In this document: positions 1 through 64,000 of the stretch, piece by piece
Numbering within the stretch: position 1 is the first letter of the stretch
Layout: each line of letters opens with the position of its first letter
Virus record (IMG/VR): IMGVR_UViG_3300048999_000173
Span: 19,577-83,576 of that record
Origin: a virus
Strand: one strand, 5' to 3'
DNA: 64,000 nucleotides
The notes under the pieces: model-generated
What the model saw: only the letters and a program-made list of their open reading frames with translations
Told to the model about the DNA's origin: nothing
Database searches by the model: none
Program-made: the position numbers and the translations under genes

Positions 1-2
1 CC

Positions 3-164
3 GGCCGCACCGTCCTGGAGCGTTTCCCCGCCGGTGCCCCGCGCGGCTCCTGGCCGGCAGAGAAGTTCGCCGCCGACCGGCGCGCCGCCGGACAGCCCGC
101 GACCGTCGTCATGGACCTTCGCACCGACAGCTTCCTCGTCGTCGTGAACGGCGGTGCCCGCTGA
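3..164 (+). CDS. C-terminal end of an unidentified protein, cut by the window edge
   Basis: An open frame enters from the left edge and stops at TGA 162-164, giving the last 53 codons of a gene. It shows the strong G/C third-position bias of its neighbours. The tail is a basic and Ala/Gly-rich stretch followed by a hydrophobic strand (TVVMDLRTDSFLVVVNG). Its stop overlaps the ATG of the next gene (ATGA), so it is the upstream partner in a translationally coupled run. No family is recognised. Confidence 0.5.
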   Translation, partial: GRTVLERFPAGAPRGSWPAEKFAADRRAAGQPATVVMDLRTDSFLVVVNGGAR

Positions 165-400
165 TGGCCCGCATGTCTCGCCGCGAGATGAACGAACTCG
201 CCGAAGACCGCGACAAGTGCGCGGCCCGCTCCACCCGCAACGCCGCCTCCGCCAAGGCCGCGGCCGCTGACCCGAACCTCTCCGACAGCCTCCGCAAGCA
301 GGCCTCCGCCACCATCCCGATCGCCCTCCGCCACGCGCAGGAGTACCGGGAGGAAGCCGCAGCGCTCCGCGAGGGCCGCATCCCCGGAGAGGACTGGTGA
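164..400 (+). CDS. Small hypothetical helical protein (78 aa)
   Basis: The ATG overlaps the previous stop and the TGA overlaps the following GTG, so the gene sits inside a coupled operon. The product is charged, rich in Ala, Arg and Glu, has no membrane segment and is predicted mostly helical (start MARMSRREMNELAEDRDK). No known domain is recognised. It belongs to a block of small plasmid/phage genes that precedes the transfer-like module. Confidence 0.6.
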   Translation: MARMSRREMNELAEDRDKCAARSTRNAASAKAAAADPNLSDSLRKQASATIPIALRHAQEYREEAAALREGRIPGEDW

Positions 401-759
401 CCATGTTCGACGAGACCCCACAGACGCCGCAGGAACCGCAGGAGTTGGCCGCGCTGGAGCTGTACCACCAGCTCGTCAACCTGTCCCCGGACAACGGCGA
501 CCGCGCCCTCATGGTCACCCTCCGCCTCCCGAACGGCCGTTACGTCGGCGACGTGTGGCTGTCCGCCTCGGACGTGGAGCAGTTGATCGACGGTGCGCTG
601 ACGGTTGCCCAGCACCGCGTCGCGTTCGGCGCCCCCGAGGAGGCTGCCGGGCCGCTACCGAAGGACGACGACGACATCAGCGACGAGGTCGCGGACGTCA
701 TGGCCGGCTTCGACACCGACCTCGCGGCGCTCCTCGACTCCGAGGGTGGGCAGGCGTGA
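397..759 (+). CDS. Acidic hypothetical protein (120 aa)
   Basis: A GTG start at 397 overlaps the upstream stop by four bases (GTGA); an ATG two codons later (403) is an alternative. The product is acidic, with a central strand-rich segment (residues about 30-55) and an Asp-rich tail. Its stop overlaps the ATG of the next gene. I do not recognise a family; the coupling at both ends is the main support that it is expressed. Confidence 0.6.
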   Translation: MTMFDETPQTPQEPQELAALELYHQLVNLSPDNGDRALMVTLRLPNGRYVGDVWLSASDVEQLIDGALTVAQHRVAFGAPEEAAGPLPKDDDDISDEVADVMAGFDTDLAALLDSEGGQA

Positions 760-1160
760 TGAACGGCCCGCACGACGTGCACACCGACGGCAACGCCATC
801 CCCCCGCTGGACCGTGAACTCGCCGGCCTCCTCGAGGACCTCGCCGACGTCCACGACCCCGGCGTCGACCAGATCATCGCCGGACTCCGCCTGATCGCCC
901 TGTCCCGCCACAGCATCGACCGCACCCAAACCCTCGTCGCTGTCCTCGCGGGCGGTGATGACGGCACCCACCTCGTCGCCGCGATCGGGCAGGTCATCGC
1001 CCGACTCGCCACCCCCGACACCAACCCCGCCCTCCGCACCCTGCCCTTCGAGCAGCAGAAACGCGCCCAACTCAACGGCGAAACCACCGCGTTCGTCCTC
1101 GCCCACCCCGAACTCGCCCAATTCGCAGCCGACACCAGCGCCGCCATCGACGGCCTCTGA
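759..1160 (+). CDS. Hypothetical protein (133 aa), last of the first coupled run
   Basis: Translation starts at the ATG overlapping the previous stop (ATGA). The product begins MNGPHDVHTDGNAIPP and is a helical Leu/Ala-rich protein without transmembrane segments or Cys motifs. The same frame stays open far upstream, but that part is a shadow of the preceding gene. A 19-bp gap with GGAAAGG separates it from the next gene. Function unknown. Confidence 0.6.
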   Translation: MNGPHDVHTDGNAIPPLDRELAGLLEDLADVHDPGVDQIIAGLRLIALSRHSIDRTQTLVAVLAGGDDGTHLVAAIGQVIARLATPDTNPALRTLPFEQQKRAQLNGETTAFVLAHPELAQFAADTSAAIDGL

Positions 1161-1179
1161 CCCGGAAAGGACCGACCGC

Positions 1180-1443
1180 ATGCCGCTCCCCGCCTGGATG
1201 GCCGGACACCGCCCCAAGACCAGCAAGCCCGACATGTGGAACGGCAAGCCGCTCCCCGTCCGCAACATCACCTACACCGACCTCAACTACCGGCTCTACG
1301 ACGGCCGAACCGGTGCCCTCCTCTCCTTCAACTCCACCAACAGCATCGGATCTCTCGTCGCCGACGTCCTCCGCACCCGCGACGAGAACCCCACTGCCCA
1401 CATCGTCGCCGTCGAATACGACGGCCCCGCCTACCCCAACTGA
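1180..1443 (+). CDS. Hypothetical protein (87 aa)
   Basis: The ATG at 1180 follows a GGAAAGG ribosome-binding site at 1164-1170, which fixes the start inside a longer open frame. The product has an N-terminal basic stretch and a strand-rich C-terminal half with RLYDGRTGALL and HIVAVEYDG segments, suggesting a small compact alpha/beta domain. It is followed directly by two strong hairpins, so it probably ends a transcription unit. No family recognised. Confidence 0.6.
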   Translation: MPLPAWMAGHRPKTSKPDMWNGKPLPVRNITYTDLNYRLYDGRTGALLSFNSTNSIGSLVADVLRTRDENPTAHIVAVEYDGPAYPN

Positions 1444-1452
1444 CCACCACCC

Positions 1453-1489
1453 GGGGCCTGGCCGCCGAGCCGACAGACGGCCAGGCCCC
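1453..1489 (+). terminator. Hairpin with 12-bp perfect stem
   Basis: GGGGCCTGGCCG (1453-1464) pairs with CGGCCAGGCCCC (1478-1489) around a 13-nt loop, ten bases after the preceding stop. No U-tract follows, which is usual for high-GC actinobacterial terminators. Confidence 0.55.
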
Positions 1490-1509
1490 ACACCGCCGGC
1501 CTTCCCGAA

Positions 1510-1547
1510 GGCTGCACCGCCTCACATCCCCCACGGGCGGTGCAGCC
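1510..1547 (+). terminator. Second hairpin with 12-bp perfect stem
   Basis: GGCTGCACCGCC (1510-1521) pairs perfectly with GGCGGTGCAGCC (1536-1547), only 20 bp after the previous hairpin. The tandem pair fills most of the gap between two small genes and reads as a double terminator or an attenuator. Confidence 0.5.
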
Positions 1548-1598
1548 CTCAGCAAGACCGGAATCCACCCGACGACCCCCATGCCGAAAGGACACCAG

Positions 1599-1778
1599 AT
1601 GCCGAAGGCGAAGAAGCAGAGCCTGTGGGCCGAAGTCCGCAGCGAGATGAAGAAGTCCAGGCAGGCCAGCAGTGCCCCGTCCGGCTGGGACTGTGCCCGC
1701 TGTGGCACCGGCAACGCCGCAAACGCCAGCCAGTGCGGATGCGGCGCCGACGCCCGACTGGCAGCCATCCGCTACTGA
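1599..1778 (+). CDS. Small RanBP2-type zinc-finger protein (59 aa)
   Basis: The start at 1599 is preferred over ATG 1581 because a GAAAGGA ribosome-binding site lies at 1585-1591. The basic N-terminus (KAKKQSLWAEVRSEMKK) is followed by WDCARCGTGNAANASQCGC. This matches the RanBP2 zinc-finger layout W-x-C-x2-C-x3-N-x6-C-x2-C in every position except that the last spacer is one residue instead of two. Zinc binding and protein or single-stranded nucleic-acid contacts are therefore plausible. The gene stands alone after the double hairpin. The function is inferred only from the motif. Confidence 0.6.
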   Translation: MPKAKKQSLWAEVRSEMKKSRQASSAPSGWDCARCGTGNAANASQCGCGADARLAAIRY

Positions 1779-1823
1779 CCACCCACCCGCACACCCGCAC
1801 ACCCGGACCGGAAGGAGCCCGCC

Positions 1824-2000
1824 GTGGCCACCACACCGAAGACGTTCACCACCGCTCACACCCAGCCCCTCACCAGCGAGGACTACGAGGCCTACTACGT
1901 CCTCACCGAAACCACCCGTCGCCACCGCTACGGCCTCCGCCTGCAGCACCCGATCCGCGCCATCCGCCACCTCACCCACCGACCCCGCACCGCAGCCTGA
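1824..2000 (+). CDS. Very small hypothetical protein (58 aa)
   Basis: GTG at 1824 follows GGAAGGA at 1810-1816 and the frame ends at TGA 1998-2000. The product starts MATTPKTFTTAHTQPL and ends in a basic His/Arg-rich tail (RHRYGLRLQHPIRAIRH). Spacing and codon use match the genes on both sides, each of which has its own GGAAGGA site. A nucleic-acid-binding role is possible from the charge, but no family is recognised. Confidence 0.5.
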   Translation: MATTPKTFTTAHTQPLTSEDYEAYYVLTETTRRHRYGLRLQHPIRAIRHLTHRPRTAA

Positions 2001-2046
2001 CTAGCAACAGCCCTGCCGCCACCTGAACCCGGAAGGACCACCCGTC

Positions 2047-2319
2047 ATGGACACCACGACCGACACCACCCAGGCCGCCTGGCCGGAGAACGTCACCGCC
2101 CGCATCCTCACCCGCCTCGGCATGTGCGCCCGCGACTTCCACGACGCCACCGTCGACATCATCGACGTCTCCAGCCCCGGCACCAACGGCACCACCACCG
2201 CCCTGTGCCGGCCCTGCGGCTGGACCCGCCACCACGGCCTCCCCTACCGCGACAAGGCCCTCGAGATGGCCCGCGAGCACGCCGCCGAATGCACCGCCCT
2301 CCCGCAGCCCACCACCTGA
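2047..2319 (+). CDS. Small putative zinc-binding protein (90 aa)
   Basis: ATG at 2047 follows GGAAGGA at 2031-2037. The C-terminal half holds C-x2-C (LCRPCGWTRHHG) and a later H-x4-C (REHAAECTAL), a C2HC arrangement found in many short actinobacterial mobile-element proteins. The N-terminal half is strand-rich and acidic. It lies just ahead of the membrane protein that opens the transfer-like module and may be part of its control. The function is inferred from the metal-binding pattern only. Confidence 0.55.
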   Translation: MDTTTDTTQAAWPENVTARILTRLGMCARDFHDATVDIIDVSSPGTNGTTTALCRPCGWTRHHGLPYRDKALEMAREHAAECTALPQPTT

Positions 2320-2363
2320 CCACCAGCCCCCGATCCCGCCCCACACCCAGGAAGGACCCGCCC

Positions 2364-3557
2364 ATGCTCTCCACAGTGCAGAACGCGGTCGAGCAACTGC
2401 CCGTACAGGCATGGGCCGTCCTGCTCGCCACCCTCACCCTCGTCTTCGGCTACCGCATCGCCCGCAAGACGACGCCGAACACCAAAACCGAGCCCGGCCG
2501 GGACAAGATCGAGCGGCGCACCCTCATCGGCTTCACCGGCATGGGCCTCGTCGCCCTCCTCGGCTTCGGCCTCTCCGCCAACACCAGCATCCGCTTCGCC
2601 GAAAAACGCCTCCACATGGAGGCCCCCTGGACCCTCACCATCGGCCTCGCCCTCGAAGGCATCGTCCTCGGACTCACGCTCTACTCCTGGGCCTTCGACG
2701 ACAAGGGCACCGCCCGCGCCGCCTACCTCCTCGTCCTCGCCCAGGCAGTCGGCGCCATCGAAGTCGTCCGCCAGGAACACGAAGACGCCGGCACCGCCCT
2801 CGTCCGCATCGTCGGCCCCGTCATGCTCGCCTACGGCCTCCACAAGCTCCTCGGGCTGGAAGCCAAGCTGGGGAAGCTGAAGATCACATCGGACGGCATG
2901 ATCGCCCGACTGTGGCGGGACCGCCTGAAGCGGCTCGAGAGCAAGCTCGGCATCGGATCCCGCGGCGCCGACGCCGAAGCCATCTCCCGCAGCAACGCCG
3001 CCGACAAGTTCGTCAACCTCAACTCCGTTGGGAAGCCCGCGCTCATGACCGACCGCATGTACCGGCGCGCGCTCGTGAAGGCCGGCCGGGCCGCCCTCCA
3101 CGGCCTCGACGGCTTCGAGCGGCAGATGGCCGAAGCCGTCCTCGTCGACCGGATCGCCTACGAGAAGGGCATGCAGAAGGGCGGTGACCACTTCGAGGTG
3201 GCCCTCATGCGGGGCGTGCGGTCGAACACCGGATCGCTGGAACTGGACGCGTCCTCTCCGGCTGCACTCGGCTTCCTGACCAGCGCGGCTATCGAAGCCG
3301 CACCCGCGAGCCGAGCCGAAGACGCACCCCAGCCGCACGACGACAAGCCGCAGCCGCGTTCGAACCCCGCCGCGACCGAAGCCGAGCGGAAGGCCCGCGC
3401 GTTCCGCGTCTACGCCGACCTTGGACAGCCCTCCCAGCGCGCCTTCATCAAGGTGTGGCGGGAGCGCGGATTCGGCGAGTCCGACCAGACCGTCCGCGAG
3501 CTCTACAACGAGATGCACGAGGCCTTCGAGAACGCCCGCAAGGGAGACACGGCCTGA
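2364..3557 (+). CDS. Polytopic membrane protein, SpdB/DUF2637-like
   Basis: Start ATG 2364 has GGAAGGA 8 bp upstream; the open frame before it is a shadow. The 397-aa product has about five hydrophobic segments in its first 165 residues (16-31, 53-72, 89-109, 117-136, 145-163) and a hydrophilic, Arg/Ala-rich cytoplasmic tail with a helical C-terminus. This topology resembles the membrane spread proteins (SpdB, DUF2637) that accompany TraB-type translocases on Streptomyces plasmids and ICEs; the family link is from memory, not a search. It is translationally coupled to the next gene (ATGA) and opens the block that ends with the FtsK-like protein. Confidence 0.65.
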   Translation: MLSTVQNAVEQLPVQAWAVLLATLTLVFGYRIARKTTPNTKTEPGRDKIERRTLIGFTGMGLVALLGFGLSANTSIRFAEKRLHMEAPWTLTIGLALEGIVLGLTLYSWAFDDKGTARAAYLLVLAQAVGAIEVVRQEHEDAGTALVRIVGPVMLAYGLHKLLGLEAKLGKLKITSDGMIARLWRDRLKRLESKLGIGSRGADAEAISRSNAADKFVNLNSVGKPALMTDRMYRRALVKAGRAALHGLDGFERQMAEAVLVDRIAYEKGMQKGGDHFEVALMRGVRSNTGSLELDASSPAALGFLTSAAIEAAPASRAEDAPQPHDDKPQPRSNPAATEAERKARAFRVYADLGQPSQRAFIKVWRERGFGESDQTVRELYNEMHEAFENARKGDTA

Positions 3558-4069
3558 TGCGCCAGCCGACTACCGAACAGCGTCCGCAGGCCGCCCCCCG
3601 GCCTGCGGTGCCCCTGCACGTTCCCGCACCGCCGCGATCGGCCCCGGCCCCCCTCCCGGTACCGCCCGCCGCACCCGACTGGCCTTCGCGCTGGCACCTT
3701 CTCCTCCCCGCCGGCGTCCGCAACCAGATGGCCGCGCTCGGGCTGTGGCAGAACCCGGTACCCCTGTGCCCCTCCCTGCACCTCGAGCAGACCCTCGCCG
3801 TCCTCGAACGCTACGGCTGGGCCCGCAGCCTCGACTTTTCCCCCACCGGCCGCATGTGCATCCGCGGCTCCCAAACCCTCCTCGAGCGCACCGGGCACGT
3901 CACCCCCGCCGCGCGCGCGAGGGCCGTCGACTTCATGCAGCAAACCCTCCAGGAACACGGCTACCACCAGCCGTTCTTCGCCTGGAACGACCACCAGGAA
4001 CGCACCCTCACCCACGTCCGCAACCTGATCCTCACCTCCGCCCATGCCGCCCGATCCAACGGAGAATGA
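3557..4069 (+). CDS. DUF6197-like protein (170 aa)
   Basis: The ATG overlaps the previous stop. A proline-rich N-terminus (residues 1-45) leads to a globular part with LERYGWARSLDFSPTGRMCI, a pattern I associate with the DUF6197 family, common in actinobacterial phages and mobile elements and of unknown biochemistry. The rest is helical and ends near the GGAG that serves the following gene. There is no membrane segment. It probably works with the membrane proteins around it, but nothing in the sequence defines an activity. Confidence 0.6.
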   Translation: MRQPTTEQRPQAAPRPAVPLHVPAPPRSAPAPLPVPPAAPDWPSRWHLLLPAGVRNQMAALGLWQNPVPLCPSLHLEQTLAVLERYGWARSLDFSPTGRMCIRGSQTLLERTGHVTPAARARAVDFMQQTLQEHGYHQPFFAWNDHQERTLTHVRNLILTSAHAARSNGE

Positions 4070-4071
4070 CC

Positions 4072-4782
4072 ATGAACGAGTACAACGACCCCAACGCCGA
4101 CTTCAACGGCATCATCAACAACGCGTTCACCCCCAACCCGGCCACAAACCCGCAGGTCACACCCGGGCAGACCTACACCAGCCCGGCCGGCTTCTACACC
4201 GACACCCACACCGGCACGCACGGCCCCTACGGCCCGCCGCCCGCCCACCAGGCCCGCCCCGTCAAGACCGGCCTCACCCCCCGCGGGAAGGCCGCCCTCG
4301 CTATCGCCGCGACCATCTGCGCCGGCGGCGGCCTCCTCGGGTGGCAGCACTACGCCGCCGCCCAGGCGGCCAACCAGGTCAAGGCCCAGGAACTGCGGAT
4401 CGAGCAGCAGAAGCTCGCCATCGAGCAGCAGAAAGCCCTCGACAAGGCCACGCAGACCGCGCAGAAGACCCAGAGTGCGGCCGACGCGAACCGGCAGAAG
4501 AAGATCGACGCCTGTGTGCAGGCCAACCGCGGCCTGGTCGGCAAGCAGCTCGGCGCGACCCTCTCCTCCGTCATCCAGGACTGCCAGACCCAGTACCCGG
4601 CCACCGCCGGGACCGGCGACATGCAGGAGGCGGCGACGTCCAGCACCACCGGCGGCAGCGGAAACGCCACCGACATCCTCCTCGTCGGAGGTGCCGCCCT
4701 CGCCCTCGGTGTCGGATTCGCCGTCAGGCGCGCCACCCGCCCCGCACCGGCCCCCGTCTACACCGGATACCCCACCCACTGA
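4072..4782 (+). CDS. Bitopic membrane protein with coiled coil (236 aa)
   Basis: ATG 4072 is chosen because GGAG at 4061-4064 gives it good spacing; ATG 4066, which overlaps the previous stop, is the alternative. The N-terminal 65 residues are Pro/Thr/Gly-rich, followed by a membrane segment (KAALAIAATICAGGGLLGW). Next comes a Gln/Lys/Ala coiled coil and a pair of Cys residues (DACVQ and DCQTQ), which could form a disulfide outside. A second hydrophobic segment near the C-terminus (DILLVGGAALALGVGF) is followed by Arg residues. It looks like a cell-envelope component of the transfer module; no named family recognised. Confidence 0.6.
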   Translation: MNEYNDPNADFNGIINNAFTPNPATNPQVTPGQTYTSPAGFYTDTHTGTHGPYGPPPAHQARPVKTGLTPRGKAALAIAATICAGGGLLGWQHYAAAQAANQVKAQELRIEQQKLAIEQQKALDKATQTAQKTQSAADANRQKKIDACVQANRGLVGKQLGATLSSVIQDCQTQYPATAGTGDMQEAATSSTTGGSGNATDILLVGGAALALGVGFAVRRATRPAPAPVYTGYPTH

Positions 4783-4785
4783 CCT

Positions 4786-4880
4786 ACTTCCCACTCACTT
4801 CCCGGCCAGGAAAACCCCAGCTCACACCCCCACAACCGGCGAAGATCCTGGATCTTCGCCCTGGCCGGGAGGTGGGAAGT
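4786..4880. repeat. Nested inverted repeats in the gap before the large low-complexity gene
   Basis: Three nested pairs share one centre region: ACTTCCCAC (4786-4794) with GTGGGAAGT (4872-4880); TCCCGGCCAGG (4800-4810) with CCTGGCCGGGA (4860-4870); and a near-perfect palindrome GGCGAAGATCC-T-GGATCTTCGCC (4838-4860). The element could fold as a long cruciform or RNA stem. Within a transfer-like operon it could be a terminator, an operator or a cis-acting transfer locus. Confidence 0.7.
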
Positions 4881-4913
4881 AAACGACCTTCACCCACGGG
4901 AGGAACCCGACTC

Positions 4914-7079
4914 ATGGCGAGCGACACCGCCCCCGCCGCACCCGGCCCGGACGCCCCCGACATGCCCGCCCACGCCCCCCACCCGGCGACCGGAGCACCG
5001 GACGCCCCGACCCGCGGAGGCCTGGGCTGGCTCGCATCCGCCCTCCAGCCCGTCGACCCCGCCCGCCCCACCTTCGACCTCACCCCCACCCTGGGCGACA
5101 CCACCGCCGACCTGAACGGCATCGACCTCACCGCCCTCACCGGCGGGCCCGGCGGCGGCCCGTCCAGCGCCGCCTACCACGACGGCACCACCCCCCCCAC
5201 CGACACCACCGGCACGAACAGCGCCGGCGGCCAGGAGAAGAGCATCGTCCGCGCCTGGCTCCTCGCCGGCGCCGAACGCTGGCGCAAGGGCGCCGACGCC
5301 CGCAACAAGGCGTTGGACATCCAAAAGGCCAAGGCCACCGCCCTGCAGGTCAAGGAGTCCCGCACCGTCAACCGCTCCGAGAAGATCGTCGGAGGGGGAA
5401 CCAGCTCCGCCACCAGCGGCAAGACCGACGCCGGGAAGTCGAACACCAGCAAGACCAGCAACTCCGGCCCGGGCGGGGCGAAGAACGGCTCCGCCGGCGG
5501 TAAGAGCACAGGGTCCGGCGCTGGCTCGGGGGCCGGTGGCCGCGGTGGAGGATCCGGCACCGGACGAGGAAACGGGGCGGGTACGGGCGGCGGCCGCGGC
5601 GGCACCAGGGGCAGCGACGCCGGCACCAGCAAGGACCCGAAGACCAATCACGCCAAGGGCGCCGACCACACCAAGTCCCCCAGCCCCTCCAACAGCGGCG
5701 GGAAGCCCGGCAAGGACGGCCCGTCCGGCAGCCACGGCTCCTCCGGGAAGCTCGGCAAGGACACCGCCTCCCACAACGGCAGCGGGAAGAGCCCCAAGCA
5801 GCAGACCACCAGCACCTGCGGCGACGCGTCCGGCATCAGCATGACCAAGGACAAGAAGCCCAAGGCGCCCAAGGACACCAGCGGCGACACCACGGCGGCC
5901 GCCCCGAAGACGCCCAAGCCGTCACCCACGAAGAACCCGCCCCAACCGGGAAGCGGCACGCCGGGCCCCAAGGGCGGCCCGGGCGCGGGCGGGGGAGCGG
6001 GCGGCACCACTACACCCGGCGCGGGGACCGGCAAGCCCGTCGACATGAAGAAGAACCCCGACCTCAAGGGCGGCGACAAGACCAAGCCCAGCACCGACAC
6101 CACCGGCCGCACCGACCTCACGAAGAAGCCCAAGACCGACCCCAAGATGCCGAGGGCCGGCGAGCAGCAGACCACCGGGCCGACCGTCCGCACCCAGGCC
6201 ACCCGCGAAGCCGGATACCGCGACGGCACCCGCCTCGGCACCGCCGTCGCCCACGCCGGCGCCTACAAGGACGGGGTCAAGGACGGCTACCGCGACACCT
6301 CCGAGGCTGCCGCCCGCGAGAAGGACCGCCTCGACAAGGCCCACCAGAAGCACAAGCCGGGCGCCGCACCGCAGCCCGCCCCGGCACCCATACCGCCCAA
6401 GCCGACCGTTCCGCCGAAGCCCACCACACCACCCCCCACCCCCACAGCCACCCCCCGCCCGGGCCCCGCAGCAGCGCCCAAGCCGACCAAGCCCACCACC
6501 GTCCCCGACCCGCGTACCGCCCTGATGAAGCCCAAACCCAAGCCGAAGCCTGACCCCAAGGAGGCACCCGTGGCCGCCCCCAGCAGCGCCGACTACCACC
6601 CCCCGCAGCGACCAGCCGACACCCCGATCGGCGTCTCCCGCGTGGGCCAGACCCACGTCGTCCTGGACAGCGGACAGGTCATCTCCCGCGGCGAAGTCCG
6701 CAACCTCAAGGACTACGAACGGCGCTTGGACGAGAAGACCATCGCGATGCACAAACTCGCCGACCTGGCCAAAGCCCTCCAGGCGCACGCCCAGGACCAG
6801 AACAAGGAAGTCACCACCCTCCTCGAGCAGGCCCGCACCAAGTCCGTCGGCGCCACCCTCATCGGAAACCTGACCAGGCTCCAGGAACGCACGGCCCTCC
6901 AAGCCCACCAGGCAACCGAACTCCTCAAGCGGGCCGTTCGGGCAGCCGAGTCCACCACCGTCCTGCTCGCCAACGTGACCACCCGCTACGGCGGCATCTA
7001 CAAGGCCGTCTGCGACTCCCCACTCGAGATCCCCGGCGAACTCGACTTCTACGACGACAGGACGGCCACCAGTGTCTGA
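4914..7079 (+). CDS. Large low-complexity protein of the transfer-like module (721 aa)
   Basis: ATG 4914 is preceded by GGGAGGA. Residues 1-100 are Ala/Pro/Thr-rich and 100-165 form a helical segment (SIVRAWLLAGAERWRKGAD). Residues about 165-430 are Gly, Ser, Lys, Pro and Thr linker. Around residue 434 is a regular G-x3-G pattern (AGYRDGTRLGTAVAHAG), then a Pro/Lys linker. The last 160 residues are a predicted coiled helical domain (KLADLAKALQAHAQDQNKEV). Long flexible linkers joining helical ends suggest a scaffold or tether bridging envelope proteins and DNA. It overlaps the next gene by 8 bp. No family is assigned; it could be a phage structural protein, but its neighbours argue for transfer. 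Confidence 0.6.
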   Translation: MASDTAPAAPGPDAPDMPAHAPHPATGAPDAPTRGGLGWLASALQPVDPARPTFDLTPTLGDTTADLNGIDLTALTGGPGGGPSSAAYHDGTTPPTDTTGTNSAGGQEKSIVRAWLLAGAERWRKGADARNKALDIQKAKATALQVKESRTVNRSEKIVGGGTSSATSGKTDAGKSNTSKTSNSGPGGAKNGSAGGKSTGSGAGSGAGGRGGGSGTGRGNGAGTGGGRGGTRGSDAGTSKDPKTNHAKGADHTKSPSPSNSGGKPGKDGPSGSHGSSGKLGKDTASHNGSGKSPKQQTTSTCGDASGISMTKDKKPKAPKDTSGDTTAAAPKTPKPSPTKNPPQPGSGTPGPKGGPGAGGGAGGTTTPGAGTGKPVDMKKNPDLKGGDKTKPSTDTTGRTDLTKKPKTDPKMPRAGEQQTTGPTVRTQATREAGYRDGTRLGTAVAHAGAYKDGVKDGYRDTSEAAAREKDRLDKAHQKHKPGAAPQPAPAPIPPKPTVPPKPTTPPPTPTATPRPGPAAAPKPTKPTTVPDPRTALMKPKPKPKPDPKEAPVAAPSSADYHPPQRPADTPIGVSRVGQTHVVLDSGQVISRGEVRNLKDYERRLDEKTIAMHKLADLAKALQAHAQDQNKEVTTLLEQARTKSVGATLIGNLTRLQERTALQAHQATELLKRAVRAAESTTVLLANVTTRYGGIYKAVCDSPLEIPGELDFYDDRTATSV

Positions 7080-7452
7080 CCTGACCAACAAGCAGCTCCA
7101 GGCCCGAACCATCGCGATTGCCAAGCAGGCCGCCCGCAGCAGCCAAGAGATCAACCAGGTGGCCTCGCTGTTCGCTGAGGAAGCCCGCGACACCCGCCGC
7201 ATCGTCAACATGATCGGCTCGAAGAAGGTCGACCCCGACACGGTGGCGGAGACGGAAGAACTCGCAAAGATCATCGACGGGCTGTCGGACGCCGCCCTCA
7301 CCTACGCCACCACCACCGAGGACACCTCCCGCAGCGCCGACTGGACCGCACAAACGGCCCGCACCGTCCACGACAACATCGGCGAACAGGTCAACCGCTC
7401 GCCGGCCCGCAACATCCACGACGTCCAACGCGAATGGCTCCAGCAGCAGTAA
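7072..7452 (+). CDS. Small helical protein between tether and translocase (126 aa)
   Basis: GTG 7072 overlaps the end of the large upstream gene. The product is hydrophilic and helical throughout (start MSDLTNKQLQARTIAIAKQ), without Cys or membrane segments. Its heptad-like spacing of Ala, Ile and Leu would suit oligomerisation with the helical C-terminus of the upstream protein. It lies 52 bp ahead of the FtsK-like gene and is probably co-transcribed. Function unknown. Confidence 0.6.
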   Translation: MSDLTNKQLQARTIAIAKQAARSSQEINQVASLFAEEARDTRRIVNMIGSKKVDPDTVAETEELAKIIDGLSDAALTYATTTEDTSRSADWTAQTARTVHDNIGEQVNRSPARNIHDVQREWLQQQ

Positions 7453-7504
7453 CCCCCGCCCACACCGTCACCACCCGCCAACCCGACAGGAGAACCCGCC
7501 CCTC

Positions 7505-9832
7505 ATGACCACGGCCACCACCACCCAGCACCGGCCCGGCACCGAGCGCGCCATCGCCGCCGTCACCGCCGCCGCCCCCGTGGCCGTCGGCATCCTCACC
7601 CCCTTCCTGGACGGCGACGCCACCACCGTCCTCGCAGGCACCTACGTTGCAGCCAGCGCCCTCACCATCAGCAACGCCATGAACTTGATCCCAGCCGACC
7701 TCGCCGAACAACTCCCCGCCTCCGACGTCCTGAAGGCACACAAGGCCACCCTGTTCGGATCCACCCTCACCACCGGCCTCGCCCTCGCCATGGGCTCCTT
7801 CGCAGGCGGGCCCGGCGCCGACGCGCTGATGCTCGGCTGGCTCCACACAGCCTCCAACCCGATCCCCGGGATCGTCTCCCTCGGCTGGTGGGCCGCCACC
7901 CTCCTCGTCCCCTACAAACTGCGCCGCATCCTCTGGCCCACCCGCGCCCGCAAGACCGCCCAGCCCGCCCGCCCGCAGCGTCCGGCCCAGCACCCGGCCA
8001 TGCCCGCCCTTCCCCCCGACGTCCACGACATCCTCGCCAAGTGGGGCCAGCACATCTCCCCGGACACCGGCACCCACAAGGGACAAGTCCTCCACGTCAC
8101 CCACTTCGTCCCCGGCCGGTACTGGAAGGGAACCATCACCGCCACCACCCCCGGCGCCCCCGTCACCGTCACCCCCGAAACCGTCTCCGGCGTCTACCGC
8201 AAGCCCGCCGAATGGATCCACATCAACACCGGTGCACACGCAGGGGAACGCCACATCACCGTCAACCTGACCGCCCCACCGGAACTCGACACCAGCACTC
8301 TCCAAGGCGCCTGGCGCAAGTGGGCCGCCCGCTCCGGCGGCATCATGGCCGACACCCACCTCGAGAACGTGCAGGACGACCCCAACACCGGCGGCCAAGT
8401 CGCCGTCGTCGTCGCCGGAGAGAACCTCGACAAGCTGCCAGTCCCCGACCGGGCCTCCCTCGCCGGAGCCCTCCGCACCAAGCCTCTCCTCATCTCCTAC
8501 GAGCTGCGCCAGGACCCCCGCCAGGCCGTCATCCGCAAGATGGACCGCAACCCCCTCCAAGACGGCGCCGAATTCCCCGGCCTCCACGTCCTCAAGCCCA
8601 ACGCCAACGGCTACATCCAGATCGGCCCCGGCATCAGCGGCTTCCCCGCCCGCATCCAACTCCACGACCCGAAACTGGGCGGCCAGCACGTCATCGTCGC
8701 CGGCGTCACCGGATCCGGGAAAGGCGGAACCCTCCAACTCATCGCCCTCGCCCACCACACCAGCGGATCAGCGATCATCTACGCCGACCCCAAGGGCTCC
8801 AGCAACCCCGCCATCACCAAGATGGCCGCCTACTCCGGCCTCGGCGAAGACGCCGCAATGGGCGCCCTCCGCATCTGGTACCACGGCCTGATGCGCCGCA
8901 TCGAAGCGTCAGCGCGCGCGGAGATGAAGAACTTCAAGCCCGCCAAGGACCGCCCCTGGGCCCCCCTCATCTTCGACGAGGCCAGCACCTTGCTGACCTC
9001 CGCCACCTACAAGAAGGAAGCCGTCCACATCATCAAGGACGGAGCAAAAAAGGGCCGCTCCCTCGGCATGCCGATCGTCCTCGCCAACCAGATCCTCCAA
9101 CTGGCTGAACTGGGCGGCGAATCAGCCATCCGCGACAACATGTTCTACGGCGGCTCCCTCATCCTCCTGCGCTCCGACAGCTCCCAGAAGCACCTCGTCG
9201 ACCTCCCCGACACGTTCGCCGGCTGCAACCCCGCCGACATCCCCCCCGCCTGGGCCGAAGACCGCGCCCTCGTCTTCGACCCCAACACCCCCCAGAACGA
9301 CCCCATCCGCACCTTCGGCCTCAACTTCTGCGCAGCCCCCGGCGCGCACGCCGAAATGTCCCGCACCTGGATCCTCGAGGACGCCACCCCCTACATCGAA
9401 CAGGACAACGTCGGCATCCCTCACGACTGGCCCTTCTGGGAAGACCGCCACGAACTCGCCCAGATCTCCGTCCTCCCCGACGGCGAAGGCAACGAGGACG
9501 ACGACTACGAAGGCGGATCAGCCGGCACCTTCCTCACCGGACTCGACATCGGCCCGAAGAAGCCCGCCAGCGCCGACGACAAGATCCTCACCGCGCTCAA
9601 GGACGTCGCCGACCCCATGGGCCTCGAGTCCATCTACCTCGACAAGCCCACCATCACGCGGATCACCAGCGTCGAAGGCTCCACCCTCGACAACGCCCTC
9701 TCCCGCCTCGCCACCAACGGCAAAATCCACCGCCAGATCAAGGACGGCAAGGAGATCCGCGGCATGTACGCCCACGGCCCCCGCCCCATCACCCCCACCG
9801 ACGAGACCGACAACGGAGACGCGACAACCTGA
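7505..9832 (+). CDS. FtsK/SpoIIIE-type DNA translocase, TraB-like (775 aa)
   Basis: Three or four hydrophobic segments in residues 13-138 anchor the protein in the membrane. A linker domain precedes the ATPase core, with Walker A GVTGSGKGG (residues 400-408) and Walker B LIFDEAS (about 488-494). Downstream is a typical FtsK-family segment (MPIVLANQILQLAELGG). The C-terminal region after about residue 690 resembles a small winged helix (ITRITSVEGSTLDNALSRL), possibly the DNA-recognition module. In Streptomyces such single proteins move double-stranded plasmid DNA between hyphae as TraB hexamers. A chromosomal FtsK role is unlikely, given the neighbours and divergent N-terminus. RBS AGGAGA lies upstream. 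Confidence 0.85.
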   Translation: MTTATTTQHRPGTERAIAAVTAAAPVAVGILTPFLDGDATTVLAGTYVAASALTISNAMNLIPADLAEQLPASDVLKAHKATLFGSTLTTGLALAMGSFAGGPGADALMLGWLHTASNPIPGIVSLGWWAATLLVPYKLRRILWPTRARKTAQPARPQRPAQHPAMPALPPDVHDILAKWGQHISPDTGTHKGQVLHVTHFVPGRYWKGTITATTPGAPVTVTPETVSGVYRKPAEWIHINTGAHAGERHITVNLTAPPELDTSTLQGAWRKWAARSGGIMADTHLENVQDDPNTGGQVAVVVAGENLDKLPVPDRASLAGALRTKPLLISYELRQDPRQAVIRKMDRNPLQDGAEFPGLHVLKPNANGYIQIGPGISGFPARIQLHDPKLGGQHVIVAGVTGSGKGGTLQLIALAHHTSGSAIIYADPKGSSNPAITKMAAYSGLGEDAAMGALRIWYHGLMRRIEASARAEMKNFKPAKDRPWAPLIFDEASTLLTSATYKKEAVHIIKDGAKKGRSLGMPIVLANQILQLAELGGESAIRDNMFYGGSLILLRSDSSQKHLVDLPDTFAGCNPADIPPAWAEDRALVFDPNTPQNDPIRTFGLNFCAAPGAHAEMSRTWILEDATPYIEQDNVGIPHDWPFWEDRHELAQISVLPDGEGNEDDDYEGGSAGTFLTGLDIGPKKPASADDKILTALKDVADPMGLESIYLDKPTITRITSVEGSTLDNALSRLATNGKIHRQIKDGKEIRGMYAHGPRPITPTDETDNGDATT

Positions 9833-10154
9833 CCGCCCGCCCAGCGACCCAAGCGACTGAGCCCCCGACCACACCCGGCCGGGGGCCCAGTCGCGTCCGA
9901 TGGGGAGGGGGAAGGCGGCTCAGACAAACACCGAAACGTACGGCAGCATCAGAAGTGCGCGGCCCGGGAGCTGCTTATTCCTTGAGAGACGTCCCCGCGC
10001 CCCTCGCAGGAGAACATGGCCCGGGCCGCGCACCCCCTGCATATATGCGCCCCTCGCCGGGCAGCAGTACCCGCATACCCCCCCGGCATCCGAGCCCCGC
10101 AGCCCCGACCCAGTACCCCCAGTACCAGGTTGGGGCTGCGGCACACCCCCAACC
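9833..10154. other. Non-coding stretch between the transfer-like and phage modules
   Basis: No convincing gene is visible in these 322 bp. It holds the terminator described separately, a sequence GGGGGAAGGCGGCTCAGACA at 9907-9926 that almost recurs at 50399, and a C-rich run (10077-10084). It separates the rightward translocase gene from the leftward lipoprotein gene. Confidence 0.6.
9853..9894 (+). terminator. Terminator after the translocase gene
   Basis: GCGACTG-A-GCCCCCG (9853-9867) pairs with CGGGGGC-C-CAGTCGC (9880-9894) with one internal mismatch and a 12-nt loop, 20 bp after the stop. It closes the transfer-like operon ahead of the oppositely oriented lipoprotein gene. Confidence 0.65.
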
Positions 10155-10601
10155 TCACGCACCCGGATGCGACCGGAACCACGCCACCATCCGCTGCAAC
10201 GGCAACCCCACCGCCAGCATGTTCCCCCTCCCCGCCAGGTTGTCCCGACCGTAGTGATCGGCCTGCGCATCCGCCTGGCCCACGTACCCGATGGGCTCCG
10301 CATACACCGTGGCGTCCGCCGCCTTCATCGCATCCCGCACCCGGTCGGCCGCCGCCAGCTTCCGCGTCATGAACGCCTGACAGTCCGCCGCGTCCGTACA
10401 CCCCGGCGCCACCACCTCCTGATACGCCGCCAACGCCTCACGCGGCGACAACGCGGCCGCAGACGAGGCCGCGGCCGACACGGACGCAGACGACCCAGCG
10501 CCCGCCGTCTCGTCCCCGCCACTGCTCGAGCAGCCCGCCACCAACACCCCCACGACCACCGCACACACGGCCGCCGCCCCCCTCACACCCATACGTCTCA
10601 T
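10155..10601 (-). CDS. Secreted lipoprotein on the opposite strand (about 148 aa)
   Basis: Read leftward from about 10601 (alternatives at 10640 and 10592). The N-terminus is a lipoprotein signal: basic MRRMGVRG, a hydrophobic core and a lipobox VLVAG-C with the Cys at residue 24, followed by Ser/Gly/Ala spacer. The mature part (about 110 aa) has two close Cys (PGCTDAADC) that may form a disulfide. It is the only reverse-strand gene between the transfer and head modules, which suggests separate, possibly lysogenic expression. Some phage lipoproteins block superinfection, but the family here is unknown. Confidence 0.65.
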   Translation of the reverse strand: MRRMGVRGAAAVCAVVVGVLVAGCSSSGGDETAGAGSSASVSAAASSAAALSPREALAAYQEVVAPGCTDAADCQAFMTRKLAAADRVRDAMKAADATVYAEPIGYVGQADAQADHYGRDNLAGRGNMLAVGLPLQRMVAWFRSHPGA

Positions 10602-10630
10602 CCGCGCAGGATGACCCCACACCCCGGCCA

Positions 10631-10681
10631 GGGGGAACACACAGGCGGAAATCGGCGATCATTCGACACAGGCGCGGGGCC
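10631..10681 (+). promoter_or_regulatory. Late-region repeated element, copy 1 (before terS)
   Basis: GGGGGAACAC (10631-10640), CGATC (10655-10659) and ACAGGCGCGGGGCC (10668-10681) lie 35-85 bp ahead of the small terminase gene. The same three blocks recur before the portal and scaffold genes. A promoter or regulator-binding role is inferred. Confidence 0.4.
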
Positions 10682-10714
10682 GACAACCACACACCGAGCG
10701 GGAGCCCCACCGCC

Positions 10715-11272
10715 ATGGCCTGGTCGAAATACAAGCTGGACGAAGTCATCGTCCGCCGCACCAAACTCCTCGAGCTGCGCCGCCAAGGCGTCCGATACGA
10801 CGACGAGCGCATCGAGAAGCTCGGCTACAGCAGCCCCGGCGCCGCCCGCAAAGACCTCGCACGCGCCCTCGAAGCCCACCGCGACGAGGAAGCCGCCGAG
10901 GTCGGCATCTACCGGCAGCAGGAGAACGAACGCCTCGACGCCCTTCTCGAGGCCGTATGGTCGCGCGCCACCACCCTCTCACCCGTCCTCGATAAGGAAG
11001 GCGAGGTCATAGACCACGTCCTGGACGTGAAGGCCGTCGACACCGTGCTGCGCCTCATGGACCGCCGCGCCAAACTCAACGGCCTTGACATGCCCGTCAA
11101 GGCGGAACTGTCCGGGCCCAACGGAGGCGCCCTGAGGATCGGGCCGGCCGGAATCGATGAACTGAACAAGCTGATCAACATGGCTGGCGACCCCGACGCC
11201 GAAGACGACGCCCCGGTCGAAGACGAAGAACTGGAAGACGGCGACGTGGATGACGACGGCGACCACACCTGA
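10715..11272 (+). CDS. terS: Terminase small subunit-like protein (185 aa)
   Basis: The product starts MAWSKYKLDEVIVRRTKLLELR and reads as an N-terminal helix-turn-helix DNA-binding domain, a central helical oligomerisation part and an acidic tail (DDAPVEDEELEDGDVDDDGD). This is the usual order in small terminases, which bind the packaging site and load the large subunit. It lies directly before, and overlaps by 23 bp, a clear large terminase gene. The late-region repeat sits upstream. The call rests on position and architecture; sequence divergence of TerS prevents a firmer one. Confidence 0.7.
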   Translation: MAWSKYKLDEVIVRRTKLLELRRQGVRYDDERIEKLGYSSPGAARKDLARALEAHRDEEAAEVGIYRQQENERLDALLEAVWSRATTLSPVLDKEGEVIDHVLDVKAVDTVLRLMDRRAKLNGLDMPVKAELSGPNGGALRIGPAGIDELNKLINMAGDPDAEDDAPVEDEELEDGDVDDDGDHT

Positions 11273-12866
11273 CCAGTGGGACGGCCTCGAAGAACACGAA
11301 GTCGTCCAAGAGGCCGAAGCCCTCCTCCAACTCGTCGCCCGCTACCGGCGCCTCAACCGCGCCCAACGCCGCCGCATCGCCTTCCAGGCCAGCCCCGAAG
11401 TCCGCAGCGTCCTGGCCCAGGTCGAGTGCGACATGGCGCTCGAGCGATCCCCCGGCTCGATGGCCGCAGTCCTCACCGACGGACGCGAAAAGCAGGCCCG
11501 CCACCTCGACCTGATCGACCGAGTGTTCCGCGACATCGCCCGCGGCCACTCCCGCAAGGTCCTCATCACCATGCCCCCACGGCACGGCAAGTCCCGCCGC
11601 GCCGCCCGCTGGGCCCCCCTGTGGTTCCTGTCCCGGCACCCCGACCGCCGCGTAATGATCGCCTCCTACAGTGCCGACCTCGCCGACGACCACGGCCGGT
11701 GGATCCGCGACGCGATCGTCTCCTACGGCCCCCAACTCGGCCTCGCCCTCCACGCCGGATCCAAGGCCGCCAACCGCTTCGACCTCGCCGACCCCGAGAC
11801 CGGAGAACGCCTCGAAGGCGGCCTCGTCACCGCAGGCGTCGGCGGAGGCCTCACCGGCAAGGGCGCCCACCTCGCGATCGTCGACGACCCCATCAAGGAC
11901 GCCGCAGACGCCGAATCACCCACCATGCGCAAACGGCTGTGGGAGTGGTGGACATCCGTCCTCAACACCCGCGTCGAACCCGGCGGATCCATCATCGTCA
12001 TCCAGACCAGATGGCACGAAAAGGACCTCGCCGGCCGCATCCTCGAAGGCGAAGACGCCTCCGACTGGACCGTCATCGACCTGCCCGCGATCTGCGACAG
12101 CGAAGACGACCCCCTGGGCCGGGAGATCGGACAGCCGCTGTGGCCCATCCGATACGGCCTCAAAGCCCTCGAGAAGATCCGGCGCGCGGTCGGGGAACGC
12201 GTCTGGTGGTCCCTCTTCCAGCAGAAGCCACGCCCCCTCGAAGGCGGCGTGTGGAAGTGGCCATGGATCACCGACAACCGGATCAGTGCCGAGCGCTACC
12301 GGGCTGTCGACCTTTCGCGCACCGTCGTCGCCGTCGACCAGGCCGGAGGCGAGGGCGACACCCACGACGAGACCGGCATCATCGGCGCCGGCCGGACCAC
12401 CGACGGCAACATGTACGTCCTCGCCGACCGGTCGGCGAACATGGGCGCGGACACGTGGGGGCACGTAGCGTGCCGCCTGGCCATCGAGCTGAAGGCCGAC
12501 GCGTTCGTCGTCGAAGACAACTTCGGCGGCGACCAGTCCTCCCAGATCATCCGTCAGGCTTGGCGTGACCTGCAACGATCCGGGGAGACGGAGGGCCTCA
12601 TCATGCCCCTGATCATCCCCGTGCACGCCAAGCAGGGTAAGAAGCTTCGCGCCGAACCCATCGGCCAACTCGCTGCGCAGGCCCTCATCCACCACGTCGG
12701 CGAGTTCCCCCGCCTCGAAGGCCAGTTGGTCACCTGGATACCCGGCATGGATTCCCCGGACCGTATGGACGCCTACGTTCACGCCCTCACCGAACTTGCC
12801 GACCCTGCGCAAGAGGGCATCGGCGCTCAGCAGTATTCCGACCAGCGCCTCCGAGGCCGCCGCTGA
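11250..12866 (+). CDS. terL: Terminase large subunit (538 aa)
   Basis: An ATPase-nuclease motor that packages DNA into the prohead. The N-terminal half has the Walker A variant MPPRHGKS (residues 108-115) and a Walker B LAIVDDP, with the coupling motif QTRWHEKDL. The C-terminal RNase H-like nuclease has acidic clusters VVAVDQAGG, VVEDNFGGD and MDAYVHALTELAD. Length is typical. The ATG at 11250 lies inside the terS end, so the two genes overlap and are probably coupled. It is followed by a 10-bp inverted repeat and the portal gene. Confidence 0.92.
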   Translation: MTTATTPDQWDGLEEHEVVQEAEALLQLVARYRRLNRAQRRRIAFQASPEVRSVLAQVECDMALERSPGSMAAVLTDGREKQARHLDLIDRVFRDIARGHSRKVLITMPPRHGKSRRAARWAPLWFLSRHPDRRVMIASYSADLADDHGRWIRDAIVSYGPQLGLALHAGSKAANRFDLADPETGERLEGGLVTAGVGGGLTGKGAHLAIVDDPIKDAADAESPTMRKRLWEWWTSVLNTRVEPGGSIIVIQTRWHEKDLAGRILEGEDASDWTVIDLPAICDSEDDPLGREIGQPLWPIRYGLKALEKIRRAVGERVWWSLFQQKPRPLEGGVWKWPWITDNRISAERYRAVDLSRTVVAVDQAGGEGDTHDETGIIGAGRTTDGNMYVLADRSANMGADTWGHVACRLAIELKADAFVVEDNFGGDQSSQIIRQAWRDLQRSGETEGLIMPLIIPVHAKQGKKLRAEPIGQLAAQALIHHVGEFPRLEGQLVTWIPGMDSPDRMDAYVHALTELADPAQEGIGAQQYSDQRLRGRR

Positions 12867-12883
12867 CGGCCACCGATCCAGCA

Positions 12884-12935
12884 GGGGGAAGCACATCGCC
12901 CCGCGCCCGTACTCTGATCACAGGCGCGGGGCCTG
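12884..12935 (+). promoter_or_regulatory. Late-region repeated element, copy 2, with inverted repeat (before portal)
   Basis: GGGGGAAGCAC (12884-12894), TACTCTGATCA (12910-12920) and ACAGGCGCGGGGCCTG (12920-12935). The last block also pairs with GCCCCGCGCC (12898-12907) as a 10-bp perfect inverted repeat (right arm 12923-12932). It could act as promoter plus operator, or as an attenuating hairpin between terL and portal. Confidence 0.45.
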
Positions 12936-12956
12936 CACACGGTGAGGGAGCACGTA

Positions 12957-14867
12957 GTGGGCCTGCGCGAGGTCGTCATTCACGCCTGGTCGTGGCTGAA
13001 CTACAAGCCCGTCTACTCCGGCCACGACGGCGACGGCATGCCCAACCGGCGGGCCTTCCCCGAGTCCACCGCCATGTGGGTCCCCGAAGAGGACCAGAAA
13101 CGCCTCGCCGCCTACAAGCTCCTCGCCGCCTACGACAACAACCAGTCCGCGGAACTCTCCGAGGTGTCCGGCGACCTGCACGCCCGTGAGCGGCGCGAGT
13201 TCGGCGACCCCTCCATGTACGTGGAGACCGTCATGTCCCACGTCCTTGGCCGCGAGCAGACCATCACCGTGCCCGGCGCCGACCACGAGGGTGACACCCC
13301 CACCCCCGACGAGGCGATGGCCGCCCGCATTGAGGAACTCCTGCGGGAGTGGGCGGAGGACGAGCAGCTGGCCATGCGGGTCCAGCAGTGCGAACGCAAG
13401 GCTGTCAGCCTCGGCGACGGCGTCTACCGGGTCGCGTGGGAGCCCGGCCGTATGCGGCCCACCGTCCGCGTCCACGACCCCGGCTTCTACTTCCCCGTGC
13501 TGCCCGAAGACGGCGACGCCGGCGACTACCCCACCCGCGTCCACTTCGCGTGGGAACTCCCCGCCGACGAACGCCGCGGCCTGAAGGCGCGGCTGCGGCG
13601 CATCACCTACGAACTGGACTGGATCGGCCCCGCGACCGGCTCCGGCGTCGACGAGCAAGGCCGCGCCGTGCGCGCCCCGCTCCCGCCCGACGAACCCGCC
13701 CTGGACATGCCGGACAACGAGGTGCCGCCGCCCCCGATCACCCCCGGCGACGTGTACTACCCGGCCACCGGCGCCATCGCCCGCCAGTACCCGTGGAACG
13801 ACACCCCCTCCTACGTCACCTGCTACCTCACCGACGCCACCTGGCAGTTGGAGGACCTGAAGGGCGCCCCCGACGTCGATTCCCTCCCGCTGTCGTCGGC
13901 GACGTTCGCGACCCGCGCGGACGGAGAGGTCCTCGACCACCTCGACCTGATGATCGACTTCGTTCCGGTGGTCCACCTCCCCAACACCGTCCCCCCGGCA
14001 GAAGAGCACTGGGGGCAGAGCAGCCTCGCCAAGGTCCTGCAGATCTTCGACGAACTCACCTCGTCCGACACCGACTCCGCGAAAGCCTCCGCCACCACCG
14101 GTGCCCCCATGATCGGGCTGTGGGGCAAGGCCGCCGGCTCCAGCATGGAAGCCCACCAGGTCACACCGGGCATGCTCCTGAAACTCGGCGAGAACGGCGG
14201 TATGACCGCCCTCGACACCAGCAAGAACCTCGCCGAACTCCGCAACCACATCCACGACCTGTCCGACCGCGCCGCGAAGGTTGCCCGCCTGCCCGCCGTC
14301 GCGCTCGGCACCGTCGACCCCTCTCTCGTACCGTCCGGGTACGCCCTGGAGATCTCCCTCGGCCCGCTGGACGCCCTCATCGCCTCCATGCGGCTGGCCC
14401 GTGACCACAAGTACGCGCTGCTCCTGAAGATGGTGCAGCGCCTCTACCTGGCCGGACAGCACCCCGACTGGGCGGGCATCACGCCGATGCCCGCGCGCCT
14501 CGCGTTCGGCTCCTACAAGCCGACCGACAAGGCTGCCGTCCTCGAGCAGGTCACCACCGGCGTCGACAAGGGCGTCATCTCCCTGGAGACCGGCCTGAAA
14601 ATGCTCGAGGAGGCCGGCTTCCCCATCGACGACATCCCGGCGGAGATCGAACGCATCCAGTCCCGCCAGTTCGAAAAGGCCCGCACCCTCGCCGACGCCA
14701 CTGGAGACACCCAACTGGTCGGCGACTTCCTCGGGGTGAAGGTCAACGAACCCGACCCGGCGCCCGCACCACAACTCCCCGCCACACCCGGCGACCGGAA
14801 CTCGGCCGCGCCCGCTACAGCGGCAGCCGGACAGGCAGGGCAACAGGACGGGGGGAACACTCCGTGA
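12957..14867 (+). CDS. Portal protein (636 aa)
   Basis: Forms the dodecameric head vertex through which DNA passes. GTG 12957 is preferred over GTG 12942 because GAGGGAG lies 6-7 bp upstream. The order of segments (N-terminal WVPEEDQKRLAAYKLL, wing domain, central VVHLPNTVPPAEEHWGQSSL, stem/crown helices, flexible Pro/Ala/Gln-rich tail) fits SPP1 gp6-type portals. It follows terL and precedes scaffold and capsid genes, the canonical place. Confidence in the role is high; the exact subfamily is not determined. Confidence 0.85.
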   Translation: MGLREVVIHAWSWLNYKPVYSGHDGDGMPNRRAFPESTAMWVPEEDQKRLAAYKLLAAYDNNQSAELSEVSGDLHARERREFGDPSMYVETVMSHVLGREQTITVPGADHEGDTPTPDEAMAARIEELLREWAEDEQLAMRVQQCERKAVSLGDGVYRVAWEPGRMRPTVRVHDPGFYFPVLPEDGDAGDYPTRVHFAWELPADERRGLKARLRRITYELDWIGPATGSGVDEQGRAVRAPLPPDEPALDMPDNEVPPPPITPGDVYYPATGAIARQYPWNDTPSYVTCYLTDATWQLEDLKGAPDVDSLPLSSATFATRADGEVLDHLDLMIDFVPVVHLPNTVPPAEEHWGQSSLAKVLQIFDELTSSDTDSAKASATTGAPMIGLWGKAAGSSMEAHQVTPGMLLKLGENGGMTALDTSKNLAELRNHIHDLSDRAAKVARLPAVALGTVDPSLVPSGYALEISLGPLDALIASMRLARDHKYALLLKMVQRLYLAGQHPDWAGITPMPARLAFGSYKPTDKAAVLEQVTTGVDKGVISLETGLKMLEEAGFPIDDIPAEIERIQSRQFEKARTLADATGDTQLVGDFLGVKVNEPDPAPAPQLPATPGDRNSAAPATAAAGQAGQQDGGNTP

Positions 14868-14903
14868 GATCTGTGCTGGACTTGATCTCAGGCGCGGGGC
14901 CTG
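14851..14903 (+). promoter_or_regulatory. Late-region repeated element, copy 3 (before scaffold)
   Basis: GGGGGAACAC (14851-14860), TTGATC (14882-14887) and TCAGGCGCGGGGCCTG (14888-14903) repeat copy 2 almost base for base, partly inside the end of the portal gene. No left arm is present here, so the conserved block is not kept merely for hairpin formation. Confidence 0.45.
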
Positions 14904-14929
14904 AACTGTCCTTGGGAGGACTGTCCCCG

Positions 14930-15721
14930 ATGCGTCGCCCCGCGCAGCACCACCTCGGCCCCATCGCTCGCACCTGGGCCCACCCCTACCACGGGGTGGC
15001 AGGCCTCGCCGTGTTCTACAACGACGGCGGCCAGAACCCGGCGGTGCCCCCGGTGGTACCCCCGGCTACTGACCCGGCCGCCGGAGACCCCCCCAAGCCG
15101 GGACCGCCCGCCGCCCGCACCTTCACCCAGGCCGAAGTCGAAGCACTCGCCGCCCGGGAGAAGGCTCAGGGCAAGCGGTCGGCCGCCAAGGAGTTCGCCG
15201 AGAAGCACGGCTTCAGCACCATCGAGGACGCTGAGGCGTTCATCGCCACCGCCCGCAAGGCGCAAGAGGACGCCCTGTCTGAGCAGGAGCGCGCCCAGAA
15301 GCAGCTCGAGGACGACCGTGCCCGCGTGGAGTCCGAACGGACCACGCTGGCCGCTGAACGCCGCACCCTGCGACGTGAGCAGGCCCTTGCCCGCCTTGGG
15401 GCCGTCGACATCACCGACGAGCAGGGGCAGGTCGTCCCCAACCTGGCGGACGCGCTCGCCATGCTGGACCGGGACCTCAGCGCAACCCCCGACGCCGACG
15501 AACAGACGGTCACAGAAGCCGCCACCAGGCTGAAAGCCCGCCGCCCCGAACTCTTCGGCGCACCTGCCACCGTTCCGGCCGCCGGGCAGATGCCGCCCGC
15601 GCCGGGCGGGGCCCCAGCCGGCGGCCCGCCCCCGCGGCAGACGCCCGCAGGGAAGCCCGGAGACCGCGGACGGGAGATGGCACGCCTGCGCGGCCACGTC
15701 CGCGACAGCAAAGCCGCATAG
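14930..15721 (+). CDS. Capsid scaffolding protein (263 aa)
   Basis: ATG 14930 has GGGAGGA upstream; a GTG at 14864 overlapping the portal stop is the alternative and would add 22 residues. The product has a Pro-rich N-terminus, a long charged coiled coil (AEVEALAAREKAQGKR to RTLRREQALARLG, residues about 65-165) and a Gly/Pro-rich stretch before a basic C-terminus (GREMARLRGHVRDSKAA). This is the usual composition of internal scaffolds that guide procapsid assembly. It sits between portal and capsid genes. Confidence 0.75.
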   Translation: MRRPAQHHLGPIARTWAHPYHGVAGLAVFYNDGGQNPAVPPVVPPATDPAAGDPPKPGPPAARTFTQAEVEALAAREKAQGKRSAAKEFAEKHGFSTIEDAEAFIATARKAQEDALSEQERAQKQLEDDRARVESERTTLAAERRTLRREQALARLGAVDITDEQGQVVPNLADALAMLDRDLSATPDADEQTVTEAATRLKARRPELFGAPATVPAAGQMPPAPGGAPAGGPPPRQTPAGKPGDRGREMARLRGHVRDSKAA

Positions 15722-15726
15722 ACCAC

Positions 15727-15747
15727 CCCGGCCCACCCCGGGCCGGG
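15727..15747 (+). terminator. Compact hairpin after the scaffold gene
   Basis: CCCGGCCC (15727-15734) pairs with GGGCCGGG (15740-15747) around a 5-nt loop. It may moderate read-through from scaffold to the abundant capsid genes. Confidence 0.45.
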
Positions 15748-15833
15748 TTAATGGGACCACGCCCTCTCCACGTGGACGCGCACCCCCGGGGTGCCGCTGT
15801 CACCGCACCCCCGCAGTTCACCAGGAGAAGGCC

Positions 15834-16583
15834 GTGAACGACTTCCAGCCCTACTCCTACACGGACAGCGTCACCGCCGACCGGCCGTGGCTCGCGTCCC
15901 TGGTAGGAGTCCAGGACACCAACAGCATCACCCTCGACCTGACCAAGTTCACGCAGGGCACCCACTACGTGACCTCCGCGAACCCGGCCCTGCAGGGCCG
16001 CAACGTCATGAAGTCCGGCATCCCGCTGGGCAAACTCAACTCCTCCGGCCTCTACGCCCCGTACTCGGGGCCCCGGTCCGAGGTCCAGACCGTCACCATC
16101 ACCGGCGGCCCCACCGGCGGGACCTACACCCTGACCTTCTCGGGTCAGACCACCGCCGCGATCCCGTACAACGCGACCGCCGCCCAGGTGAAGACCGCGC
16201 TGGAGGCCCTGTCCAACGTGGCGGTCGGGGAGGTCGCCGTTTCCGGTGGCCCGCACCCCGGCACGGCGATCGTCGTCACGTTCGGCGGCCAGTACATGGG
16301 CGACGACGTTCCCCAGATGACCGCCACCAGTTCCCTCACCGGCGGCACCAGCCCGGCCGTCGCCGTGGCCACCACCACCGCGGGCGGCGGCGCCTCTGCG
16401 TCCGACGGCAGCGAGGTCCTCGCCGGATTCCTCGTCTCGGAGATCAGCTTCAACCCGACCTCCGTCAAGGCGGCCGGCGCACTGCTGTGGCGCGGCGAGG
16501 TCTTCGCCGACCAGTGCCCCATCCCGTTCGACCCCACCGACGTCGCGTCCACCGCGCCCGGCGTCAACATCCACTACCGGTAA
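15834..16583 (+). CDS. Head decoration protein with an Ig-like insert (249 aa)
   Basis: GTG 15834 follows AGGAGAAG. Residues 1-80 and 186-249 resemble phage head-stabilisation proteins that precede the major capsid gene (TADRPWLASLVGVQD at the start; LLWRGEVFADQCP near the end). Between them lies a 100-residue beta-sandwich-like domain (84-185, TVTITGGPTGGTYTLTFSG to TGGTSPAVAVATT). The major tail protein carries the same domain at its C-terminus. It is expected on the outside of the capsid, where such domains often bind cell surfaces. The position right before the capsid gene supports the call. Confidence 0.75.
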   Translation: MNDFQPYSYTDSVTADRPWLASLVGVQDTNSITLDLTKFTQGTHYVTSANPALQGRNVMKSGIPLGKLNSSGLYAPYSGPRSEVQTVTITGGPTGGTYTLTFSGQTTAAIPYNATAAQVKTALEALSNVAVGEVAVSGGPHPGTAIVVTFGGQYMGDDVPQMTATSSLTGGTSPAVAVATTTAGGGASASDGSEVLAGFLVSEISFNPTSVKAAGALLWRGEVFADQCPIPFDPTDVASTAPGVNIHYR

Positions 16584-16602
16584 GTAGAAGGAGCCGACCA
16601 CC

Positions 16603-17649
16603 ATGGAAGCTCTCGAGCTCCTCCTGCGGGACACCAACGACACCGACCTGACGGTGTTCGCCCGGGCCATGTACACCCCGGCGAACTACCGCCTCACCCG
16701 GGAGATCCTTCCGGAGTTCCCCATCCAGGGCGTCAAGTTCCGCACCACGTCCGCGAAGCGGCGCGTCAACGCGGCCAAGTTCCGCGCCTACGACGCACCG
16801 ACCGCGCTCGCCAAGCGCCAGGCGGAACGAGTCGTCAACGAGGGCATGCTGCCCGCCCTCGGCCAGACCCTCCCCATCACCGAGATGGACCAGATCCTGC
16901 TGGACGTCGGCCGCGGGGCCGACACCCAGCAGTACATCGACCTGCTCTACTCGGACGTCGAACGGCACGTCGAGTCCATCAAGACCGCGCAGGAGATCGC
17001 TGCCGGCCAGCTCCTGGCCACCGGCAGGGTCGACCTGCCCGGCATCGGCCTGGACGTCAACTGGAACGTCCCCTCGGCGAACATGCCCACCGCCGGAGTG
17101 CTTTGGGACCAGCCGACCGCCACCCCGCTGTCTGACGAGCGCGCGTGGATCGACTACCTCGTCGACTCCGGCGCCCCCGCGCCGAAGGAGGTCCTCACCT
17201 CCCGGCGCGCCCGCTCCATGCTGGCCTCCAACGCTGAGTATCAGATGGCCTTCTACGGGCAGAACTCCGCCAACAACCCGGGCACCACGCTGTCGCCGCT
17301 CGAGGTCGACGCCGTGCGCGCCCGCTTCGGCCTCCCGCCGATCGTCATCTACGACGTCCAGGTGTGGAACGACGACGTCTACCAGCGGGTCATCCCGGAC
17401 AACAAGTGGATCCTCATCCCCGACGTCCCGGCGTCGGAGTGGGCGCAGACGCAGTACGGCGTCACCCGCGAGGCCGCGAAGTTCACCTCCGGCACCAACC
17501 CGGCCCTCACCCGCGAAGAGGCCCCCGGCATCGTCGTCGTCACCAAGGTCGAGGACGACCCGGTGCAGATCTACACCCGAGGCGCCGCGATCGGCATGCC
17601 GGTCCTCTACGTCCCGGACATTCACATCTCCGCCACCGTCCTGGGGTGA
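16603..17649 (+). CDS. Major capsid protein, lambda gpE-like (348 aa)
   Basis: Main shell protein with HK97 fold. The product starts MEALELLLRDTNDTDLTVFAR and contains segments of the Phage_cap_E type (MLPALGQTLPITEMDQILLD; GIGLDVNWNVPSANMPTAGV; IVIYDVQVWNDDVYQRVIPD). Length is normal for this family. An RBS AAGGAG lies at 16588-16593, 19 bp after the decoration gene. The gene order terL-portal-scaffold-decoration-capsid is canonical. Confidence 0.88.
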   Translation: MEALELLLRDTNDTDLTVFARAMYTPANYRLTREILPEFPIQGVKFRTTSAKRRVNAAKFRAYDAPTALAKRQAERVVNEGMLPALGQTLPITEMDQILLDVGRGADTQQYIDLLYSDVERHVESIKTAQEIAAGQLLATGRVDLPGIGLDVNWNVPSANMPTAGVLWDQPTATPLSDERAWIDYLVDSGAPAPKEVLTSRRARSMLASNAEYQMAFYGQNSANNPGTTLSPLEVDAVRARFGLPPIVIYDVQVWNDDVYQRVIPDNKWILIPDVPASEWAQTQYGVTREAAKFTSGTNPALTREEAPGIVVVTKVEDDPVQIYTRGAAIGMPVLYVPDIHISATVLG

Positions 17650-17655
17650 CGCGCC

Positions 17656-17985
17656 ATGCCCAAGCTGATCACGGCCGTGTTCGTACGGGACCCTGACCGG
17701 CACCGCACGGTCCTCCTGCAGCCCGGCGAGGAACCGGAGCCGCGTCTCGCAGCCCTGGTGACCAACCCGGACTGCTGGGAGGACGGGAAGCTGCCCGAGC
17801 CCGTGGAAGCACCCGACGGCGACAACACCGACGGTGACTCCGCGGACGACAGCAGCAAGCCCGAAGCCGATCCGGAGACCGACAAGGCCGCCCCTGCGGC
17901 CAAGAAACCGGCCGCGCGCAAGCCAGCGGCCCCCAAGCCGGCCCGGAGCCGGACCGCCGCTGCGGAGGGTGTCAGCGGCGAGTAG
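17656..17985 (+). CDS. Small protein with acidic linker and Lys/Pro/Ala tail (109 aa)
   Basis: Begins 6 bp after the capsid stop. An N-terminal globular part (MPKLITAVFVRDPDRHRTVL, residues 1-55) with a strand pattern is followed by an Asp-rich linker and a histone-like KKPAARKPAAPKPARSR tail that could bind DNA. Short proteins here in actinophages are usually head accessory proteins. No specific family is recognised. Confidence 0.6.
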   Translation: MPKLITAVFVRDPDRHRTVLLQPGEEPEPRLAALVTNPDCWEDGKLPEPVEAPDGDNTDGDSADDSSKPEADPETDKAAPAAKKPAARKPAAPKPARSRTAAAEGVSGE

Positions 17986-18071
17986 TCGGATGCGGGCCCG
18001 CCCCTGTGGTGGGGGCGCCAACCGGCGGGCCCGCATCCGCTATCCCCTCATCCGCCCCTGAGGAGGACCAG

Positions 18072-18398
18072 ATGGACGCTGCCGTCATGCCGTGGCTGCT
18101 CGCCCAACTCGGCACAGACACCGACCAGACCGACCTGACGGTCCGGTACCTGCGCCTCGGCACCGCGCGCGCCGTCGCCCTCGAAGTCCTGCGGGAGCGC
18201 CTTGCCGAACTACGGGCCAACCCCACTGCGATCTCCGTGTCCAGCGTCGTCCTGGTCAACTACACCGCGAACCTTGCCGCCTACGAGCGGCAGATCGCCC
18301 TGCTGGAAGACGGCGACCCGACCGCACCCGACGACCCGCCGGGTAGCGGCCGTTACGCCATCGGCTACCTCCAGCTCGTCGAACGCCGCCGCCGATGA
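18072..18398 (+). CDS. Putative head-tail connector protein (108 aa)
   Basis: ATG 18072 has a near-perfect AGGAGGA at 18061-18067. The helical protein starts MDAAVMPWLLAQLGTDTDQT and resembles in size and place the first connector ring proteins (gp15-like) of siphoviruses, which attach to the portal. Its stop overlaps the next ATG. Sequence evidence alone is weak. Confidence 0.55.
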   Translation: MDAAVMPWLLAQLGTDTDQTDLTVRYLRLGTARAVALEVLRERLAELRANPTAISVSSVVLVNYTANLAAYERQIALLEDGDPTAPDDPPGSGRYAIGYLQLVERRRR

Positions 18399-19243
18399 CG
18401 ACCCCGACCCGGCAGGCCACCGGCGACCGGTTGGAACTTCTCGCCCTCATCACCGCCACGACCGCCGAACTCGTACTGCAGTGGCATCGCCTTACCACCG
18501 CCCAGGACGCCCTGCTGCGCGCCCTGGAACGGCTCCGCCCCGGCCTCGGCTCCACCACCCGCATCCGCGGCATCGTCGCCGACTTCAACACCCAGGTAGG
18601 CGAGTTCGACCGCCTCGCCCGCGCGGTCGCCGTGCGCTGGGCCGGCCAGGACCTGCCCGTCGCCTACCGCGACGGAGCCCTGCGCGCCCTGCGGCAGGCG
18701 TCCGCCGACATCACCCTGTTCCAGTGGACCGCCGACCACCAAGCCGCGCTCACCGCGCTGACCGCCACCTTCTACACCGACCTCATCAGTCGCATCCAGG
18801 AGACCGTGCGGCGCGCCCAAGCCTTCGCCCGCGCCGCCCAGGAAGCCGCCCGCGAGGTCACCCTGGGCCGCAACCACTCCGGGATGGACTCCGCCCGCCT
18901 GGCTGCCGAGCATCCACTGGGCACCATCATCTACGCCGACCAGGCCCGCCACCCGATCAAGTCGTGGGCCGCGTCGGCGCTCACCTACCAGGGAGCGGTG
19001 ACGGCCAACCACGGAGCCATCAACACCGGCCGCCTCGAGCTGGACGCCAGCTGGTTCGAATGCACTGACGGACCGGAGTGCGGGTTCGTATCCCATCAGG
19101 ACACCGATCACGCCAGTGGCACCATCCGGTCAGCCGACGATGCAGCCGCCTACCCGGTCGCGCACCACGGATGCATCCGCTCCTGGACACCCCGCCCCGA
19201 CCTCAACGGCCGAAACGACCTCGTCTCCGGAGACTCCGCATGA
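18395..19243 (+). CDS. Head morphogenesis (SPP1 gp7/MuF-like) minor protein (282 aa)
   Basis: Starts at the ATG overlapping the upstream stop. The first 160 residues are helical; the last 70 contain a Cys/His-bearing part (WFECTDGPECGFVSHQD, then AHHGCIRSWTP). That kind of C-terminal region occurs in phage minor head proteins related to MuF/gp7, which enter the capsid with the portal. Placement after the capsid gene rather than after portal is unusual, so a capsid-vertex or connector-associated role remains possible. Confidence 0.55.
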   Translation: MTTPTRQATGDRLELLALITATTAELVLQWHRLTTAQDALLRALERLRPGLGSTTRIRGIVADFNTQVGEFDRLARAVAVRWAGQDLPVAYRDGALRALRQASADITLFQWTADHQAALTALTATFYTDLISRIQETVRRAQAFARAAQEAAREVTLGRNHSGMDSARLAAEHPLGTIIYADQARHPIKSWAASALTYQGAVTANHGAINTGRLELDASWFECTDGPECGFVSHQDTDHASGTIRSADDAAAYPVAHHGCIRSWTPRPDLNGRNDLVSGDSA

Positions 19244-19476
19244 GCGACCAGCCGGTAGGGCCCATCCTCGATGGCCTCGGCAACACCCTCGAACTCGAAG
19301 ACGGCGACTTCGTCGTCTCAGCCCTCATCATCGCCAAGGTCGTCGATAAGAACGGCGAGGTCTCCCTCACCCTGAGCACCAGCGAGGGACTGTCCTGGAT
19401 CGATCAGCACGGCCTCCTTGCGTCCGCCCAACTGGTCGCCAACCAGTCGGAGATCGGAAGGAAGGGCGACGAATGA
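19240..19476 (+). CDS. Small connector-region protein (78 aa)
   Basis: ATG overlaps the previous stop (ATGA) and the stop overlaps the next ATG. The product is strand-rich (LEDGDFVVSALIIAKVVDK; EVSLTLSTSEGLSWID), which would fit a small beta-barrel. It lies in the tightly coupled connector block. No family recognised. Confidence 0.55.
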   Translation: MSDQPVGPILDGLGNTLELEDGDFVVSALIIAKVVDKNGEVSLTLSTSEGLSWIDQHGLLASAQLVANQSEIGRKGDE

Positions 19477-19862
19477 CGACCCCACCAGAGCCGGCCGCCC
19501 ACGGCGTACGGATCGACGCGCAGCCCGGCGACGCCACCGTCACCATCGACGGCACCCCGCTGCCGCGCGGTCAGCTCACCGGATATGTCCTGCAGCACGA
19601 CATCCATCAGGCCCTGCCGTCGCTGATCCTGCACACCCGCCAGCCCGAATCCGTGCTGTTCGAAGGCCTCGCCACGGTCGCCGTAGCCGTCGACCAGAGC
19701 GACGCCACGGAGATGATGGTGCAGTTCCTGCAGGGCATCGACCCGGCGGCGCTCCAGCGGGTCGCTATGGACCGGGACGACCTGGACGACGGCAAGACCG
19801 GCGTCACGGAGGCCATCCTGCGGCAGTTGGTCGACTGGGTGCAGGGACAGGGTGGTTCCTGA
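19473..19862 (+). CDS. Connector-region protein (129 aa)
   Basis: Coupled at both ends. The N-terminal half alternates strands (GVRIDAQPGDATVTIDG) and the C-terminal half is helical and acidic, ending IDPAALQRVAMDRDDLDDG and LVDWVQGQGG. Such genes between capsid and tail terminator usually encode head-completion or tail-attachment parts, but this one is not assigned. Confidence 0.55.
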   Translation: MTTPPEPAAHGVRIDAQPGDATVTIDGTPLPRGQLTGYVLQHDIHQALPSLILHTRQPESVLFEGLATVAVAVDQSDATEMMVQFLQGIDPAALQRVAMDRDDLDDGKTGVTEAILRQLVDWVQGQGGS

Positions 19863-20311
19863 TGCCGGGCCTGGACCGCGCTCTCGCCAGCGTCACCAAG
19901 TGGATCGGCACCAACCTCCTCGTCGACACCGTGCGCGTCGAACTCCCCGCCGTCGGCAAGCCCGTCCTCAACGAGCAGACCGGTGTCCTCGAGCGCCCGC
20001 AGCGTGAGGTGCTCTATGAAGGCCCGGGCGCCGTCCAGGGCGGCACCGCGCAGTCGGAGATCTCCGCCACCCCGGGCGCGCTGCAGCCGTGGACGCAGGA
20101 GACAAAGTCCCGCTACCGCCTGTTCACCCCCCTCACCGCCCCTGTGTCGCCGAAGGACGCCATCGTCACCGTGGTCCAAGTCCACGACCCGGCTAACACC
20201 GCTCTCATCGGCCGCTCCTGGACGTGCCAAGATCCCGGCCGCGCGGCCACAGTGGAAGTCGTCCGCATCACCCCACTTGACCAGGACCAGGACCAGGGGG
20301 TGACGGGGTGA
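19862..20311 (+). CDS. DUF6093-like head-tail adaptor (149 aa)
   Basis: ATG 19862 overlaps the previous stop. Segments DTVRVELPAVGKPVLNEQTG and REVLYEGPGAVQGG match my memory of the DUF6093 family, found between capsid and tail genes of Streptomyces phages and probably a head-closure protein. The C-terminal part is strand-rich (AIVTVVQVHDP). Its stop overlaps the following GTG. Confidence 0.65.
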   Translation: MPGLDRALASVTKWIGTNLLVDTVRVELPAVGKPVLNEQTGVLERPQREVLYEGPGAVQGGTAQSEISATPGALQPWTQETKSRYRLFTPLTAPVSPKDAIVTVVQVHDPANTALIGRSWTCQDPGRAATVEVVRITPLDQDQDQGVTG

Positions 20312-20697
20312 CACCCGACGAACTTGCCGACCGGCTCGAGCACGCCGCCATGAAGGTTGGCCCGGCAATCCAGAGGGGCGTGAAGCACACGGCCACGCTC
20401 GGCGCCGCACGGATCCGAGGGAACGCGTCCGGACGCCCGGGCCCGAATGTCATCAGCGGCGCCTACCGCAATTCCTGGCAGCCCGCTCCGCTCCGCGCGA
20501 TGCCGTATGGCGCGTCGTGCACCATCGGCACTGAACTGCCGTACGGGCGGCGCCTGGAATTCGGGTTCACCGGTACCGACAGCCTGGGCCGGAACTACAA
20601 CCAACCGCCATTTCCGCACGTAGAACCCGCCATCGACTTCATCGGAACCCTTCTGCTGGGGCAGATGAAGATGGCCGTGGCGGAGGTCCTGCTGTGA
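20308..20697 (+). CDS. Neck/tail-completion protein, HK97 gp10-like (129 aa)
   Basis: GTG start inside the previous stop. The product begins with a helix (LADRLEHAAMKVGPAIQRG), then RIRGNASGRPGPNVISGAYRNSW, and an LPYGRRLEFGF ... HVEPAIDF segment. This order recalls the HK97-gp10 family, which terminates or joins the tail to the connector. Function is inferred from position and these segments. Confidence 0.6.
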   Translation: MTPDELADRLEHAAMKVGPAIQRGVKHTATLGAARIRGNASGRPGPNVISGAYRNSWQPAPLRAMPYGASCTIGTELPYGRRLEFGFTGTDSLGRNYNQPPFPHVEPAIDFIGTLLLGQMKMAVAEVLL

Positions 20698-21149
20698 TCG
20701 ACACACTCGCCGTGACCAAAGCCCTGGTCTCCCTCCTGGAATCCGCCACCGGGAAACCCGTGGGGGAGGGACGCCGCCCCGACGACGCAGACGACCTGTC
20801 GCACTACTACATCCTGTACTTCATCACCCGCAGCACAGACGGGGCCGCCTTCTCCGACCTCAACGAGGACGCCGACATCACCTACCAGGTGACCTCCGTG
20901 TCCGGTCCCGACCCGACCGAGCCGGACAGCTACGGCACGCAGTCCCAGATCCAGTGGATGGACGACAAAGCCCGCCAAGCGATCCTCGGACGCGACCCCA
21001 ACACCCGCAGGTGGCTGTACGACTTGACCGTGCCCGGCTGCCGCGTCACCGCACGCCGGTCGGCCGGGGAAGCAGGGGAAACACCCGACGCAACCGATGC
21101 AATCATGAGCAGTGCACCGAGGTTCACTTTCTGCGTGACCTCACCCTGA
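20694..21149 (+). CDS. Putative tail terminator protein (151 aa)
   Basis: ATG/GTG-type start overlapping the previous stop. A helical N-terminus is followed by DDLSHYYILYFITRSTDG and ITYQVTSVSGPDP strands and a DDKARQAILGRD helix, an alpha/beta layout like lambda gpU-type terminators that cap the growing tail tube. It is the last gene before the major tail protein, the standard place for that role. Confidence 0.6.
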   Translation: MIDTLAVTKALVSLLESATGKPVGEGRRPDDADDLSHYYILYFITRSTDGAAFSDLNEDADITYQVTSVSGPDPTEPDSYGTQSQIQWMDDKARQAILGRDPNTRRWLYDLTVPGCRVTARRSAGEAGETPDATDAIMSSAPRFTFCVTSP

Positions 21150-21286
21150 CTAGCTCAGGACGTTAGACCGCACCGCGGCGGGACCCCACGCGGACGCCAC
21201 CACCACAGGTGGCCGCCACCCATACACCACGTGTAAGGGGCCGGGTCCCGAAAGGATCGCACTGGCCCCGGGACCAAGGGGCCCCC

Positions 21287-22093
21287 ATGCTGCTCGCCAG
21301 GCCGAAGAAGTACATGCGGCGCGGCACTTCCAGGTTCTACCTGGTGCCGACGATCGCCGCCGACTCGATGATCCCCACCCGCGCCGAACTCTCCGCCGGC
21401 ACGGAGTTCTCCGCCTACATCGCCGCGATGGACGGATGGACGGTCGCCAACCAGGAGATCGACACCCCGGACATGGCGGACACGTACGACTCCACCATCC
21501 CGGGCTCGGACAAGGCCGACACGTCCACGTTCACGTTCTACGAGGACGAAGAGGACGCCGACCTCGAGGAGCTGTTCGCGAAGGGCACCAACGCCCACAT
21601 CGTGATCCTCCGCAAGGGCGACGTCCCCGGCAACAAGTCCATGGACGTGTTCCCGATCCGGGTCGCCTCCCAGTCCCCGCAGTACACGGTGGACAACCAG
21701 GCCGCCCAGTTCATGGCGACCTGCTCCATCACCAGCCGCCCCCTGCAGGGCGCCGCGGTGCCGCTCGCGGGCACCGACGAGGTCCAGACCGTCACCATCA
21801 CCGGCACCCCGACCGGCGGCACGTTCACCCTGACGTTCTCCGGCCAGACCACCAGCGCGATCCCGTACAACGCGAATGCTGCGGCCGTGCAGTCCGCGCT
21901 GGAAGCGCTGTCGAACATCTCCTCCGGCGACATCGTCGTCGCGGGCGGCCCGCTGCCCGGCACCCCCGTCACCGTCACGTTCAGCGGCGGCTCCTACGAC
22001 GGAGCGGACGTCCCGCAGATGACGGCGACGGCCTCCTTCACCGGCGGCACCAGCCCGGCCGTCGCGGTCACCACGACCACCCCCGGCGGCTGA
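21287..22093 (+). CDS. Major tail (tube) protein with C-terminal Ig-like domain (268 aa)
   Basis: ATG 21287 is taken as the start although the frame opens earlier; GGACCAAGGGG lies upstream, and a GGTCCCG/CGGGACC pair (21245-21275) could mask it. Residues 1-160 have the tube-protein layout (IAADSMIPTRAELSAGTEFS; DTYDSTIPGSDKADTSTFTF). Residues 166-268 are a second copy of the beta-sandwich domain in the head decoration protein, sharing 27 identical bases at its start. Such domains decorate phage tails. The gene lies between terminator and chaperone genes. Confidence 0.85.
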   Translation: MLLARPKKYMRRGTSRFYLVPTIAADSMIPTRAELSAGTEFSAYIAAMDGWTVANQEIDTPDMADTYDSTIPGSDKADTSTFTFYEDEEDADLEELFAKGTNAHIVILRKGDVPGNKSMDVFPIRVASQSPQYTVDNQAAQFMATCSITSRPLQGAAVPLAGTDEVQTVTITGTPTGGTFTLTFSGQTTSAIPYNANAAAVQSALEALSNISSGDIVVAGGPLPGTPVTVTFSGGSYDGADVPQMTATASFTGGTSPAVAVTTTTPGG

Positions 22094-22115
22094 CCCAGCC
22101 GACGTCCCCTCAGTT

Positions 22116-22164
22116 CCTGGCCGGGCGCCCGCGCCTTGGGAAGGGCCCTCGTCGCCCGGCCAGG
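22116..22164 (+). terminator. Hairpin with 12-bp perfect stem after the major tail gene
   Basis: CCTGGCCGGGCG (22116-22127) pairs with CGCCCGGCCAGG (22153-22164). It likely limits transcription into the tail chaperone and tape-measure genes, which are needed in lower amounts. Confidence 0.6.
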
Positions 22165-22196
22165 TCCCGCCCCCCTGACAAAGGACACCACCGAGC

Positions 22197-22754
22197 ATGC
22201 CCACCACCCCGAGCACCCTGCCGGAGCCGCCCGCCAGCGCGGTCGCCGCCGACCCGCACTGGACCGCCACCCGCGAGAAGCTCCGCAACCGGCAGCGGCC
22301 CACCGCCTCCCTGGTCATCTGCGACGACCCGACCGTCCGCAAGGCCCTGGAGGAGGCCAAGTTCATCGTCCGCAGTGTCACCGCCTCCCTGGACGCCAGT
22401 CCCGACGACGCCAGCCTGAAGAAGGACCTGACGGCCGCACAGAAGACTCTGGACGCGGCGCAGGAAGCGTTCGACGCCATCGCGGTCACGCTGCGGTTCC
22501 AGGCGATGCGCCGGCCCGACTTCGAGGACCTGAAGAAGAACCACCCGCCGACCGAGGAACAGGCTGAAGACGGCCTATCCGTCAACGTCGACTCCATCGG
22601 GCCCGCGCTGATCGCCGCCTGCTCCCTGGACGGCATCACCGCCGACGACGCCTCCTACTACCTCGACGAATGGGCCGAAGGCGAAGCCGCCGCCATGTTC
22701 TCCACCGCCTGGAACGTGCAGTCCGGGGTGCGCATGGACGTGGGAAAAGGCTGA
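22197..22754 (+). CDS. Tail assembly chaperone, short form (gpG-like, 185 aa)
   Basis: Coats the tape measure protein during tail assembly. The product is helical and acidic, with RPTASLVICDDPTVRKALEE near the start. It ends just after a GGGAAAA heptamer in the correct zero frame (G GGA AAA). The next reading frame is open from there to 23122, so a fraction of ribosomes should slip -1 and make a longer protein, as in lambda gpG/gpGT. It precedes the tape measure gene, as expected. Confidence 0.8.
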   Translation: MPTTPSTLPEPPASAVAADPHWTATREKLRNRQRPTASLVICDDPTVRKALEEAKFIVRSVTASLDASPDDASLKKDLTAAQKTLDAAQEAFDAIAVTLRFQAMRRPDFEDLKKNHPPTEEQAEDGLSVNVDSIGPALIAACSLDGITADDASYYLDEWAEGEAAAMFSTAWNVQSGVRMDVGKG

Positions 22755-23122
22755 CCTCCGATGACCGCTTCCGCAGCGACATGGCCTTGTGCCGGGAGTA
22801 CGGCATCCCGCACAGCCAGTTCCTCGGCGCCGGAGACGGCACCTGGACGCCCCGCGACCGGGCCAAGGCCCGCGCCTACGAGGAGTTCCTGCGGACCGTG
22901 TGCCCCCAGTGCGGCACCCGGGAGTCGGAGTGGGTCACCGAGGACGGCGAGTACGAGGACGCCTACATCGCCGTCACCCACCGCTGCTTCGGCTGCGAGG
23001 AGATCGCGAACAAGCAGGACGAAGTCCCTGAGGGCAAGGCCGGGGCCGGGGTGAAGGTCCTGCTGCTGCCCGCGTCGATCCGCGCGGCACAGGAGGTCCT
23101 GGAGGAACTGACAGCCCGGTAG
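22197..23122 (+). CDS. Tail assembly chaperone, -1 frameshift product (gpGT-like, about 308 aa)
   Basis: A join of 22197-22748 with 22748-23122 after a -1 slip on GGGAAAA. The extension reads RLTSDDRFRSDMALCREYGI and has no good start of its own close to the junction. It contains two CxxC pairs (CPQCGTRES and HRCFGCEE) that look like a zinc ribbon and an LPASIRAAQEVLEEL helix. In lambda-type tails the extension recruits the tail tube protein. The extension ends 39 bp before the tape measure gene. Confidence 0.78.
22742..22748 (+). promoter_or_regulatory. Programmed -1 ribosomal frameshift site GGGAAAA
   Basis: A canonical X-XXY-YYZ heptamer positioned as G GGA AAA in the zero frame, six bases before the short form's TGA (22752-22754). 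The -1 frame is open across it for 124 further codons. Confidence 0.8.
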
Positions 23123-23161
23123 CGGGCGCCGCAGCGACAACACGGAAGGGAGGGCAGGGGA

Positions 23162-26100
23162 GTGGCCAACTGGAACCTGTCGGTAGACCTGCGCGGGCAC
23201 GGCAACGACCTCGCCCAGTCCCTGAAGTCGTCCGCGAAGAACGCCCGCACCCTCGCCAACGCCGCCCGAACGGCGAAGACCGAGGTGAAGGAGCTCGGTC
23301 AGGCGTCGCTCACCGCGTCCCGGCACGTACGCACCCTCGGCAGCGAAGCCCGCACCACCGCGCGCCGCCTCAACTCCCTGGGTGACGGCGCCCAGACCGC
23401 GGCCCGCCGCCTCACTCGCTACGGAGATGCAGCACAGACCGCGAACCGGCACGTTAACTCCCTGGGCGACAACTCCCGCACCAGTGCCCGGCAGCTGGCC
23501 CGCATGTCCGGGCAGATCGACACCGCCGTCCGCGACCTGCTGCGCCTGGCCGACGCCGCCCGGCGCGCCGACGCCCGCCTGACCCGGGTGGGCGGCGCGG
23601 GCGTTACCGGGGTGCGCCGCTACAGCGAGGAGACCGGCCGGCTGCGCAGCCACCTCGTGTCGGTGGCCGCTCTGCTGTCCGGCGGCGCCCTGGTCATGGG
23701 TGCCGGGGAACTGATCAAGCAGGGCAACGAGTACCAGCAGGCGATGAACGCGTTCGGTGCGACCACCGGCGCCACGCAGATGCAGATGAAGCGGGCCGGA
23801 GCGACCGCCAACCAGCTCGGCGGCGACCTGAAACTCCCCGGGGCGACCGCCGCGGACGCTGCCGACGCCATGGTGGAACTCGCCAAGGCGGGATTCCGGA
23901 CCGACCAGGCGATCTCCGCCACCCGGGCCAGCCTCACGCTCGCGTCCGCCGCGCAGGTCAACGCCGCCGACAGCGCGAAGTACTTGGGCGACATGATGGA
24001 CCAGTTCGGCCTCGGCGCCGACCAGGCGTCCGTCGCCGCCGACACCCTGGCCGCCACCGCCAACGCCGCCAGCGGCGACATCACTGACATCTACTACGCG
24101 ATGAAGTACGCCGGCCCGGTGGCGCACGGGCTCGGGATCTCCCTGCAGGAGACCGCGGCCGGCGTCGGCATGCTCGGCAAGGCGGGCATCCTCGGCCAGA
24201 CCGCGGGTACCACGCTGCGCGGCATGTTTGCCAACCTGGCGGCCCCCACCAAGCAGATGACCGAGGGCCTGGACTCCCTGGGCATCAAGGCGTGGGACGC
24301 GCAGGGCAACTTCAAGGGCCTCCGCAACATCATCGACGGCCTGTCCAAGGCCCAGCACACGATGAACCAGCAGGACTTCGCGGCCGCCGTGAAGAAGGCG
24401 TTCGGCAAGCCCGCGATGTCCGGTGCCATCGCCATGGCCCACCAGGGCACCGCCTCGTTCGACTCGCTGATGCAGTCCGTCTCCCAGACCGGGGCCGCAT
24501 CGGAGATCGCCGCCGCCAAGGGCAAGGGCCTGGCCGGTGCGATGCTGCAGCTCAAGACGCAGGCCAAGCAGACCGGCCTGACGATCTACCAGGGGACGGC
24601 GCCCGGCCTCGAGCGCCTCACCCGCGCCGCCACCGACGGCCTGTCCAAGGCCACCCCGCACATCAAGGAGTTCTTCGACTACCTCAACTCCGCATCTGCC
24701 CTCCTGGGCCCCGACATCGGGAACGCCCTGAAGAAGGAGTTCTCCGGGATCGGCGACGCGGCCGGCGACATGATGGCCCCGCTGAAGGACCTGGCCGGCA
24801 CCGCAGCCGCCGACGGCCTCCACCTCCTGATCACCGCCGGGCAACTGGTCATCGAGGTCCTCAAGAACGCCGCCGACGCGATCCAGCCCATCGTGTCCGC
24901 CCTGGACGGCCTGTCCGGCGAGTCAGGGACCGTCGCCTCCACCATGGACCTCGTCGTCACCGCCCTCGACCTGGCCGCCACCGCCGCAGGCGCCCTCTCC
25001 GGTGTACTCGTCCCGATCGGGCACGTCGTCGGCACCCTTGTCTCCGGGTTCGCCGCCCTGCCCGGCCCCATCCAGCAGTTCGTCCTCGCCGCGCTGCTGG
25101 TGCGCCGCATCCAGCCCGGCATGACCGGCCTGGCCACCACCGTCCGCACCCGCGTCGGCGGCGCCTTCCAGGCCCTCAACCAGCAGATGGCCGTCCAGCG
25201 CGGCCTGGCCGCCTCCGCCGGGGTCTCCCTCACCCGCTACGGCGCCGCGATGGCCGTCCTCCAGACGCGGGTCCCGGTCATCGGGCAGATGGGCAACGCG
25301 TTCCGTACCGCCGCCACACAGGGCGAAGGCTTCCGCGGCACGCTGCGCGGCATCACGGCCGCCGCCGGGACCGGGCTGCGCGGCGCGATGGGTGGCCTGA
25401 TGGGTGCGATGGGCGGCCCGTGGGGGCTCGCCCTGACCGGGCTCACCGTGGGCCTCGGGCTCCTCGCGGACTCCCAGCAGAAGGCGGCCGCGCGCGCTGC
25501 CGAGCACAAGGCCACCATCGACGGCCTCACCTCCGCGATGCGCCAGTCCAACGGGGTCATCGACGAGAACGTCCGCCAGCAGGCCGCCCAGACCATCCAG
25601 AACACGAAGCTGGCCGGCAGCAACCAGACGCTGTCCACGTTCATGGGGAAGATGGGCTACAGCCTGTCCGACCTGACGGACGCCTACCTGGGCCAGGGCA
25701 CCAGCGTCGACAAGCTCGCCGACAAAATGCTCAACCTGGCGCGGGCGAAGGGCGCGGAGGCCCTCAAGGACGGACCCCACAACGTGGACAAGTCCGTCAT
25801 GGCGCAGGCCAACGCGTACGCCGCCGCCGGGAAGGCACTGAAGGGCATGTCGGGGGACGCCTCGACCGCGGCGAAGAACGCCAAGGACCTGGACGCGGCG
25901 ACCAAGGGCACCGGCGACGGGGTCAGCGCCTACAGCAGGCTCAAGGACGCCGTCACGGCGCTCGGCGACAAGACCGCGGACGCCGACCAGCGCACCCGGG
26001 CCCTGCGGGACGCCCTCGACCTGCTGTCCGGCGGGTCCGTGTCACTCCAGGCCGCGCAGGCCCGCGTGAACGAGGCCATCACCAACGCCAACGAGGCGAT

Positions 26101-28405
26101 GCAGGAAGGCATCGACCACGCCGACGGCTGGGGCAAGGCCCTCATCAAGGCCAACGGGTCCCTGGACACCACCACGAAGAACGGGCAGGGCCTGTTCAAC
26201 ACGTTCAACACGATCGCCGACGGCGCGTCCAACGCCGCGGTGGCCGCCTACGACTTCGCCCAGTCCCAGGGCAAGGACCTGCCTTCCTCGCTGGCCGCCG
26301 CGCGCCGGGAGATGCAGTCCGCCCGGGACTCCGCGGTCAAGCTGGGCACCCAGTACGGGCTGAGCAAGACGCAGGCCGAAGGCGTCGCTGACTCCCTGGG
26401 CCTGATCCCCGGACAGGTTTCGATCCTCCTCCAGACCGAGGGCGTCGACTCCACCCTGTCCGAACTGGTCGCCGTACAGGCCGCGTTCCAGCAGGTCCCG
26501 AACTCGAAGACGGTGACGGTCGATTCGATCAGCACCCAGGCGAAGGCGGACCTGGAGGACCTGGGCTACAAGATCGAGCTGATCCCCGGCACGCGCGAAT
26601 ACAAGATCACGGCGCCGACGAAGCAAGCCCGCGACGACCTCGACCTCCTCATCGGCGAGATGTCCAAGGTCCCGCCCGCCAAGGGCGTCCAGGTCGACGC
26701 GAAGACCGCAGTCGCCATCGGTGAACTCGAAGCCGTCCAGGCCAAGATCGAGACGACGCACGGCAAGACCATCACCATGAAGGCGCCGACCGCGGCGGCT
26801 CAGACCCAGCTCGAAGCCCTCGGCTTCAAGATTCATCAGGTGCCGGGGTCGAAGAACGTCACCATCAGCGTCCCCACCGGCGGCCCGAAGAGCGCGGTCA
26901 GCTCCATCCAGAGCGCCATCAACAGCCTCCACGGCAAGACGGTCACCAACTACGTCAACTCGATCGTCACGACCACGAAGAAGTCCGTTCACGAGGTCGT
27001 CGGCAACGCGGACGGCGGCGTGTGGGACTACTTCGCCGACGGCGGCGTCCGCGCGCCCCGCGTCACCAAGTTCGCCGGTGGCAGCGAGAACCACGTCGCA
27101 CAGATCGCCCGCGGTGGCGACTGGCGCATGTGGGCGGAACCCGAGACTCACGGCGAGGGCTACGTCCCCTTCGCCCGCTCCAAGCGACCCCGCTCCCGGA
27201 AGATCACCGAAGAGATCGTGCGGCGCCTGGGTGGCGACCCGTCCGCCATCCAGTGGAACGCCGACGGCAACGTCACCGACTGGCGCTACGACCCCGCCAC
27301 CGGCTCCCTCTACTCCGCCTCCGACGCCGGACAGGCAGGCCACAAGACCAAGAAGGTGAAGGTCAAGGTCAAGGGAAAGGTCACGACGAAGGACGTCGAC
27401 TACTTCGACATCGGGGCTGTCGAAGCGAAGCTGAAGTCGGCGGCCAAGGCGACCACGGCCTGGAACAAGGACCTCGAGAAGGTCGCGGACCGGGCCGGCG
27501 GAGACGTCGCCGACGCCCTCGCGGGCATGGGCGAGGACGGCATGAAGCTCGCCCACAAGATGGCCACCGGCAGCACCAAGTACATCAACGACATGGCGGC
27601 CGCCCTCCGCAACCTGCAGAAGACCGCGAAGGCTTCCCTGACGGACTACACCCGCCAGCTCGGGCAGTCCAACACCCTGACCAAGGCGTTCTCCGACAAC
27701 CTGGCCAAGCTGGCCGCTGAGGGATTTGGCGACCTCGCCTCCCAGCTGGCCGCGCAGAACGACCAGGCAGCGCAGGAACTGGCCGCCGCCGCGGTGAAGG
27801 ACAAGGGCAAGGCGTCGAAGGCGAACGCCGCGGCGAAGACCGCGAACAACGCGCTGACCGCCGACCAGGTCTCCGAGCTCGTGCAGATCATCGCAGCGAT
27901 CGGCACATCGAAGACCGGCATCCACGACGTGGCCGCGAAAACGCTCCTGGGCGAGGACGAGATCATCACCGTCGGGAACAAGGCGAAGGCGCAGATCTCC
28001 AAGGCGCTCGGCACCCGCGCCACCAAGTTCCTCGCCGACCTCGGGCGCGCCAACAACCACCTGTCGTACGCCGACGGCGGCATCCGCTCCGGGATCTACG
28101 CCACCCGGGGCGGCGCCGTCACGTTCGCGGAGCCGGAGACCGGCGGCGAAGGCTTCATCCCCCTCAGCCCGAGCAAGCGGCGCAGCGCCCTGCCTGTCCT
28201 CGGGGACATCGCACACCGCTTCGGCCTGGGCCTGACCGACGTGGCCGCCTCCCGCGCGGTAGTCGTCATCCGGGAGGGCGGCGACACCCACGTCAGCGTC
28301 ACCGCGGTCCGCACCGGCGCCACCGCGTCCGACATCGGATCGCAGGTCGGGCGCTCCGTCCGCCGCGCGCGCAGGGGAGGGGTGAACGCCCGTGCCGGAT
28401 CTTGA
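23162..28405 (+). CDS. Tail tape measure protein (1747 aa)
   Basis: Sets tail length; at about 0.15 nm per residue it predicts a tail near 260 nm. GTG 23162 follows GGGAGGGCAGG. Residues 45-114 are five exact 14-residue repeats (LGxxAxTAxRxV/L type). Residues about 185-450 form the TP901-type core (MVELAKAGFRTDQAISATR; GKAGILGQTAGTTLRGMF). Hydrophobic stretches at about 165-185, 600-630 and 740-765 fit membrane insertion during DNA ejection. The C-terminal part has two similar G/D-rich blocks (NADGGVWDYFADGGV and LSYADGGIRSGIYATRGG). It overlaps the next gene by 14 bp. Confidence 0.9.
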   Translation: MANWNLSVDLRGHGNDLAQSLKSSAKNARTLANAARTAKTEVKELGQASLTASRHVRTLGSEARTTARRLNSLGDGAQTAARRLTRYGDAAQTANRHVNSLGDNSRTSARQLARMSGQIDTAVRDLLRLADAARRADARLTRVGGAGVTGVRRYSEETGRLRSHLVSVAALLSGGALVMGAGELIKQGNEYQQAMNAFGATTGATQMQMKRAGATANQLGGDLKLPGATAADAADAMVELAKAGFRTDQAISATRASLTLASAAQVNAADSAKYLGDMMDQFGLGADQASVAADTLAATANAASGDITDIYYAMKYAGPVAHGLGISLQETAAGVGMLGKAGILGQTAGTTLRGMFANLAAPTKQMTEGLDSLGIKAWDAQGNFKGLRNIIDGLSKAQHTMNQQDFAAAVKKAFGKPAMSGAIAMAHQGTASFDSLMQSVSQTGAASEIAAAKGKGLAGAMLQLKTQAKQTGLTIYQGTAPGLERLTRAATDGLSKATPHIKEFFDYLNSASALLGPDIGNALKKEFSGIGDAAGDMMAPLKDLAGTAAADGLHLLITAGQLVIEVLKNAADAIQPIVSALDGLSGESGTVASTMDLVVTALDLAATAAGALSGVLVPIGHVVGTLVSGFAALPGPIQQFVLAALLVRRIQPGMTGLATTVRTRVGGAFQALNQQMAVQRGLAASAGVSLTRYGAAMAVLQTRVPVIGQMGNAFRTAATQGEGFRGTLRGITAAAGTGLRGAMGGLMGAMGGPWGLALTGLTVGLGLLADSQQKAAARAAEHKATIDGLTSAMRQSNGVIDENVRQQAAQTIQNTKLAGSNQTLSTFMGKMGYSLSDLTDAYLGQGTSVDKLADKMLNLARAKGAEALKDGPHNVDKSVMAQANAYAAAGKALKGMSGDASTAAKNAKDLDAATKGTGDGVSAYSRLKDAVTALGDKTADADQRTRALRDALDLLSGGSVSLQAAQARVNEAITNANEAMQEGIDHADGWGKALIKANGSLDTTTKNGQGLFNTFNTIADGASNAAVAAYDFAQSQGKDLPSSLAAARREMQSARDSAVKLGTQYGLSKTQAEGVADSLGLIPGQVSILLQTEGVDSTLSELVAVQAAFQQVPNSKTVTVDSISTQAKADLEDLGYKIELIPGTREYKITAPTKQARDDLDLLIGEMSKVPPAKGVQVDAKTAVAIGELEAVQAKIETTHGKTITMKAPTAAAQTQLEALGFKIHQVPGSKNVTISVPTGGPKSAVSSIQSAINSLHGKTVTNYVNSIVTTTKKSVHEVVGNADGGVWDYFADGGVRAPRVTKFAGGSENHVAQIARGGDWRMWAEPETHGEGYVPFARSKRPRSRKITEEIVRRLGGDPSAIQWNADGNVTDWRYDPATGSLYSASDAGQAGHKTKKVKVKVKGKVTTKDVDYFDIGAVEAKLKSAAKATTAWNKDLEKVADRAGGDVADALAGMGEDGMKLAHKMATGSTKYINDMAAALRNLQKTAKASLTDYTRQLGQSNTLTKAFSDNLAKLAAEGFGDLASQLAAQNDQAAQELAAAAVKDKGKASKANAAAKTANNALTADQVSELVQIIAAIGTSKTGIHDVAAKTLLGEDEIITVGNKAKAQISKALGTRATKFLADLGRANNHLSYADGGIRSGIYATRGGAVTFAEPETGGEGFIPLSPSKRRSALPVLGDIAHRFGLGLTDVAASRAVVVIREGGDTHVSVTAVRTGATASDIGSQVGRSVRRARRGGVNARAGS

Positions 28406-29294
28406 CCTCGTCGACTGGCAGTACGACCTCGGTGGTGTCCTCATCGGCAAGGGCACCGCCGTCAACATCATCGAGACCACAGGCCTGGGACGGCCGCCCG
28501 TACGCGACAACGACGTGGACCAGCCGTCCATGGACGGGCAGTGGGCGGGCCCCGACTACTGGGCCGGACGGCAGATCCAGATCGACGCCGCCATCAAGAT
28601 CCCCGGGGATGCGGACGCCTGCCACGACATGATCGCCACGCTTCAGGCCGCGTCCGACCCGGCCGCCGTCCGCCTCGTCGGCGGCGCCGGCATGACGGTG
28701 CGCATCAAACGCCCCGGGCGCCCGGTGAAACGCCTCACGGCCCGCATGCGCAAGCTGGACCCGGAGTTCAAGGACGTCCTGCACGGCTACGTCCCCCTCG
28801 ACATCGAACTCCTCGCGCACGATCCGACGTTCTACGCCGACACCGAGTCCGTCACCGAGATCCCTCTGGGATGGCTCACCGGGGGAGGATTCGCCGCCCC
28901 CGTCGCCGCCCCGATCTACGTGCAGGACGGCACCGTCGCCGCCGACCGGCCCGGCTGGGTCACCAACCAGGGCGACACCGACGCCTGGCCCGTCATCCGC
29001 ATCACCGGCCCGTGCTCCAACGTGTCGATCATCCACGCCGACTCCGGGCGCACCCTCGCCCTGCCCACCCTGAACCTGACGGCCGGCCAGTGGGTGGACA
29101 TCGACACCCGGCCCGGATACCGCACCGTCACCCGGGAGAACGGCGGCAACGCCTCCACCACCCTCTCCCCGAGCAGCCGCATCGACCTGTTCTCCCTGCC
29201 GCCCGGCCAGTCCGAGATGCGGTGGACCGCCTTCGACAACACCAACACCGCCCGCATGCGCCTCACCTGGCGCGACGCCTACATCGCCCTGTGA
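28392..29294 (+). CDS. Distal tail protein, Dit-like (300 aa)
   Basis: GTG 28392 lies inside the end of the tape measure gene. An N-terminal domain (IIETTGLGRPPVRDNDVDQP; YWAGRQIQIDAAIKI) and a C-terminal strand-rich domain match the two-domain layout of siphovirus Dit proteins, which form the hexameric ring joining tube and fibre hub. The position right after the tape measure is canonical. Confidence 0.75.
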   Translation: MPDLDLVDWQYDLGGVLIGKGTAVNIIETTGLGRPPVRDNDVDQPSMDGQWAGPDYWAGRQIQIDAAIKIPGDADACHDMIATLQAASDPAAVRLVGGAGMTVRIKRPGRPVKRLTARMRKLDPEFKDVLHGYVPLDIELLAHDPTFYADTESVTEIPLGWLTGGGFAAPVAAPIYVQDGTVAADRPGWVTNQGDTDAWPVIRITGPCSNVSIIHADSGRTLALPTLNLTAGQWVDIDTRPGYRTVTRENGGNASTTLSPSSRIDLFSLPPGQSEMRWTAFDNTNTARMRLTWRDAYIAL

Positions 29295-29304
29295 GGACCT
29301 GACC

Positions 29305-30237
29305 ATGAGCCTGTTCCCCCGGCCCATCCTGACCAACGGGGCCACTCACTCCGCGCAGCAGTTCCGCCTCCTGGTCCGCGACCTGGCGCGCGGCGCCGAA
29401 GGAGTCACCGAAGGCGACGACCTGAAAGTGACCCAGCGCTCCACCCCCGGCGCCGGAGTGACCGTCAGTGACGGATCCGGCGTCATCCAAGGACGCGTGA
29501 ACGCCTATCAAGGCCACTACGCGATCTGCAACACCGGGTCCTTCGACGTGGACATCGCCTCCACGTCGGCGACCCCGCGATCGGACATGCTGATCGTGCG
29601 TGTCGAAGACCCCGAGTACGAGGGCTCCCTCAACCCCGCCACCCAGGACGTCTGCTACTTCCAGGTCCTCTCCGGAGTTTCCAGCGGCGCCACCGCCATT
29701 CCCGACGGACGTACCGGCATCCCGCTGGCCCGGATCGACATCCCGTCCAGCACCAGCACCATCACCAACGCAATGATCACCGACCTCCGGAAGGTCGCCA
29801 ACCCGCGCCGCGAACGCACCCGCTACCTGTACTCCCCGCCCTCCCTGACCGAGTTCTCCGGGGACGGCGTCTACCGCACTCTCGGCGGCGCCGGCGCACC
29901 CTGGACCATCCCCGTACCCTCCTGGGCCACCAAGGCGATCATCTCCGTCGACGGGTCCAGCATCCGCCTGTCCACCAACCCGATCTTCGGCCAGTTCCGG
30001 TTCCTCTTCGGTGCCTCCCTGACCGGGCAGTCCGTCAACCTGGACGACAACCAGACCGGCGTCCGGCGCATCACCGCGATGACCGCCGACACTCTCACGC
30101 TGCCCTCCGCCTACCGCGGCACCAATCAGGTCCTCACCCCGCAGTTCACCGGCCAGACCGGCTACGGCGGAAAGATCGGATACGACGGCGCCACCACCAT
30201 TTTGGCCGACGTCGAATTCATCGAGGCCCCCCGGTGA
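29305..30237 (+). CDS. Minor tail / baseplate protein (310 aa)
   Basis: ATG 29305 follows GAGGACC. The N-terminal 180 residues contain DLKVTQRSTPGAGVTVSDGS and TPRSDMLIVRVEDPEYEGS, patterns found in upper baseplate and fibre-base proteins of actinophages. The C-terminal 130 residues form a beta-rich domain that could contact the host surface. Its stop overlaps the start of the hub gene, so the three tail-tip proteins are made together. Exact role not known. Confidence 0.65.
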   Translation: MSLFPRPILTNGATHSAQQFRLLVRDLARGAEGVTEGDDLKVTQRSTPGAGVTVSDGSGVIQGRVNAYQGHYAICNTGSFDVDIASTSATPRSDMLIVRVEDPEYEGSLNPATQDVCYFQVLSGVSSGATAIPDGRTGIPLARIDIPSSTSTITNAMITDLRKVANPRRERTRYLYSPPSLTEFSGDGVYRTLGGAGAPWTIPVPSWATKAIISVDGSSIRLSTNPIFGQFRFLFGASLTGQSVNLDDNQTGVRRITAMTADTLTLPSAYRGTNQVLTPQFTGQTGYGGKIGYDGATTILADVEFIEAPR

Positions 30238-31343
30238 CCGCGACCGTCCCCGACCGGGTCCTCACCCAGAACGCTCTCACCGGAGCGTGGCTCGCCCTCG
30301 CCCTGCCCGTCACCGACCTCGAGTACGGGGATGAGCTGTCCGGCCCCGGCTCCCTCAGCGGGAAACTCTCCCCCCGCCTCCTGGCCTCCGACCCCCTCGT
30401 CGTCGACCCCGGCAACACCCTCATCTACGTGGAGTCCGCCGGCCAGCTGCAGTGGGGCGGCATCGTCTGGGACGTCCGCGCCCAGGGCAACGACTACGCG
30501 ATCGAAGCCGCCTCCTGGTCGTCGTACCTGCAGCACCGCTACGACTTCGACGGCGAGCACGGCGGCCGCGGCCCCTACACGTACGCCGACCGCTGCCAGG
30601 TCATCCGCAACATCTGGACCTACGCCCAGTCCATCGCCGACGGCGGCCTGGGCGTCATCGTCGATTCGACGACCTCCACCTCCACCATCGGCACCCCGGA
30701 CGACGTCTACCGCTCCAACTGGTGGGAGAACCCGTGCCTGGGGGACCAGGTCGACGACCTCGTCTCCGGGGACGCCGTCCCTGACTACACGTGCGCCACC
30801 GCCTGGAACACCGCGCGCACTGGCACGGTGAAACGGATCCGGCTGGGCTGGCCCCGCCTGGGCGCGCGCCGCACCGACATCGAGTTCTCCTCCGGCGTCA
30901 ACATCATCGAAGACCCCGAGGACGCCCTCGCCGGCGACGACTACGCCCAGGTCGTCCAGGCCGCGGGTGCGGGGGAGGGCCGGTCCCGGCTGCGGCAGAT
31001 CTCCGCCGTCCGCAACGGACGGCTGCGCCTGGAGTCCGTCCTTGACCTGCCCGACGTCAACGGCAACGACATCCTGAAGGCCCGCGCGGACGAGGAACGC
31101 ACCTGGCGGCAGACCACGGTGAAGGGCTCCGTCGACGAGGTCACCATCCGCGACACCCCGGCCGCACCGTTCGGCTCCTACCAGATCGGCGACGACGTCT
31201 ACACCCGCGTCCACAACCCGTGGACCTCCTACACCGGCTGGTCCCGCATCACCGGCTTCACCCGCAAACCGCAGGCGCAGGGCGGCCCCCAGACCGTCAT
31301 CAGCCTCAAGCCCGCCGACTCCTTCCAGTACGGGGGCGTGTGA
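30234..31343 (+). CDS. Tail hub protein, ReqiPepy6 Gp37-like (369 aa)
   Basis: GTG start overlaps the previous stop. Segments GELVYGDEL-like (VTDLEYGDELSGPGSLSGKL), WGGIVWDVRAQG and QHRYDFDGEHG resemble the Gp37-like/Tal hub family. These proteins sit at the tail tip after Dit and hold the receptor-binding fibres. The C-terminal part (IGDDVYTRVHNPWTSYTGWS) has an OB-like strand pattern. No enzymatic domain such as a peptidase is visible. Confidence 0.7.
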   Translation: MTATVPDRVLTQNALTGAWLALALPVTDLEYGDELSGPGSLSGKLSPRLLASDPLVVDPGNTLIYVESAGQLQWGGIVWDVRAQGNDYAIEAASWSSYLQHRYDFDGEHGGRGPYTYADRCQVIRNIWTYAQSIADGGLGVIVDSTTSTSTIGTPDDVYRSNWWENPCLGDQVDDLVSGDAVPDYTCATAWNTARTGTVKRIRLGWPRLGARRTDIEFSSGVNIIEDPEDALAGDDYAQVVQAAGAGEGRSRLRQISAVRNGRLRLESVLDLPDVNGNDILKARADEERTWRQTTVKGSVDEVTIRDTPAAPFGSYQIGDDVYTRVHNPWTSYTGWSRITGFTRKPQAQGGPQTVISLKPADSFQYGGV

Positions 31344-31344
31344 C

Positions 31345-33444
31345 GTGGACATCGGCAAGGAACTCGTCCGCCTCCAGAAGCAGGTCACCACCCTGCAGCG
31401 CTCCCCGCGCCTTAACCACGCCTCCATCGAGGACACGGCCATCCTGGTCAACGACGGCACGGGGAGCCTGCGCGGCATCATCGGCGTCCAGGCGGACGGC
31501 ACCACCGCGGTGAACGTCGTCAACGGACCGCCCCCGCCCCAGACGTCCGCGCCGATCGTCGCCTCCGTCCTCGGCGGCGTCACCGTCTCCTGGGACGGCC
31601 TCTTCGCCGGCGGCGCCGTCATCCCCCTGGACTGGGCCCGCGTCGAAGTCCACGCCTCCATCACCCCCGTCTACGACCCAATCGCCGCCACCCTGCAGGG
31701 CACCATCGAGACCGCGCAGGGCGCCACCGTCGTCGTCCCCTGCGACACACCCGTATACGTCCGCCTGGTGGCCCGCAACACCTCCGGCACCGCATCCACG
31801 CCCTCGGACACCGTGGGACCGCTCGGGCCGATCGCTGTGGTCGCCGACGACATCCTGGACGGCATCGTCACCACGGCGAAGCTCGCCGACGACGCGGTCA
31901 CCGCAGCGAAGGTCGCCACCGGCGCCATCGACGTGGACGCCCTCGCCGCCGCCGCCGTGACAGCGGCGGCCATCGCCGCGGACGCCGTCACGGCGACCGC
32001 GATCGCCGCCGGAGCGGTCGGCAGCACGGAACTCACCGCGGCCGCCGTCACCGCCGCGAAGATCGCCGCCGGAGCCGTCATCGCGGGCAAGTTGGACGCG
32101 GCCAGTGTCGTCGCCGGGAACATCGCCGCCGCCGCCGTCCAGGCCGGGAACCTGGCCGCGAACAGCGTCCAGGCGGGGAACATCGCCGCCAACGCCGTCC
32201 AGGCCGGCACCGTCGACGCGAACGCCATCACCGCCCGAGAAATCGCCGCACTCGCCGTCACCGCCGGGAAGATCGCCGCGAACGCGGTCACCGCGGGCAC
32301 CATCAACGCGGGCGCCGTCACCACCGCCAGCCTCGCCGCCGGATCCGTCGACGCCACCGCCCTGTCCGCAACCGCCATCACCGGCAAGACCATCACCGGC
32401 GGCACCGTCACCGGCGCCCTCATCCAGACCGCCGCGTCCGGCCAGCGCATCACCCTCAACGAGTCCTCCGCCAACAAGATCCTCGTCTACAACGCCTCCG
32501 GCACCGCCATCGGGGAACTGTCCGCCAGCGGACTCCTCGTCAAGGGCACCAACGGGTCGGTGCTCCAACTGGACCCGAACGCCACGTACCCGAACTTCAA
32601 ACTGACCAACGCAGCCGGCACCAATGCAGCCGTCATCAACGTCGTCGGCACCAACGCCTTCATGGGCCTGAACTCCGGTCTCTTCACCTCCGGCGCAGTC
32701 ACGGACTGGAAATGGCGGACCCTCTTCGGCAGCGACGGCACCAACGAGATATGGGTAGCAGAACGCGTCCGGGACTCCAGCACCAGCACCTACCTCGGCG
32801 GCCGCGTCCTTCTAGACGCCAGCCACGCCGTCATCGGCTTCGGCGACAGCAGCGGCGCCAGCCCGGACAACTACCTCCGGCTGTACTCCGGACTCTCCCA
32901 GTTCCTGTCGAGCCGTCTCGAGGTATTCGCCCCGGCCTCCAGTAGCAGCACCTTCTACCTCCAGGCCGACTCCGGCCAGACCGGGAACCTGCTGCGCATC
33001 AACGTCGGCGCGACCTCGGACAAGTTCACCGTCGACAAGGACGGCAACGTCACCGCCGCCGGGGACGTCACCTCAACCCCCATCAAGACCACCACCGGGC
33101 TCACCGCGGGCAGCGGCTTCACCATCAACACCGGCGGCTTCACCGGCTACAAGGTCGGCAAACAGGTCGTCATCGACATGTACCTCCACCGCTCGGGCAC
33201 CACCATCACCTCCAGCAGCGGCAACATCACCGACACGACGGTCGCGACCCTTCCCGCCGGATGGCGGCCCACCAGCGGCACCATCAACGCCGCCTGGGAC
33301 GACGGCACCACCTCCGGCGGCTGGGTCGTCGGCACCGACGGCATCTGCACCCTGCGCACCAGCATCAGCGACATCGTCGGCGACGCCACCACCGCCGGAT
33401 CCGGGCGCAACCTGCGCTTCCACATCGCCTTCATCCAGGACTAG
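31345..33444 (+). CDS. Tail fibre with long Ala/Val pseudo-repeats (699 aa)
   Basis: GTG 31345. The N-terminus (DIGKELVRLQKQVTTLQRS) is a short coiled coil for hub attachment, followed by a fibronectin-like domain (about 60-150). Residues about 170-340 are short pseudo-repeats of the form AVTAAKIAAGAV, giving a fibrous trimeric shaft. The C-terminal 330 residues are beta-rich, with SGLLVKGTNGSVLQLDPNA and LLRINVGATSDKFTVDKDG segments and a terminal domain that probably binds receptor. The gene order supports a central or side fibre. Confidence 0.75.
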   Translation: MDIGKELVRLQKQVTTLQRSPRLNHASIEDTAILVNDGTGSLRGIIGVQADGTTAVNVVNGPPPPQTSAPIVASVLGGVTVSWDGLFAGGAVIPLDWARVEVHASITPVYDPIAATLQGTIETAQGATVVVPCDTPVYVRLVARNTSGTASTPSDTVGPLGPIAVVADDILDGIVTTAKLADDAVTAAKVATGAIDVDALAAAAVTAAAIAADAVTATAIAAGAVGSTELTAAAVTAAKIAAGAVIAGKLDAASVVAGNIAAAAVQAGNLAANSVQAGNIAANAVQAGTVDANAITAREIAALAVTAGKIAANAVTAGTINAGAVTTASLAAGSVDATALSATAITGKTITGGTVTGALIQTAASGQRITLNESSANKILVYNASGTAIGELSASGLLVKGTNGSVLQLDPNATYPNFKLTNAAGTNAAVINVVGTNAFMGLNSGLFTSGAVTDWKWRTLFGSDGTNEIWVAERVRDSSTSTYLGGRVLLDASHAVIGFGDSSGASPDNYLRLYSGLSQFLSSRLEVFAPASSSSTFYLQADSGQTGNLLRINVGATSDKFTVDKDGNVTAAGDVTSTPIKTTTGLTAGSGFTINTGGFTGYKVGKQVVIDMYLHRSGTTITSSSGNITDTTVATLPAGWRPTSGTINAAWDDGTTSGGWVVGTDGICTLRTSISDIVGDATTAGSGRNLRFHIAFIQD

Positions 33445-33455
33445 GGAGACCATCC

Positions 33456-33746
33456 GTGCTGACCAAACCGACCGACGGCACCTTCAACAGACTCACCGTG
33501 AAGGTCAACGGCGGACCCGACGAAGACGCCATGGACTCCTTCCCGATCCCGCTCGCCTTCGACAGCTTCTCCGTCGACAACCTCACCGACGACGACCTCA
33601 ACGCCATCATCGACATCATCGTGAACCGGATCCGTACCGCCCGACCCGACTACACCGTGACCGTCTCGAGGGCCTGGACCGGAGCCCGCAGCGAGCCCTT
33701 CCAGACCGTGTACACACCGCCTCCCGCCGATCAGCCCACCGAGTAG
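33456..33746 (+). CDS. Small fibre-associated protein (96 aa)
   Basis: GTG 33456 has AGGGAGA upstream. The product (start MLTKPTDGTFNRLTVKVNGG) is acidic, strand-helix mixed, with DDDLNAIIDIIVNRI in the middle. It lies directly after the fibre gene and before a repeat-like promoter region. It may be a fibre cap, adaptor or assembly factor; no family recognised. Confidence 0.55.
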   Translation: MLTKPTDGTFNRLTVKVNGGPDEDAMDSFPIPLAFDSFSVDNLTDDDLNAIIDIIVNRIRTARPDYTVTVSRAWTGARSEPFQTVYTPPPADQPTE

Positions 33747-33755
33747 AACGAGGCT

Positions 33756-33793
33756 GGGGCAACACCGGCCACACCAGGCCGTAGCCTGATCAA
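33756..33793 (+). promoter_or_regulatory. Late-region element, partial copy 4 (before the papain-like gene)
   Basis: GGGGCAACACC (33756-33766) and TAGCCTGATCAAAGG (33781-33795) mirror the GGGG..ACAC and TACTCTGATCA blocks before the portal gene at nearly the same spacing (23 bp between the halves). The GGCGCGGGG block recurs downstream at 33870-33878. A separate promoter for the lysis genes is plausible. Confidence 0.35.
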
Positions 33794-33898
33794 AGGGTGA
33801 CCCTCCACCCCCCTGGCACCGCCCCCCGAGGGACGGCCGCACCATAGCGGCCCGCCACCAATTCACCTGGGCGCGGGGAGATCCAGGAGTACGGGCGC

Positions 33899-34726
33899 GT
33901 GCCCGACCTCAAGATCAAGCGGTATGACGTAGGGCCGCGGCTCGGCCGCCACATGGTCCTCGACCCCCGCAGCCTCGCCTACCGCCGCCCCTACTCGGGT
34001 GAAGTCCTCAAGCCGGTCGAGTGGGCGCCCAAGGTGCCCGTCCTGGACCAGGAAGACCTCCTCGCCCAGGGCATCAGCGTCGCCGCGATGTTCCCCGGCA
34101 TGGAGGACGTTGACGCCCTCGGCTCGTGCACCGGGAACGCGGGCACCGAGCTCGCCTCGATCCTCCACGACGCCCGCGCCCTCAAGGACGCGGGCCTGGA
34201 CGTCGCCGACCCGGTGAACGCCGAGAAGTGGGCGATCGGCCTGTACTCCGACGGCAGCCAGCGCGACCAGTGGCTGGACGTGTCCTTCCCCACCACCGAC
34301 TGCGGCTCATCCGGCCTCGGCATCGCCAAGGCTCTGCGCGGCCGCGGCCTCGCCGACCAGTACGGGCCCGCCACCACCGGCCTCGAGCTGTGCCGCGACC
34401 TCGCCAACGGCGGCGTCCTCGCCGGACTGCCCTGGTACCAGGCGTGGTTCGAGCCCGTCGGCGCCTCCGCGCTCCTGGACGACATCCCGAACTGGGAGAG
34501 GTCGCCGATCGCCGGGGGCCACGAACTGTGCATCACCGCCCTCGAGTCGGTCCGGCAGACCGCCAGCGGTCGCCTCGACTACAAGCGCACGATCATCCGC
34601 CTGCGCAACCACTGGTCTCGATCTTGGGGCGACGAGGGCGAGTTCCGCATGTCGCTGGCCATCTACCAGCGCCTCCGTAAGCAGATCGACCTCATCCAGC
34701 CCCGTCTCGACAGCTCTCGCAGCTGA
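33899..34726 (+). CDS. Papain-like (C1-type) cysteine peptidase homologue (275 aa)
   Basis: GTG 33899 with AGGAG upstream. Three segments line up with papain landmarks in order: LGSCTGNAG (Cys77, like GSCWAF), GGHELCI (His208) and RNHWSRSWGDEGEFRMS (Asn237, like NSWGxxWGexG). The catalytic triad is therefore present with normal spacing. There is no signal peptide. It sits between tail fibres and the endolysin, so it may process a virion protein, act on the host envelope or on crosslinking peptides. No such enzyme is standard in this position, so substrate and role are open. Confidence 0.72.
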   Translation: MPDLKIKRYDVGPRLGRHMVLDPRSLAYRRPYSGEVLKPVEWAPKVPVLDQEDLLAQGISVAAMFPGMEDVDALGSCTGNAGTELASILHDARALKDAGLDVADPVNAEKWAIGLYSDGSQRDQWLDVSFPTTDCGSSGLGIAKALRGRGLADQYGPATTGLELCRDLANGGVLAGLPWYQAWFEPVGASALLDDIPNWERSPIAGGHELCITALESVRQTASGRLDYKRTIIRLRNHWSRSWGDEGEFRMSLAIYQRLRKQIDLIQPRLDSSRS

Positions 34727-34762
34727 CCTCCGTCTTCCCCCGCCCTGACCTAGGAGACCGAC

Positions 34763-36022
34763 ATGGGCGAGCTCCGCCCCATCGAGGACGACATCACCCA
34801 GGATCGCCAAGCAGCGCTCCTCACCAGCAGCGGCAACGGTCCGACCGTCGACAACGAGGAAGCCCTCCTCGCAGCCGAGTTCGGGCCCGCCGACGCCCGC
34901 GGCGTCTACGGTGCCCCCACCGAACCGCCGCCCGCAGCGCCCGAACCGGCGACGGACGACGGACCGCGCACCCTCGGCGGGAACACCGGCGGCCTCGAGG
35001 CCATGATCTCCGCCTACGAGGCGTGGCTCGGCACCGGTGAACCCAACGCCATCCAGGTGTGGTACCGCGAACGCAACGGCAACGCCTACTCCGGGAACTT
35101 CGCCTGGTGCGACGCCACCACCACCATCAGCGCGTACGCCAGCGACAACTACGAAGCGGTCTGCTTCGGCACCGACTACGCCTACACCGTCGCCCACGCC
35201 GCCCGCTTCAACGCCGCCAAGCAGTGGACGCCGATGAAGAACGGCATCCTCAAGTCCGGCATCCGCCGCGGCGACATCATCTTCTTCGACTGGGACGGCT
35301 CCAGCGAGATCGGCGCCATCGACCACGTCGGCATCGTCACCAGCGTCTCCACCGACGGCCAGTACGTGTACACGATCGAGGGCAACACCGCGAACGTGTG
35401 CGCCCGACGGGTCCGCGTGGTCCACGACATCGCCGGCTTCGGCCGCCCCAAGTACGCCACCCCCGGCGGCGTCACCGCCTCCACCCCGGCCCGATACCAG
35501 GTCACCATCAACGGCCTGGCCTACGGCTACGGCGCCTCCGGCGCCCACATCACGGCCGTCCGTGCCGCGCTCGCCAAGGACGGCTTCGGGAAGACCACCA
35601 GCAGTTCCTCCACCACCTGGTCGGACGCGGACACCAAGAACTACAGCGCCTTCCAGAAATCCCTGGGCCTCAAGGGCACCGCGCCGGGGCAGGACGCCGA
35701 CGGCGTCCCGGGCGCCTCCTCTCTGACCAAGCTCCTCGGGAAGCTGCCCGCCAAGCCCGCACCGAACGTCGTCTACGCGCCGTTCCCCGGCGAAGGCTTC
35801 TTCCACGCCGGCCGCCACAGTCCGCTCATCACCGCCATGGGCCGCCGCCTGGTGGCCCTCGGCTTCGGCAGGCACTACACCAGCGGGCCCGGCCCGAACT
35901 GGACCAACGCCGACCGCGCGAACGTCCGCGACTTCCAGCTGTCCCGCGACGACCTGAAGGGCGACGCCGACGGCTACCCGGGCCCGAAGACGTGGGCCGC
36001 CCTCAAGGTCCCCAAGATCTGA
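34763..36022 (+). CDS. Endolysin: CHAP domain plus two peptidoglycan-binding repeats (419 aa)
   Basis: Cuts the cell wall peptidoglycan at lysis. After a 70-residue leader, the CHAP domain has Cys116 (NFAWCDATTT), His188 (IDHVGIV) and the Glu/Asn at TIEGNT (206-208). Two C-terminal binding repeats follow (FQKSLGLKGTAPGQDADGVPG and FQLSRDDLKGDADGYPG). There is no export signal, so a holin is needed, and one follows directly. RBS AGGAGA lies 7 bp upstream. Confidence 0.88.
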   Translation: MGELRPIEDDITQDRQAALLTSSGNGPTVDNEEALLAAEFGPADARGVYGAPTEPPPAAPEPATDDGPRTLGGNTGGLEAMISAYEAWLGTGEPNAIQVWYRERNGNAYSGNFAWCDATTTISAYASDNYEAVCFGTDYAYTVAHAARFNAAKQWTPMKNGILKSGIRRGDIIFFDWDGSSEIGAIDHVGIVTSVSTDGQYVYTIEGNTANVCARRVRVVHDIAGFGRPKYATPGGVTASTPARYQVTINGLAYGYGASGAHITAVRAALAKDGFGKTTSSSSTTWSDADTKNYSAFQKSLGLKGTAPGQDADGVPGASSLTKLLGKLPAKPAPNVVYAPFPGEGFFHAGRHSPLITAMGRRLVALGFGRHYTSGPGPNWTNADRANVRDFQLSRDDLKGDADGYPGPKTWAALKVPKI

Positions 36023-36062
36023 CCACCCCCTCCACCCCCACCAACCACCAAGGAGGCCCGTC

Positions 36063-36434
36063 GTGGCCGCATCACCCGTCAAGATCTTCGGCAGAGAGCC
36101 GTCCGTCATCCTCGGCGCGTTCGCGATCGTCGTGCAGTTCGTGTCCGCGTTCGTCATCAACGTCTCCCAGGACACCCAGACCGCCATCAACGCGGCCGCG
36201 GCCGCGGTCATCGGCTTCGCGGTGGCCTACATGGTCAAGGACGAGGGCACCTTCGCCGCGTTCACCGGCCTCGGGCAGGCCGCGCTCGCGCTCGCGATGA
36301 ACATGGGCCTGCACTGGTCGGGCGACAAGCAGACCGCGTTCATGGCGCTGTTCACCATCGTCGGCCAGTTCTGGCTGGTCAGGGACCGGGTCACCGCACC
36401 CGTCTCGAAGGAACAGCTCCGGCTCGCTGCCTGA
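36063..36434 (+). CDS. Holin candidate (123 aa, about four membrane helices)
   Basis: GTG 36063 follows AAGGAGG. Hydrophobic segments are near residues 13-34, 41-58, 64-84 and 89-106, with a short charged C-terminus (RDRVTAPVSKEQLRLAA). Size and placement immediately after the endolysin fit a holin that releases it. The start PVKIFGREPSVILGAFA resembles predicted holins of Streptomyces phages. Confidence 0.75.
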   Translation: MAASPVKIFGREPSVILGAFAIVVQFVSAFVINVSQDTQTAINAAAAAVIGFAVAYMVKDEGTFAAFTGLGQAALALAMNMGLHWSGDKQTAFMALFTIVGQFWLVRDRVTAPVSKEQLRLAA

Positions 36435-36447
36435 CATGAGAATCCGA

Positions 36448-36483
36448 CTCGCTGGCGTCTGTCTGGCAGCAGCCGCCAGCGAG
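36448..36483 (+). terminator. Hairpin with 10-bp perfect stem after the holin
   Basis: CTCGCTGGCG (36448-36457) pairs with CGCCAGCGAG (36474-36483), between the holin stop and the next RBS. Terminator or attenuator in the lysis operon. Confidence 0.5.
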
Positions 36484-36507
36484 CCCCCACCCACAAGGAG
36501 CGGCACC

Positions 36508-36840
36508 GTGAACGAGCTCCTGGGCATCGACGTCGCGCAAGGCGGCGCCGTAGCCCTCGTCACGCTGGTCGTGCTGCTCATCTTCTTCGGCAAACTCGTC
36601 CCCCGCCGCATCGTCGACGACGTCCGCGCCGATCGCAACGACCGCATCGCCGAACTGGCGGCGGAGCGCGATACGTGGCGCAACGCCTACGTGGAGAGCG
36701 AGAAGGCGCACAGGCAGTCGCAGAACCAGGTCGACGAGCTGCTGGAACTGTCCCGAGCAGCCGACCACGTGCTGCGTTCGCTACGAGGGGAGGTGCCCGG
36801 GGATGCGATGGATAAGCCGGTTGCTGCACCGCCGTCCTAA
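36508..36840 (+). CDS. Small membrane protein with coiled coil (110 aa)
   Basis: GTG 36508 is chosen over ATG 36436 because AAGGAGC lies at 36496-36502, after the hairpin. One membrane segment (VALVTLVVLLIFFGKLV) is followed by a charged coiled coil (DRNDRIAELAAERDTWRNAY). Proteins of this type next to holins may be holin partners or spanin-like accessory factors. The following gene starts inside it. Confidence 0.6.
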   Translation: MNELLGIDVAQGGAVALVTLVVLLIFFGKLVPRRIVDDVRADRNDRIAELAAERDTWRNAYVESEKAHRQSQNQVDELLELSRAADHVLRSLRGEVPGDAMDKPVAAPPS

Positions 36841-37042
36841 GCCCACCCCCACGCGCCCGGAGAACGCCACGCCAGGGCAACAGGCCGCCGAGAAGGCCCT
36901 GTTCCGCGCCCAGAATGCCCGCCGGGAAGCCGAGTCGCGCGGGCCCGCCGTCACCGAGGTCGCCAGACGCCTCGCGCGTGAGCGACAGCAAAACCACTTC
37001 GCGGAGATGTTCCGCAACGCCCTGGAGGGAGGCCACCACTGA
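36803..37042 (+). CDS. Small basic/helical protein (79 aa)
   Basis: ATG 36803 overlaps the end of the previous gene in another frame; GGGGAGGTG precedes it. It starts MRWISRLLHRRPKPTPTRP and ends with a conserved-looking helix (ARERQQNHFAEMFRNAL). This layout is familiar from short lysis-region proteins of Streptomyces phages, with no assigned function. Its stop overlaps the next ATG. Confidence 0.55.
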   Translation: MRWISRLLHRRPKPTPTRPENATPGQQAAEKALFRAQNARREAESRGPAVTEVARRLARERQQNHFAEMFRNALEGGHH

Positions 37043-37389
37043 TGGACTGCGCACAAGTCGCCAACACAGCCGCATCAAGCCTGGTCGCCCTATGCAGCCT
37101 GGTCTTCGCTGCGGTGTACCACCGGAGAGCCCCCTGGAGATCGACTCCGGTGGGACGCCACCTCATGATCTTCACCCTGGCCATAGGCGCGCTAGGCGCC
37201 TACACCGTCATCGTCACGGCCTGGCCCGACGGCCCCGTCGCCACCGTGCTGCGCTTCGCCCGCACCCTGCTCCTCCTGCTGATCGCCGTCCTGGTCATGC
37301 AACGCACTCGCATGGTCGTCATCGCACAGCACCCCCACCCGGAACAGGGAACCCAACCTGACCGAACCGGTCCGCAAGAACTGGAGTGA
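37042..37389 (+). CDS. Membrane protein of the lysis region (115 aa)
   Basis: Coupled to the previous gene (ATGA-type overlap). It has three hydrophobic segments (about residues 9-25, 41-60 and 67-88) and a polar C-terminal tail. Two-holin arrangements occur in actinophages, so this could be a second holin or antiholin. It lacks the signature needed for a firm call. Confidence 0.55.
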   Translation: MDCAQVANTAASSLVALCSLVFAAVYHRRAPWRSTPVGRHLMIFTLAIGALGAYTVIVTAWPDGPVATVLRFARTLLLLLIAVLVMQRTRMVVIAQHPHPEQGTQPDRTGPQELE

Positions 37390-37395
37390 CACACC

Positions 37396-37833
37396 ATGGC
37401 CACCATCACCTTCAACGTAGCCCTCGGGCGGGCCTCCGCGCTGGCCGCACTGCCCGCCGCGAGCGACGCACTCATCCTGATCCCGCTGGAGTCCAGCGGG
37501 CTGGAGAGCGACGCGGTCCTGAAGGACAAGGACACCTTCGCCGACGTTGTCTCGGGCACCACCAACGAGCAGACCAGCGTCGGCCGCAAGACCCTGTCGG
37601 GCATCACGGTCACGGTCAACGACACCCTCGACCGCGTAGAAGTCGACGCCGCGGACGTGTCCTGGACGTCGCCGACCGGGAACCCCGTCGGAGCGGCGGT
37701 GATCGTCTACGACCCGGACGCCACCACCGGCACGGACGCCGATCTGATCCCCGTTACCAAGGCCGATGTGGTGTGGTCGCCGGACGGCACCACCTTCACC
37801 CTGGCCATCGCCGACTTCTTCCGGGCCAGCTAG
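37396..37833 (+). CDS. Beta-rich phage protein (145 aa)
   Basis: ATG 37396, 6 bp after the membrane protein. The product is almost entirely strand-forming (MATITFNVALGRASALAAL; GITVTVNDTLDRVEVDAADV), with the look of a small Ig- or jelly-roll-like virion protein. It opens a second fibre block after the lysis genes. No family recognised. Confidence 0.6.
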   Translation: MATITFNVALGRASALAALPAASDALILIPLESSGLESDAVLKDKDTFADVVSGTTNEQTSVGRKTLSGITVTVNDTLDRVEVDAADVSWTSPTGNPVGAAVIVYDPDATTGTDADLIPVTKADVVWSPDGTTFTLAIADFFRAS

Positions 37834-37844
37834 GCCCAACCGCC

Positions 37845-39089
37845 GTGACGACCTTCACCGACGACTTCAACAGGGCCAACTCCACCGACCTGGGGGCCAA
37901 CTGGGTTGAGGTGTCCGGCGACTGGTCGATCGTCTCGAACCAACTCTCCCCGGGCGCGGCGGGCGGCACGATCATCCTGCGTGCCACCGGTGCGATGGCC
38001 AGCAGCGACCACTTCGCGCAGGTCACGATCGCCGCAACAACGTCGGCGTCCCAAGGTGTGTGGTGCCGCGGCAACAGCAACATCAGCCAGGGCTACCTGC
38101 TGCGCAACAACGGCACCTCGTGGGACCTGTTCTCCGTCGTCGGCGCATCCTTCGTCGTCATCGGCACCTACACGGCAGCAGCAGCACCAGGCGACGTGGC
38201 GAAGATCCAGGCCGTCGGAAGCCTCATCAAGGGGTTCATCAACGGGATCGAACGGATCAGCGTCACGAACACTGCCGTCACGGCAGGCACCAGCGTCGGG
38301 ATTCGCTCCGACTCGGCCGGCGCCGTCAAGTACGACAACTTCTCCGCCGGAGACGTCACCGCAGGAGCGACCCTCGGCACCGCCAGCAGCACCGAGACCG
38401 CCCAACCGCTTACCGGCGCGAAGGCGGACACGCTCAACACTGCCACGGAAACTGACGCCGCGCAGGGCCTCACCGGATCCAAGGCAAGCACCCTCGGCAC
38501 CGCCAGCGCCTCCGAATCTGCCCAGCCGCTCACAGGCTCCAAGGCGGCCACGCTCGCCGCCGCCGGAGAAACGGAGGCTGCGCAGCCCCTCACCGGCGCC
38601 AAGTCCGCAGCCCTCGCCCCGGCTGTCGAGCACGACGCGGCGCAGGACGTCGCCGGGGGCAAGACGGCCACCCTCGACGTCGCCGGTACCACCGAAACCG
38701 CTCAGCCCCTCACCGGAACCAAGACGACCGGTCTCGCGCCAGCCGGCGAACAGGACACCGCCCAGGGCCCCGTTGGGGCGAAGACGGCCACGCTCGACGT
38801 TGCGACCTCCGTCGAAGCCGCGCAACCTCTCACCGGGTTCGTCCCTGAGGTGCTCGGGACGGCCACTGATGTTGAGACGGCCCTGCCGCTCACCGGCTCC
38901 AAGACCGCCGCACTCGGGACCGCAGTCGAAGCCGACACAGCGCACCCCCTCACCACACCGTCCACCACCATCCCCAGCCCGGAACGCACGTACAAGATCC
39001 CGGCCGAGCCCCGGCGTCTCGCCGTGGCCGCCGAGAACCGGCGATACGCCGTGCCTGCCGAGCACCGCACCCTGATCGTTCGGAGGTAG
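37845..39089 (+). CDS. Fibre/adhesin-like protein with ten 20-residue repeats (414 aa)
   Basis: GTG 37845. Residues 1-172 form a LamG/concanavalin-like beta-sandwich (FTDDFNRANSTDLGANW; VKYDNFSAGDV near its end), often carbohydrate-binding. Residues about 176-375 are ten tandem repeats of about 20 residues with consensus TLGTAxETExAQPLTGxKxA. The C-terminal 40 residues (RTYKIPAEPRRLAVAAE) are basic. The repeats would make an extended rod between head-group and attachment end. The fibre-adaptor gene that follows supports a virion role. Confidence 0.7.
   Translation: MTTFTDDFNRANSTDLGANWVEVSGDWSIVSNQLSPGAAGGTIILRATGAMASSDHFAQVTIAATTSASQGVWCRGNSNISQGYLLRNNGTSWDLFSVVGASFVVIGTYTAAAAPGDVAKIQAVGSLIKGFINGIERISVTNTAVTAGTSVGIRSDSAGAVKYDNFSAGDVTAGATLGTASSTETAQPLTGAKADTLNTATETDAAQGLTGSKASTLGTASASESAQPLTGSKAATLAAAGETEAAQPLTGAKSAALAPAVEHDAAQDVAGGKTATLDVAGTTETAQPLTGTKTTGLAPAGEQDTAQGPVGAKTATLDVATSVEAAQPLTGFVPEVLGTATDVETALPLTGSKTAALGTAVEADTAHPLTTPSTTIPSPERTYKIPAEPRRLAVAAENRRYAVPAEHRTLIVRR
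38370..38970 (+). repeat. Ten imperfect 60-bp coding repeats
   Basis: Each unit encodes about 20 residues centred on AQPLTG. Copies keep register with few length changes, but differ in sequence (for example AQPLTG, AQGLTG, AQDVAG, AQGPVG), so they are old or under diversifying change. Confidence 0.75.
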
Positions 39090-39094
39090 TCCGC

Positions 39095-39409
39095 GTGTCC
39101 GACTTCGTCGTGGTCCGCGTGGCCAACAACTACGTCAAGAGCTACATCAAGGACCCCACAGCACGGCTGGACTACACCTGGGACTGGGCGAAGTGGCTGG
39201 ACGATATCGACGACACCATCGGCACCGCGACCGTCGCGCTGCCCGAGGGCCTCACGGCCGTTGGGGACCCCGTCGTGAACGGCGCTTTCGTCACCCAGGT
39301 GGTTGAGGACGGGGACCTCGGAAGCGTCTACAGGATGATCTGCCACATCACCACGGAGGGCGGACGTGTCGACCAGCGGTCGATCTACCTGACGATCGGC
39401 GACCGCTGA
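39095..39409 (+). CDS. Phage fibre-tail adaptor-like protein (104 aa)
   Basis: GTG 39095, 5 bp after the fibre gene. The product contains YIKDPTARLDYTWDWAKWLD and DTIGTATVALPEGLTAVGD, a pattern I associate with fibre-tail adaptor proteins in Streptomyces phages. It is strand-rich and would form the joint holding the preceding fibre on the virion. It closes the structural block. Confidence 0.65.
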   Translation: MSDFVVVRVANNYVKSYIKDPTARLDYTWDWAKWLDDIDDTIGTATVALPEGLTAVGDPVVNGAFVTQVVEDGDLGSVYRMICHITTEGGRVDQRSIYLTIGDR

Positions 39410-39444
39410 CCGGCAGCGGGCCCGGGCGTACGTACGATGGCCGC

Positions 39445-39609
39445 ATGACCAGCACTTCACCGATGCCCGTCCCGCCCGCGCCGGTGTGCTCGCCCGCCCA
39501 GGTCGGCCCGTGCACGGGCTGCGGGTACCCCACCCACCGCTACGGGCCCGGCGGCTGCCCGCTCTGTGTGGTGTGCCTCTCCGCCCTGGAGACGGCGCGC
39601 GGCAAGTAG
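39445..39609 (+). CDS. Very small zinc-ribbon-like protein (54 aa)
   Basis: ATG 39445 to TAG 39607. Two CxxC pairs frame a short loop (CTGCGYPTHRYG and CPLCVVC), the pattern of a zinc ribbon. ATG 39437 is out of this frame. There is no strong RBS, and the gene could be missed by length filters. It is the last rightward gene before the reverse-strand pair. Confidence 0.45.
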   Translation: MTSTSPMPVPPAPVCSPAQVGPCTGCGYPTHRYGPGGCPLCVVCLSALETARGK

Positions 39610-39645
39610 GCGGCGGAGTGCCGTTGTAAGTGCGGCGGCGTAGCG

Positions 39646-39885
39646 CTACTTCTTGGTGGCCGCCCGGGTGCTGCGGATGATGGCCAGGCAGTCCGGGCAC
39701 CACCGTTCGCCCGGCTTGTCCAGACTCAACGGCACATCCTGCTTCGGCGGCGGGAAAACGATGCCGTCAGTGGTGGAGCAGGCGATGCCCTGGAACTCCT
39801 CCGAGACTCGGCCGACGGGCTTGTGCCAGACGATCGACTCCTCCCAGACGGTTGCTCCTTGGGCGCGTTCGCGTGTTGCCAGCAT
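39646..39885 (-). CDS. Small hypothetical protein with CxxC (79 aa)
   Basis: Read leftward from ATG 39885, with AAGGA 5 bp upstream. It ends in ERWCPDCLAIIRSTRAATKK; a further Cys lies at GIACSTTDG, so one metal site is possible. It lies 11 bp after the next gene upstream on the same strand, forming a two-gene operon facing the structural genes. Function unknown. Confidence 0.55.
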   Translation of the reverse strand: MLATRERAQGATVWEESIVWHKPVGRVSEEFQGIACSTTDGIVFPPPKQDVPLSLDKPGERWCPDCLAIIRSTRAATKK

Positions 39886-39896
39886 GGTCGGTGTCC

Positions 39897-40418
39897 TTAC
39901 TTCTTGGGAGCCCGCCTCTTTGGACGCGGGGTGCTCAGCAAGTCGGCCAGGTGGTGTGCAGAGTCGGAGGCGTCGTTGATTCCCTGCGGGTCGACAGGAC
40001 CGGTTTTCTCCGTACGGTCGATGGCGGTGAAGAACGTCTGAACGAGGTCGTCAGGCATCCGGTACCCAACCACCTTGCCGAACCCCGGCCCCTGCGCCTC
40101 GATGGGGGCGGGCATGTTCTCCGGCCACAGGCCGCGCATGAACCCGCGCTGGAGTGCCCGGCTCAACGCTGCACTGTGGCCGCGAAGGCTGGAGTTCTCG
40201 TCGTTGCGCAGTTCCTCAGCAGGAACGTAGCCGTCGCGGATCACGGCCTCCCTGACGATGCGGCGCGCACGGGCAGGGAGGGATCGGTAGTAGTCCTCGG
40301 CTCGCTCCACGGTCCACGCGGTGTCCATCTCGACGTCGGCCGTGTGTTCGGCCAGGAGGGCGAGCAGCTTGGCCTGGAAGTCTCCGGTGGGTTGGTCGAT
40401 GGTGACGGTGATTCGCAT
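39897..40418 (-). CDS. Hypothetical protein opening a reverse-strand operon (173 aa)
   Basis: Starts at ATG 40418 after GGAGAG. The first 30 residues are strand-forming (MRITVTIDQPTGDFQAKLLA), followed by a helical domain (AEDYYRSLPARARRIVREAV) that could be DNA-binding, and a basic C-terminus. The gene faces away from the structural genes behind an unusually low-GC upstream region, as lysogenic or accessory genes often do. No family recognised. Confidence 0.6.
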   Translation of the reverse strand: MRITVTIDQPTGDFQAKLLALLAEHTADVEMDTAWTVERAEDYYRSLPARARRIVREAVIRDGYVPAEELRNDENSSLRGHSAALSRALQRGFMRGLWPENMPAPIEAQGPGFGKVVGYRMPDDLVQTFFTAIDRTEKTGPVDPQGINDASDSAHHLADLLSTPRPKRRAPKK

Positions 40419-40589
40419 ACGGCTCTCCGTAGCAACAGACGTGAATAGATGTGTAACTTACGAGTAGAGCGTCCTGTAGTCCGTCTCGTTAGTCAACCGT
40501 CTATCCACTTCTATCGCATGACGGGGGATCACCTGCTCTGGTTTTGGATAAGCTCACATATGGCTTGTGATCACCGGTAGAATTTGACC
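40419..40589. promoter_or_regulatory. Low-GC divergent promoter region
   Basis: This is the most AT-rich stretch of the window. It separates the leftward pair from the rightward DUF6221-like gene. GATCACC occurs at 40527-40533 and 40569-40575. A -10-like TAGAAT (40578-40583) ends 7 bp before ATG 40590, so the rightward mRNA could be leaderless. Operator sites for a repressor are plausible. Confidence 0.5.
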
Positions 40590-40997
40590 ATGACTCAGAC
40601 CGCCGACGACCTGGTGCAGTTTCTGCATGTCCGACTCGAAGAAGAAGAGCAACTCGCGCAGGCGGCAACGCCGGGCCCGTGGAAGCAGAACGGCATCGGC
40701 GAATACGGATGGACGGTCAGCTTCAGTCGACCGGGCTCCGGGGTAGAGACCGAGGACAGCGGCCAGGGGCGCGCCGACGCCGACTACATCGCCGCGCACG
40801 CCCCCGAGCGCGCCCTGCGGGAGATCGCCTTCAAGATGAGCCTCCTGACCGAGTACACCAAGGAGGAGTGGGTGATGAAGCAGGGGCACCGCAGCGGATG
40901 GACTGAGGGCGGCCAGTCCGTACGCGACCTCCTCATCAAGGAGTGGGCCTCCGCCTACGACGCCCACCCCGAGTACCGCCAGGAGTGGCGGCCGTGA
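40590..40997 (+). CDS. DUF6221-like protein (135 aa)
   Basis: ATG 40590 preferred over TTG 40584. The pattern ADDLVQFLHVRLEEEEQLAQ, then IAAHAPERALREIAFKMSLL, and a C-terminal YDAHPEYRQEWRP, recalls the DUF6221 family of actinobacterial proteins with unknown function. A second member of this type is at 50715. The stop overlaps the integrase start (GTGA), so the two are coupled. Confidence 0.6.
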   Translation: MTQTADDLVQFLHVRLEEEEQLAQAATPGPWKQNGIGEYGWTVSFSRPGSGVETEDSGQGRADADYIAAHAPERALREIAFKMSLLTEYTKEEWVMKQGHRSGWTEGGQSVRDLLIKEWASAYDAHPEYRQEWRP

Positions 40998-42025
40998 GCG
41001 CTGACAACCTGCCCGCCAGACCCGCCGAACGCCCGCTCCTGCCCGCAGAGTTCGACGACGAGCTGCGCGCGCGCCTCGCCGCCCTCGACTCCGCCTCCGA
41101 CGAACACGCCGCCGACCAACGCCCCGACAACACCACCCGCGCCTACGCCGGAGACTGGAAGACCTGGGAAGCCTTCTGCACCCAACTCCAGATCCCCCCA
41201 ACGGCTGCCACCCGCGGCACGCTGCGCGCGTTCGTCGACTACCTGTGGAACCGGGAGAAGCGCGCCTACACCACCATCGACCGCAAACTCGCCGGGCTCG
41301 TCGTCACCCTCCGGCGGCCGCCGTACAACGTCCTCGTCGACCCCGACGCCACCCGCGCCGCCCGGGAACTGCTGAAGGACTACCGCAAGAAGGCCGACGC
41401 GGCAGAGGAGCCCGCGCGCGGCCGCGGCAAAGCCCCCGCCATGCGCCTGGTCGACCTGAGGCTCATCGTCTCCAAGTGCGACACCGACATCTTCGGCCTC
41501 CGCGACCGCGCGATGATCCTGCTCGGGTTCTCCATCGCCGCACGCCGCGCCGAGTTGGCCGGGCTCCGGCTGCGGAACATCCGCGACGACGACAACGGCC
41601 TCCTGGTCGACGTCCGCGTCTCCAAGACCGAACCCCGCACGGTGGCTGTGCCGTACGGGCAGCATGCGGCCACCTGCCCCGTGAAGGCGTGGCAGGCCTG
41701 GCGAGACGCCGCGCAGATCGCCGACCCGGACCGGCACGCCTTCCGCCGTATCCACCACACCGGCTCCGTACAGCCCCAGGGTCTCACCCCGCAGCGCGCC
41801 GGCGACCTCATCACCGCCGCCGGGCTGCGCGCAGGGTTCGAGGAACTCTTCACAGGGCACTCCGTGCGCTCCGGCATGGCCACCGAGGCACGCCGTGCAG
41901 GGAAGGACCGCAAGGCCATCGCCGCGGTCACCGGGCACGCGGACGGCTCCAAGGTCCTGGACGGCTACATGCGGATCGTCGACCAGTGGAGCGAGCAGGA
42001 CAACGCCCTCATCGGTCTCATGTAG
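40994..42025 (+). CDS. int: Tyrosine recombinase / integrase (343 aa)
   Basis: Catalyses site-specific recombination through a phosphotyrosine. The active-site set is complete: Arg184 (AARRAEL), His289-x-x-Arg292 (GHSVRSG), His315 (TGHADG) and Tyr325 (LDGYMR). The N-terminal SAM-like core-binding domain spans residues about 15-125 (TTRAYAGDWKTWEAFCTQL). GTG 40994 overlaps the previous stop. In a phage-plasmid it could integrate the element or resolve multimers. It converges with, and overlaps by 8 bp, the PIN-domain gene. Confidence 0.88.
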   Translation: MSADNLPARPAERPLLPAEFDDELRARLAALDSASDEHAADQRPDNTTRAYAGDWKTWEAFCTQLQIPPTAATRGTLRAFVDYLWNREKRAYTTIDRKLAGLVVTLRRPPYNVLVDPDATRAARELLKDYRKKADAAEEPARGRGKAPAMRLVDLRLIVSKCDTDIFGLRDRAMILLGFSIAARRAELAGLRLRNIRDDDNGLLVDVRVSKTEPRTVAVPYGQHAATCPVKAWQAWRDAAQIADPDRHAFRRIHHTGSVQPQGLTPQRAGDLITAAGLRAGFEELFTGHSVRSGMATEARRAGKDRKAIAAVTGHADGSKVLDGYMRIVDQWSEQDNALIGLM

Positions 42026-42974
42026 CAGGCGCTGCCTCACCGTTGGCGGCTTGCCTGGCCCGGCGCTGCGCCCGCACCCCGGTACCCGGCTTGTCCTGGG
42101 CGTCCCAGTCCGGCTCCGGTCCTGGGTCCTTCGTCGCGACCTTCGTGACGGTCAGGCCGACCGCGCAGCCGCGGGTGTGCTGGCTGGTGTCGCACGTCAG
42201 CAGCCGCACCCGACTCCCGGAAAGGGCCTGGATCGCGACGGCCCGGTCAATGACCTCGTCGTCGGCAAGGGGGAGGCGGATGTGGCCGGGCTGGTCCAGG
42301 ACGATCTCCATGCTGAGCTGGCCCCGCCACAGGGCAGGCTCGCCGTCCATGTCCGCGTACCGCAGGACCCCAGACGTCTTCCCGTTGAGAGTGCCGTCCA
42401 GAAGACCCAGCGTGTGGCCCGCACGCCAGCGGGACCGCTGCTTACCCGCCTCCTTCATCCCGTCAAGCTCGTCGACGACCACGATGGGGAACACCAGACG
42501 GATGTGCTCGGCCGGCGGCAGGCTGAGGATCTGGTGCAGGTCGGCGTCGGCCAGCATGGCGGGGTTCTGAACGTAGAAGCTGGAGTCCGCTACGACCAGC
42601 CACTCCCTCCCGTCCCACCGCGTCGACTGCTCCCTCAGGAAAGTGACCGCCGCGGACAGGGCACCGACCCGGTCCTCCAGTTCCTGGCTGACGAGCAGGT
42701 TCACCAGCCGCTGCTGCGAGGAGCCGGCCAGATGCCCGACGCCGTCCAGGAGTGTGTCATGACGCCTGGTCAGCACCAGGGTGGTCAGATCCTCCTGGCT
42801 GACCATGTTCCGCAACCGCCTCGTGGACAGCTGCGCCCACTCCAGGTAGTTCAGCAGACGGTCGTACGCAGTCCCAGAGCCGCCGCCCTGAGCGTTCATC
42901 GCTTCCGAGTGCACGGTCTGAAGAACCTGGAGGAGGTCGTCCCTGTTGATCCCTGGACGGGGCGTGATGAGCAT
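42018..42974 (-). CDS. PIN-domain protein (318 aa)
   Basis: Starts at ATG 42974; the open frame extending further upstream is a shadow of the next gene. The PIN nuclease landmarks are visible: Asp130 (VVADSSFYVQ), VVVDELDGMKEAG (about 165-177), DDEVIDRAVAIQA (238-250) and LLTCDTSQ (Asp262). The first 120 residues are helical. PIN enzymes cut RNA as toxins or in RNA processing. No antitoxin gene is next to it, so a PhoH-type stand-alone PIN role or phage-defence function is also possible. Confidence 0.72.
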   Translation of the reverse strand: MLITPRPGINRDDLLQVLQTVHSEAMNAQGGGSGTAYDRLLNYLEWAQLSTRRLRNMVSQEDLTTLVLTRRHDTLLDGVGHLAGSSQQRLVNLLVSQELEDRVGALSAAVTFLREQSTRWDGREWLVVADSSFYVQNPAMLADADLHQILSLPPAEHIRLVFPIVVVDELDGMKEAGKQRSRWRAGHTLGLLDGTLNGKTSGVLRYADMDGEPALWRGQLSMEIVLDQPGHIRLPLADDEVIDRAVAIQALSGSRVRLLTCDTSQHTRGCAVGLTVTKVATKDPGPEPDWDAQDKPGTGVRAQRRARQAANGEAAPAT

Positions 42975-43018
42975 GGGCTGATCCTGCCAGGCAGCGCTGA
43001 CAGAGGAACCCGACTTAC

Positions 43019-43867
43019 TCAGCTCATCCCGACCGGCGGGGTGTCCCAGAACCCGGTGTGAGCGACGGCGTCGGCCGTGACGTGGCCGAGCATGGGGTCG
43101 GCGGAACAGATGGACCCGATCAGCTTGTTCGGGTACTCCGCGGTGATGGGCCGCCCGCCCTGGCCCAGGACCAGCGCGTGGACCCCCTCCGCAGGGCGGA
43201 CCCGGTGGGGAAGGTAGGCGTTGACCGCGCTGGCAGTGACCCTGTTCAGGACGTGCTTCGGGCCTACCGACTCGAATGCGTAGTCGGGCGCCCGGACTTC
43301 GTAGCCGCCGTTGTCCAGCGGGTACAGGTGGCGGATGTCGACGCGGGTGACTTCCGCCGGTCGCAGGCCTTCGAGGAGGAGGAAGGCGACGACCCGGTCG
43401 CGCAGGTAGTGGCGGGCGGGCGGCCCCCACTGGCCGATGCACACCAGCAGCGCGGAGCGTTCCTCCGGGGTGAGGCGGCGCGGGTTGCCGGCGGCCCGGT
43501 CCAGGCCGGAGCGCAGCATCGTCAGGTCGGGGATGAGGCGGATCTGCCCGCGGTCGCGGCATGCCTTGTTGAACTGGTTGACGGCGGTGACCCGGCGGTC
43601 GTGGGTGAGGGCGGCGTCGGGGTGGTGTTCGGCGACGTGCGCGAGCGCGGCGGGGTCGTTGAAGAGGCGGCCCTCGAGCTGCTCGGTGAGGAAGGTGCCG
43701 CACCAGGCGGCGACGTGCTCAATTCCGCAGTCGTAGGGGTCGACGGGGGGATGCTGCCGGGTGCACCAGGACAGCCACCGGCTGATCTCACGCCGGTACT
43801 CGACCTGGCTGGAGGGGCGCAGGGTGCCGTCGGTGAGCCAGTCGTCCAGGAGCGCGTGGGGGTCCAT
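43019..43867 (-). CDS. Tyrosine recombinase-like protein lacking the C-terminal active site (282 aa)
   Basis: Starts at ATG 43867. An N-terminal core-binding domain (SSQVEYRREISRWLSWC; RRVTAVNQFNKACRDRG) is followed by the first half of a catalytic domain with the Arg motif (LLLEGLRPAEVTRVDIRHL). The expected HxxR and Tyr are absent; the end reads GHVTADAVAHTGFWDTPPVG. It may be a non-catalytic accessory recombinase, a DNA-binding regulator or a decayed integrase. A 13-bp inverted repeat lies just upstream. Confidence 0.65.
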   Translation of the reverse strand: MDPHALLDDWLTDGTLRPSSQVEYRREISRWLSWCTRQHPPVDPYDCGIEHVAAWCGTFLTEQLEGRLFNDPAALAHVAEHHPDAALTHDRRVTAVNQFNKACRDRGQIRLIPDLTMLRSGLDRAAGNPRRLTPEERSALLVCIGQWGPPARHYLRDRVVAFLLLEGLRPAEVTRVDIRHLYPLDNGGYEVRAPDYAFESVGPKHVLNRVTASAVNAYLPHRVRPAEGVHALVLGQGGRPITAEYPNKLIGSICSADPMLGHVTADAVAHTGFWDTPPVGMS

Positions 43868-43910
43868 GGGCCCTCAGTATGCCGCCACTCCACACAAGAT
43901 CAAGGATTTA

Positions 43911-44023
43911 CGTAAAACTTCGGAGCCCCCACCCACTAGGAGAGGGGCGCGGGGGCGAGACGCGGGGTTCCGGCGTCGTGCACCACAAACAGCTCCTGGG
44001 CTGAGGCGTCCCGAAGTTTTACG
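43911..44023. repeat. 13-bp perfect inverted repeat, 87 bp apart
   Basis: CGTAAAACTTCGG (43911-43923) and CCGAAGTTTTACG (44011-44023). Both arms are AT-rich compared with their surroundings. They flank a G-rich segment and lie 44-156 bp ahead of the recombinase-like gene. Candidate recombinase- or repressor-binding sites, possibly an attachment region. Confidence 0.6.
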
Positions 44024-44143
44024 CAAAGATCATGACGATGCGGGGGACGGCCCTCTCGGGCCCCTCCCTCAGGTCGTGCGATCACGCTATGACGGAACCG
44101 GCGGTTTGTCTGAGCCGCCTTCCCCCTGCATCCCTCCGCCGGG

Positions 44144-44485
44144 TCAGTCCATCCCCGGGTAGCACATCGCGTGGTCCTCGCCCGGCTGCTTCTCCCGGCC
44201 GCACCAGCAGATGTCCCGCTCCGGCCGTGCGCTCCCCTGACGGGCGCGGGCCTCCTGAACGGCATCCTCGACACCGTTCTCGTAGAAGCGGTTGAAGACC
44301 CCGCCGGCCAGGCCCTCGTAGAGGGCGCCGACGAGCACACTGCCGCCCGCGAGGATCTTCTCCTCCTGATTGCCCTTCATCCGACCCAGCAGTGCGGCCA
44401 GGAACACGGACTCGTCATGGGACAGCTCCACCGTAATGCTCTCGGGCATCGCCTCGTCATCAAGGTCGATCCGCTTCACCTTCAC
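44144..44485 (-). CDS. Small hypothetical protein with C-terminal Cys/His cluster (113 aa)
   Basis: GTG start at 44485 with a strong AGGAGGT site 5 bp upstream. The N-terminal part (VKRIDLDDEAMPESITVEL) is acidic and strand-forming and the middle helical. The end carries CWCGREKQPGEDHAMC, a plausible metal site. No family recognised. Confidence 0.6.
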   Translation of the reverse strand: MKVKRIDLDDEAMPESITVELSHDESVFLAALLGRMKGNQEEKILAGGSVLVGALYEGLAGGVFNRFYENGVEDAVQEARARQGSARPERDICWCGREKQPGEDHAMCYPGMD

Positions 44486-44572
44486 GTACTACCTCCTGAG
44501 CTGGGATGTTGAACTGGCCTTGATCAGTGGCGTCTCGGTCGGCTACGCTGCGCGTGCGCGTTCAGTATGTGA

Positions 44573-44602
44573 GGCCACCAACTCCGTTTCGGAGTGGTGG
44601 CC
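44573..44602 (-). terminator. Hairpin terminator on the reverse strand
   Basis: GGCCACCAACTCCG (44573-44586) and CGGAGTGGTGGCC (44590-44602) pair around TTT with a single bulge. It lies 16 bp after the stop of the 44619-44894 gene, in the correct orientation to end it. Confidence 0.6.
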
Positions 44603-44618
44603 TTCGACGTTCCCCGGG

Positions 44619-44894
44619 TCAGACGGCGCGGTGCTCGACAGCGGCCACGCGGACCTGTTCCACGGTCGGGATGGTACTGAGGTACCCGTTCGGGGCGATC
44701 GCGGCGACGATCTGCTTGGACAGGGCAGGGCAACTGGTTGGCCTCCATGCGGATGCGCCGGGCCCGTCCAGGACTCGGCTGATAAGGCCGGACAGGGTTA
44801 CGAAGCTGATTCTGGTCGGGTGCTGTTCCATCTGGTCAGCAAGCTCGTCCAGGGCGTCGGCCAGGGTCGCGGGAGGTGTGTGGGAGGTCTGCAT
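44619..44894 (-). CDS. Small hypothetical protein (91 aa)
   Basis: ATG 44894 with AAGGAAG upstream; the frame before it is a shadow. The product is helical (LADALDELADQMEQHPTRI) with a strand-turn segment at the C-terminus. It follows the 44903-45349 gene by 8 bp and ends at a hairpin, so the two form a short operon driven from the 45.4 kb region. Confidence 0.55.
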   Translation of the reverse strand: MQTSHTPPATLADALDELADQMEQHPTRISFVTLSGLISRVLDGPGASAWRPTSCPALSKQIVAAIAPNGYLSTIPTVEQVRVAAVEHRAV

Positions 44895-44902
44895 CGGCTT
44901 CC

Positions 44903-45349
44903 TTACGCGGCGAGGCCGGTGTTGGTCTGGGTGAGGCGTACGCGGGGACGGTAGTCGGCGTCGTCCTTGTCGCGGGCCAACTCGTAGCGGATGAGGGCCT
45001 GTGCGTCGTCGGCGGGGGCGGGCTCGGGGGTCTCGTAGGTGGTGTTCTCCGGCATGGTGAGCACGTAGGCGGTGCGGTGGACGGTGTAGGCGAGGACGCC
45101 GGACAGCAGGAATTCGCGGCGTTCGCCGCGGAGTCGGCACATGGCGGTGATGACGATGCCGCCGCCGCTGATGCCCTTCTTGGTGACCTTGAGGCTGGCG
45201 GTGCGCAGGCTGTCGATTTCGATGGTCCGCACGGTGGGTTCGGTCTCGCCGGGCTTGAGGTAGGTGATGGTGACGGCCCGGCGGTGGTCGGTGGCGCGGT
45301 AGAGGTCGGCCAGCGTGCGGGTCTGCGTCTGGTTCTTGGTGATCCGCAT
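44903..45349 (-). CDS. WYL-like or AbrB-sized hypothetical protein, putative regulator (148 aa)
   Basis: Starts at about 45349 with GAGGGGAA upstream. The N-terminal 50 residues (LADLYRATDHRRAVTITYLK ... VRTIEIDSLRTAS) resemble the beginning of a WYL domain, which often senses nucleic acids or ligands in phage-related regulators. The middle is strand-rich and ends in an acidic tail. It is transcribed from a divergent promoter region with inverted repeats, as expected for an autoregulator. The family call is tentative. Confidence 0.5.
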   Translation of the reverse strand: MRITKNQTQTRTLADLYRATDHRRAVTITYLKPGETEPTVRTIEIDSLRTASLKVTKKGISGGGIVITAMCRLRGERREFLLSGVLAYTVHRTAYVLTMPENTTYETPEPAPADDAQALIRYELARDKDDADYRPRVRLTQTNTGLAA

Positions 45350-45370
45350 CTGGGGTTCCCCTCGCTGTGG

Positions 45371-45437
45371 TGTTGCCACCACATTACCCATACTCCATTG
45401 CGCAGACAAGGGGTTTGTGCGTACTGTTGTGGCAACA
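45371..45437. promoter_or_regulatory. Divergent promoters with a shared operator-like inverted repeat
   Basis: TGTTGCCAC (45371-45379) and GTGGCAACA (45429-45437) form a perfect 9-bp inverted repeat. Leftward promoter: TTGTCT (complement of 45404-45409), 17 bp, TAATGT (complement of 45381-45386). Rightward promoter: TTGCGC (45398-45403), 18 bp, TACTGT (45422-45427). Each repeat arm lies beside one -10 box, so one repressor could silence both directions. Confidence 0.65.
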
Positions 45438-45557
45438 CACCGCACGCCACCCCCATGGCGGGCGCAATGAGATAGGGAGGACACTGGGTTGGTTAACGCC
45501 CCCACGCACCCGCCGAACCGGTCCAACCCCGGCGGGAGCCCGCCGAAAGGACCGCGC

Positions 45558-46142
45558 ATGCCGCGCAGCCGCCGACTGACCCCCGACGTGATCCGTGCCC
45601 GCCTGACCGTGGCCGCCGACCGCCTGCGTGACGGCGGTGACAAGGACCTCGCCGAGGCCGTCGACGCTGTCCTCGCCCCCCGCGGCTGGGAGCTGCTGAA
45701 GAAGCCGGCCTCCCGTGCGAACACCGAGCCGAACATGGCCCTGTTCATGAACAAGGCCATCAAGACCGTCCTGGAGGCGAAGGCGCGTGCGGAGGCCGCC
45801 GAGGAGGCGGAGCGTACGGGCGGGAAGCCGAAGGCCGCTGCGACCGTGCTCGCGGCGGTCGTGAACCAGGGCTTCGAGGCGTTCCTCGCCGGGGAGTTCG
45901 TGCCGGCGAAGCCGGTGCGGTCCGTGCGGGGGACGTCGGTGGAGAAGTCCAACCTGAACATCGGCCCGTCCAAGGCCCTCCGCGACAAGGTGGAGAAGCT
46001 GTGCCCGGCCCTGTCCGCGGAGCTGGACTGGGAGGTGACGCCGGGCCGGGTCGCGATGGCGTGGCTGTACTCGGAGTACGGCATCACGGATGACGACCAG
46101 CGTGGTGTGACCGTGCCGGTCGTCGACGACCTGGCGGAGTAG
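45558..46142 (+). CDS. Putative DNA-binding protein (194 aa)
   Basis: ATG 45558 follows AAAGGA; a TTG at 45489 with GGGAGG upstream would add 23 residues. The product begins MPRSRRLTPDVIRARLTVAA and is helical, basic in the first half, with an Ala/Glu coiled segment (AKARAEAAEEAERTGG). The second half has ALRDKVEKLCPALSAELDW. It sits under the rightward promoter of the divergent region, so it is a candidate for the regulator acting there. No family is recognised. Confidence 0.6.
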   Translation: MPRSRRLTPDVIRARLTVAADRLRDGGDKDLAEAVDAVLAPRGWELLKKPASRANTEPNMALFMNKAIKTVLEAKARAEAAEEAERTGGKPKAAATVLAAVVNQGFEAFLAGEFVPAKPVRSVRGTSVEKSNLNIGPSKALRDKVEKLCPALSAELDWEVTPGRVAMAWLYSEYGITDDDQRGVTVPVVDDLAE

Positions 46143-46152
46143 CCGCCCGGGC

Positions 46153-46194
46153 GCCGGGTGTGGTCTGGACGCCGACAACCAGACCGCACCCGGC
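46153..46194 (+). terminator. Hairpin between putative regulator and annealing-protein genes
   Basis: GCCGGGTG-T-GGTCTGG (46153-46168) pairs with CCAGACC-G-CACCCGGC (46179-46194), with one T-G wobble in a 16-bp stem, 10 bp after the stop. Confidence 0.6.
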
Positions 46195-46233
46195 CCCCCA
46201 CCCGTACGACGTAACAACCTCACAGGAGACCTC

Positions 46234-47100
46234 ATGGCATCCGCCATCGAGGCCCCCGCCAGCAACACGGCGGAGGGCCCCACTCAGCACACCCAAAACC
46301 AGGCCGCCCGGCCCGCGAATACTTTCGGATACACGCGCCAGGAGCAGATCGAGGCGCTGCACAAGCTGCGGGAGCCGTTCGCTCCGGCGGAGATCCGGCA
46401 CCTGCCGCGCGTGTGGTGCGGAGCGTGCAAGGGCTCCCGCGGTGACGGCTGCCCGCGGCACCCGATGACGAAGTGCGGGAAGTGCAAGCAGCGGATGCCG
46501 AACGGCGGTCACATCGATCTGGCCTACGTCGGGCATGCGGAGGCGACGAACCGGCTGCTGAACGTGGATCCGTTCTGGGGTTGGGAGCCAGTCACCATGG
46601 ACGAGCGGGGTCTTCCGCAGGTCGATGGTTACCGCGGTCTGTGGATCCGGCTGACGGTGTGCGGGATGGATCGGCTCGGGTACGGGCATGCGGGCGACAA
46701 GACCGGCGGAGACGCCGTCAAAGAGCTGATCGGCGACGCGATCCGCAACGCGGGTATGCGGTTCGGGATGGCGCTGGACCTGTGGACCACGTCCGATCTG
46801 GAGATCATCGAGTCTGGCGGCGCCTCGCTGGAGCAGGACCGCCAGGAGGACAGGCAGCCTCCCGCTCCGGACCAGGGTGCGCAGCCCGACGAGGACGCCT
46901 TCCAGGAGCGCGTGCGCAACGGCTGGAACCACCTGGGTGCTACGGAGATGGCGCTCGCTGAGGCGAAGCAGAAGGGCATCAACACCGTCGTTCCCTTCGA
47001 GGGCGACCATCTGAACATCCAGGACGTGCTGGAGATCCGCATCAAGGCGTTGAAGGAGAAGGCCGCACAGGGTGGCGTCGCGGAAGGGCAGGCTGCCTGA
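46234..47100 (+). CDS. Rad52-like single-strand annealing protein with zinc finger (288 aa)
   Basis: ATG 46234 with AGGAGA upstream. A Cys-rich segment (VWCGACKGSRGDGCPRHP, TKCGKCKQRM, residues about 61-90) precedes a block recalling Rad52/Rad22 annealing domains: HIDLAYVGHAEATNRLL, PFWGWEPVTMDE, KTGGDAVKELIGDAIRNAGM and RFGMALDLW. Phage Rad52-like proteins anneal complementary strands in recombination and replication repair. No partner exonuclease is next to it. The C-terminus is helical. The assignment is from memory of the motif block. Confidence 0.7.
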   Translation: MASAIEAPASNTAEGPTQHTQNQAARPANTFGYTRQEQIEALHKLREPFAPAEIRHLPRVWCGACKGSRGDGCPRHPMTKCGKCKQRMPNGGHIDLAYVGHAEATNRLLNVDPFWGWEPVTMDERGLPQVDGYRGLWIRLTVCGMDRLGYGHAGDKTGGDAVKELIGDAIRNAGMRFGMALDLWTTSDLEIIESGGASLEQDRQEDRQPPAPDQGAQPDEDAFQERVRNGWNHLGATEMALAEAKQKGINTVVPFEGDHLNIQDVLEIRIKALKEKAAQGGVAEGQAA

Positions 47101-47288
47101 TGGCCGCCACCGACCGAGAGAAGGCGATACGGGCCCACGCCCACCGCCTGGCCGCCGAAGCCATTCGGGCGGCCCTGAACATGTGGGAGCTGGACCGCTA
47201 CTACCCCGACCAGGCAGATCAGGACGACCTGGAGATGGAGCTGGTGGCCATCGCCGGGCGCCTGGAGAAGCAGGCAGGTGCGCGGTGA
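47100..47288 (+). CDS. Small helical protein (62 aa)
   Basis: ATG overlaps the previous stop and its own stop overlaps the methyltransferase GTG, so the three genes are coupled. It starts MAATDREKAIRAHAHRLAAE and is acidic near the C-terminus (DQADQDDLEMEL). No family recognised. Confidence 0.55.
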   Translation: MAATDREKAIRAHAHRLAAEAIRAALNMWELDRYYPDQADQDDLEMELVAIAGRLEKQAGAR

Positions 47289-48481
47289 GCTACGCACTCA
47301 CGTGGGCCGGCCCGCAGAAGGGCATCGTGCTGGACCTGTTCGCGGGCCCGGGTGGATGGTCGGAGGGCATACGCCGGTTCCTGGGCCTGCGCGATGTTGG
47401 TCTGGAGTGGGACGAGGCGGCGACGCTGACCCGGGCTGCTGCCAAGCACGCGACGGTCCGCGTGGACGTCTCCTGCTTCGTACTGGGCCCGGTCGTCGGG
47501 AAGGTGTGGGGGCTGATCGCCTCGCCGCCGTGCACGAAGCTGTCTGCCGCCGGCAGCGGGATCGGGAGGAAGTACATCGGCCTCTTGGCGGACGGCATCC
47601 GGCGGATGTTCCGCGGCGATGACTGCCGTGAGGAGATCCGGGCGGCCGTCTTTCCCGGGGCTTTGGCGGAGCAGCGGAGGAAGAACGCGAAGCGTGCTGT
47701 GACGAAGCGCTGGACTGAGGAGAAGCTGGTCCAGGCGGCGCATGACGATGCGTTTGTGACGTCGCTGATGCTGGAGCCAGCCAGGTTCCTGTACGCGCTG
47801 CTGAATGCCGGTGATCCGGCGGTGCGGTTCGAGTGGGTGGCGTTCGAGCAGGTTCCGGCGGCTGAGCCGCTGTGGCAGGTGTACGCCCTCGAATTGCGTC
47901 GCCTGGGCTGGTCGGTGGCCGTTGGTGTGCTGGATCTGGCGGACTACGGCGGCGGTCAGGAGCGTCCGCGGGCGGTGCTGATCGGGTCGTCGGTGCGCCA
48001 GATCCGAATGCCGGAGAAGACCCACGGCAAGGTGTGGGGCGATGACTTGTTCGGTGGCAGCGTGCTGCCGCGGGTGACGATGGCGCAGGCGCTGGGCTGG
48101 GGGTACACGCAGCGTCCGGCGCCTACGGTCACCGGTGGCGGTACGGCCACCGGTGGCGCAGAGCCGTTCGGGAACGGGTCGCGGAAGGCGATGCGGGCGG
48201 CGATGGCTGATCCGCGGCACTGGGCGCATCACCGTCCCGCGCACACGGTGTCCGGCACAGTCGGGCATGTGGGGGGCAAGCAGGCTGGTGGTCATCTGAA
48301 CCTGGAGCCGGAGGAGGGTGCCGTTCTCCAGACCTTCCCTGCGGACCATCCGTTCCAGGGGAACAAGAACCAGAGGGCGCGGCAGATCGGCGACGCGATG
48401 CCGCCGCTTCTGGCTGCGCATGTGGTGTCCGCCGCTTCAGGGGTGCCGTTTCTGCAGGATGCCCTGACCTGGGCCGCCTGA
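47285..48481 (+). CDS. DNA (cytosine-5) methyltransferase (398 aa)
   Basis: Transfers methyl groups from S-adenosylmethionine to C5 of cytosine. Motif I is VLDLFAGPGGWS (15-26), motif IV ASPPC with catalytic Cys83, motif VI FEQVPA (Gln in place of the usual Asn), motif VIII QERPRAVLIG, then RPAPTVTGGG (IX region) and IGDAMPPLLA (motif X). No restriction enzyme is adjacent, so it probably protects the element's DNA from host restriction or regulates it. GTG 47285 overlaps the upstream stop. Confidence 0.87.
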   Translation: MSYALTWAGPQKGIVLDLFAGPGGWSEGIRRFLGLRDVGLEWDEAATLTRAAAKHATVRVDVSCFVLGPVVGKVWGLIASPPCTKLSAAGSGIGRKYIGLLADGIRRMFRGDDCREEIRAAVFPGALAEQRRKNAKRAVTKRWTEEKLVQAAHDDAFVTSLMLEPARFLYALLNAGDPAVRFEWVAFEQVPAAEPLWQVYALELRRLGWSVAVGVLDLADYGGGQERPRAVLIGSSVRQIRMPEKTHGKVWGDDLFGGSVLPRVTMAQALGWGYTQRPAPTVTGGGTATGGAEPFGNGSRKAMRAAMADPRHWAHHRPAHTVSGTVGHVGGKQAGGHLNLEPEEGAVLQTFPADHPFQGNKNQRARQIGDAMPPLLAAHVVSAASGVPFLQDALTWAA

Positions 48482-48579
48482 GTTCGTCCAAGGCCGACGC
48501 TGGACTGGCCTGCAAGTCCCCGTCCCGGGGCGCCTTCACCACCATCCACATCCCGGCTGTCGCCGATCGGAGCTCCGTC

Positions 48580-48882
48580 ATGCCTGAACTGGTCCACTGG
48601 CTGTTCGCCCACCCTGTCCGCTGGCTGGTGCCGGCCGTTCTGCTCCTGTCCGTCGCTGGTACTGCGCTGGCGTTGTGGTGGGAGCAGCGCCGCCCGAGCG
48701 TCCCGGAGGGCGTCGTCCGTGCGCGGGCCGCGCGGCGCCTGTCGGTGGCGGAGCGGGAGGCCGTCGACACCGCGGTCCTGGACGTGGGTGGGCAGGCCGT
48801 GTTGGACGCGGAGGCGGATGCCGAGGATGCCGCCCGGGATCTCGTGCACCGAGCCCAGATCAACGCCTCGTACCACCCCTGA
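48580..48882 (+). CDS. Small single-pass membrane protein (100 aa)
   Basis: ATG 48580 follows GGAG. One N-terminal membrane helix (RWLVPAVLLLSVAGTALALW) precedes a charged helical domain (AARRLSVAEREAVDTAVLD). It pairs with a similar protein just downstream. No family; a membrane-tethered regulator or exclusion factor is possible. Confidence 0.55.
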   Translation: MPELVHWLFAHPVRWLVPAVLLLSVAGTALALWWEQRRPSVPEGVVRARAARRLSVAEREAVDTAVLDVGGQAVLDAEADAEDAARDLVHRAQINASYHP

Positions 48883-48927
48883 CAACCCGTACGCCGTCTG
48901 GCACACCCCCGTTGGGAGGTGAGTGTC

Positions 48928-49203
48928 GTGCCAGCCCACACCGTTCTTGCCCTTGCCGCGCTCACCATCCCCGTCGTCCTGGCGGTGGTGGGGGTTGCGG
49001 CGTATCGACTACATCGTCTGCGGCGCGCTCTGGATGCGGAGCGCGCCGCGCGGCGTCTCACCGCGGGCATGCGCCTGCGCGATATCGACGCCCTGCACCA
49101 GCGCGTTGAGGGCCTCCTCCGGGACCGGGCGGTCCTTGCGGAGGCCGAACGCATTCTCGACACCGAACTTGCCGCACACCGTACGGAAGGGGGACCTCAG
49201 TGA
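48928..49203 (+). CDS. Small single-pass membrane protein (91 aa)
   Basis: GTG 48928 is favoured because GGGAGGTGA lies 5-8 bp upstream; GTG 48919 is possible. A membrane helix (LAALTIPVVLAVVGVAAYRL) is followed by a basic coiled region (RRALDAERAARRLTAGMRL). It resembles the preceding gene product in design, and the two may have arisen by duplication. Its stop overlaps the next GTG. Confidence 0.55.
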   Translation: MPAHTVLALAALTIPVVLAVVGVAAYRLHRLRRALDAERAARRLTAGMRLRDIDALHQRVEGLLRDRAVLAEAERILDTELAAHRTEGGPQ

Positions 49204-49961
49204 CCCAGAAGCGTCTGGACCCGAAGACCGCCCAGCAGGAACTGACTGATCACCCCTACTACAAGTACCGGGGCTGTGGCCCGGATCCGGATGACCCGCG
49301 TCGTGCGGCCGGTGACAGCAGGCTGCTGGTGGATGCGTGGCAGGCCCCGGATGTGGATGGTGGTGAGGATCAGGAGGAGCGGTCGGCGCGGGTTCGTGCG
49401 GCGAAGGCGGTGTGCGGTCGGTGTCCGGTGTTGGCGGCGTGCGCGGTGTACGGGGCGTCGGTGACGTCGGACGGGAAGTTGGCGGAGCGGCACTCGATCC
49501 TTGGGGCTCGTACGGCGTTGGAGCGGACGAAGGCTTTGGTGGAGGAGCGGCAGGTGGTTCCGGTGGTGGTGGAGCCGGCGCCGGATGAGCAGTTGAGGAC
49601 GGAGCAGAAGCTGGCGATTGTGCGGGCGTTGGCGCGGTTTGAGTCGGCGGAGGATGTTGCGCGGGCGGCGGGGCTGGATTTGCGGACGGCGAATTGGCAG
49701 CGGGCCCGCCTGGTGACGCAGTTGGGGTTGCCGAAGTCGGCGTCCCGGGCGCAGGTGTTGGCGGCCGCGGCGGCGCGCGGCCTCCTCGCGGACGTGGACG
49801 TGGACGTCGACGAGGGCGGGGGCGGGGGCGGGGAGAGTGCGGCGGCCCGGATGGCGGCCGCACCCGTGCGTCCGGTGCAGCTCACCTTCGACGACGTGCT
49901 GTCGTCGGCGTCCGTACGCGATCTGTTCCCGGCCGGGCCCGAGCTGGGGGTGGCGGCATGA
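49200..49961 (+). CDS. WhiB-like Fe-S regulator fused to a helix-turn-helix region (253 aa)
   Basis: Four Cys are arranged as in WhiB-like [4Fe-4S] proteins: Cys26 (RGCGPDP), Cys72, Cys75 and Cys81 (VCGRCPVLAAC), the first spacer being longer than usual. Normally a GVWGG turn follows; here ILGARTALER occupies the place. Residues about 135-180 (LAIVRALARFESAEDVARAA) look like an HTH. WhiB-like proteins work with sigma factors in actinobacteria, and phages encode variants that alter host transcription. GTG 49200 overlaps the upstream stop. Confidence 0.7.
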   Translation: MTQKRLDPKTAQQELTDHPYYKYRGCGPDPDDPRRAAGDSRLLVDAWQAPDVDGGEDQEERSARVRAAKAVCGRCPVLAACAVYGASVTSDGKLAERHSILGARTALERTKALVEERQVVPVVVEPAPDEQLRTEQKLAIVRALARFESAEDVARAAGLDLRTANWQRARLVTQLGLPKSASRAQVLAAAAARGLLADVDVDVDEGGGGGGESAAARMAAAPVRPVQLTFDDVLSSASVRDLFPAGPELGVAA

Positions 49962-50413
49962 CGATGACTCCGCAGTCCCCGGCGGTTGTTGACGGCGCGT
50001 CGGAGGCGTGGGAGACGGCGCGCGCGGATGCGGCGCTGGTGGGGCGGGCGTCGTCGGCGGCCGTGTTCCTGACGGGCCTGTTGGTGAACTCGGAGTTGGC
50101 GACGGTGGGCCGTCCGGACCGGCTGCCTGCCGATCTGTTCCCGGATGTCGACCCGGTGGTGGTGGAGGCGATCTGGCAGCGGGCGCTCGCTGTTGGGCTG
50201 CATGCGGGGCGGGTGTCGGCGGCGCCGCGTCTGTTCCGGGATCAGATGGCGCGTGTGCAGGGCCTGTTCGAGGCGGCGGGGTTTGCGGCGATGGGGCGGG
50301 CGGTGTCGCGGTCGCGGCGGTTGGTGGCGCCGCATCCTGCGGATGGTGAGGTGGCGCGTGTGGGTGATTCGGGTGTGATGAACGGACCAGACGACACAGG
50401 GGAAGGCGGCTGA
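49958..50413 (+). CDS. Hypothetical protein (151 aa)
   Basis: ATG 49958 overlaps the WhiB-like stop. The product is helical, Ala/Val-rich, with ASSAAVFLTGLLVNSELATV and RLPADLFPDVDPVVVEAIW segments and a basic mid-region. There are no Cys motifs or membrane helices of full length. It is probably co-expressed with the WhiB-like gene. Function unknown. Confidence 0.55.
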   Translation: MTMTPQSPAVVDGASEAWETARADAALVGRASSAAVFLTGLLVNSELATVGRPDRLPADLFPDVDPVVVEAIWQRALAVGLHAGRVSAAPRLFRDQMARVQGLFEAAGFAAMGRAVSRSRRLVAPHPADGEVARVGDSGVMNGPDDTGEGG

Positions 50414-50601
50414 GACAGATGGGCACGTCAACGGGTAGGCTGAGCCGTGCGTTTGAAGTCCAGTCAGTTGCGAGGCTGGGCGGAGATCGCTCCAGAACGT
50501 TGGAAGCCCCCGCTGCCACCTTGGTGGCAGTCCCGGTTTGCGAAGCCAGGACGCGAGGGCTGACGACACCACACAGTTTCCCAACATATGAAGGTGCCGA
50601 C
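50414..50601 (+). other. Non-coding leader with a tight hairpin
   Basis: Codon usage over these 188 bp does not look like coding sequence. A stem CTGCCACC-TT-GGTGGCAG (50513-50530) stands in the middle, and a -10-like TAGGCTGA (50446-50453) precedes it. The start repeats GGGGAAGGCGGCT-x-AGACA from 9907. It may be a structured 5' leader for the genes that follow. Confidence 0.4.
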
Positions 50602-50718
50602 ATGGCGAAGCGTACCCGGCTATCCGGGAGATCAGGCAGCGAGACCCAGCCTTCCGGCGTGAAGATCACACCGCCGCAGTGCCCGGTCCCTGTCGCCACT
50701 ACCCCCACCGTCGCATGA
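50602..50718 (+). CDS. Possible 38-aa peptide gene upstream of the DUF6221-like gene
   Basis: ATG 50602 follows GAAGGTG and the frame ends at TGA 50716-50718, overlapping the next ATG (ATGA). It begins MAKRTRLSGRSGSETQPSG. The overlap suggests translational coupling, but the low information content leaves it uncertain. Confidence 0.35.
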   Translation: MAKRTRLSGRSGSETQPSGVKITPPQCPVPVATTPTVA

Positions 50719-51200
50719 CCGCCCAGGGCGAGGGCATCCTCGCCTGGCTGGACGGTGCCGTCACCCGGCGCGAGCGGGTCGCCCAGGCTGCCGCCGCATT
50801 GCAGGCTGATCCGGAGAACGGTTGGGGCATCGTCGACGACTCCGGCTACGCCGTACCCAGCAAGCGGCGCACGATCTCGCCGCACATCGGCATCACTCAC
50901 GAGCCGGAGTCTGCGGAGCACATCGTCCTGAACAATCCGGCCGACGTCCTGCGCCGCTGCGCTGCCGACCGGAAGACCCTGGCTCTCTACGCCGAGACAG
51001 TGGCGATCCGCGACAGGAGTGCCGCTTCCCTTCAGACCGCGCAGGACCGTGGCGACATGCCCGACCCGTGTGTGCTGGACGATTGGAGCCGAGCCAACCG
51101 CGAAACGGCCTTCATGCTGCCCCTGATCCAGATCCTCGCTGACGGCTACGGCTGGACGGCAGGCCAGACCCCACCCAGTGAGGGAGATCAGGTGACTTAG
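50715..51200 (+). CDS. DUF6221-like protein, second copy (161 aa)
   Basis: ATG 50715. The pattern GILAWLDGAVTRRERVAQA, IVLNNPADVLRRCAADRKTL and a C-terminal LPLIQILADGYG fits the DUF6221 family seen at 40590, but the two are distant. It lies upstream of a structured non-coding stretch and the winged-helix gene. Function unknown; such proteins are abundant on Streptomyces mobile elements. Confidence 0.6.
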   Translation: MTAQGEGILAWLDGAVTRRERVAQAAAALQADPENGWGIVDDSGYAVPSKRRTISPHIGITHEPESAEHIVLNNPADVLRRCAADRKTLALYAETVAIRDRSAASLQTAQDRGDMPDPCVLDDWSRANRETAFMLPLIQILADGYGWTAGQTPPSEGDQVT

Positions 51201-51265
51201 CCAGTTTCGGCGGGAGATTCCTCGACCGCCTGGCCGCTTCCCCGTTCGGTGCGCCAACACCGTCC

Positions 51266-51388
51266 GGGCCTCTGCGGCCCTCATGCAACGGCTCAGCCTG
51301 CCAGCTGAGCTAAGGCCCGCTGGGCGCCAACCCAAGCGAGCGACCTACAGGTTCGCCAGAACCACCTTCACCACCGAGCGGGCTTTTT
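51266..51388 (+). terminator. Structured RNA-like stretch ending in a T-run
   Basis: GGGCCT (51266-51271) and AGGCCC (51313-51318) enclose a GCTCAGC/GCTGAGC hairpin (51291-51310). Then GCCCGCT (51315-51321) can instead pair with AGCGGGC (51377-51383), which is followed by TTTTT (51384-51388). Overlapping alternative stems and a terminal T-run suggest an attenuator or a small RNA with intrinsic termination, unusual in this GC-rich element. Confidence 0.45.
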
Positions 51389-51414
51389 CATGTCCGCAGG
51401 ACGGCAGGTACATA

Positions 51415-52815
51415 GTGCAGTACGCGACACCCTCTTGTCAGCTTGACGCATCCGATTCGCGGCATTCGGTAGGCAAATCACCCTCCACCGATGTCGATGT
51501 ATCGACTCCCAGCACCCTCCGGATCGCCGCCGCACGGCAGTGGCTGCACGCCACCACGGGCCGGATCGCGACCTGCGCCCACTCCTGGATGACCGCCGTC
51601 CACTGGATCACCACCTCCGGCCTCTACACCCCCTCCCGCGCCCACGGCCCGAAGTGGGGCACCACCACCATCGCGGTCGCGCAGGAGATCGCCGCCCTCA
51701 AGGAGTGCCGACCCGGAATCGCCTACCTCGCCCGCAAGTTGCGGCTGTCCGAGCGGACGGTGCAGTACCACCTGGACATGCTCCGCGAGGCCGGGCTCCT
51801 CGTGTACCGGTCCAAGGGCACCCGCCTCTCCGGTGTCGGCGGCCGGGCGTCCGTGTACGAGCGGACCATCCCCAGCCGGTTCGACGAGGAGCTCGGGATC
51901 CGCACCGTCGGGGAGGGTGCAACGCGCCGCCCGGTCGGGATCGCCGAACGCGGACGGAAGTTGATCGGGAAGCTGGCGAAGAAGGCCGCCCGGAAGACCC
52001 GCCGCCGCCCGTCCCGCACCCGGGCCTCGCAGCGGGGGCGTTGCACCCCAATGCAGGTGGGTACCTCAACTGTTTCCTCTACCGCTCTCACCTGCTTTCC
52101 CTCTGAGAGCAAGCTCGCAAGCGGGGCAGCAGAAGCCAGCCCGGGGAAGAAGACCAAGCGCGGGCCGCGAACCCTCAACCGTGTCGGCCGCCGACACCAG
52201 CTGGCCCGCGAACTGATCACGCTGGTGCCGTGGTTGAAGGGCGCCTCCGTCCCCCGCATCGCGTGGATCATCCGGCATGTCGCTGACGCCGGGTGGACAG
52301 CCCTCGAGGTGCAGGCCATCGCGGAGAACGAGCGCCCCATCGGCGCCGACCAGGTCCACCGGCCGTCCGGGCTTCTCGCCAACCGCCTCGGCAGCCTCCA
52401 CTTGCTGTACACCACCCCCGAACGCCGGAAGACGGCCGTGCTGGCGTGGCAGGAGTCCCGCATCCAGGAGAAGGCCCGGCACGCCGACACTGCGGGCTAC
52501 AGCAGCTTCGACGGCGGCCCCAAGAGCCTTGCAGCCCGGCGGGCCATGGGCGAAGCCTTCGCCGCGATCACCAACCGTCTCCACGGCGACGCCGTACTCG
52601 TCGACTGCACCCCGATCGCGTTTGAGGACCTGAGCCGTGACGAAGTCGCCGCCATGCGCCGCGACGCCATGCAGGACCCGGGCCTGGTCCTCGCCGCTAT
52701 CGACCTCATTGGCGAGCAGCAGACCCGCCGCCTGTACACCCACCGCCTCGTCGACCAGACCCTCACCCTCGAGCGGATCGCCGCCCGCAACACCACCTAC
52801 GACCCCGCCTTCTGA
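51415..52815 (+). CDS. Winged-helix replication or regulatory protein (466 aa)
   Basis: GTG 51415 is chosen because the upstream part of the frame overlaps the structured RNA; ATG 51283 is the alternative. Residues about 40-130 include a helix-turn-helix/winged-helix (ECRPGIAYLARKLRLSERTV, YHLDMLREAGLLVYR). A basic linker (KKAARKTRRRPSRTR) and a second helical domain (LARELITLVPWLKGASVPRI) follow. Similar two-domain proteins occur as replication-associated proteins on actinobacterial plasmids and ICEs. The DciA-like gene downstream supports a replication role, but a transcription factor is not excluded. Confidence 0.6.
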   Translation: MQYATPSCQLDASDSRHSVGKSPSTDVDVSTPSTLRIAAARQWLHATTGRIATCAHSWMTAVHWITTSGLYTPSRAHGPKWGTTTIAVAQEIAALKECRPGIAYLARKLRLSERTVQYHLDMLREAGLLVYRSKGTRLSGVGGRASVYERTIPSRFDEELGIRTVGEGATRRPVGIAERGRKLIGKLAKKAARKTRRRPSRTRASQRGRCTPMQVGTSTVSSTALTCFPSESKLASGAAEASPGKKTKRGPRTLNRVGRRHQLARELITLVPWLKGASVPRIAWIIRHVADAGWTALEVQAIAENERPIGADQVHRPSGLLANRLGSLHLLYTTPERRKTAVLAWQESRIQEKARHADTAGYSSFDGGPKSLAARRAMGEAFAAITNRLHGDAVLVDCTPIAFEDLSRDEVAAMRRDAMQDPGLVLAAIDLIGEQQTRRLYTHRLVDQTLTLERIAARNTTYDPAF

Positions 52816-52829
52816 CAGGAGATCCGCTG

Positions 52830-53282
52830 ATGACCAACCCGACCGAACCTCACTCCTGCACGAACTGCGACGGCATCGATCCAGACACCTGCCTGACGAA
52901 CCCCAACAGGCCGCCGGAGCAGTGCCCCCGATCCGAAGCAGACGGATACGGCCACCAGTGCCAGAAGCCAGCCGGGCACAACCTGTGCACCTTCGAGGAA
53001 GAGCAGCGCGCCGCCCAAGAACCGCCTGCCGTCACCCATGCGCGAGCCGTACAGGAGATCCGCGCCGCCGCCCACCACCTCTACGCCGACGCAGGCATTC
53101 GTGTCCTGTCCGCCCTCGATGACGCACAGGTCTGCGACGACCCACACCCCGAAAACGGCGACCTGTGCAACCGCCGCCACGGGCACTTCGGGTTCCACCG
53201 CCACGTCATGGCTAACGGCGTCTACACATCGTGGGTTGGCAACGTCCCCGGTTTTCCGGGTGAGGAGGACGGACGTGGCTGA
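52830..53282 (+). CDS. Cys/His-rich putative zinc protein (150 aa)
   Basis: ATG 52830 follows AGGAGA. Clusters SCTNCDGIDPDTC, GYGHQCQKPAGHNLC and VCDDPHPENGDLCNRRHGH suggest several metal sites. The two later ones repeat the motif C-x-n-H-x-n-C of HNH- or Zn-ribbon-like modules without a clear catalytic set. It lies between the winged-helix and DciA-like genes and overlaps the latter by 8 bp. Function unknown. Confidence 0.6.
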   Translation: MTNPTEPHSCTNCDGIDPDTCLTNPNRPPEQCPRSEADGYGHQCQKPAGHNLCTFEEEQRAAQEPPAVTHARAVQEIRAAAHHLYADAGIRVLSALDDAQVCDDPHPENGDLCNRRHGHFGFHRHVMANGVYTSWVGNVPGFPGEEDGRG

Positions 53283-54066
53283 CACCCCGCAGCTGTCCGG
53301 CCGCGACCTCGCCCGGCAAGCCCTCGCCGCCTACAAGGCCACCGCCCGCACCGCCCCCACCAACACCCCGGCCAAGACCCGACGGAAGAAAACCCTGCGC
53401 GCTGGCTCCGGCCGGGACCCCATCACCTTCGGCGCCGCCATCGCCGGACTCACCGGAGACCTCCCCCTCGAAGCCGGACTCGCCGGCGGCGACATCATCA
53501 ACCAGTGGCCCACCCTCTGCCCGCAGTACGCCGGCCGCGTGCAGCCCGTCTCCTACGACGAACGCACCGGGCGCCTCGACCTGCGGCCCGGATCCCACTC
53601 CTACGCCGGGCAACTCCGCCTCCTGGGCGGCCAGCTCGCCAAGCAGATCAACGACAAGCTGGGCCGCCCCGTCGTCCGTACGATCCGTGTCCTTCCCGTC
53701 GGCAACATCGCCCCGGCCGGGCCCGCAGAGCCCATAGCCCAGCAGCCGCAGCCTGAGACGCCCGTACGAACCCGCGCGGACGGATGCCCCGGCTACCAAG
53801 ACGCACTGGCCGTCGTCCTCGAGCACCAGCCCGAACGAAAGGCCGTAGACCCGTACGTGGAGCACGCCATGCGCCGCCAGGAGGCCGCCCTCCGCGCCGG
53901 ACGGCCGCCCGAGACCGAGCACCGCGACGCCATCTGGGCCCAGGACGACGCCGAACGGAAAGCGGGCCCGGCGCCGGGCAGCATGGCCGCATCCGAAGCC
54001 GCCGCCCGCGCGGTCGCCCGCCAGAACCGCGCCGCCCGGGCCCCGCGCCGCGCCTTCGATGTGTGA
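53275..54066 (+). CDS. DciA-like (DUF721) protein (263 aa)
   Basis: GTG 53275 with GAGGAGG upstream. The N-terminus DLARQALAAYKATARTA and the core QPVSYDERTGRLDLRPGSHS, LLGGQLAKQINDKLGRPVV, RTIRVLPVG match the DUF721/DciA pattern. DciA delivers the replicative helicase DnaB to origins in most bacteria. A mobile-element copy next to a winged-helix protein suggests hijacking of host helicase loading for the element's own replication. The C-terminal extension (AMRRQEAALRAGRPPETEH) is basic and helical. Confidence 0.72.
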   Translation: MADTPQLSGRDLARQALAAYKATARTAPTNTPAKTRRKKTLRAGSGRDPITFGAAIAGLTGDLPLEAGLAGGDIINQWPTLCPQYAGRVQPVSYDERTGRLDLRPGSHSYAGQLRLLGGQLAKQINDKLGRPVVRTIRVLPVGNIAPAGPAEPIAQQPQPETPVRTRADGCPGYQDALAVVLEHQPERKAVDPYVEHAMRRQEAALRAGRPPETEHRDAIWAQDDAERKAGPAPGSMAASEAAARAVARQNRAARAPRRAFDV

Positions 54067-54098
54067 GTGGGGCAACGGCCACCCAGGATCTGCGAGAC

Positions 54099-54116
54099 GG
54101 TTTACCGCGGTAAACC
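54099..54116. promoter_or_regulatory. 18-bp perfect palindrome
   Basis: GGTTTACCGCGGTAAACC, with no central spacer, lies in the 74-bp gap between the DciA-like gene and the next gene. A dimeric repressor or a partition/replication protein could bind it. Confidence 0.6.
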
Positions 54117-54140
54117 ACCCCACGACCAAGGAGACCCTGC

Positions 54141-54632
54141 ATGCCCCAGCAGCCTCGCCGCTTCCACCTCCAACGCGATCACGACGTAACCGGCGTATCC
54201 GGCACCGGCCGCGTCGCCGACGGCATCGCGTGGTCCGACGGAACCGTCTCCGTCCGCTGGCTCGGAGACCGCCCCAGCACTGTCTTCTGGGACGACCTGG
54301 CTCACGCCGTCCACGTCCACGGACACGGCGGCCACACACGCATCGTGTGGGACGACCCCGAGCTGCCCACCCAGGACATGAACTGCCCTCACTGCCCCGA
54401 CGGTCATACCCTGCCCGACAGCGGCTCCCAGCCGTGGTCCGTATACGTCAGCAGCGAGCGAGACGGCGACGGACAACCCACCACGATCATCGTCGCCCGA
54501 TCAGCTGGAGCACACGTCGCAGAGTCCGATGTCGAGTGGATCCGAAGGCGCCTCAACGGACCCGACCACAACCGACCCGCCCCTGCTATGCCCACGCAGG
54601 GACCGCGCACGCTCCTCAACCGCGGCGGCTGA
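54141..54632 (+). CDS. Conserved hypothetical protein of actinobacteria (163 aa)
   Basis: ATG 54141 with AAGGAGA upstream. The pattern RRFHLQRDHDVTGVSGTGRV, ADGIAWSDGTVSVRWLGDRP and HVHGHGGHTRIVWDD is one I recall from many Streptomyces genomes and phages, function unknown; it looks like a small SH3-type beta-barrel. A CPHC pair (MNCPHCPDG) lies in the middle. It follows the 18-bp palindrome. Confidence 0.6.
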   Translation: MPQQPRRFHLQRDHDVTGVSGTGRVADGIAWSDGTVSVRWLGDRPSTVFWDDLAHAVHVHGHGGHTRIVWDDPELPTQDMNCPHCPDGHTLPDSGSQPWSVYVSSERDGDGQPTTIIVARSAGAHVAESDVEWIRRRLNGPDHNRPAPAMPTQGPRTLLNRGG

Positions 54633-54716
54633 CACTCGCCACCGAGCGGGGGCAACATCATCCGGGATTTGCGGCACCGTGGACGCGATCACCCCGCACG
54701 AACGGAGCCTGCACCC

Positions 54717-54917
54717 ATGCCCGACGTCGCCACGGCCACCCAACCCACCATGTGCCTCCTCCACGGCGACTTCCACGTCATGGAGCAAGCCTGCTGGAGC
54801 ACCGCCCTCGACTGGCAGTTCGCCCACACCCACCTCGAAGGCGCCGCCGCCCGCGACGCCTACCTCACCGAAGTGGAACGGCAGATGCTCAACAACCTGA
54901 TCCGGAGCAGCCGATGA
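54717..54917 (+). CDS. Small hypothetical protein (66 aa)
   Basis: ATG 54717 follows ACGGAG; the earlier open frame is not used. The product starts MPDVATATQPTMCLLHGDFH and ends in a helix (YLTEVERQMLNNLIRSSR). Its stop overlaps the next ATG. No family. Confidence 0.5.
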   Translation: MPDVATATQPTMCLLHGDFHVMEQACWSTALDWQFAHTHLEGAAARDAYLTEVERQMLNNLIRSSR

Positions 54918-55075
54918 CGACCACAACGCCGTCGGCCCGCCCGCGCACCCAGACCCCCGCGCTGCCGGTCCGGCCCCGGCCACTGTGGGAGCGAGACCGG
55001 CTGTTCCTGGAGCCCGACTTGCCCGAGAGGCTGGACGTCACGGAGGACGAAGAGGATGCCGAGGACGGGTGGTGA
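54914..55075 (+). CDS. Small Pro/Arg-rich protein ending at the parS-like site (53 aa)
   Basis: ATG 54914 overlaps the previous stop (ATGA). The product is Pro/Arg-rich at first and acidic at the end (VTEDEEDAEDGW). Its stop codon lies inside the first 23-bp palindrome, which ties the gene physically to the partition site. Function unknown. Confidence 0.5.
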   Translation: MTTTTPSARPRTQTPALPVRPRPLWERDRLFLEPDLPERLDVTEDEEDAEDGW

Positions 55076-55090
55076 CCAATGGTCACCACC
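55068..55090. promoter_or_regulatory. parS: parS-like palindrome 1
   Basis: GGTGGTGACC-AAT-GGTCACCACC, 10-bp perfect arms around three bases. A second copy is 44 bp away and the parB/parA genes start downstream on the other strand, the normal setting for a centromere. Confidence 0.65.
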
Positions 55091-55111
55091 TTCGGGTCAG
55101 ATAGACGACAA

Positions 55112-55134
55112 GGTGGTGACCATTGGTCACCACC
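55112..55134. promoter_or_regulatory. parS: parS-like palindrome 2
   Basis: GGTGGTGACC-ATT-GGTCACCACC, identical arms to copy 1 with an inverted centre; two further base pairs (AA/TT) extend it to 12-bp arms at 55110-55136. It lies 32 bp beyond the end of parB. Confidence 0.65.
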
Positions 55135-55166
55135 TTGAGGCATCGGGCCGCGAGGGCAGGTGGGAG

Positions 55167-56045
55167 TTACCCCAGGCCGCCTGCCAGCTCCTCGATCAGC
55201 TCACGCACAGCGCTCTCCAGCTGCTCAGCCTCCCGTCGCGCCCGGGCTGGATCCCGCTCCGCCAGCTCACGGATCCGCGCGACCGCCCGCAGTGACTCAC
55301 TGACCGACACTGCCGTCTTTCGTGTCGGCTTTGCCTCGGACGGCCCGGACACCTCCTTTGGAGGGGCGTAACCGAGGAAGTTCGCCGCCTGCATCAGCGC
55401 CGTGTCCGTGACGTTGCCGTGCCGGGCCGCTTCCAGCCACGTCTCACGGACCGGGTCCACGCCGTGGGTGTCGAGTATCGGGACCAGGACCCGCAGGGGA
55501 CGTTCCTTCAGCTCCTGGGTGGTGATGTCCTCGAGGACCTGAGCGACCGGAGTCACCCGGATGATGTTGTTCGCCTGGTGCTTTTTGATGCCGAACCGGG
55601 CTTCGGCGAGATCCCCGAACGTGTCGTGCCCTGCGACCTTGTGGAGTTCCTCTTCCTTCATCGCCCGCAGCCGCAGACCCAGGCCGATCAGCCTCTGCTG
55701 GTCGGCACGTTCGTGGTTGGCGCGGGCCGCGTACTGAACGGCGAGAATGCCGCGGGAGTAGAACTCCAGCCGCTCGGACGGATCTGCACTGTCCGGCTCG
55801 GTGAATTCCGGCATCGGCAGGTAGCCGGCCGCCGCGCGCGCAGGCGCCACGGGCGCATCGTCGGCCGCCCGTTCAGCCTGCACCGGGAGCGGCGCTGCCA
55901 CCGGCTGAACGGGGGGTGCCGATGCAGCGGCCTGCTGCTCTCGCCGGGCGCGCTCCGCCTCTTCCCACTTCCGCAGTTCGTCCTCGCGGGATGTGTCCCC
56001 GCCCTGGCCGACCACCGGGATGACGGGTGGTTCCTTCCTGCTCAC
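55167..56045 (-). CDS. parB: ParB-like partition (centromere-binding) protein (292 aa)
   Basis: Its ATG (56045) overlaps the ParA stop, the standard parAB coupling. A flexible N-terminus (1-75) leads to a helical region with an HTH-like part (FGDLAEARFGIKKHQANNII) and a coiled C-terminus (ESLRAVARIRELAERDPARA). The CTPase (ParB/Srx) motif GERR is not visible, so this is not a canonical chromosomal ParB but a plasmid-type adaptor. Two palindromes lie just past its end. The role is inferred mostly from context. Confidence 0.7.
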   Translation of the reverse strand: MSRKEPPVIPVVGQGGDTSREDELRKWEEAERARREQQAAASAPPVQPVAAPLPVQAERAADDAPVAPARAAAGYLPMPEFTEPDSADPSERLEFYSRGILAVQYAARANHERADQQRLIGLGLRLRAMKEEELHKVAGHDTFGDLAEARFGIKKHQANNIIRVTPVAQVLEDITTQELKERPLRVLVPILDTHGVDPVRETWLEAARHGNVTDTALMQAANFLGYAPPKEVSGPSEAKPTRKTAVSVSESLRAVARIRELAERDPARARREAEQLESAVRELIEELAGGLG

Positions 56046-57199
56046 GCCGCCAGCTCCTTCGCCAGGGACCGCATCACCTGCGCCTGACCAGAGTCAGGAG
56101 CGTGCTCAAGGAGAGGGATCTGGTAGTCGGACGACTCCCGCCCCTCCACCGCGTCCTTCAGCGTGGCCAGCACGCCCGGAGTAGTGAGACCGTTCCAGCC
56201 GTCGTAGAAGCTGCGGGTACCGACACCCTTGCGCGCGTCGTAGGCGTTGACGACGAACCCGAGCTGGTCGACCACCGCTCCGGTCAGCCGGGAGTGCGTA
56301 CCGATCTGCTCGTTCAGCATCTCGTACGCGTCGAACGAGGACCGGTCGGACCAGACAGGGATGAGGATCCCGGAGTGGTCGATCAGCTCGCCGGGACGGC
56401 GCTGCACGTAGTTGATGGCGAGGTCTATGGCCAGACCCAGGTTCGGCGGCCCGTCCAGGACGATGACGTCGTAGCCCTCCTCGAGCGGGGCGATCGCACG
56501 CGCCAGGCAGGTGTCCCGGCCGACCTGGAGCAGGGCAAGCTTGGCGTCCATGAGGAAGGCGTCCTTGGACGCGGGCAGGATGTGCAGGCGGCCCCCGAAC
56601 CGTTCCTGGGGGAGCGCAACCAGGGAGCGGGCCAGGTGCTTGTCCGCCTCACCCAGCATGTGCTCGAGGAGACTGTTGGCGCCCTTGGGCAGGCCTGGGA
56701 TCTGGAGGCGGCTGGTGAGGTGGCCCTGCGGGTCGTAGTCGACGAGGAGGACACGCTGGCCGGCTTCCGCCATCGCCTGGGCGAGCCCGGCCGCGACGAA
56801 CGTCTTGCCGACGCCGCCCTTCTGATTGCCCACCAGGATCCGCTTCACCGGCTGCGACACCAGCCGCTGGGAGGGCGAGGGGTGCAACTGCAGCCAGTGG
56901 ACGATGGCCTGCGCCATGCCCTGCACCTTGGTGATCCCGCGGAGTTCGCAGTCCTGCGTGAACCGTCCGGGCAGCCCGGGGGCGAGGAACACCCCCCACG
57001 ACTTCGAACCCCTGGTGTCGATTGCCTCGAAGACCGTGTCGCCGGTGTCGGTCTCGAGCCACAGGGCAACTGCGTTGGATGCGGCGTCCTGCATGTTCAG
57101 TCCGTGCTCGGCAGCCCGGATGCGGAGGTCTCTGCGTAGCTCCGGGGTCAGATTGACGAGCAGTTTTTCGCGCGCATCGTCGGCGCTCGGGTTGGTCAT
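56042..57199 (-). CDS. parA: ParA ATPase with N-terminal ribbon-helix-helix-like domain (385 aa)
   Basis: ATG 57199 is preferred over the upstream frame start. Residues 10-50 (LLVNLTPELRRDLRIRAAE, LNMQDAASNAVALWLE) read as a ribbon-helix-helix DNA-binding domain. The ATPase has the deviant Walker A KGGVGKT (127-133), A' DYDPQGHL (154-161) and Walker B VIVLDGPP. ParA moves plasmid copies apart using DNA-bound ATP dimers. The RHH part could let the protein autoregulate its operon. No good SD is visible, and a TAATTT lies 9-14 bp upstream, hinting at a leaderless mRNA. Confidence 0.85.
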   Translation of the reverse strand: MTNPSADDAREKLLVNLTPELRRDLRIRAAEHGLNMQDAASNAVALWLETDTGDTVFEAIDTRGSKSWGVFLAPGLPGRFTQDCELRGITKVQGMAQAIVHWLQLHPSPSQRLVSQPVKRILVGNQKGGVGKTFVAAGLAQAMAEAGQRVLLVDYDPQGHLTSRLQIPGLPKGANSLLEHMLGEADKHLARSLVALPQERFGGRLHILPASKDAFLMDAKLALLQVGRDTCLARAIAPLEEGYDVIVLDGPPNLGLAIDLAINYVQRRPGELIDHSGILIPVWSDRSSFDAYEMLNEQIGTHSRLTGAVVDQLGFVVNAYDARKGVGTRSFYDGWNGLTTPGVLATLKDAVEGRESSDYQIPLLEHAPDSGQAQVMRSLAKELAA

Positions 57200-58008
57200 A
57201 GCGAGCAAATTACCAGGCGATCTCCGTGGAGAGGGGAAGGCGGGCACCGAACTGCTCACGGCTCCGCCCCAAAGCGGCTGAACACCCCTTGTGAACTGCG
57301 GGTTTAGACCTGTGGCACCGCATGGTCAACTTCTGCCGGTAACGGGCGGGTTGCCGGGGTTTCTGCGTCACCCACCCGAGTGATCTATCACCGCATCCCC
57401 TTCCGCACCCCACCTGTCTGTGGGTTGGCTGAGAGTCGCCGCCTCCCCCTGGGGAACGGCGGCCGTACGGCCGGGACCGGCGCGTGCGTGGATCGCAGCC
57501 CATCACGGGCCCTCCCGGCCCACGCGCCACCGCCCGAATCCGCACAGGGGACTCCCCCGTGGTGAGTTCCCGGACTACAATCACCGTCATCTGGCGGGCA
57601 TGCCCGTGAGGTCTCGAGGAGCCCCTTCCGGCCCCGGGGCGGCGTGTTGTCGGCAAGCTCCGCGCCCCTCTGGTCGTCCGGTGAGGGGCTGCCTTCATTC
57701 CGGGCCCCGGCACACCATCCGGAACGCGTGCAACTTCCTGGCCTGATACTCACGGGGTTCTTACGGATAGCGTGTACTTCGGCCACAACCAGTGACGCTT
57801 TGGCCATATGCATATCGAATGCGCGTCAGTAGGGCGTGAATACATGGCCTTGCCTTACCCACTGACACTCAGGAGTGTCACAGTGGCTTTCCCGCACCCA
57901 CGGACTGGCAGCCGGAGGGCGCGGGGGGAGACCCAGGACCGGCCCCAACCGCCCCCGGGTCATACGAGGCCCCTTCCCACTTTCTGCCGGAGGAGCGGAG
58001 ACGCCCCT
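57200..58008. other. Long non-coding stretch with repeats, candidate origin or control region
   Basis: No gene with convincing start, codon use or RBS is seen in 809 bp. It contains CGGCCGTACGGCCG (palindrome, 57460-57473), CCCCTC/GAGGGG stem near 57663-57686, an AT-rich segment with ATATGCATAT (57804-57813), and an 8-bp inverted repeat TGACACTC-AG-GAGTGTCA (57863-57880). It separates the parAB operon from a rightward gene, so it must hold divergent promoters and may include the replication origin. Confidence 0.5.
57863..57880. promoter_or_regulatory. Inverted repeat TGACACTC-AG-GAGTGTCA
   Basis: Perfect 8-bp arms around AG, flanked by CCAC and CAGTGG. It stands 129 bp ahead of the rightward gene at 58009 and has the form of a repressor operator. 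Confidence 0.5.
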
Positions 58009-58386
58009 ATGTCCGCAGAGCCTGCCCACCCCGGGCCCGACGACCGGCCACCCGGGACGGTCATCCTGTTTCGCAACCCGGCGACCCATCCCCCACGCCG
58101 GACAGGCCGCAGGGGGATCCCGAACGTGTCCGCACAGCCCGGCCCCGGCCCCGCGCCGGAGATGACACCGCAGCAGCGGATGGCCGTCGCCCTGGAGAAG
58201 CGGTTCGTCGGCCAGGGACAGTCCCTGACCGACTCCGAGACCGCGCAGGCGTTCCTCTGCACCCTCAGAGAGGTCCGGACGATGCTGCACGGCGCGCTCG
58301 CCGAGGGACGGCTGGGCGAAGGTGAACACCAGACGCTGGACGCGATGGTCGAGGGGATGATGGCGGCCCCGGACCTGCTGGCCTGA
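58009..58386 (+). CDS. Hypothetical protein (125 aa)
   Basis: ATG 58009 after GGAGGAGCGGAG. The N-terminal half is Pro/Arg-rich and disordered. The C-terminal half is helical (MTPQQRMAVALEKRFVGQG, AFLCTLREVRTMLHGALAE) and may be a small interaction domain. It lies beyond the non-coding region and before another promoter stretch. No family. Confidence 0.55.
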   Translation: MSAEPAHPGPDDRPPGTVILFRNPATHPPRRTGRRGIPNVSAQPGPGPAPEMTPQQRMAVALEKRFVGQGQSLTDSETAQAFLCTLREVRTMLHGALAEGRLGEGEHQTLDAMVEGMMAAPDLLA

Positions 58387-58424
58387 ACTCCCCTGGTAGA
58401 ACGTGTTCCTGAACAACGGTCAAG

Positions 58425-58452
58425 TTGTCTGAATATGCCGGGGAATTAGACA
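58425..58452 (+). promoter_or_regulatory. Candidate promoter TTGTCT-16-TAGACA
   Basis: TTGTCT (58425-58430) and TAGACA (58447-58452) in a low-GC gap of 265 bp. It is the only vegetative-like promoter visible ahead of the 58652 gene. Confidence 0.4.
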
Positions 58453-58651
58453 TCTTCACATACGTGTCGAAACGGTAACAGTGCCCACAGAGCGCTGATC
58501 GTTTGCCACAGTCCGTTCAACAACCGCCCCCTGCGTGGCACGATGGGGCGTCCGGAGACACCCGGAGCAACAACTTCCGGCCACCGGCGCGCGCCCCACC
58601 CTGCACCAACGGACCCCCCGCGCCCCGGCCGGTGAGGGGACGGGGACACGA

Positions 58652-59191
58652 ATGGGCAAAAACACCGCCGTACAAGCAGCCAGAGCACTCCGCCTGCTCA
58701 ACTCGGAAGACCTGCGGCACCATCCCCGCACCGCGCCCGCCGAACGCTCCACCCCCGCCACCACCCCGGCCGCGCCGCTCAACCTCGGCATCGTCGACTA
58801 CCTCGTCCAGACCCGCCGCGACGTCGTCGACCACGTCCGCTCCGTCGTCCCCGACCCCACACCGGTCCCGGCCCAGGTCGACGGCATCTACGACTGGTAC
58901 GTGGAACAGACCGCCGGCGCCGACGAAGCCGAACAGACCTACCGCGACACGCTGATCGCCCGCCAGGCCCTCGAGCACGCCGTACGCCTCGGCAACGACA
59001 CCGTCGTCTGCGAGCATCCCTGCCCGCGCTGCGGGACCTGGGGGCTCATGTGGGACGACAACACCAGCCGCGCGTTCTGCTCCAGCCGCAAGTGCCGCAC
59101 CCCGAGCGGCATGGCCTCCACCTGGACTCTTGCCCGCCTGGCCGCACAGCAAGTACACGCCACAGAAATCTGGCGCCGTAGCGCAACCTGA
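58652..59191 (+). CDS. Zinc-ribbon protein of unknown function (179 aa)
   Basis: ATG 58652 after GAGGGGACGGGGA. A helical N-terminal part (YLVQTRRDVVDHVRSVVPD, VDGIYDWYVEQTAGADE) is followed by a zinc-ribbon-like segment, CPRCGTWGLMWD with a later CSSRKC, and a helical end. The Cys pattern C-x2-C-x16-C-x4-C fits single-metal binding. No family named. Confidence 0.6.
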   Translation: MGKNTAVQAARALRLLNSEDLRHHPRTAPAERSTPATTPAAPLNLGIVDYLVQTRRDVVDHVRSVVPDPTPVPAQVDGIYDWYVEQTAGADEAEQTYRDTLIARQALEHAVRLGNDTVVCEHPCPRCGTWGLMWDDNTSRAFCSSRKCRTPSGMASTWTLARLAAQQVHATEIWRRSAT

Positions 59192-59337
59192 CCCGCATGC
59201 GGGTGGTCTAACCACCACCAGCCACTGCACACACGCCACACCAAGCAGACCCGCCGGGCCTGCTGCCCTTCACAACCGACCCACCCGAATCGGCCGCCGG
59301 AGCTGCGAACGACGGCCACGCCGATCTGGGAGGCCTC

Positions 59338-59586
59338 ATGGCCGTCACCTACCCGAGCCCGATCCCTGAGCGGATCGAGGACCCGGTCACCTACGAGGAG
59401 GCCTCCGCCCTGCTCGCCCGCACCGGGCATCCCGCGCCGGTGTCGACGCTGCGCCGCTGGGTGCGCGAGGACCGGCTGGACACCATCCGGCTGGGACGCG
59501 CGGTCCACGTCTCATGGACCGACATCCTGGACGCGCACGGCCGGCGCACCGCAGCCAAGCTGAGAGCGTCCAGCAACTGGCCCTGA
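59338..59586 (+). CDS. Excisionase-like HTH protein (82 aa)
   Basis: ATG 59338 with GGGAGG upstream. A MerR/Xis-type winged helix: YEEASALLARTGHPAPVSTL, RRWVREDRLDTIRLGRAVHV and SWTDILDAH. Such proteins direct integrases toward excision or act as small regulators. It is about 17 kb from the integrase, so the pairing is not proven. Confidence 0.65.
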   Translation: MAVTYPSPIPERIEDPVTYEEASALLARTGHPAPVSTLRRWVREDRLDTIRLGRAVHVSWTDILDAHGRRTAAKLRASSNWP

Positions 59587-59609
59587 ACGGCCACCAACCC
59601 CCCACACCA

Positions 59610-59645
59610 AGCCCCGCCGCCCAGACCCGCGGACGGGGCTTTCTC
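59610..59645 (+). terminator. Terminator after the excisionase-like gene
   Basis: AGCCCCG (59610-59616) pairs with CGGGGCT (59634-59640), followed by TTCTC. The loop is 17 nt, 24 bp past the stop. Confidence 0.6.
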
Positions 59646-59665
59646 ATGCCCATCCGTAGCATCTA

Positions 59666-59743
59666 TTGCGGACGCAATGGGATAGGGGTTACTGTGGTTA
59701 CGCCGACAACGACAGAAGCCACACCAGGCCTGTCGGAGTAACC
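59666..59743 (+). promoter_or_regulatory. Promoter TTGCGG-18-TACTGT with downstream inverted repeat
   Basis: TTGCGG (59666-59671), 18 bp, TACTGT (59690-59695): the same -35/-10 pair and spacer as the rightward promoter at 45398-45427. Directly after it, GGTTACGCCGACA (59696-59708) pairs with TGTCGGAGTAACC (59731-59743) with a single mismatch; the left arm touches the -10. Operator or leader hairpin. Confidence 0.55.
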
Positions 59744-59764
59744 AATTCGCACCCGGAGCCACCC

Positions 59765-60121
59765 ATGGCCGTGATGACGCACGCCCAGACGCTGCCGACC
59801 ACCGCGCACTACGACGCCCTCACCCGCCGACAGCAGGACGACTTCGACCGCGTCATGGAAGCCGCCGACACCGAGGCCACCAACGCACACGAGTACCTGG
59901 CCATGATGGCCGTCATCAGCGTGTACGCCGGAATCGATCTCCCCGCGTCCAAGGACATCGCCCGCTGCGACTGCTACCTCAACGGCTGCGGATGCGACCT
60001 CATCTTCGACTCCAACCTCCCCGGCGCCGTCATCACTTCGGGCCCGGGCCCGAAGTGCAACCTCAGCAGCATCCAGTGCCCCGACTGCGGCCACGACCGC
60101 CCCCGGCCCGTCACGGACTGA
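59765..60121 (+). CDS. Cys-rich hypothetical protein (118 aa)
   Basis: ATG 59765 follows GGAG. A helical N-terminal half is followed by CDCYLNGCGCD and CNLSSIQCPDCGHD, so at least two metal sites are likely. It is the first gene after the shared promoter and opens the right-hand accessory block. No family recognised. Confidence 0.6.
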   Translation: MAVMTHAQTLPTTAHYDALTRRQQDDFDRVMEAADTEATNAHEYLAMMAVISVYAGIDLPASKDIARCDCYLNGCGCDLIFDSNLPGAVITSGPGPKCNLSSIQCPDCGHDRPRPVTD

Positions 60122-60198
60122 CCCACCCACACACTTCCCGGCCGCGGACGCCACGCGCTGCGCGGACCGGGAGCCCAACCACCCCGGGGGAGACCCAC

Positions 60199-60507
60199 GT
60201 GAACGCCACCCGCCACCTCGGACCCGCCGTCAAAACCGAAGTCACCGCCGACTACCAGGGCCTGCACCACGCCCGCATCACCGAACACGGCGACGAAGCC
60301 CGCGTCTTCACGGCCGGCCTCGACGACCTCACCGACTGGTACCTGGCCCTCGGCGGCCACCTCACCTTCGAAGGCGCCCCCACCGGCTCCGGCGTCCGCC
60401 TCTGGACCCTCCACACCACCATCCCCGACGGCGTCACCGTCCGCGTCCAGTGCCTCGCCCTCGACAGCGACCCACTCGACCCCGGCCTCGCCGACGCCAT
60501 CGCCTGA
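60199..60507 (+). CDS. Small hypothetical protein (102 aa)
   Basis: GTG 60199 follows GGGGGAG. It has a compact alpha/beta pattern (LHHARITEHGDEARVFTAG, VRLWTLHTTIPDGVTVRVQC). Spacing of 19 bp to the next gene suggests one operon. Function unknown. Confidence 0.55.
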   Translation: MNATRHLGPAVKTEVTADYQGLHHARITEHGDEARVFTAGLDDLTDWYLALGGHLTFEGAPTGSGVRLWTLHTTIPDGVTVRVQCLALDSDPLDPGLADAIA

Positions 60508-60526
60508 AACCCCCAGGAGCTCCGCC

Positions 60527-60838
60527 ATGACGACCATGACCCTCGCGCCCGCCACCGGCGGATTCGCCCACCACCCCGACTACTACCGCGGCCGCGCCGA
60601 CGCCTACGACGACTCCCACACCCGCACCCTCGACCAGCTCGTCGTCCTCGCCGGCGCCGCCATCGACTACGCGACCGTCCCCTACGCCCAGGGCTACACC
60701 GACCGCGTCACCGAACTCCGCCTCGAGCTGGACGCCGTCGCCCCCATGGAGATGGAACTCGCCCACGCCCTGCAGGACCGCAAGCACCACCGCACCCACA
60801 CCACCGCCGCCCGCGCACAGAAGAAGGAACGCCGATGA
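60527..60838 (+). CDS. Small hypothetical protein (103 aa)
   Basis: ATG 60527 follows AGGAGC. It has a tyrosine-rich segment (HPDYYRGRADAYDDSHT) and a basic tail (RAQKKERR), mostly helical. Its stop overlaps the protease ATG, so the two are coupled. No family. Confidence 0.55.
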   Translation: MTTMTLAPATGGFAHHPDYYRGRADAYDDSHTRTLDQLVVLAGAAIDYATVPYAQGYTDRVTELRLELDAVAPMEMELAHALQDRKHHRTHTTAARAQKKERR

Positions 60839-61515
60839 GAAACCGCGCCGCCAGCACCGCGTTCGCCGTCACCCTCGCCGCCGCAGCCGTCATCGGCGCC
60901 CCCACCCGCGCCCACGCCGCCACCGGGCCCGTGTACGCCGGACCCGGCTGGAAGATCAACTCTGGGTGGATCACCCACATCGACACCAAGCCCTGGGTGA
61001 TCGCCTTCAACGACCCGGCCTCCCGCGCCAAGTTGACCCCGTACCTGAAGAACACGGCCGCCGAACTCACCTCCTACCTCGGCGTCAAGTTCACCGTGTC
61101 GACGCGGATCGTCCCGGTCACCCAAGGCAAATGCGTCACAGGCCACGTCATCAGCTACCGGTACATGAGCAAGCCCAACCCCGCCGCCCCCAACCAGTCC
61201 TTCACCGGATCCTGCGGCAACGCGCAGCATGCCGCCGACGGCGCCTACGTGTTCATCAACAGCGACTACTGGATCAAGTCCCACAACGTCAGCGAACCCG
61301 AGCGGATGAACATCATCTGGCACGAAAGCGGCCACGCCGTCGGACTCGGACACCCCGCCACGTGCCCCAAGGACAAGACCGGCAAGCAGCCCCTGATGTG
61401 CGCCAACACCTACAACGACCTCCGCACCCGCCGCTACTCGTCCTTCGAGGCCACCGCGTTCCGCCACCTCATCGCCAACCGCGTCTACACGGTCCTCCCG
61501 GCCAGCAAGCCGTGA
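60835..61515 (+). CDS. Secreted zinc metalloprotease, metzincin type (226 aa)
   Basis: A Sec signal peptide (MRNRAASTAFAVTLAAAAVI, cleavage near AHAA-T) leads to a beta-rich domain. The catalytic motif HESGHAVGLGH gives His163, Glu164, His167 and third ligand His173, and a likely Met-turn is PLMCAN (Met188). Cys pairs at KCVTG/SCGNA and ATCP/MCAN may form disulfides. Metzincins such as snapalysin occur in Streptomyces. On a phage-plasmid it is probably an accessory gene used by the host outside the cell. Confidence 0.78.
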   Translation: MRNRAASTAFAVTLAAAAVIGAPTRAHAATGPVYAGPGWKINSGWITHIDTKPWVIAFNDPASRAKLTPYLKNTAAELTSYLGVKFTVSTRIVPVTQGKCVTGHVISYRYMSKPNPAAPNQSFTGSCGNAQHAADGAYVFINSDYWIKSHNVSEPERMNIIWHESGHAVGLGHPATCPKDKTGKQPLMCANTYNDLRTRRYSSFEATAFRHLIANRVYTVLPASKP

Positions 61516-61739
61516 CCTGGCCGGACGGCATAGCCGCCGCCACCGGCATCCTCACCGCCTACCTCATCACCCGCCACCAGCACCGGAGCACCACCCCACC
61601 ACAGAACACCCGCAGGACGGAGAACGGCCATGGCCGCACGAACCGCACGGAAAACCACCCCGGCACAACGCGACACGGCAAAGACCGCCGCGAAGAAGAC
61701 CACCACGGCGAAGAAGACCCCCAGCCGCCCCCCTCGTAG
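61512..61739 (+). CDS. Possible short membrane-anchored peptide (75 aa)
   Basis: GTG 61512 overlaps the protease stop (GTGA). It has one hydrophobic segment (AAATGILTAYLIT) and a His/Arg/Glu-rich tail. The first 110 bases keep coding-like third positions, and the rest overlaps the next gene in another frame. Uncertain, but coupling supports translation. Confidence 0.4.
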   Translation: MTWPDGIAAATGILTAYLITRHQHRSTTPPQNTRRTENGHGRTNRTENHPGTTRHGKDRREEDHHGEEDPQPPPS

Positions 61740-62355
61740 GGCGGCCGCCAAGAAGACAACACCCCGCCTGGCCCTGGTCACCCCCGAACCGTCCACCACC
61801 GAAATCGACCGCCGAACCCGCGACTTCATCACCGACGCCCAGATCTACGCCACCCACGCCGCGAAACAAGCCGGCATCCCCGTCCACCGCATCCGCGAAT
61901 GGACCGACCACCAAGACGGAACCGCCACCCGCGCCCTCCGCGACGGAACCCTCCACTACACCCACGAAACACGCACCCTCACCTGGCAAACCACCTGCCG
62001 CATGGGAGCCGTCCACACCTACACCCTCGACAGCCGCGCCGCCGCCGCAGCCGCCCGCGTCCAAGCCGCCACCTGCGAGGAACTCCACGCCGACCTCAGC
62101 AACCAGAAACCCCTGACCGCCAACGAACTCGAAGCCGCCGGACTCCTCCAGACCCCCACCTGGGCACGCCCCGACATCCTCGGCGACGACTTCACCGACA
62201 CCAAGGTCATCCCCGACGAGCCCATCAACCGGGCCACCGCATCCGCCGCCGACACCCAGCCCCTCTCCCGCCAGGAGATCGCCGAAGGCATCGCAGCCCG
62301 CACTGCAGCCCGCGCCGCCGATAGCGACACCGCGAAGGAGCACCCCCAGACGTGA
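61630..62355 (+). CDS. Protein with histone-H1-like basic N-terminus (241 aa)
   Basis: ATG 61630 after GGAGAAC. Residues 1-45 are Lys/Ala/Thr-rich (TAAKKTTTAKKTPSRPP), as in nucleoid proteins; residues about 65-140 form a globular domain (AKQAGIPVHRIREWTDHQ, GTLHYTHETRTLTWQTTC). The rest is helical. It may bind DNA. It overlaps the next gene by four bases (GTGA). No family recognised. Confidence 0.6.
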   Translation: MAARTARKTTPAQRDTAKTAAKKTTTAKKTPSRPPRRAAAKKTTPRLALVTPEPSTTEIDRRTRDFITDAQIYATHAAKQAGIPVHRIREWTDHQDGTATRALRDGTLHYTHETRTLTWQTTCRMGAVHTYTLDSRAAAAAARVQAATCEELHADLSNQKPLTANELEAAGLLQTPTWARPDILGDDFTDTKVIPDEPINRATASAADTQPLSRQEIAEGIAARTAARAADSDTAKEHPQT

Positions 62356-62945
62356 CCACCGAACTCACCCAGGAACAACGCGACAAGCGGCAGAAGCAAG
62401 CCCACACCGCCATCGCCAACGCGCTCGCCGCCTCCTGGACCGACTGGCGCCGAACCGGCCGCAAGCCCGACTTCACCAAGGCCGCCGACCACGCCATGGA
62501 CGCACTCGGGGAACTGGCCGCCCAGATCCTCGTCGACGGCACCATGCTCAAGGCGCTCACCGTGAAAGACGGCGTCGTCACCGTCGAACTGGCCGAAGCC
62601 CACTGGTACCTCAAGCTGTACGTCGCCTCCATGCGCGCCGTCCTGGAAGACACCGGGGCCGACAACTACGCAGAGATCTACTACGAGACCGCGCCCTCCG
62701 TCTCCCTGGACCTCCGCGACGGAGAGAACCCCACCGACAACTACACCCTCACCCTGCAGCGTCGCACCAAGCCCACGCCGCACCAGTTCCGGCTGCAAGC
62801 CGAAGCGCGCCTCACCCGCGCACTCGCCGAGTGCGACGCCATCGAGGAAGAGACGCACCGGCGGCACGACGGCTCTGACGGCGCCGACATACGCGAAGCC
62901 GTACGCCGCATCCGAACCGTCGCCGGAGAGGTGGCCCACGCATGA
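62352..62945 (+). CDS. Hypothetical protein (197 aa)
   Basis: GTG 62352 overlaps the previous stop. A helical protein starting MTTELTQEQRDKRQKQAHT with an alpha/beta centre (ALTVKDGVVTVELAEAHWY, IYYETAPSVSLDLRDGENP) and a helical C-terminus (RLTRALAECDAIEEE). No motif suggests an activity. It is coupled to the Gp37/Gp68 gene downstream. Confidence 0.6.
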   Translation: MTTELTQEQRDKRQKQAHTAIANALAASWTDWRRTGRKPDFTKAADHAMDALGELAAQILVDGTMLKALTVKDGVVTVELAEAHWYLKLYVASMRAVLEDTGADNYAEIYYETAPSVSLDLRDGENPTDNYTLTLQRRTKPTPHQFRLQAEARLTRALAECDAIEEETHRRHDGSDGADIREAVRRIRTVAGEVAHA

Positions 62946-63766
62946 GCAACATCGAGTGGACGGGAGAGACGCTCAACCCCACGACGGGATGTGACCGCAT
63001 CAGTCCCGGATGCGACAACTGCTACGCCCTCACCATGGCCAAGCGCCTGAAGGCCATGGGCCAGGCCAAGTACCAGAACGACGGAGACCCCCGCACCTCC
63101 GGCCCCGGCTTCGGCCTCACCATCCACCCCGACACGCTGGACGTCCCCCTGCGCTGGAAGAAGCCCCGCACGGTCTTCGTCAACAGCATGAGCGACCTCT
63201 TCCACGCCCGCGTACCGGTCGCGTTCATCATGCAGGTGTGGCAGATGATGCAGGCCACCCCGCAGCACACCTACCAGATCCTTACGAAGCGCCCCGAGCG
63301 CCTGGTGCGCGTCCTGGACCGCGTCTACGACGCCCTCGAGCTGGACGGGCCGCTGGACAACGTGTGGCTGGGCACGAGTGTCGAGTCCGACGAATACGTA
63401 CGCCGCATCGACGCCCTCGCCCAGGTCCGCGCCGCCGTCCTGTTCGTATCCGCTGAGCCCCTACTTGGCCCGCTGCCGTCTGCCGACTTCACCGGCATCA
63501 ACTGGGTCATCATCGGCGGCGAGTCCGGCCCCGGCGCCCGCCCCTTCGCCCCACAGTGGGCCACCGACCTCATCGACAAATCACGGCAGGCCGGCGCCGC
63601 CCCCTTCGTCAAGCAACTCGGCTCCGTATGGGCCCGCGACACCGCGTACGCCGGAAAGACCGTCGCCGCGATCGGCGACACCAAGGGCGGCAACCCCAAG
63701 TACTGGCCCGCCGACCTCCGCGTCCGCGAATACCCGGCCGCCGTCCCGGAGGCCCCCCGTGGTTGA
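62942..63766 (+). CDS. Gp37/Gp68-family (DUF5131) protein (274 aa)
   Basis: ATG overlaps the previous stop. Typical landmarks: IEWTGETLNPTTGCDRISPG with CDNCYA (Cys cluster C-x7-C-x2-C), FVNSMSDLFH, ILTKRPERL, WLGTSVES and VIIGGESGPGARP. Family members are common in phages and mobile elements; the Cys cluster and TIM-barrel-like repeats suggest an Fe-S or radical-SAM-like fold, but no reaction is established. Confidence 0.82.
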   Translation: MSNIEWTGETLNPTTGCDRISPGCDNCYALTMAKRLKAMGQAKYQNDGDPRTSGPGFGLTIHPDTLDVPLRWKKPRTVFVNSMSDLFHARVPVAFIMQVWQMMQATPQHTYQILTKRPERLVRVLDRVYDALELDGPLDNVWLGTSVESDEYVRRIDALAQVRAAVLFVSAEPLLGPLPSADFTGINWVIIGGESGPGARPFAPQWATDLIDKSRQAGAAPFVKQLGSVWARDTAYAGKTVAAIGDTKGGNPKYWPADLRVREYPAAVPEAPRG

Positions 63767-63968
63767 GCCCCCTCCCAGCTACGTCGCGACACTCGCCAAC
63801 CAACTCGCCCACCCCCCCGAAACCCTCGACGCAGCCGAAGACGACCTCGCCATCCTCCGCGGACGCCTCGCCATCGTCACCCGCTTCATCCACAACCCCA
63901 CCTACGACGCCACCGCCCGACAAGCCCTCGCGCAAGCCCTCCAACTCCCCGCCCCCGCCCACCACTAA
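63759..63968 (+). CDS. Small hypothetical protein (69 aa)
   Basis: GTG 63759 lies inside the end of the Gp37/Gp68 gene. It is a helical protein (YVATLANQLAHPPETLDAAE, DDLAILRGRLAIVTRFI). The last 32 bases of the window after its stop hold no feature. Confidence 0.5.
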   Translation: MVEPPPSYVATLANQLAHPPETLDAAEDDLAILRGRLAIVTRFIHNPTYDATARQALAQALQLPAPAHH

Positions 63969-64000
63969 CCCCAATCCCCACGCCGAGCACCCACCACCAG

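What the first reader, a model, noticed from the sequence alone, without database searches (positions are those of the whole stretch)
2364..57199. One element carries a complete siphovirus, a TraB-like transfer module and plasmid partition genes
The window holds terminase to lysis genes in canonical order, a membrane-anchored FtsK/SpoIIIE translocase with membrane partners, and a ParA/ParB/parS-like locus with a DciA-like protein. Phage-plasmids are known in Streptomyces (pZL12), but a unit with packaging motor, inter-mycelial DNA translocase and partition system together could move both as a virion and by conjugation.
Basis: partly seen in the sequence, partly recalled or inferred. Interest (0 to 1): 0.8.

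Follow-up and report, generated by a model that had tools for sequence, protein, structure and literature searches.

The report
Streptomyces phage-plasmid with DNA-transfer module
This is a nearly complete virus of soil bacteria that also lives as a plasmid and carries a DNA pump probably used for direct cell-to-cell transfer; such double-mode elements are already known in Streptomyces, but the pump here is a different, swappable kind shared with ordinary plasmids.

Summary
Confirmed; largely a known kind. The window is 64 kb of an 83.6-kb virus record, collinear with phage-plasmid pZL12 and 34 related plasmids (33 are 85-94 kb). Both contig ends are family genes, so no chromosomal prophage. 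The virion block is complete. ParA and a ParB-like gene lie on the minus strand, beside two 17-bp palindromes. New here: (1) the motor is not TraB by sequence, though AlphaFold gives an FtsK/TcpA motor and a C-terminal winged helix. (2) In 33 of 34 family plasmids an FtsK/HerA motor was found upstream of the terminase, in six strongly diverged classes, one true TraB. (3) This class's cassette also sits on five linear plasmids without recognised phage genes; their motors branch in three places among phage-plasmid motors. All five have a MOBF relaxase match (one a fragment); none of 14 phage-plasmids does. (4) The cassette holds a diverged palindrome whose arms covary: candidate transfer origin or regulatory hairpin. 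Transfer by this motor is inferred, not shown.

The parts
2364..3557 (+). 397-aa protein, first gene of the transfer region; membrane protein by its hydrophobic N-terminal part (seen in the translation, no predictor run)
   Evidence: 71% identical to pZL12.73c, noted there as similar to membrane protein SCO6921; 12 plasmid records match, 9 of them over at least 80% of its length
3557..4069 (+). 170-aa DUF6197 protein of the cassette
   Evidence: PF19698 7e-16; found in four of the five non-phage type-A plasmids at 51-55%
4072..4782 (+). 236-aa protein with two hydrophobic stretches (seen in the translation)
   Evidence: translation and homologues
4785..4881 (.). long imperfect inverted repeat: arms 4785-4810 and 4860-4881, inner hairpin 4840-4858; candidate cis-acting transfer site or regulatory hairpin
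   Evidence: stem score 43.0 against at most 34.3 in 40 shuffles; counterparts in the same gap of other type-A cassettes
4914..7079 (+). 721-aa low-complexity protein with a conserved C-terminal part of about 160 aa
   Evidence: 32-55% identical over the matched part in most type-A cassettes, including all five non-phage ones
7072..7452 (+). 126-aa protein directly upstream of the motor
   Evidence: 29-49% identical in most type-A cassettes; in L030 only by position
7505..9832 (+). type-A DNA translocase (775 aa): predicted N-terminal helices, FtsK/TcpA motor with P-loop GVTGSGKGGT, C-terminal winged helix
10715..11272 (+). small terminase-like protein
   Evidence: 67% identical to pZL12.68c over 135 aa, phrog_645 (labelled RNase E there); role by position
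11250..12866 (+). terminase large subunit
   Evidence: phrog_38 7e-97, PF03237
12957..14867 (+). portal protein
   Evidence: phrog_64 4e-17; pZL12.66c 67%
14930..15721 (+). head scaffolding protein
   Evidence: phrog_2303 5e-17
15834..16583 (+). head decoration protein
   Evidence: phrog_3583 4e-24
16603..17649 (+). major capsid protein
   Evidence: PF03864 4e-27
20308..20697 (+). neck or tail completion protein
   Evidence: phrog_5 1.6e-7
21287..22093 (+). major tail protein
   Evidence: phrog_2491 4e-33
23162..28405 (+). tape measure protein, 1747 aa
   Evidence: phrog_10780 5e-113
28392..33444 (+). distal tail, two minor tail proteins, tail fibre-like protein
34763..36434 (+). CHAP endolysin (34763-36022) and holin (36063-36434)
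40994..42025 (+). tyrosine recombinase
   Evidence: 84% identical to pZL12.36c; PF00589
51283..54066 (+). helix-turn-helix protein (51283-52815, weakly like pZL12.20c) and DciA-like protein (53038-54066); probable replication region (inference)
55071..55131 (.). two 17-bp palindromes GGTGACCAWTGGTCACC, parS-like
   Evidence: in none of the 125 loci held then
55167..56045 (-). ParB-like protein, by position only
   Evidence: no family hit
56042..57199 (-). ParA partition ATPase
   Evidence: AAA_31 1.8e-24; NF041546 below its cut-off

Best explanation
The element is a pZL12-type siphovirus phage-plasmid of Streptomyces. As a lysogen it would be a circular low-copy plasmid held by a ParA/ParB-like/palindrome locus (shown as genes; behaviour inferred). 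Lytically it would package and lyse with its own terminase-to-holin block (genes shown). A third block at 2364-9832, just upstream of the terminase, is a transfer cassette: membrane proteins, a low-complexity protein, a 126-aa protein, and an FtsK-type translocase with a C-terminal winged helix (fold predicted; hexamer inferred). Most likely the winged helix picks a site on the element's own DNA and the motor pumps double-stranded DNA to a neighbouring hypha, as TraB does, without a relaxase (inferred). The palindrome inside the cassette is the leading candidate for that site, at about 0.3.
For: Identity: pZL12 and 36 plasmids match the packaging block; protein-level collinearity with pZL12; single permuted replicon. 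Transfer: (a) of 34 plasmid records with TerL at least 57% identical, 33 have an FtsK/HerA motor: 19 type A, 3 B (pZL12's), 6 C, 2 D, 2 TraB (pCQ4 scored 847.7 bits, cut-off 800; pCQ3 is 94% identical to it), 1 other; 32 lie within about 5 kb upstream of TerL, CP054917's about 12 kb. (b) The cassette recurs in the same gene order on five linear plasmids without recognised phage genes. (c) Their motors sit in three places among phage-plasmid motors; one clade rejected, p-AU 5e-11. (d) Predicted fold: FtsK Z 24.6 (331 aligned, rmsd 4.1), TcpA Z 23.4 (327, rmsd 8.0), TrwB Z 14.0 (222, rmsd 4.2); winged helix Z 9.4. (e) Plasmid-phages, pZL12 named, are reported to conjugate.
Against: No hit of the window motor to the TraB model NF041214 at E up to 0.01 and none of pZL12.71c to the window, so pZL12's transfer data do not carry over by homology. 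The five non-phage type-A plasmids all match the MOBF domain PF08751 (in L029 only a 65-position fragment) and the 14 phage-plasmid records do not, so the motor may work with a relaxase elsewhere. The P-loop has G where Ser/Thr is usual (13 of 13 type-A motors). A hydropathy scan finds only one membrane segment in the window motor. One family plasmid, CP108485, shows no motor by three searches. Motor and TerL identities are uncorrelated (rho 0.001, 30 loci), but portal and TerL nearly so too (0.085, 26 loci), so mosaicism is genome-wide. No TRS-like 8-bp repeat array was seen. The pZL12 and pFP4 papers themselves were not read. [quoted passage not shown]
Confidence: 0.72

Rival explanations
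1. The translocase serves segregation or intramycelial spreading (Spd-like) of the plasmid form inside one mycelium, not entry into a new recipient.
For: FtsK fold; membrane partners; Spd proteins of Streptomyces plasmids act in intramycelial transfer (PMC12857230 passage).
Against: True TraB fills the same slot in pCQ4; pZL12 transfer needs its major tra gene; a separate ParA locus is present for segregation.
Confidence: 0.14
2. Type A is a TcpA/VirD4-like coupling protein that needs a relaxase; the phage-plasmids lack one and are only mobilised with help in trans.
For: PF08751 (MOBF) matches in 5 of 5 non-phage type-A plasmids, one a fragment, and in 0 of 14 phage-plasmid records; TcpA Z 23.4; NCBI names several relatives 'type IV secretory system conjugative DNA transfer family protein'; GKG in the P-loop (VirD4/TraG-like, recalled).
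Against: Besides the window's, 12 phage-plasmid records have a motor but neither relaxase family searched; TraB replaces it in pCQ3/pCQ4; FtsK is as close as TcpA and well ahead of TrwB.
Confidence: 0.12
3. The translocase is a phage gene for virion assembly, packaging or ejection.
For: It lies directly upstream of the terminase genes on the same strand.
Against: The same cassette occurs on linear plasmids without recognised phage genes; no match in 50,697 phage records; six classes, about 30% identical or less where they align at all, fill the slot beside a conserved packaging block; a complete terminase is present.
Confidence: 0.05
4. Two unrelated integrated elements, a prophage and a plasmid, happen to lie side by side.
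For: The record is a contig without end repeats, so circularity is not shown directly.
Against: Collinearity with circular plasmids, the contig ends falling close together in two relatives.
Confidence: 0.02

Closest known systems
Plasmid-phage pZL12 (GQ919031, 90,435 bp)
   Same: Collinear virion block (TerL 61%, portal 67%, Dit 75%), 73c-like membrane protein 71%, integrase 84%, DciA-like protein, FtsK motor in the same slot
   Different: Motor of another class with no tblastn hit; ParA match only 27% with E 3e-4; no hit of its type III PKS or SSB in the held sequence
pSLE1 (S. leeuwenhoekii, LN831788) and pSAM1 (S. ambofaciens, CP012383)
   Same: Circular phage-plasmid-type plasmids with the same type-A cassette upstream of TerL (motor 47% and 52%)
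   Different: [quoted passage not shown] the first gene of the region does not match
pCQ3 and pCQ4
   Same: Related TerL (62-64%) and a transfer motor in the same slot
   Different: Motor is a true TraB (NF041214, 847.7 bits for pCQ4)
pSCL2 of S. clavuligerus and four other linear plasmids
   Same: Same cassette order and similar gene sizes, motor 42-49% identical
   Different: Linear, no phage genes annotated in the 14-18 kb read, MOBF relaxase match
TraB of Streptomyces plasmids
   Same: Predicted N-terminal helices, FtsK motor, C-terminal winged helix
   Different: No match to the TraB model; no 8-bp TRS array found

Membership tests
pZL12-type phage-plasmids | Collinear terminase-to-lysis block related to pZL12 | tested here: met
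pZL12-type phage-plasmids | FtsK-type transfer motor upstream of the terminase | tested here: met
   Met by position (33 of 34 family plasmids have a motor); not by homology to pZL12.71c
pZL12-type phage-plasmids | Partition genes | tested here: met
   ParA by Pfam; ParB-like by position only
pZL12-type phage-plasmids | Circular plasmid state of about 85-94 kb | tested here: inconclusive
   83.6-kb contig, no end repeats; ends fall close together in two relatives
pZL12-type phage-plasmids | Infective virions and conjugal transfer | not testable with these tools
   experiments needed
TraB (NF041214) | Score over the curated sequence model | tested here: not met
   No hit at E up to 0.01; pCQ4 is the positive control, 847.7 bits
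TraB (NF041214) | N-terminal membrane segment | tested here: inconclusive
   Four predicted helices, but only one passes the hydropathy cut
TraB (NF041214) | FtsK motor fold and C-terminal winged helix | tested here: met
   Predicted models, pLDDT 77.6 and 88.3
TraB (NF041214) | Binds 8-bp repeats (clt/TRS) | not testable with these tools
   No such array seen; candidate palindrome instead
VirD4/TcpA coupling proteins of T4SS | Relaxase on the element | tested here: inconclusive
   PF08751 and PF03432 not found in G000; other relaxase families not searched, and an estimated 2-4 kb of the element is missing
VirD4/TcpA coupling proteins of T4SS | VirB4 and mating-pair genes | not tested
   no search made

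The most novel reading that the evidence does not exclude
Streptomyces phage-plasmids keep a transfer-engine slot that is nearly always filled and freely refilled from conjugative plasmids, so virion spread and mycelial conjugation are both maintained by selection in intact phages. The type-A cassette carries its own palindromic, fast-evolving transfer origin, matched to the motor's winged helix, which can send double-stranded DNA without the relaxase that its plasmid relatives carry.
Probability: 0.3. Interest if true: 0.75.

Novelty: new variant of a known kind. Interest (0 to 1): 0.48.

Why it matters
[quoted passage not shown] The main texts of the three such papers I searched contain no 'Streptomyces'. 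Here more than thirty elements with a related packaging block carry a conjugation-type motor that relaxase-based typing misses: all 36 plasmids matching the block at DNA level are typed 'non-mobilizable'. If the motors work and the phages are intact (checked here only for the window), dual transmission is the rule in this family, and motor swapping gives a natural experiment on what a dsDNA conjugation engine must recognise.

Tried and rejected
Clt as tandem 8-bp repeats: a tandem-repeat scan of the window and a direct-repeat scan of 1-12 kb showed no array of that kind.

ParA/ParB on the plus strand: I first took two plus-strand ORFs (55419-56087, 56027-57139); they have no family hits. The minus-strand reading is right.

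The palindrome as a general feature of the slot: the gaps of pZL12, three type C, one type D and both TraB cassettes show no such pyrimidine-armed repeat by eye or fold; the pZL12 gap used may include mis-annotated coding sequence.

Motor recognition of the palindrome: gap identity tracks the motor's winged helix (rho 0.35) better than its RecA part (0.16) or TerL (-0.05), but tracks the N-terminal part still better (0.42), so inconclusive. Five of 29 gaps do not beat all 40 shuffles (L025, L031, L063, L069, L076), and only 17 of 29 exceed the 95th percentile of random pieces. A first pass on longer 320-base segments was noisy: many did not beat their 12 shuffles. The 29 are the distinct gaps of 33 loci with both flanking genes detected; L083 was dropped for lack of a start codon. 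L022 (pSCL2), L023, L028, L029 and L030 fell outside because one flanking gene is too diverged; scored only, all five beat their 12 shuffles.

FtsK's own gamma domain was not among the listed matches of the winged helix, which excludes nothing. Absence of phrog_38 from the five linear plasmids is weak evidence alone, since CP107843, which has an annotated PBSX-type terminase, lacks it too; 'no recognised phage genes' rests on annotation of 14-18 kb of each. TerL rows H188 and H191 (29-32% covered) were left out of the 34; 70 of the 130 records matched were not listed. Family plasmids with another terminase (such as CP109578, CP108705) are not among the 34.
Full report
What it is. The window is bases 19,577-83,576 of an 83,576-base virus record. 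Its packaging block matches phage ZL12/pZL12 and 36 of 72,556 plasmid records, all Streptomyces. Tblastn of 77 of the 112 pZL12 proteins shows the virion block collinear: TerL 61%, portal 67%, capsid 63%, Dit 75%; integrase 84%. I fetched the remaining 19.6 kb. Translated comparison shows the record circularly permuted relative to CP107756 and CP109494, its two ends landing close together in both; by spacing I estimate 2-4 kb missing. No chromosomal flank was seen. Terminase, portal, scaffold, decoration, capsid, connector, major tail, tape measure, Dit, fibre, endolysin and holin are all recognised.

Corrections to the observation. ParA (56042-57199) and its partner (55167-56045) are on the minus strand; the partner has no family hit and is called ParB-like by position. 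Two exact 17-bp palindromes lie just beyond it. pZL12's ParA is only weakly related (27%, 3e-4).

The transfer cassette. 2364-9832 holds six genes. The last, a 775-aa motor, has no hit to the TraB model and is not hit by pZL12.71c. AlphaFold with 39 sequences (pLDDT 77.6, pTM 0.53) gives four N-terminal helices (only one passes a hydropathy scan), an FtsK-like motor (best chain Z 24.6, 331 aligned, rmsd 4.1; TcpA 23.4, rmsd 8.0; TrwB 14.0) and a C-terminal winged helix, confirmed on its own (pLDDT 88.3; Z 9.4). All 13 type-A motors have P-loop G[VT]TGSGKGG, with glycine where serine or threonine is usual.

One slot, many motors. Of 34 plasmid records whose TerL is at least 57% identical over 86% or more of the query, 19 have the window's motor class, 3 pZL12's, 6 a third class (one, CP054917, 47% identical to the rest and about 12 kb from TerL), 2 a fourth, 2 TraB (pCQ4 847.7 bits against a cut-off of 800; pCQ3 94% identical) and 1 a sixth; in CP108485 none was found. 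Where classes align at all they are about 30% identical or less. For 13 of the 19 type-A records and the 3 type-B ones the class rests on the tblastn hit and its distance to TerL, not on a fetched region; in CP075614 the match is in five pieces and in CP058980 in three, so those motors may be broken.

Same cassette on plasmids without recognised phage genes. The window's motor finds 163 plasmid records, 58 over at least 80% of its length, and none of 50,697 phage records. Five fetched linear plasmids (62-323 kb) have the low-complexity, 126-aa and motor genes in the same order (in L030 the 126-aa gene by position only). S. europaeiscabiei CP107843 has the cassette beside a PBSX-type terminase. 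In a quick tree of 51 motors the five sit in three places among phage-plasmid motors; one clade is rejected (p-AU 5e-11); ten rows were of unknown kind. PF08751 (TrwC/MOBF) matches in 5 of 5 of these plasmids (in L029 a 65-position fragment, 30.4 bits) and 0 of 14 phage-plasmid records, that is the window's, pZL12 and 12 others, 8 of the 14 with type A; PF03432 is in 0 of 19. In IMG/VR 70 loci were confirmed, 52 at 41% identity or more; 37 of the 52 hold a TerL of this family within the fetched flank; some are short contigs and some repeat one another.

A cis element. Between the 236-aa and 721-aa genes lies a gap of about 130 bp that is kept in type-A cassettes. In 24 of 29 distinct gaps its best stem beats all 40 dinucleotide shuffles (mean score 48.6 against 24.9). 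Pairing the outer left arm of one locus with the right arm of another drops the score from 37.1 to 19.9, so the arms change together. The left arms show a 4-bp period (0.48 against 0.32). Against random 128-nt pieces the medians are 50.0 and 29.6. This is either a transfer site or an RNA hairpin ahead of the motor genes; nothing here separates the two.

What is already known. [quoted passage not shown] PMC4170104 (passages) says that plasmid-phages conjugate and also make infective particles, citing Chen 2012 on pFP4 (not read). PMC4487206 (passages) calls pSLE1 homologous and syntenic to pZL12. So the kind of element and its double mode are known; the motor class, the slot comparison, the sharing with MOBF plasmids and the palindrome I did not see described in the listings and passages from seven literature searches, which is a limited look.

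Verdict. A real member of a remarkable known group, with a transfer engine of a class that I did not find described. Transfer by this motor is an inference from position, fold, replacement by true TraB and sharing with plasmids.

Noticed in passing
window 7505-9832 and alignment A1: All 13 type-A motors carry GKG instead of GK[ST] in the P-loop, a form I recall from VirD4/TraG coupling proteins, although the fold is closer to FtsK and TcpA.
   Followed up: partly
L016, L032, L021: Odd family members: a 152-kb linear plasmid with TerL, a cytochrome P450 and an FtsK motor (CP054917); a type-A cassette next to a PBSX-type terminase (CP107843); and a sixth motor with P-loop GTTRSGKGVG (CP042280).
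   Followed up: partly
L002 29644-30987 (pZL12.100), L008 22492-23532, L020 4384-5433: Several phage-plasmids of this family carry a type III polyketide synthase gene (annotated PKS or PhlD); a homologue 95% identical to pCQ3's makes an alpha-pyrone in S. somaliensis (PMC4924298 passages). No hit to pZL12.100 in the window or in the first 19.6 kb.
   Followed up: partly
L012 12297-12743, L022 12245-12742, L126 5380-5850: Genes annotated 'Pycsar system effector family protein' or DUF5706 sit downstream of the motor in both phage-plasmids and pSCL2.
   Followed up: no
L013, L017, L018, L028 terminase region: The terminase match is in two pieces or overlaps annotated HNH or LAGLIDADG endonuclease genes in several relatives; the window's is one open frame.
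   Followed up: no
window 62942-63766: DUF5131 protein (PF07505 2e-83); several related plasmids have a 'phage Gp37/Gp68 family protein' under the matching stretch.
   Followed up: no

Follow-up and report, generated by a model that had tools for sequence, protein, structure and literature searches.

Partition of the Streptomyces coelicolor plasmid SCP2 involves ParT, a ParB-like protein without a CTPase domain that was described in 2025; it loads at an inverted repeat of 18 bp, slides independently of CTP, and activates ParA (PMC12260392). The layout of this protein comprises a disordered basic N terminus, a long helix alpha-2, a helix-turn-helix (HTH) domain, a linker, and C-terminal helices. 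Clamp closure is proposed to be triggered by a clash that depends on the distance between half-sites, and CTP-independent ParT loading has been demonstrated for this one plasmid (PMC12260392). The parT gene of SCP2 holds a sole perfect 18-bp inverted repeat, TGTCTCCAATTGGAGACA (TGTCTCC-AATT-GGAGACA), which is probably the mapped parS; the assignment is ours, and the text of that paper gives no letters. Two canonical systems are also relevant. The sopABC locus of the F plasmid (type Ia ParABS) has its centromere downstream of both genes, built from short inverted repeats every ~43 bp (PMC9178275). The dual ParABS system of SCP1, a Streptomyces plasmid, is strictly specific and has a par operon surrounded by several parS sites that are identical inverted repeats (PMC13245405).

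The locus analyzed here resembles SCP2 ParATS in encoding a CTPase-less ParB-like protein with the same predicted helix layout and parA directly upstream (PMC12260392), and the CC-N4-GG core of the SCP2 repeat corresponds to the variant with a 4-bp center found here. It differs in having two sites downstream of the gene rather than one 18-bp site inside parT, a half-site gap that varies from 2 to 4 bp, a conserved central GTC-N5-GAC box, a ribbon-helix-helix (RHH)-like extension of ParA, phage-plasmid carriers, and a ParT that is only remotely similar. The downstream position is shared with sopABC, as is approximately the repeat period (44 bp here and 41 bp in one relative, L017); however, SopB is a canonical ParB, and F has twelve 43-bp repeats versus two sites here (PMC9178275). 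The ParBs of SCP1 bind and hydrolyze CTP, whereas the 292-amino-acid (aa) protein here lacks that domain (PMC13245405). The kind of system represented by ParATS is already known; what is new here is the two-site ParT-type centromere proposed below, with the central box as its newest part.

A partition operon and a palindrome pair on a phage-plasmid

The window is a 64,000-nucleotide stretch (positions 19,577 to 83,576) of IMG/VR record IMGVR_UViG_3300048999_000173. The record carries a terminase large subunit, a portal, a major head protein, and ParA; it also encodes a single-strand annealing protein and gives a weak match for replication initiation. The window belongs to a phage-plasmid, with virion genes and plasmid maintenance genes (parA-parT) on one replicon, and its relatives are circular plasmid records of 88 to 94 kb that are also listed as viruses in IMG/VR. 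The features of the par region are as follows.

54914-55075, + strand: small convergent ORF of 53 aa, with its stop inside palindrome 1; small CDSs are annotated at the equivalent place in relatives
55068-55090, no strand: palindrome 1, parS-like; exact match, with arms invariant in 16 distinct elements
55096-55106, no strand: central symmetric box GTC-AGATA-GAC, midway between the palindromes, dyad at 55101; kept in all 16 elements
55112-55134 (perfect arms 55109-55137, CAAGG...CCTTG), no strand: palindrome 2, parS-like, inverted copy with center ATT; same scans
55068-55134, no strand: entire putative centromere unit (parS-box-parS), lying between the convergent genes; spacer of 23 nt between the 9-bp arms fixed in all two-copy relatives
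55167-56045, - strand: parT-like gene, 292 aa, GTG start, CTPase-less ParB-like and predicted to be centromere binding; AlphaFold2 layout and profile match to SCP2 ParT
56042-57199, - strand: parA, encoding a Walker-type partition ATPase of 385 aa when read from the conserved ATG at 57199 (AAA_31, 1.8e-24; PHROG ParA-like, 2.3e-32)
57197-57216, - strand: conserved CTGGTAATTTGCTCGC(C/T)ATG marking the parA start; varies little across all close relatives, with upstream DNA not conserved

The palindromes sit between convergent genes, namely, the 53-aa ORF (+), which is outside the partition machine, and the 292-aa parT-like gene (-). The original prediction described twin 23-bp palindromes with AAT and ATT centers, 44 bp apart and with one overlapping a stop codon, as the centromere of a neighboring parB. 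The description is exact: palindrome 1 reads GGTGGTGACC-AAT-GGTCACCACC around 55079, palindrome 2 has its midpoint at 55123, and both are perfect odd palindromes with a single base at the axis. Palindrome 2 is palindrome 1 inverted, as AAT is the reverse complement of ATT. The TGA stop of the 53-aa ORF indeed falls within palindrome 1, but this overlap is incidental, as in several relatives the stop falls just outside. A coding artefact was rejected on the same ground, together with the intergenic location of the sites in relatives. Allowing up to 3 mismatches, the window yielded 2 palindrome matches, both at these sites, compared to 0 in 100 dinucleotide shuffles, and no same-arm palindrome pair within 150 bp arose in 40 shuffled windows. 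A scan for more copies had also been proposed; the full 83,576-bp record contains no third copy.

In the window and its relatives, parA lies directly upstream of parT and overlaps it, by 4 bp in the window. For parA, the start listed at 57259 is probably incorrect; we place the start at 57199 because the relatives share CTGGTAATTTGCTCGCCATG there. The conserved motif at 57197-57216 is a likely promoter (-10 TAATTT) of a leaderless parA mRNA. In L017, CTGGTAATTTGC is present three times upstream of parA.

The 292-aa protein gave no match to partition families in Pfam or NCBIfam, and no ParBc or other Pfam family was detected in 15 members of its family. Solved structures gave no match by sequence search and no significant match in fold searches with full and core models. 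The AlphaFold2 model (mean pLDDT, 72.6; pTM, 0.37) is all-helical and lacks the ParB CTPase fold. It comprises a disordered basic N terminus, an alpha-1 helix (residues 18 to 41), a 43-residue alpha-2 (89 to 131), an HTH domain (143 to 224), a linker, and C-terminal helices (250 to 264 and 266 to 290), the last of which are predicted dimerization helices as in the ParT layout. The N terminus, where pLDDT is low, carries SRK; in SCP2 ParT, the ParA-binding N-terminal peptide carries SRR. Alignment of the family profile with SCP2 ParT using hhalign gave a probability of 92.9% (E value, 3.8e-7) over the HTH domain, the family HMM scored SCP2 ParT at 36 bits, and BLASTP retrieved 27% identity over 56 aa. 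By domain searches, the product of the neighboring "parB" is not a canonical ParB and is best described as a CTPase-less, remote homolog of SCP2 ParT. The original prediction also regarded the palindrome as unlike the chromosomal parS and of distinct specificity, in agreement with the finding that chromosomal-type parS (TGTTTCACGTGAAACA, up to 3 mismatches) has 0 matches within the window. A canonical type I ParABS system was rejected because both the CTPase domain and a chromosomal-type parS are absent.

Conservation of the palindromes and their change with the protein

Protein searches retrieved 8 IMG/VR loci, 10 plasmid records, and 5 genome contigs, which are partly the same elements; the INPHARED phage collection contained no relative. 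In every close relative (~60 to 77% identical), parA-parT is followed by palindromes, and in 16 distinct elements (Streptomyces phage-plasmids, plasmids, and contigs), two palindromes lie directly downstream of parT. Over these elements, the arms (GTGGTGACC / GGTCACCAC) contain 1 substitution in 576 positions, compared to 287 departures from the majority in 576 positions (about 50%) of flanking DNA; mean nucleotide identity of the parT genes is 70%. The same arrangement occurs on large plasmids of 238 to 312 kb, for which the par region was compared. In a seventeenth element, L023, the palindromes are fused without a spacer (AGGTGGTGACCAAATGGTGGTGACCATTTGGTCACCACCT, L023:4954-4993), either by a natural deletion or through assembly collapse. 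One parT homolog (L015, CDS 3746-4663) is labeled "valine--tRNA ligase" in CP109520.1, an evident misannotation.

The motif itself was rarely found elsewhere. An IMG/VR-wide search allowing gaps of 2 to 4 returned 10 stretches, 8 at this operon and 2 as single copies in apparently coding DNA. In 199 Streptomyces genomes, apart from the operon carrier, the motif turned up as 3 isolated single copies and never as a pair, and in the whole genomes or records of carriers, matches fell at par sites only. A single-protein search of 150 genomes retrieved one distant relative in addition to the known carrier genome. On these searches, the palindrome motif appears to be nearly exclusive to parA-parT loci.

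More divergent ParT clades (34 to 43% identity) have other palindromes, again directly downstream of parT: GGATACC-GC-GGTATCC in three copies with a 41-bp period (L017); GGAAGACC-CGG-GGTCTTCC in five copies, one of them upstream of parA (L018); and GGGTACC-CCG-GGTACCC in about 22 copies (L019) or 3 copies (L025). ACC-N-GGT is common to all near-clade palindromes. All aligned carriers of the GTGGTGACC arm have KKHQANN as their predicted recognition helix, and each other group differs (KKDYANK, GGDYANK, and GKNYANK); the site changes follow the ParT tree. This co-change of site and protein constitutes strong sequence evidence, which is not statistical because there are few independent clades. 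The L019 copies (GGGTACCCCGGGTACCC) fill 1.4 kb downstream of parT (L019:4809-6197), a candidate centromere array of unusual size.

Among the most distant parA-parT operons the picture is mixed, so the rule that the palindrome follows parT is established for the near clades only. Five of these operons (L047, L048, L049, L051, and L020) have their own palindromes upstream of parA, inside parT, or on both sides, and none were seen in L044, L045, L046, L050, L052, and L053. In L051 (pFRL1), parA-parT is flanked on both sides (1373-1396 and 3166-3191) by GTTTCCCAAA(T/C)TTGGGAAAC, a candidate parS of another subfamily.

The palindromes as candidate centromeres

Taken as parS, the palindromes would be the loading sites of a ParA-ParT-parS system that stabilizes a low-copy Streptomyces phage-plasmid. 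We assign this reading a probability of roughly 0.88 because the arms are invariant, the position after the operon is constant, the palindrome changes clade by clade, and the motif is almost confined to these loci. These observations, like the sites themselves and the missing CTPase domain, come directly from the sequences, and together they strongly favor the centromere role originally predicted. Counting against a ParT centromere are the remote homology to SCP2 ParT and the lack of a solved match in fold searches; half-site gaps of 2, 3, or 4 bp, which are unusual for one rigid dimer site; the convergent-gene location, which also suits a terminator; and the position of SCP2 parS inside parT rather than downstream.

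That location raises the question of a bidirectional terminator, in which conserved hairpins between the convergent genes would stop RNA polymerase from both sides. The predicted RNA folds (-17.7 kcal/mol for each palindrome and -56.6 for the pair) would fit, yet no U-run follows the hairpins and no terminator-like site was found. Compensatory arm changes were never seen, the single change in 576 positions being unpaired. Complementarity between the two centers holds in only 8 of the 16 elements; the long hairpin formed by pairing of both copies is therefore not kept and was rejected. Furthermore, the palindromes differ among ParT clades, and neither ACC-N-GGT nor the fixed GTC-N5-GAC box would be needed in a terminator. 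We regard a terminator as very unlikely.

ParA and ParB proteins often autoregulate, and paired inverted repeats are typical of operators, so the sites might instead serve ParT or another DNA-binding protein as an autorepressor. However, their position is at two gene 3' ends rather than a promoter, the conserved motif at the parA start does not include the palindrome, and the roughly 22 copies in L019 are centromere-like. An operator in place of a centromere is about as improbable as a terminator; an operator role in addition to the centromere is possible. Least probable of all is a site for replication initiation, packaging, or recombination that merely hitchhikes beside parT, for although this phage-plasmid has its own replication and packaging genes, the arrangement recurs on the 238- to 312-kb plasmids and the palindrome tracks the ParT clade.

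For the centromere reading, a mechanism modeled on SCP2 can be proposed, all of whose steps, from DNA binding to plasmid stability, are inferred. A ParT-like dimer would bind the half-sites (TGACC / GGTCA core) through its HTH middle domain, and the N-terminal gate (long helix alpha-2) would close without CTP, as in SCP2 ParT. The closed protein would then slide onto neighboring DNA, freeing the site for the next dimer. The resulting local ParT cluster could stimulate the ParA ATPase through the basic disordered N-terminal peptide, and a ParA gradient would move the plasmid. Read in this manner, the family extends the ParT-type system to phage-plasmids and offers many pairs of protein and site that occur in nature. 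Its four site specificities, accompanied by matching changes in the recognition helix, would make a site-recognition code testable, and half-site gaps that naturally measure 2, 3, or 4 bp, in some cases on one plasmid, would do the same for the question of spacing.

A variable center, a fixed spacer, and a central box

The palindrome center varies in both sequence and length (2, 3, and 4 bp in 2, 14, and 16 cases, respectively), and its length differs within one element in L004, L009, L015, and L016. Because of this variability, the center does not appear to be the recognized part. The spacer, on the other hand, is invariant in length, and its invariant positions (CTT-N3-GTC-N5-GAC-N3-AAG) are symmetric about the midpoint. 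The pattern GGT-N12-GTC-N5-GAC-N12-ACC is found in 16/16 elements; L017 and L018, which have other palindromes, carry an N11/N11 version that is one base shorter per side. A loose box pattern occurs 4 times in 83 kb of distant loci, and all 4 occurrences are at the L017 and L018 par sites. In L019 and L025, the box, as read by eye, is at best partly kept. The two sites and the midway box form one symmetric unit, with GTC-N5-GAC probably acting as a second recognition element. Two kinds of recognition element within one centromere unit are known from P1 parS, with its A and B boxes, although P1 ParB has a ParB domain and P1 parS differs in sequence and geometry from the unit here.

One candidate reader of the box is the ParA N terminus (window 56850-57199), which places ~115 residues ahead of the ATPase domain and shows weak RHH matches below the curated cutoff. 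The box-bearing clades have this extension and SCP2 ParA does not, a comparison confounded by descent. A tripartite centromere can tentatively be imagined, though we consider it somewhat less than an even bet: two ParT sites with a free half-site gap of 2 to 4 bp, plus a distance-fixed box read by a second protein surface, e.g., the RHH-like N-terminal domain of ParA or the C-domain of ParT. If this were true, the fixed geometry would lie between the inner half-sites, across the box, and the CTP-independent ParT clamp might close through an architecture that differs from the single-palindrome clash proposed for SCP2.

Another perfect palindrome, GGTTTACCGCGGTAAACC, lies at window 54099-54116, just upstream of the ORF at 54141, and is probably the operator of another regulator. 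TTTACCGCGGTAAA recurs once near the par region in L008, L009, and L022, and the related TATACCGCGGTATA is present in L005 and L024.
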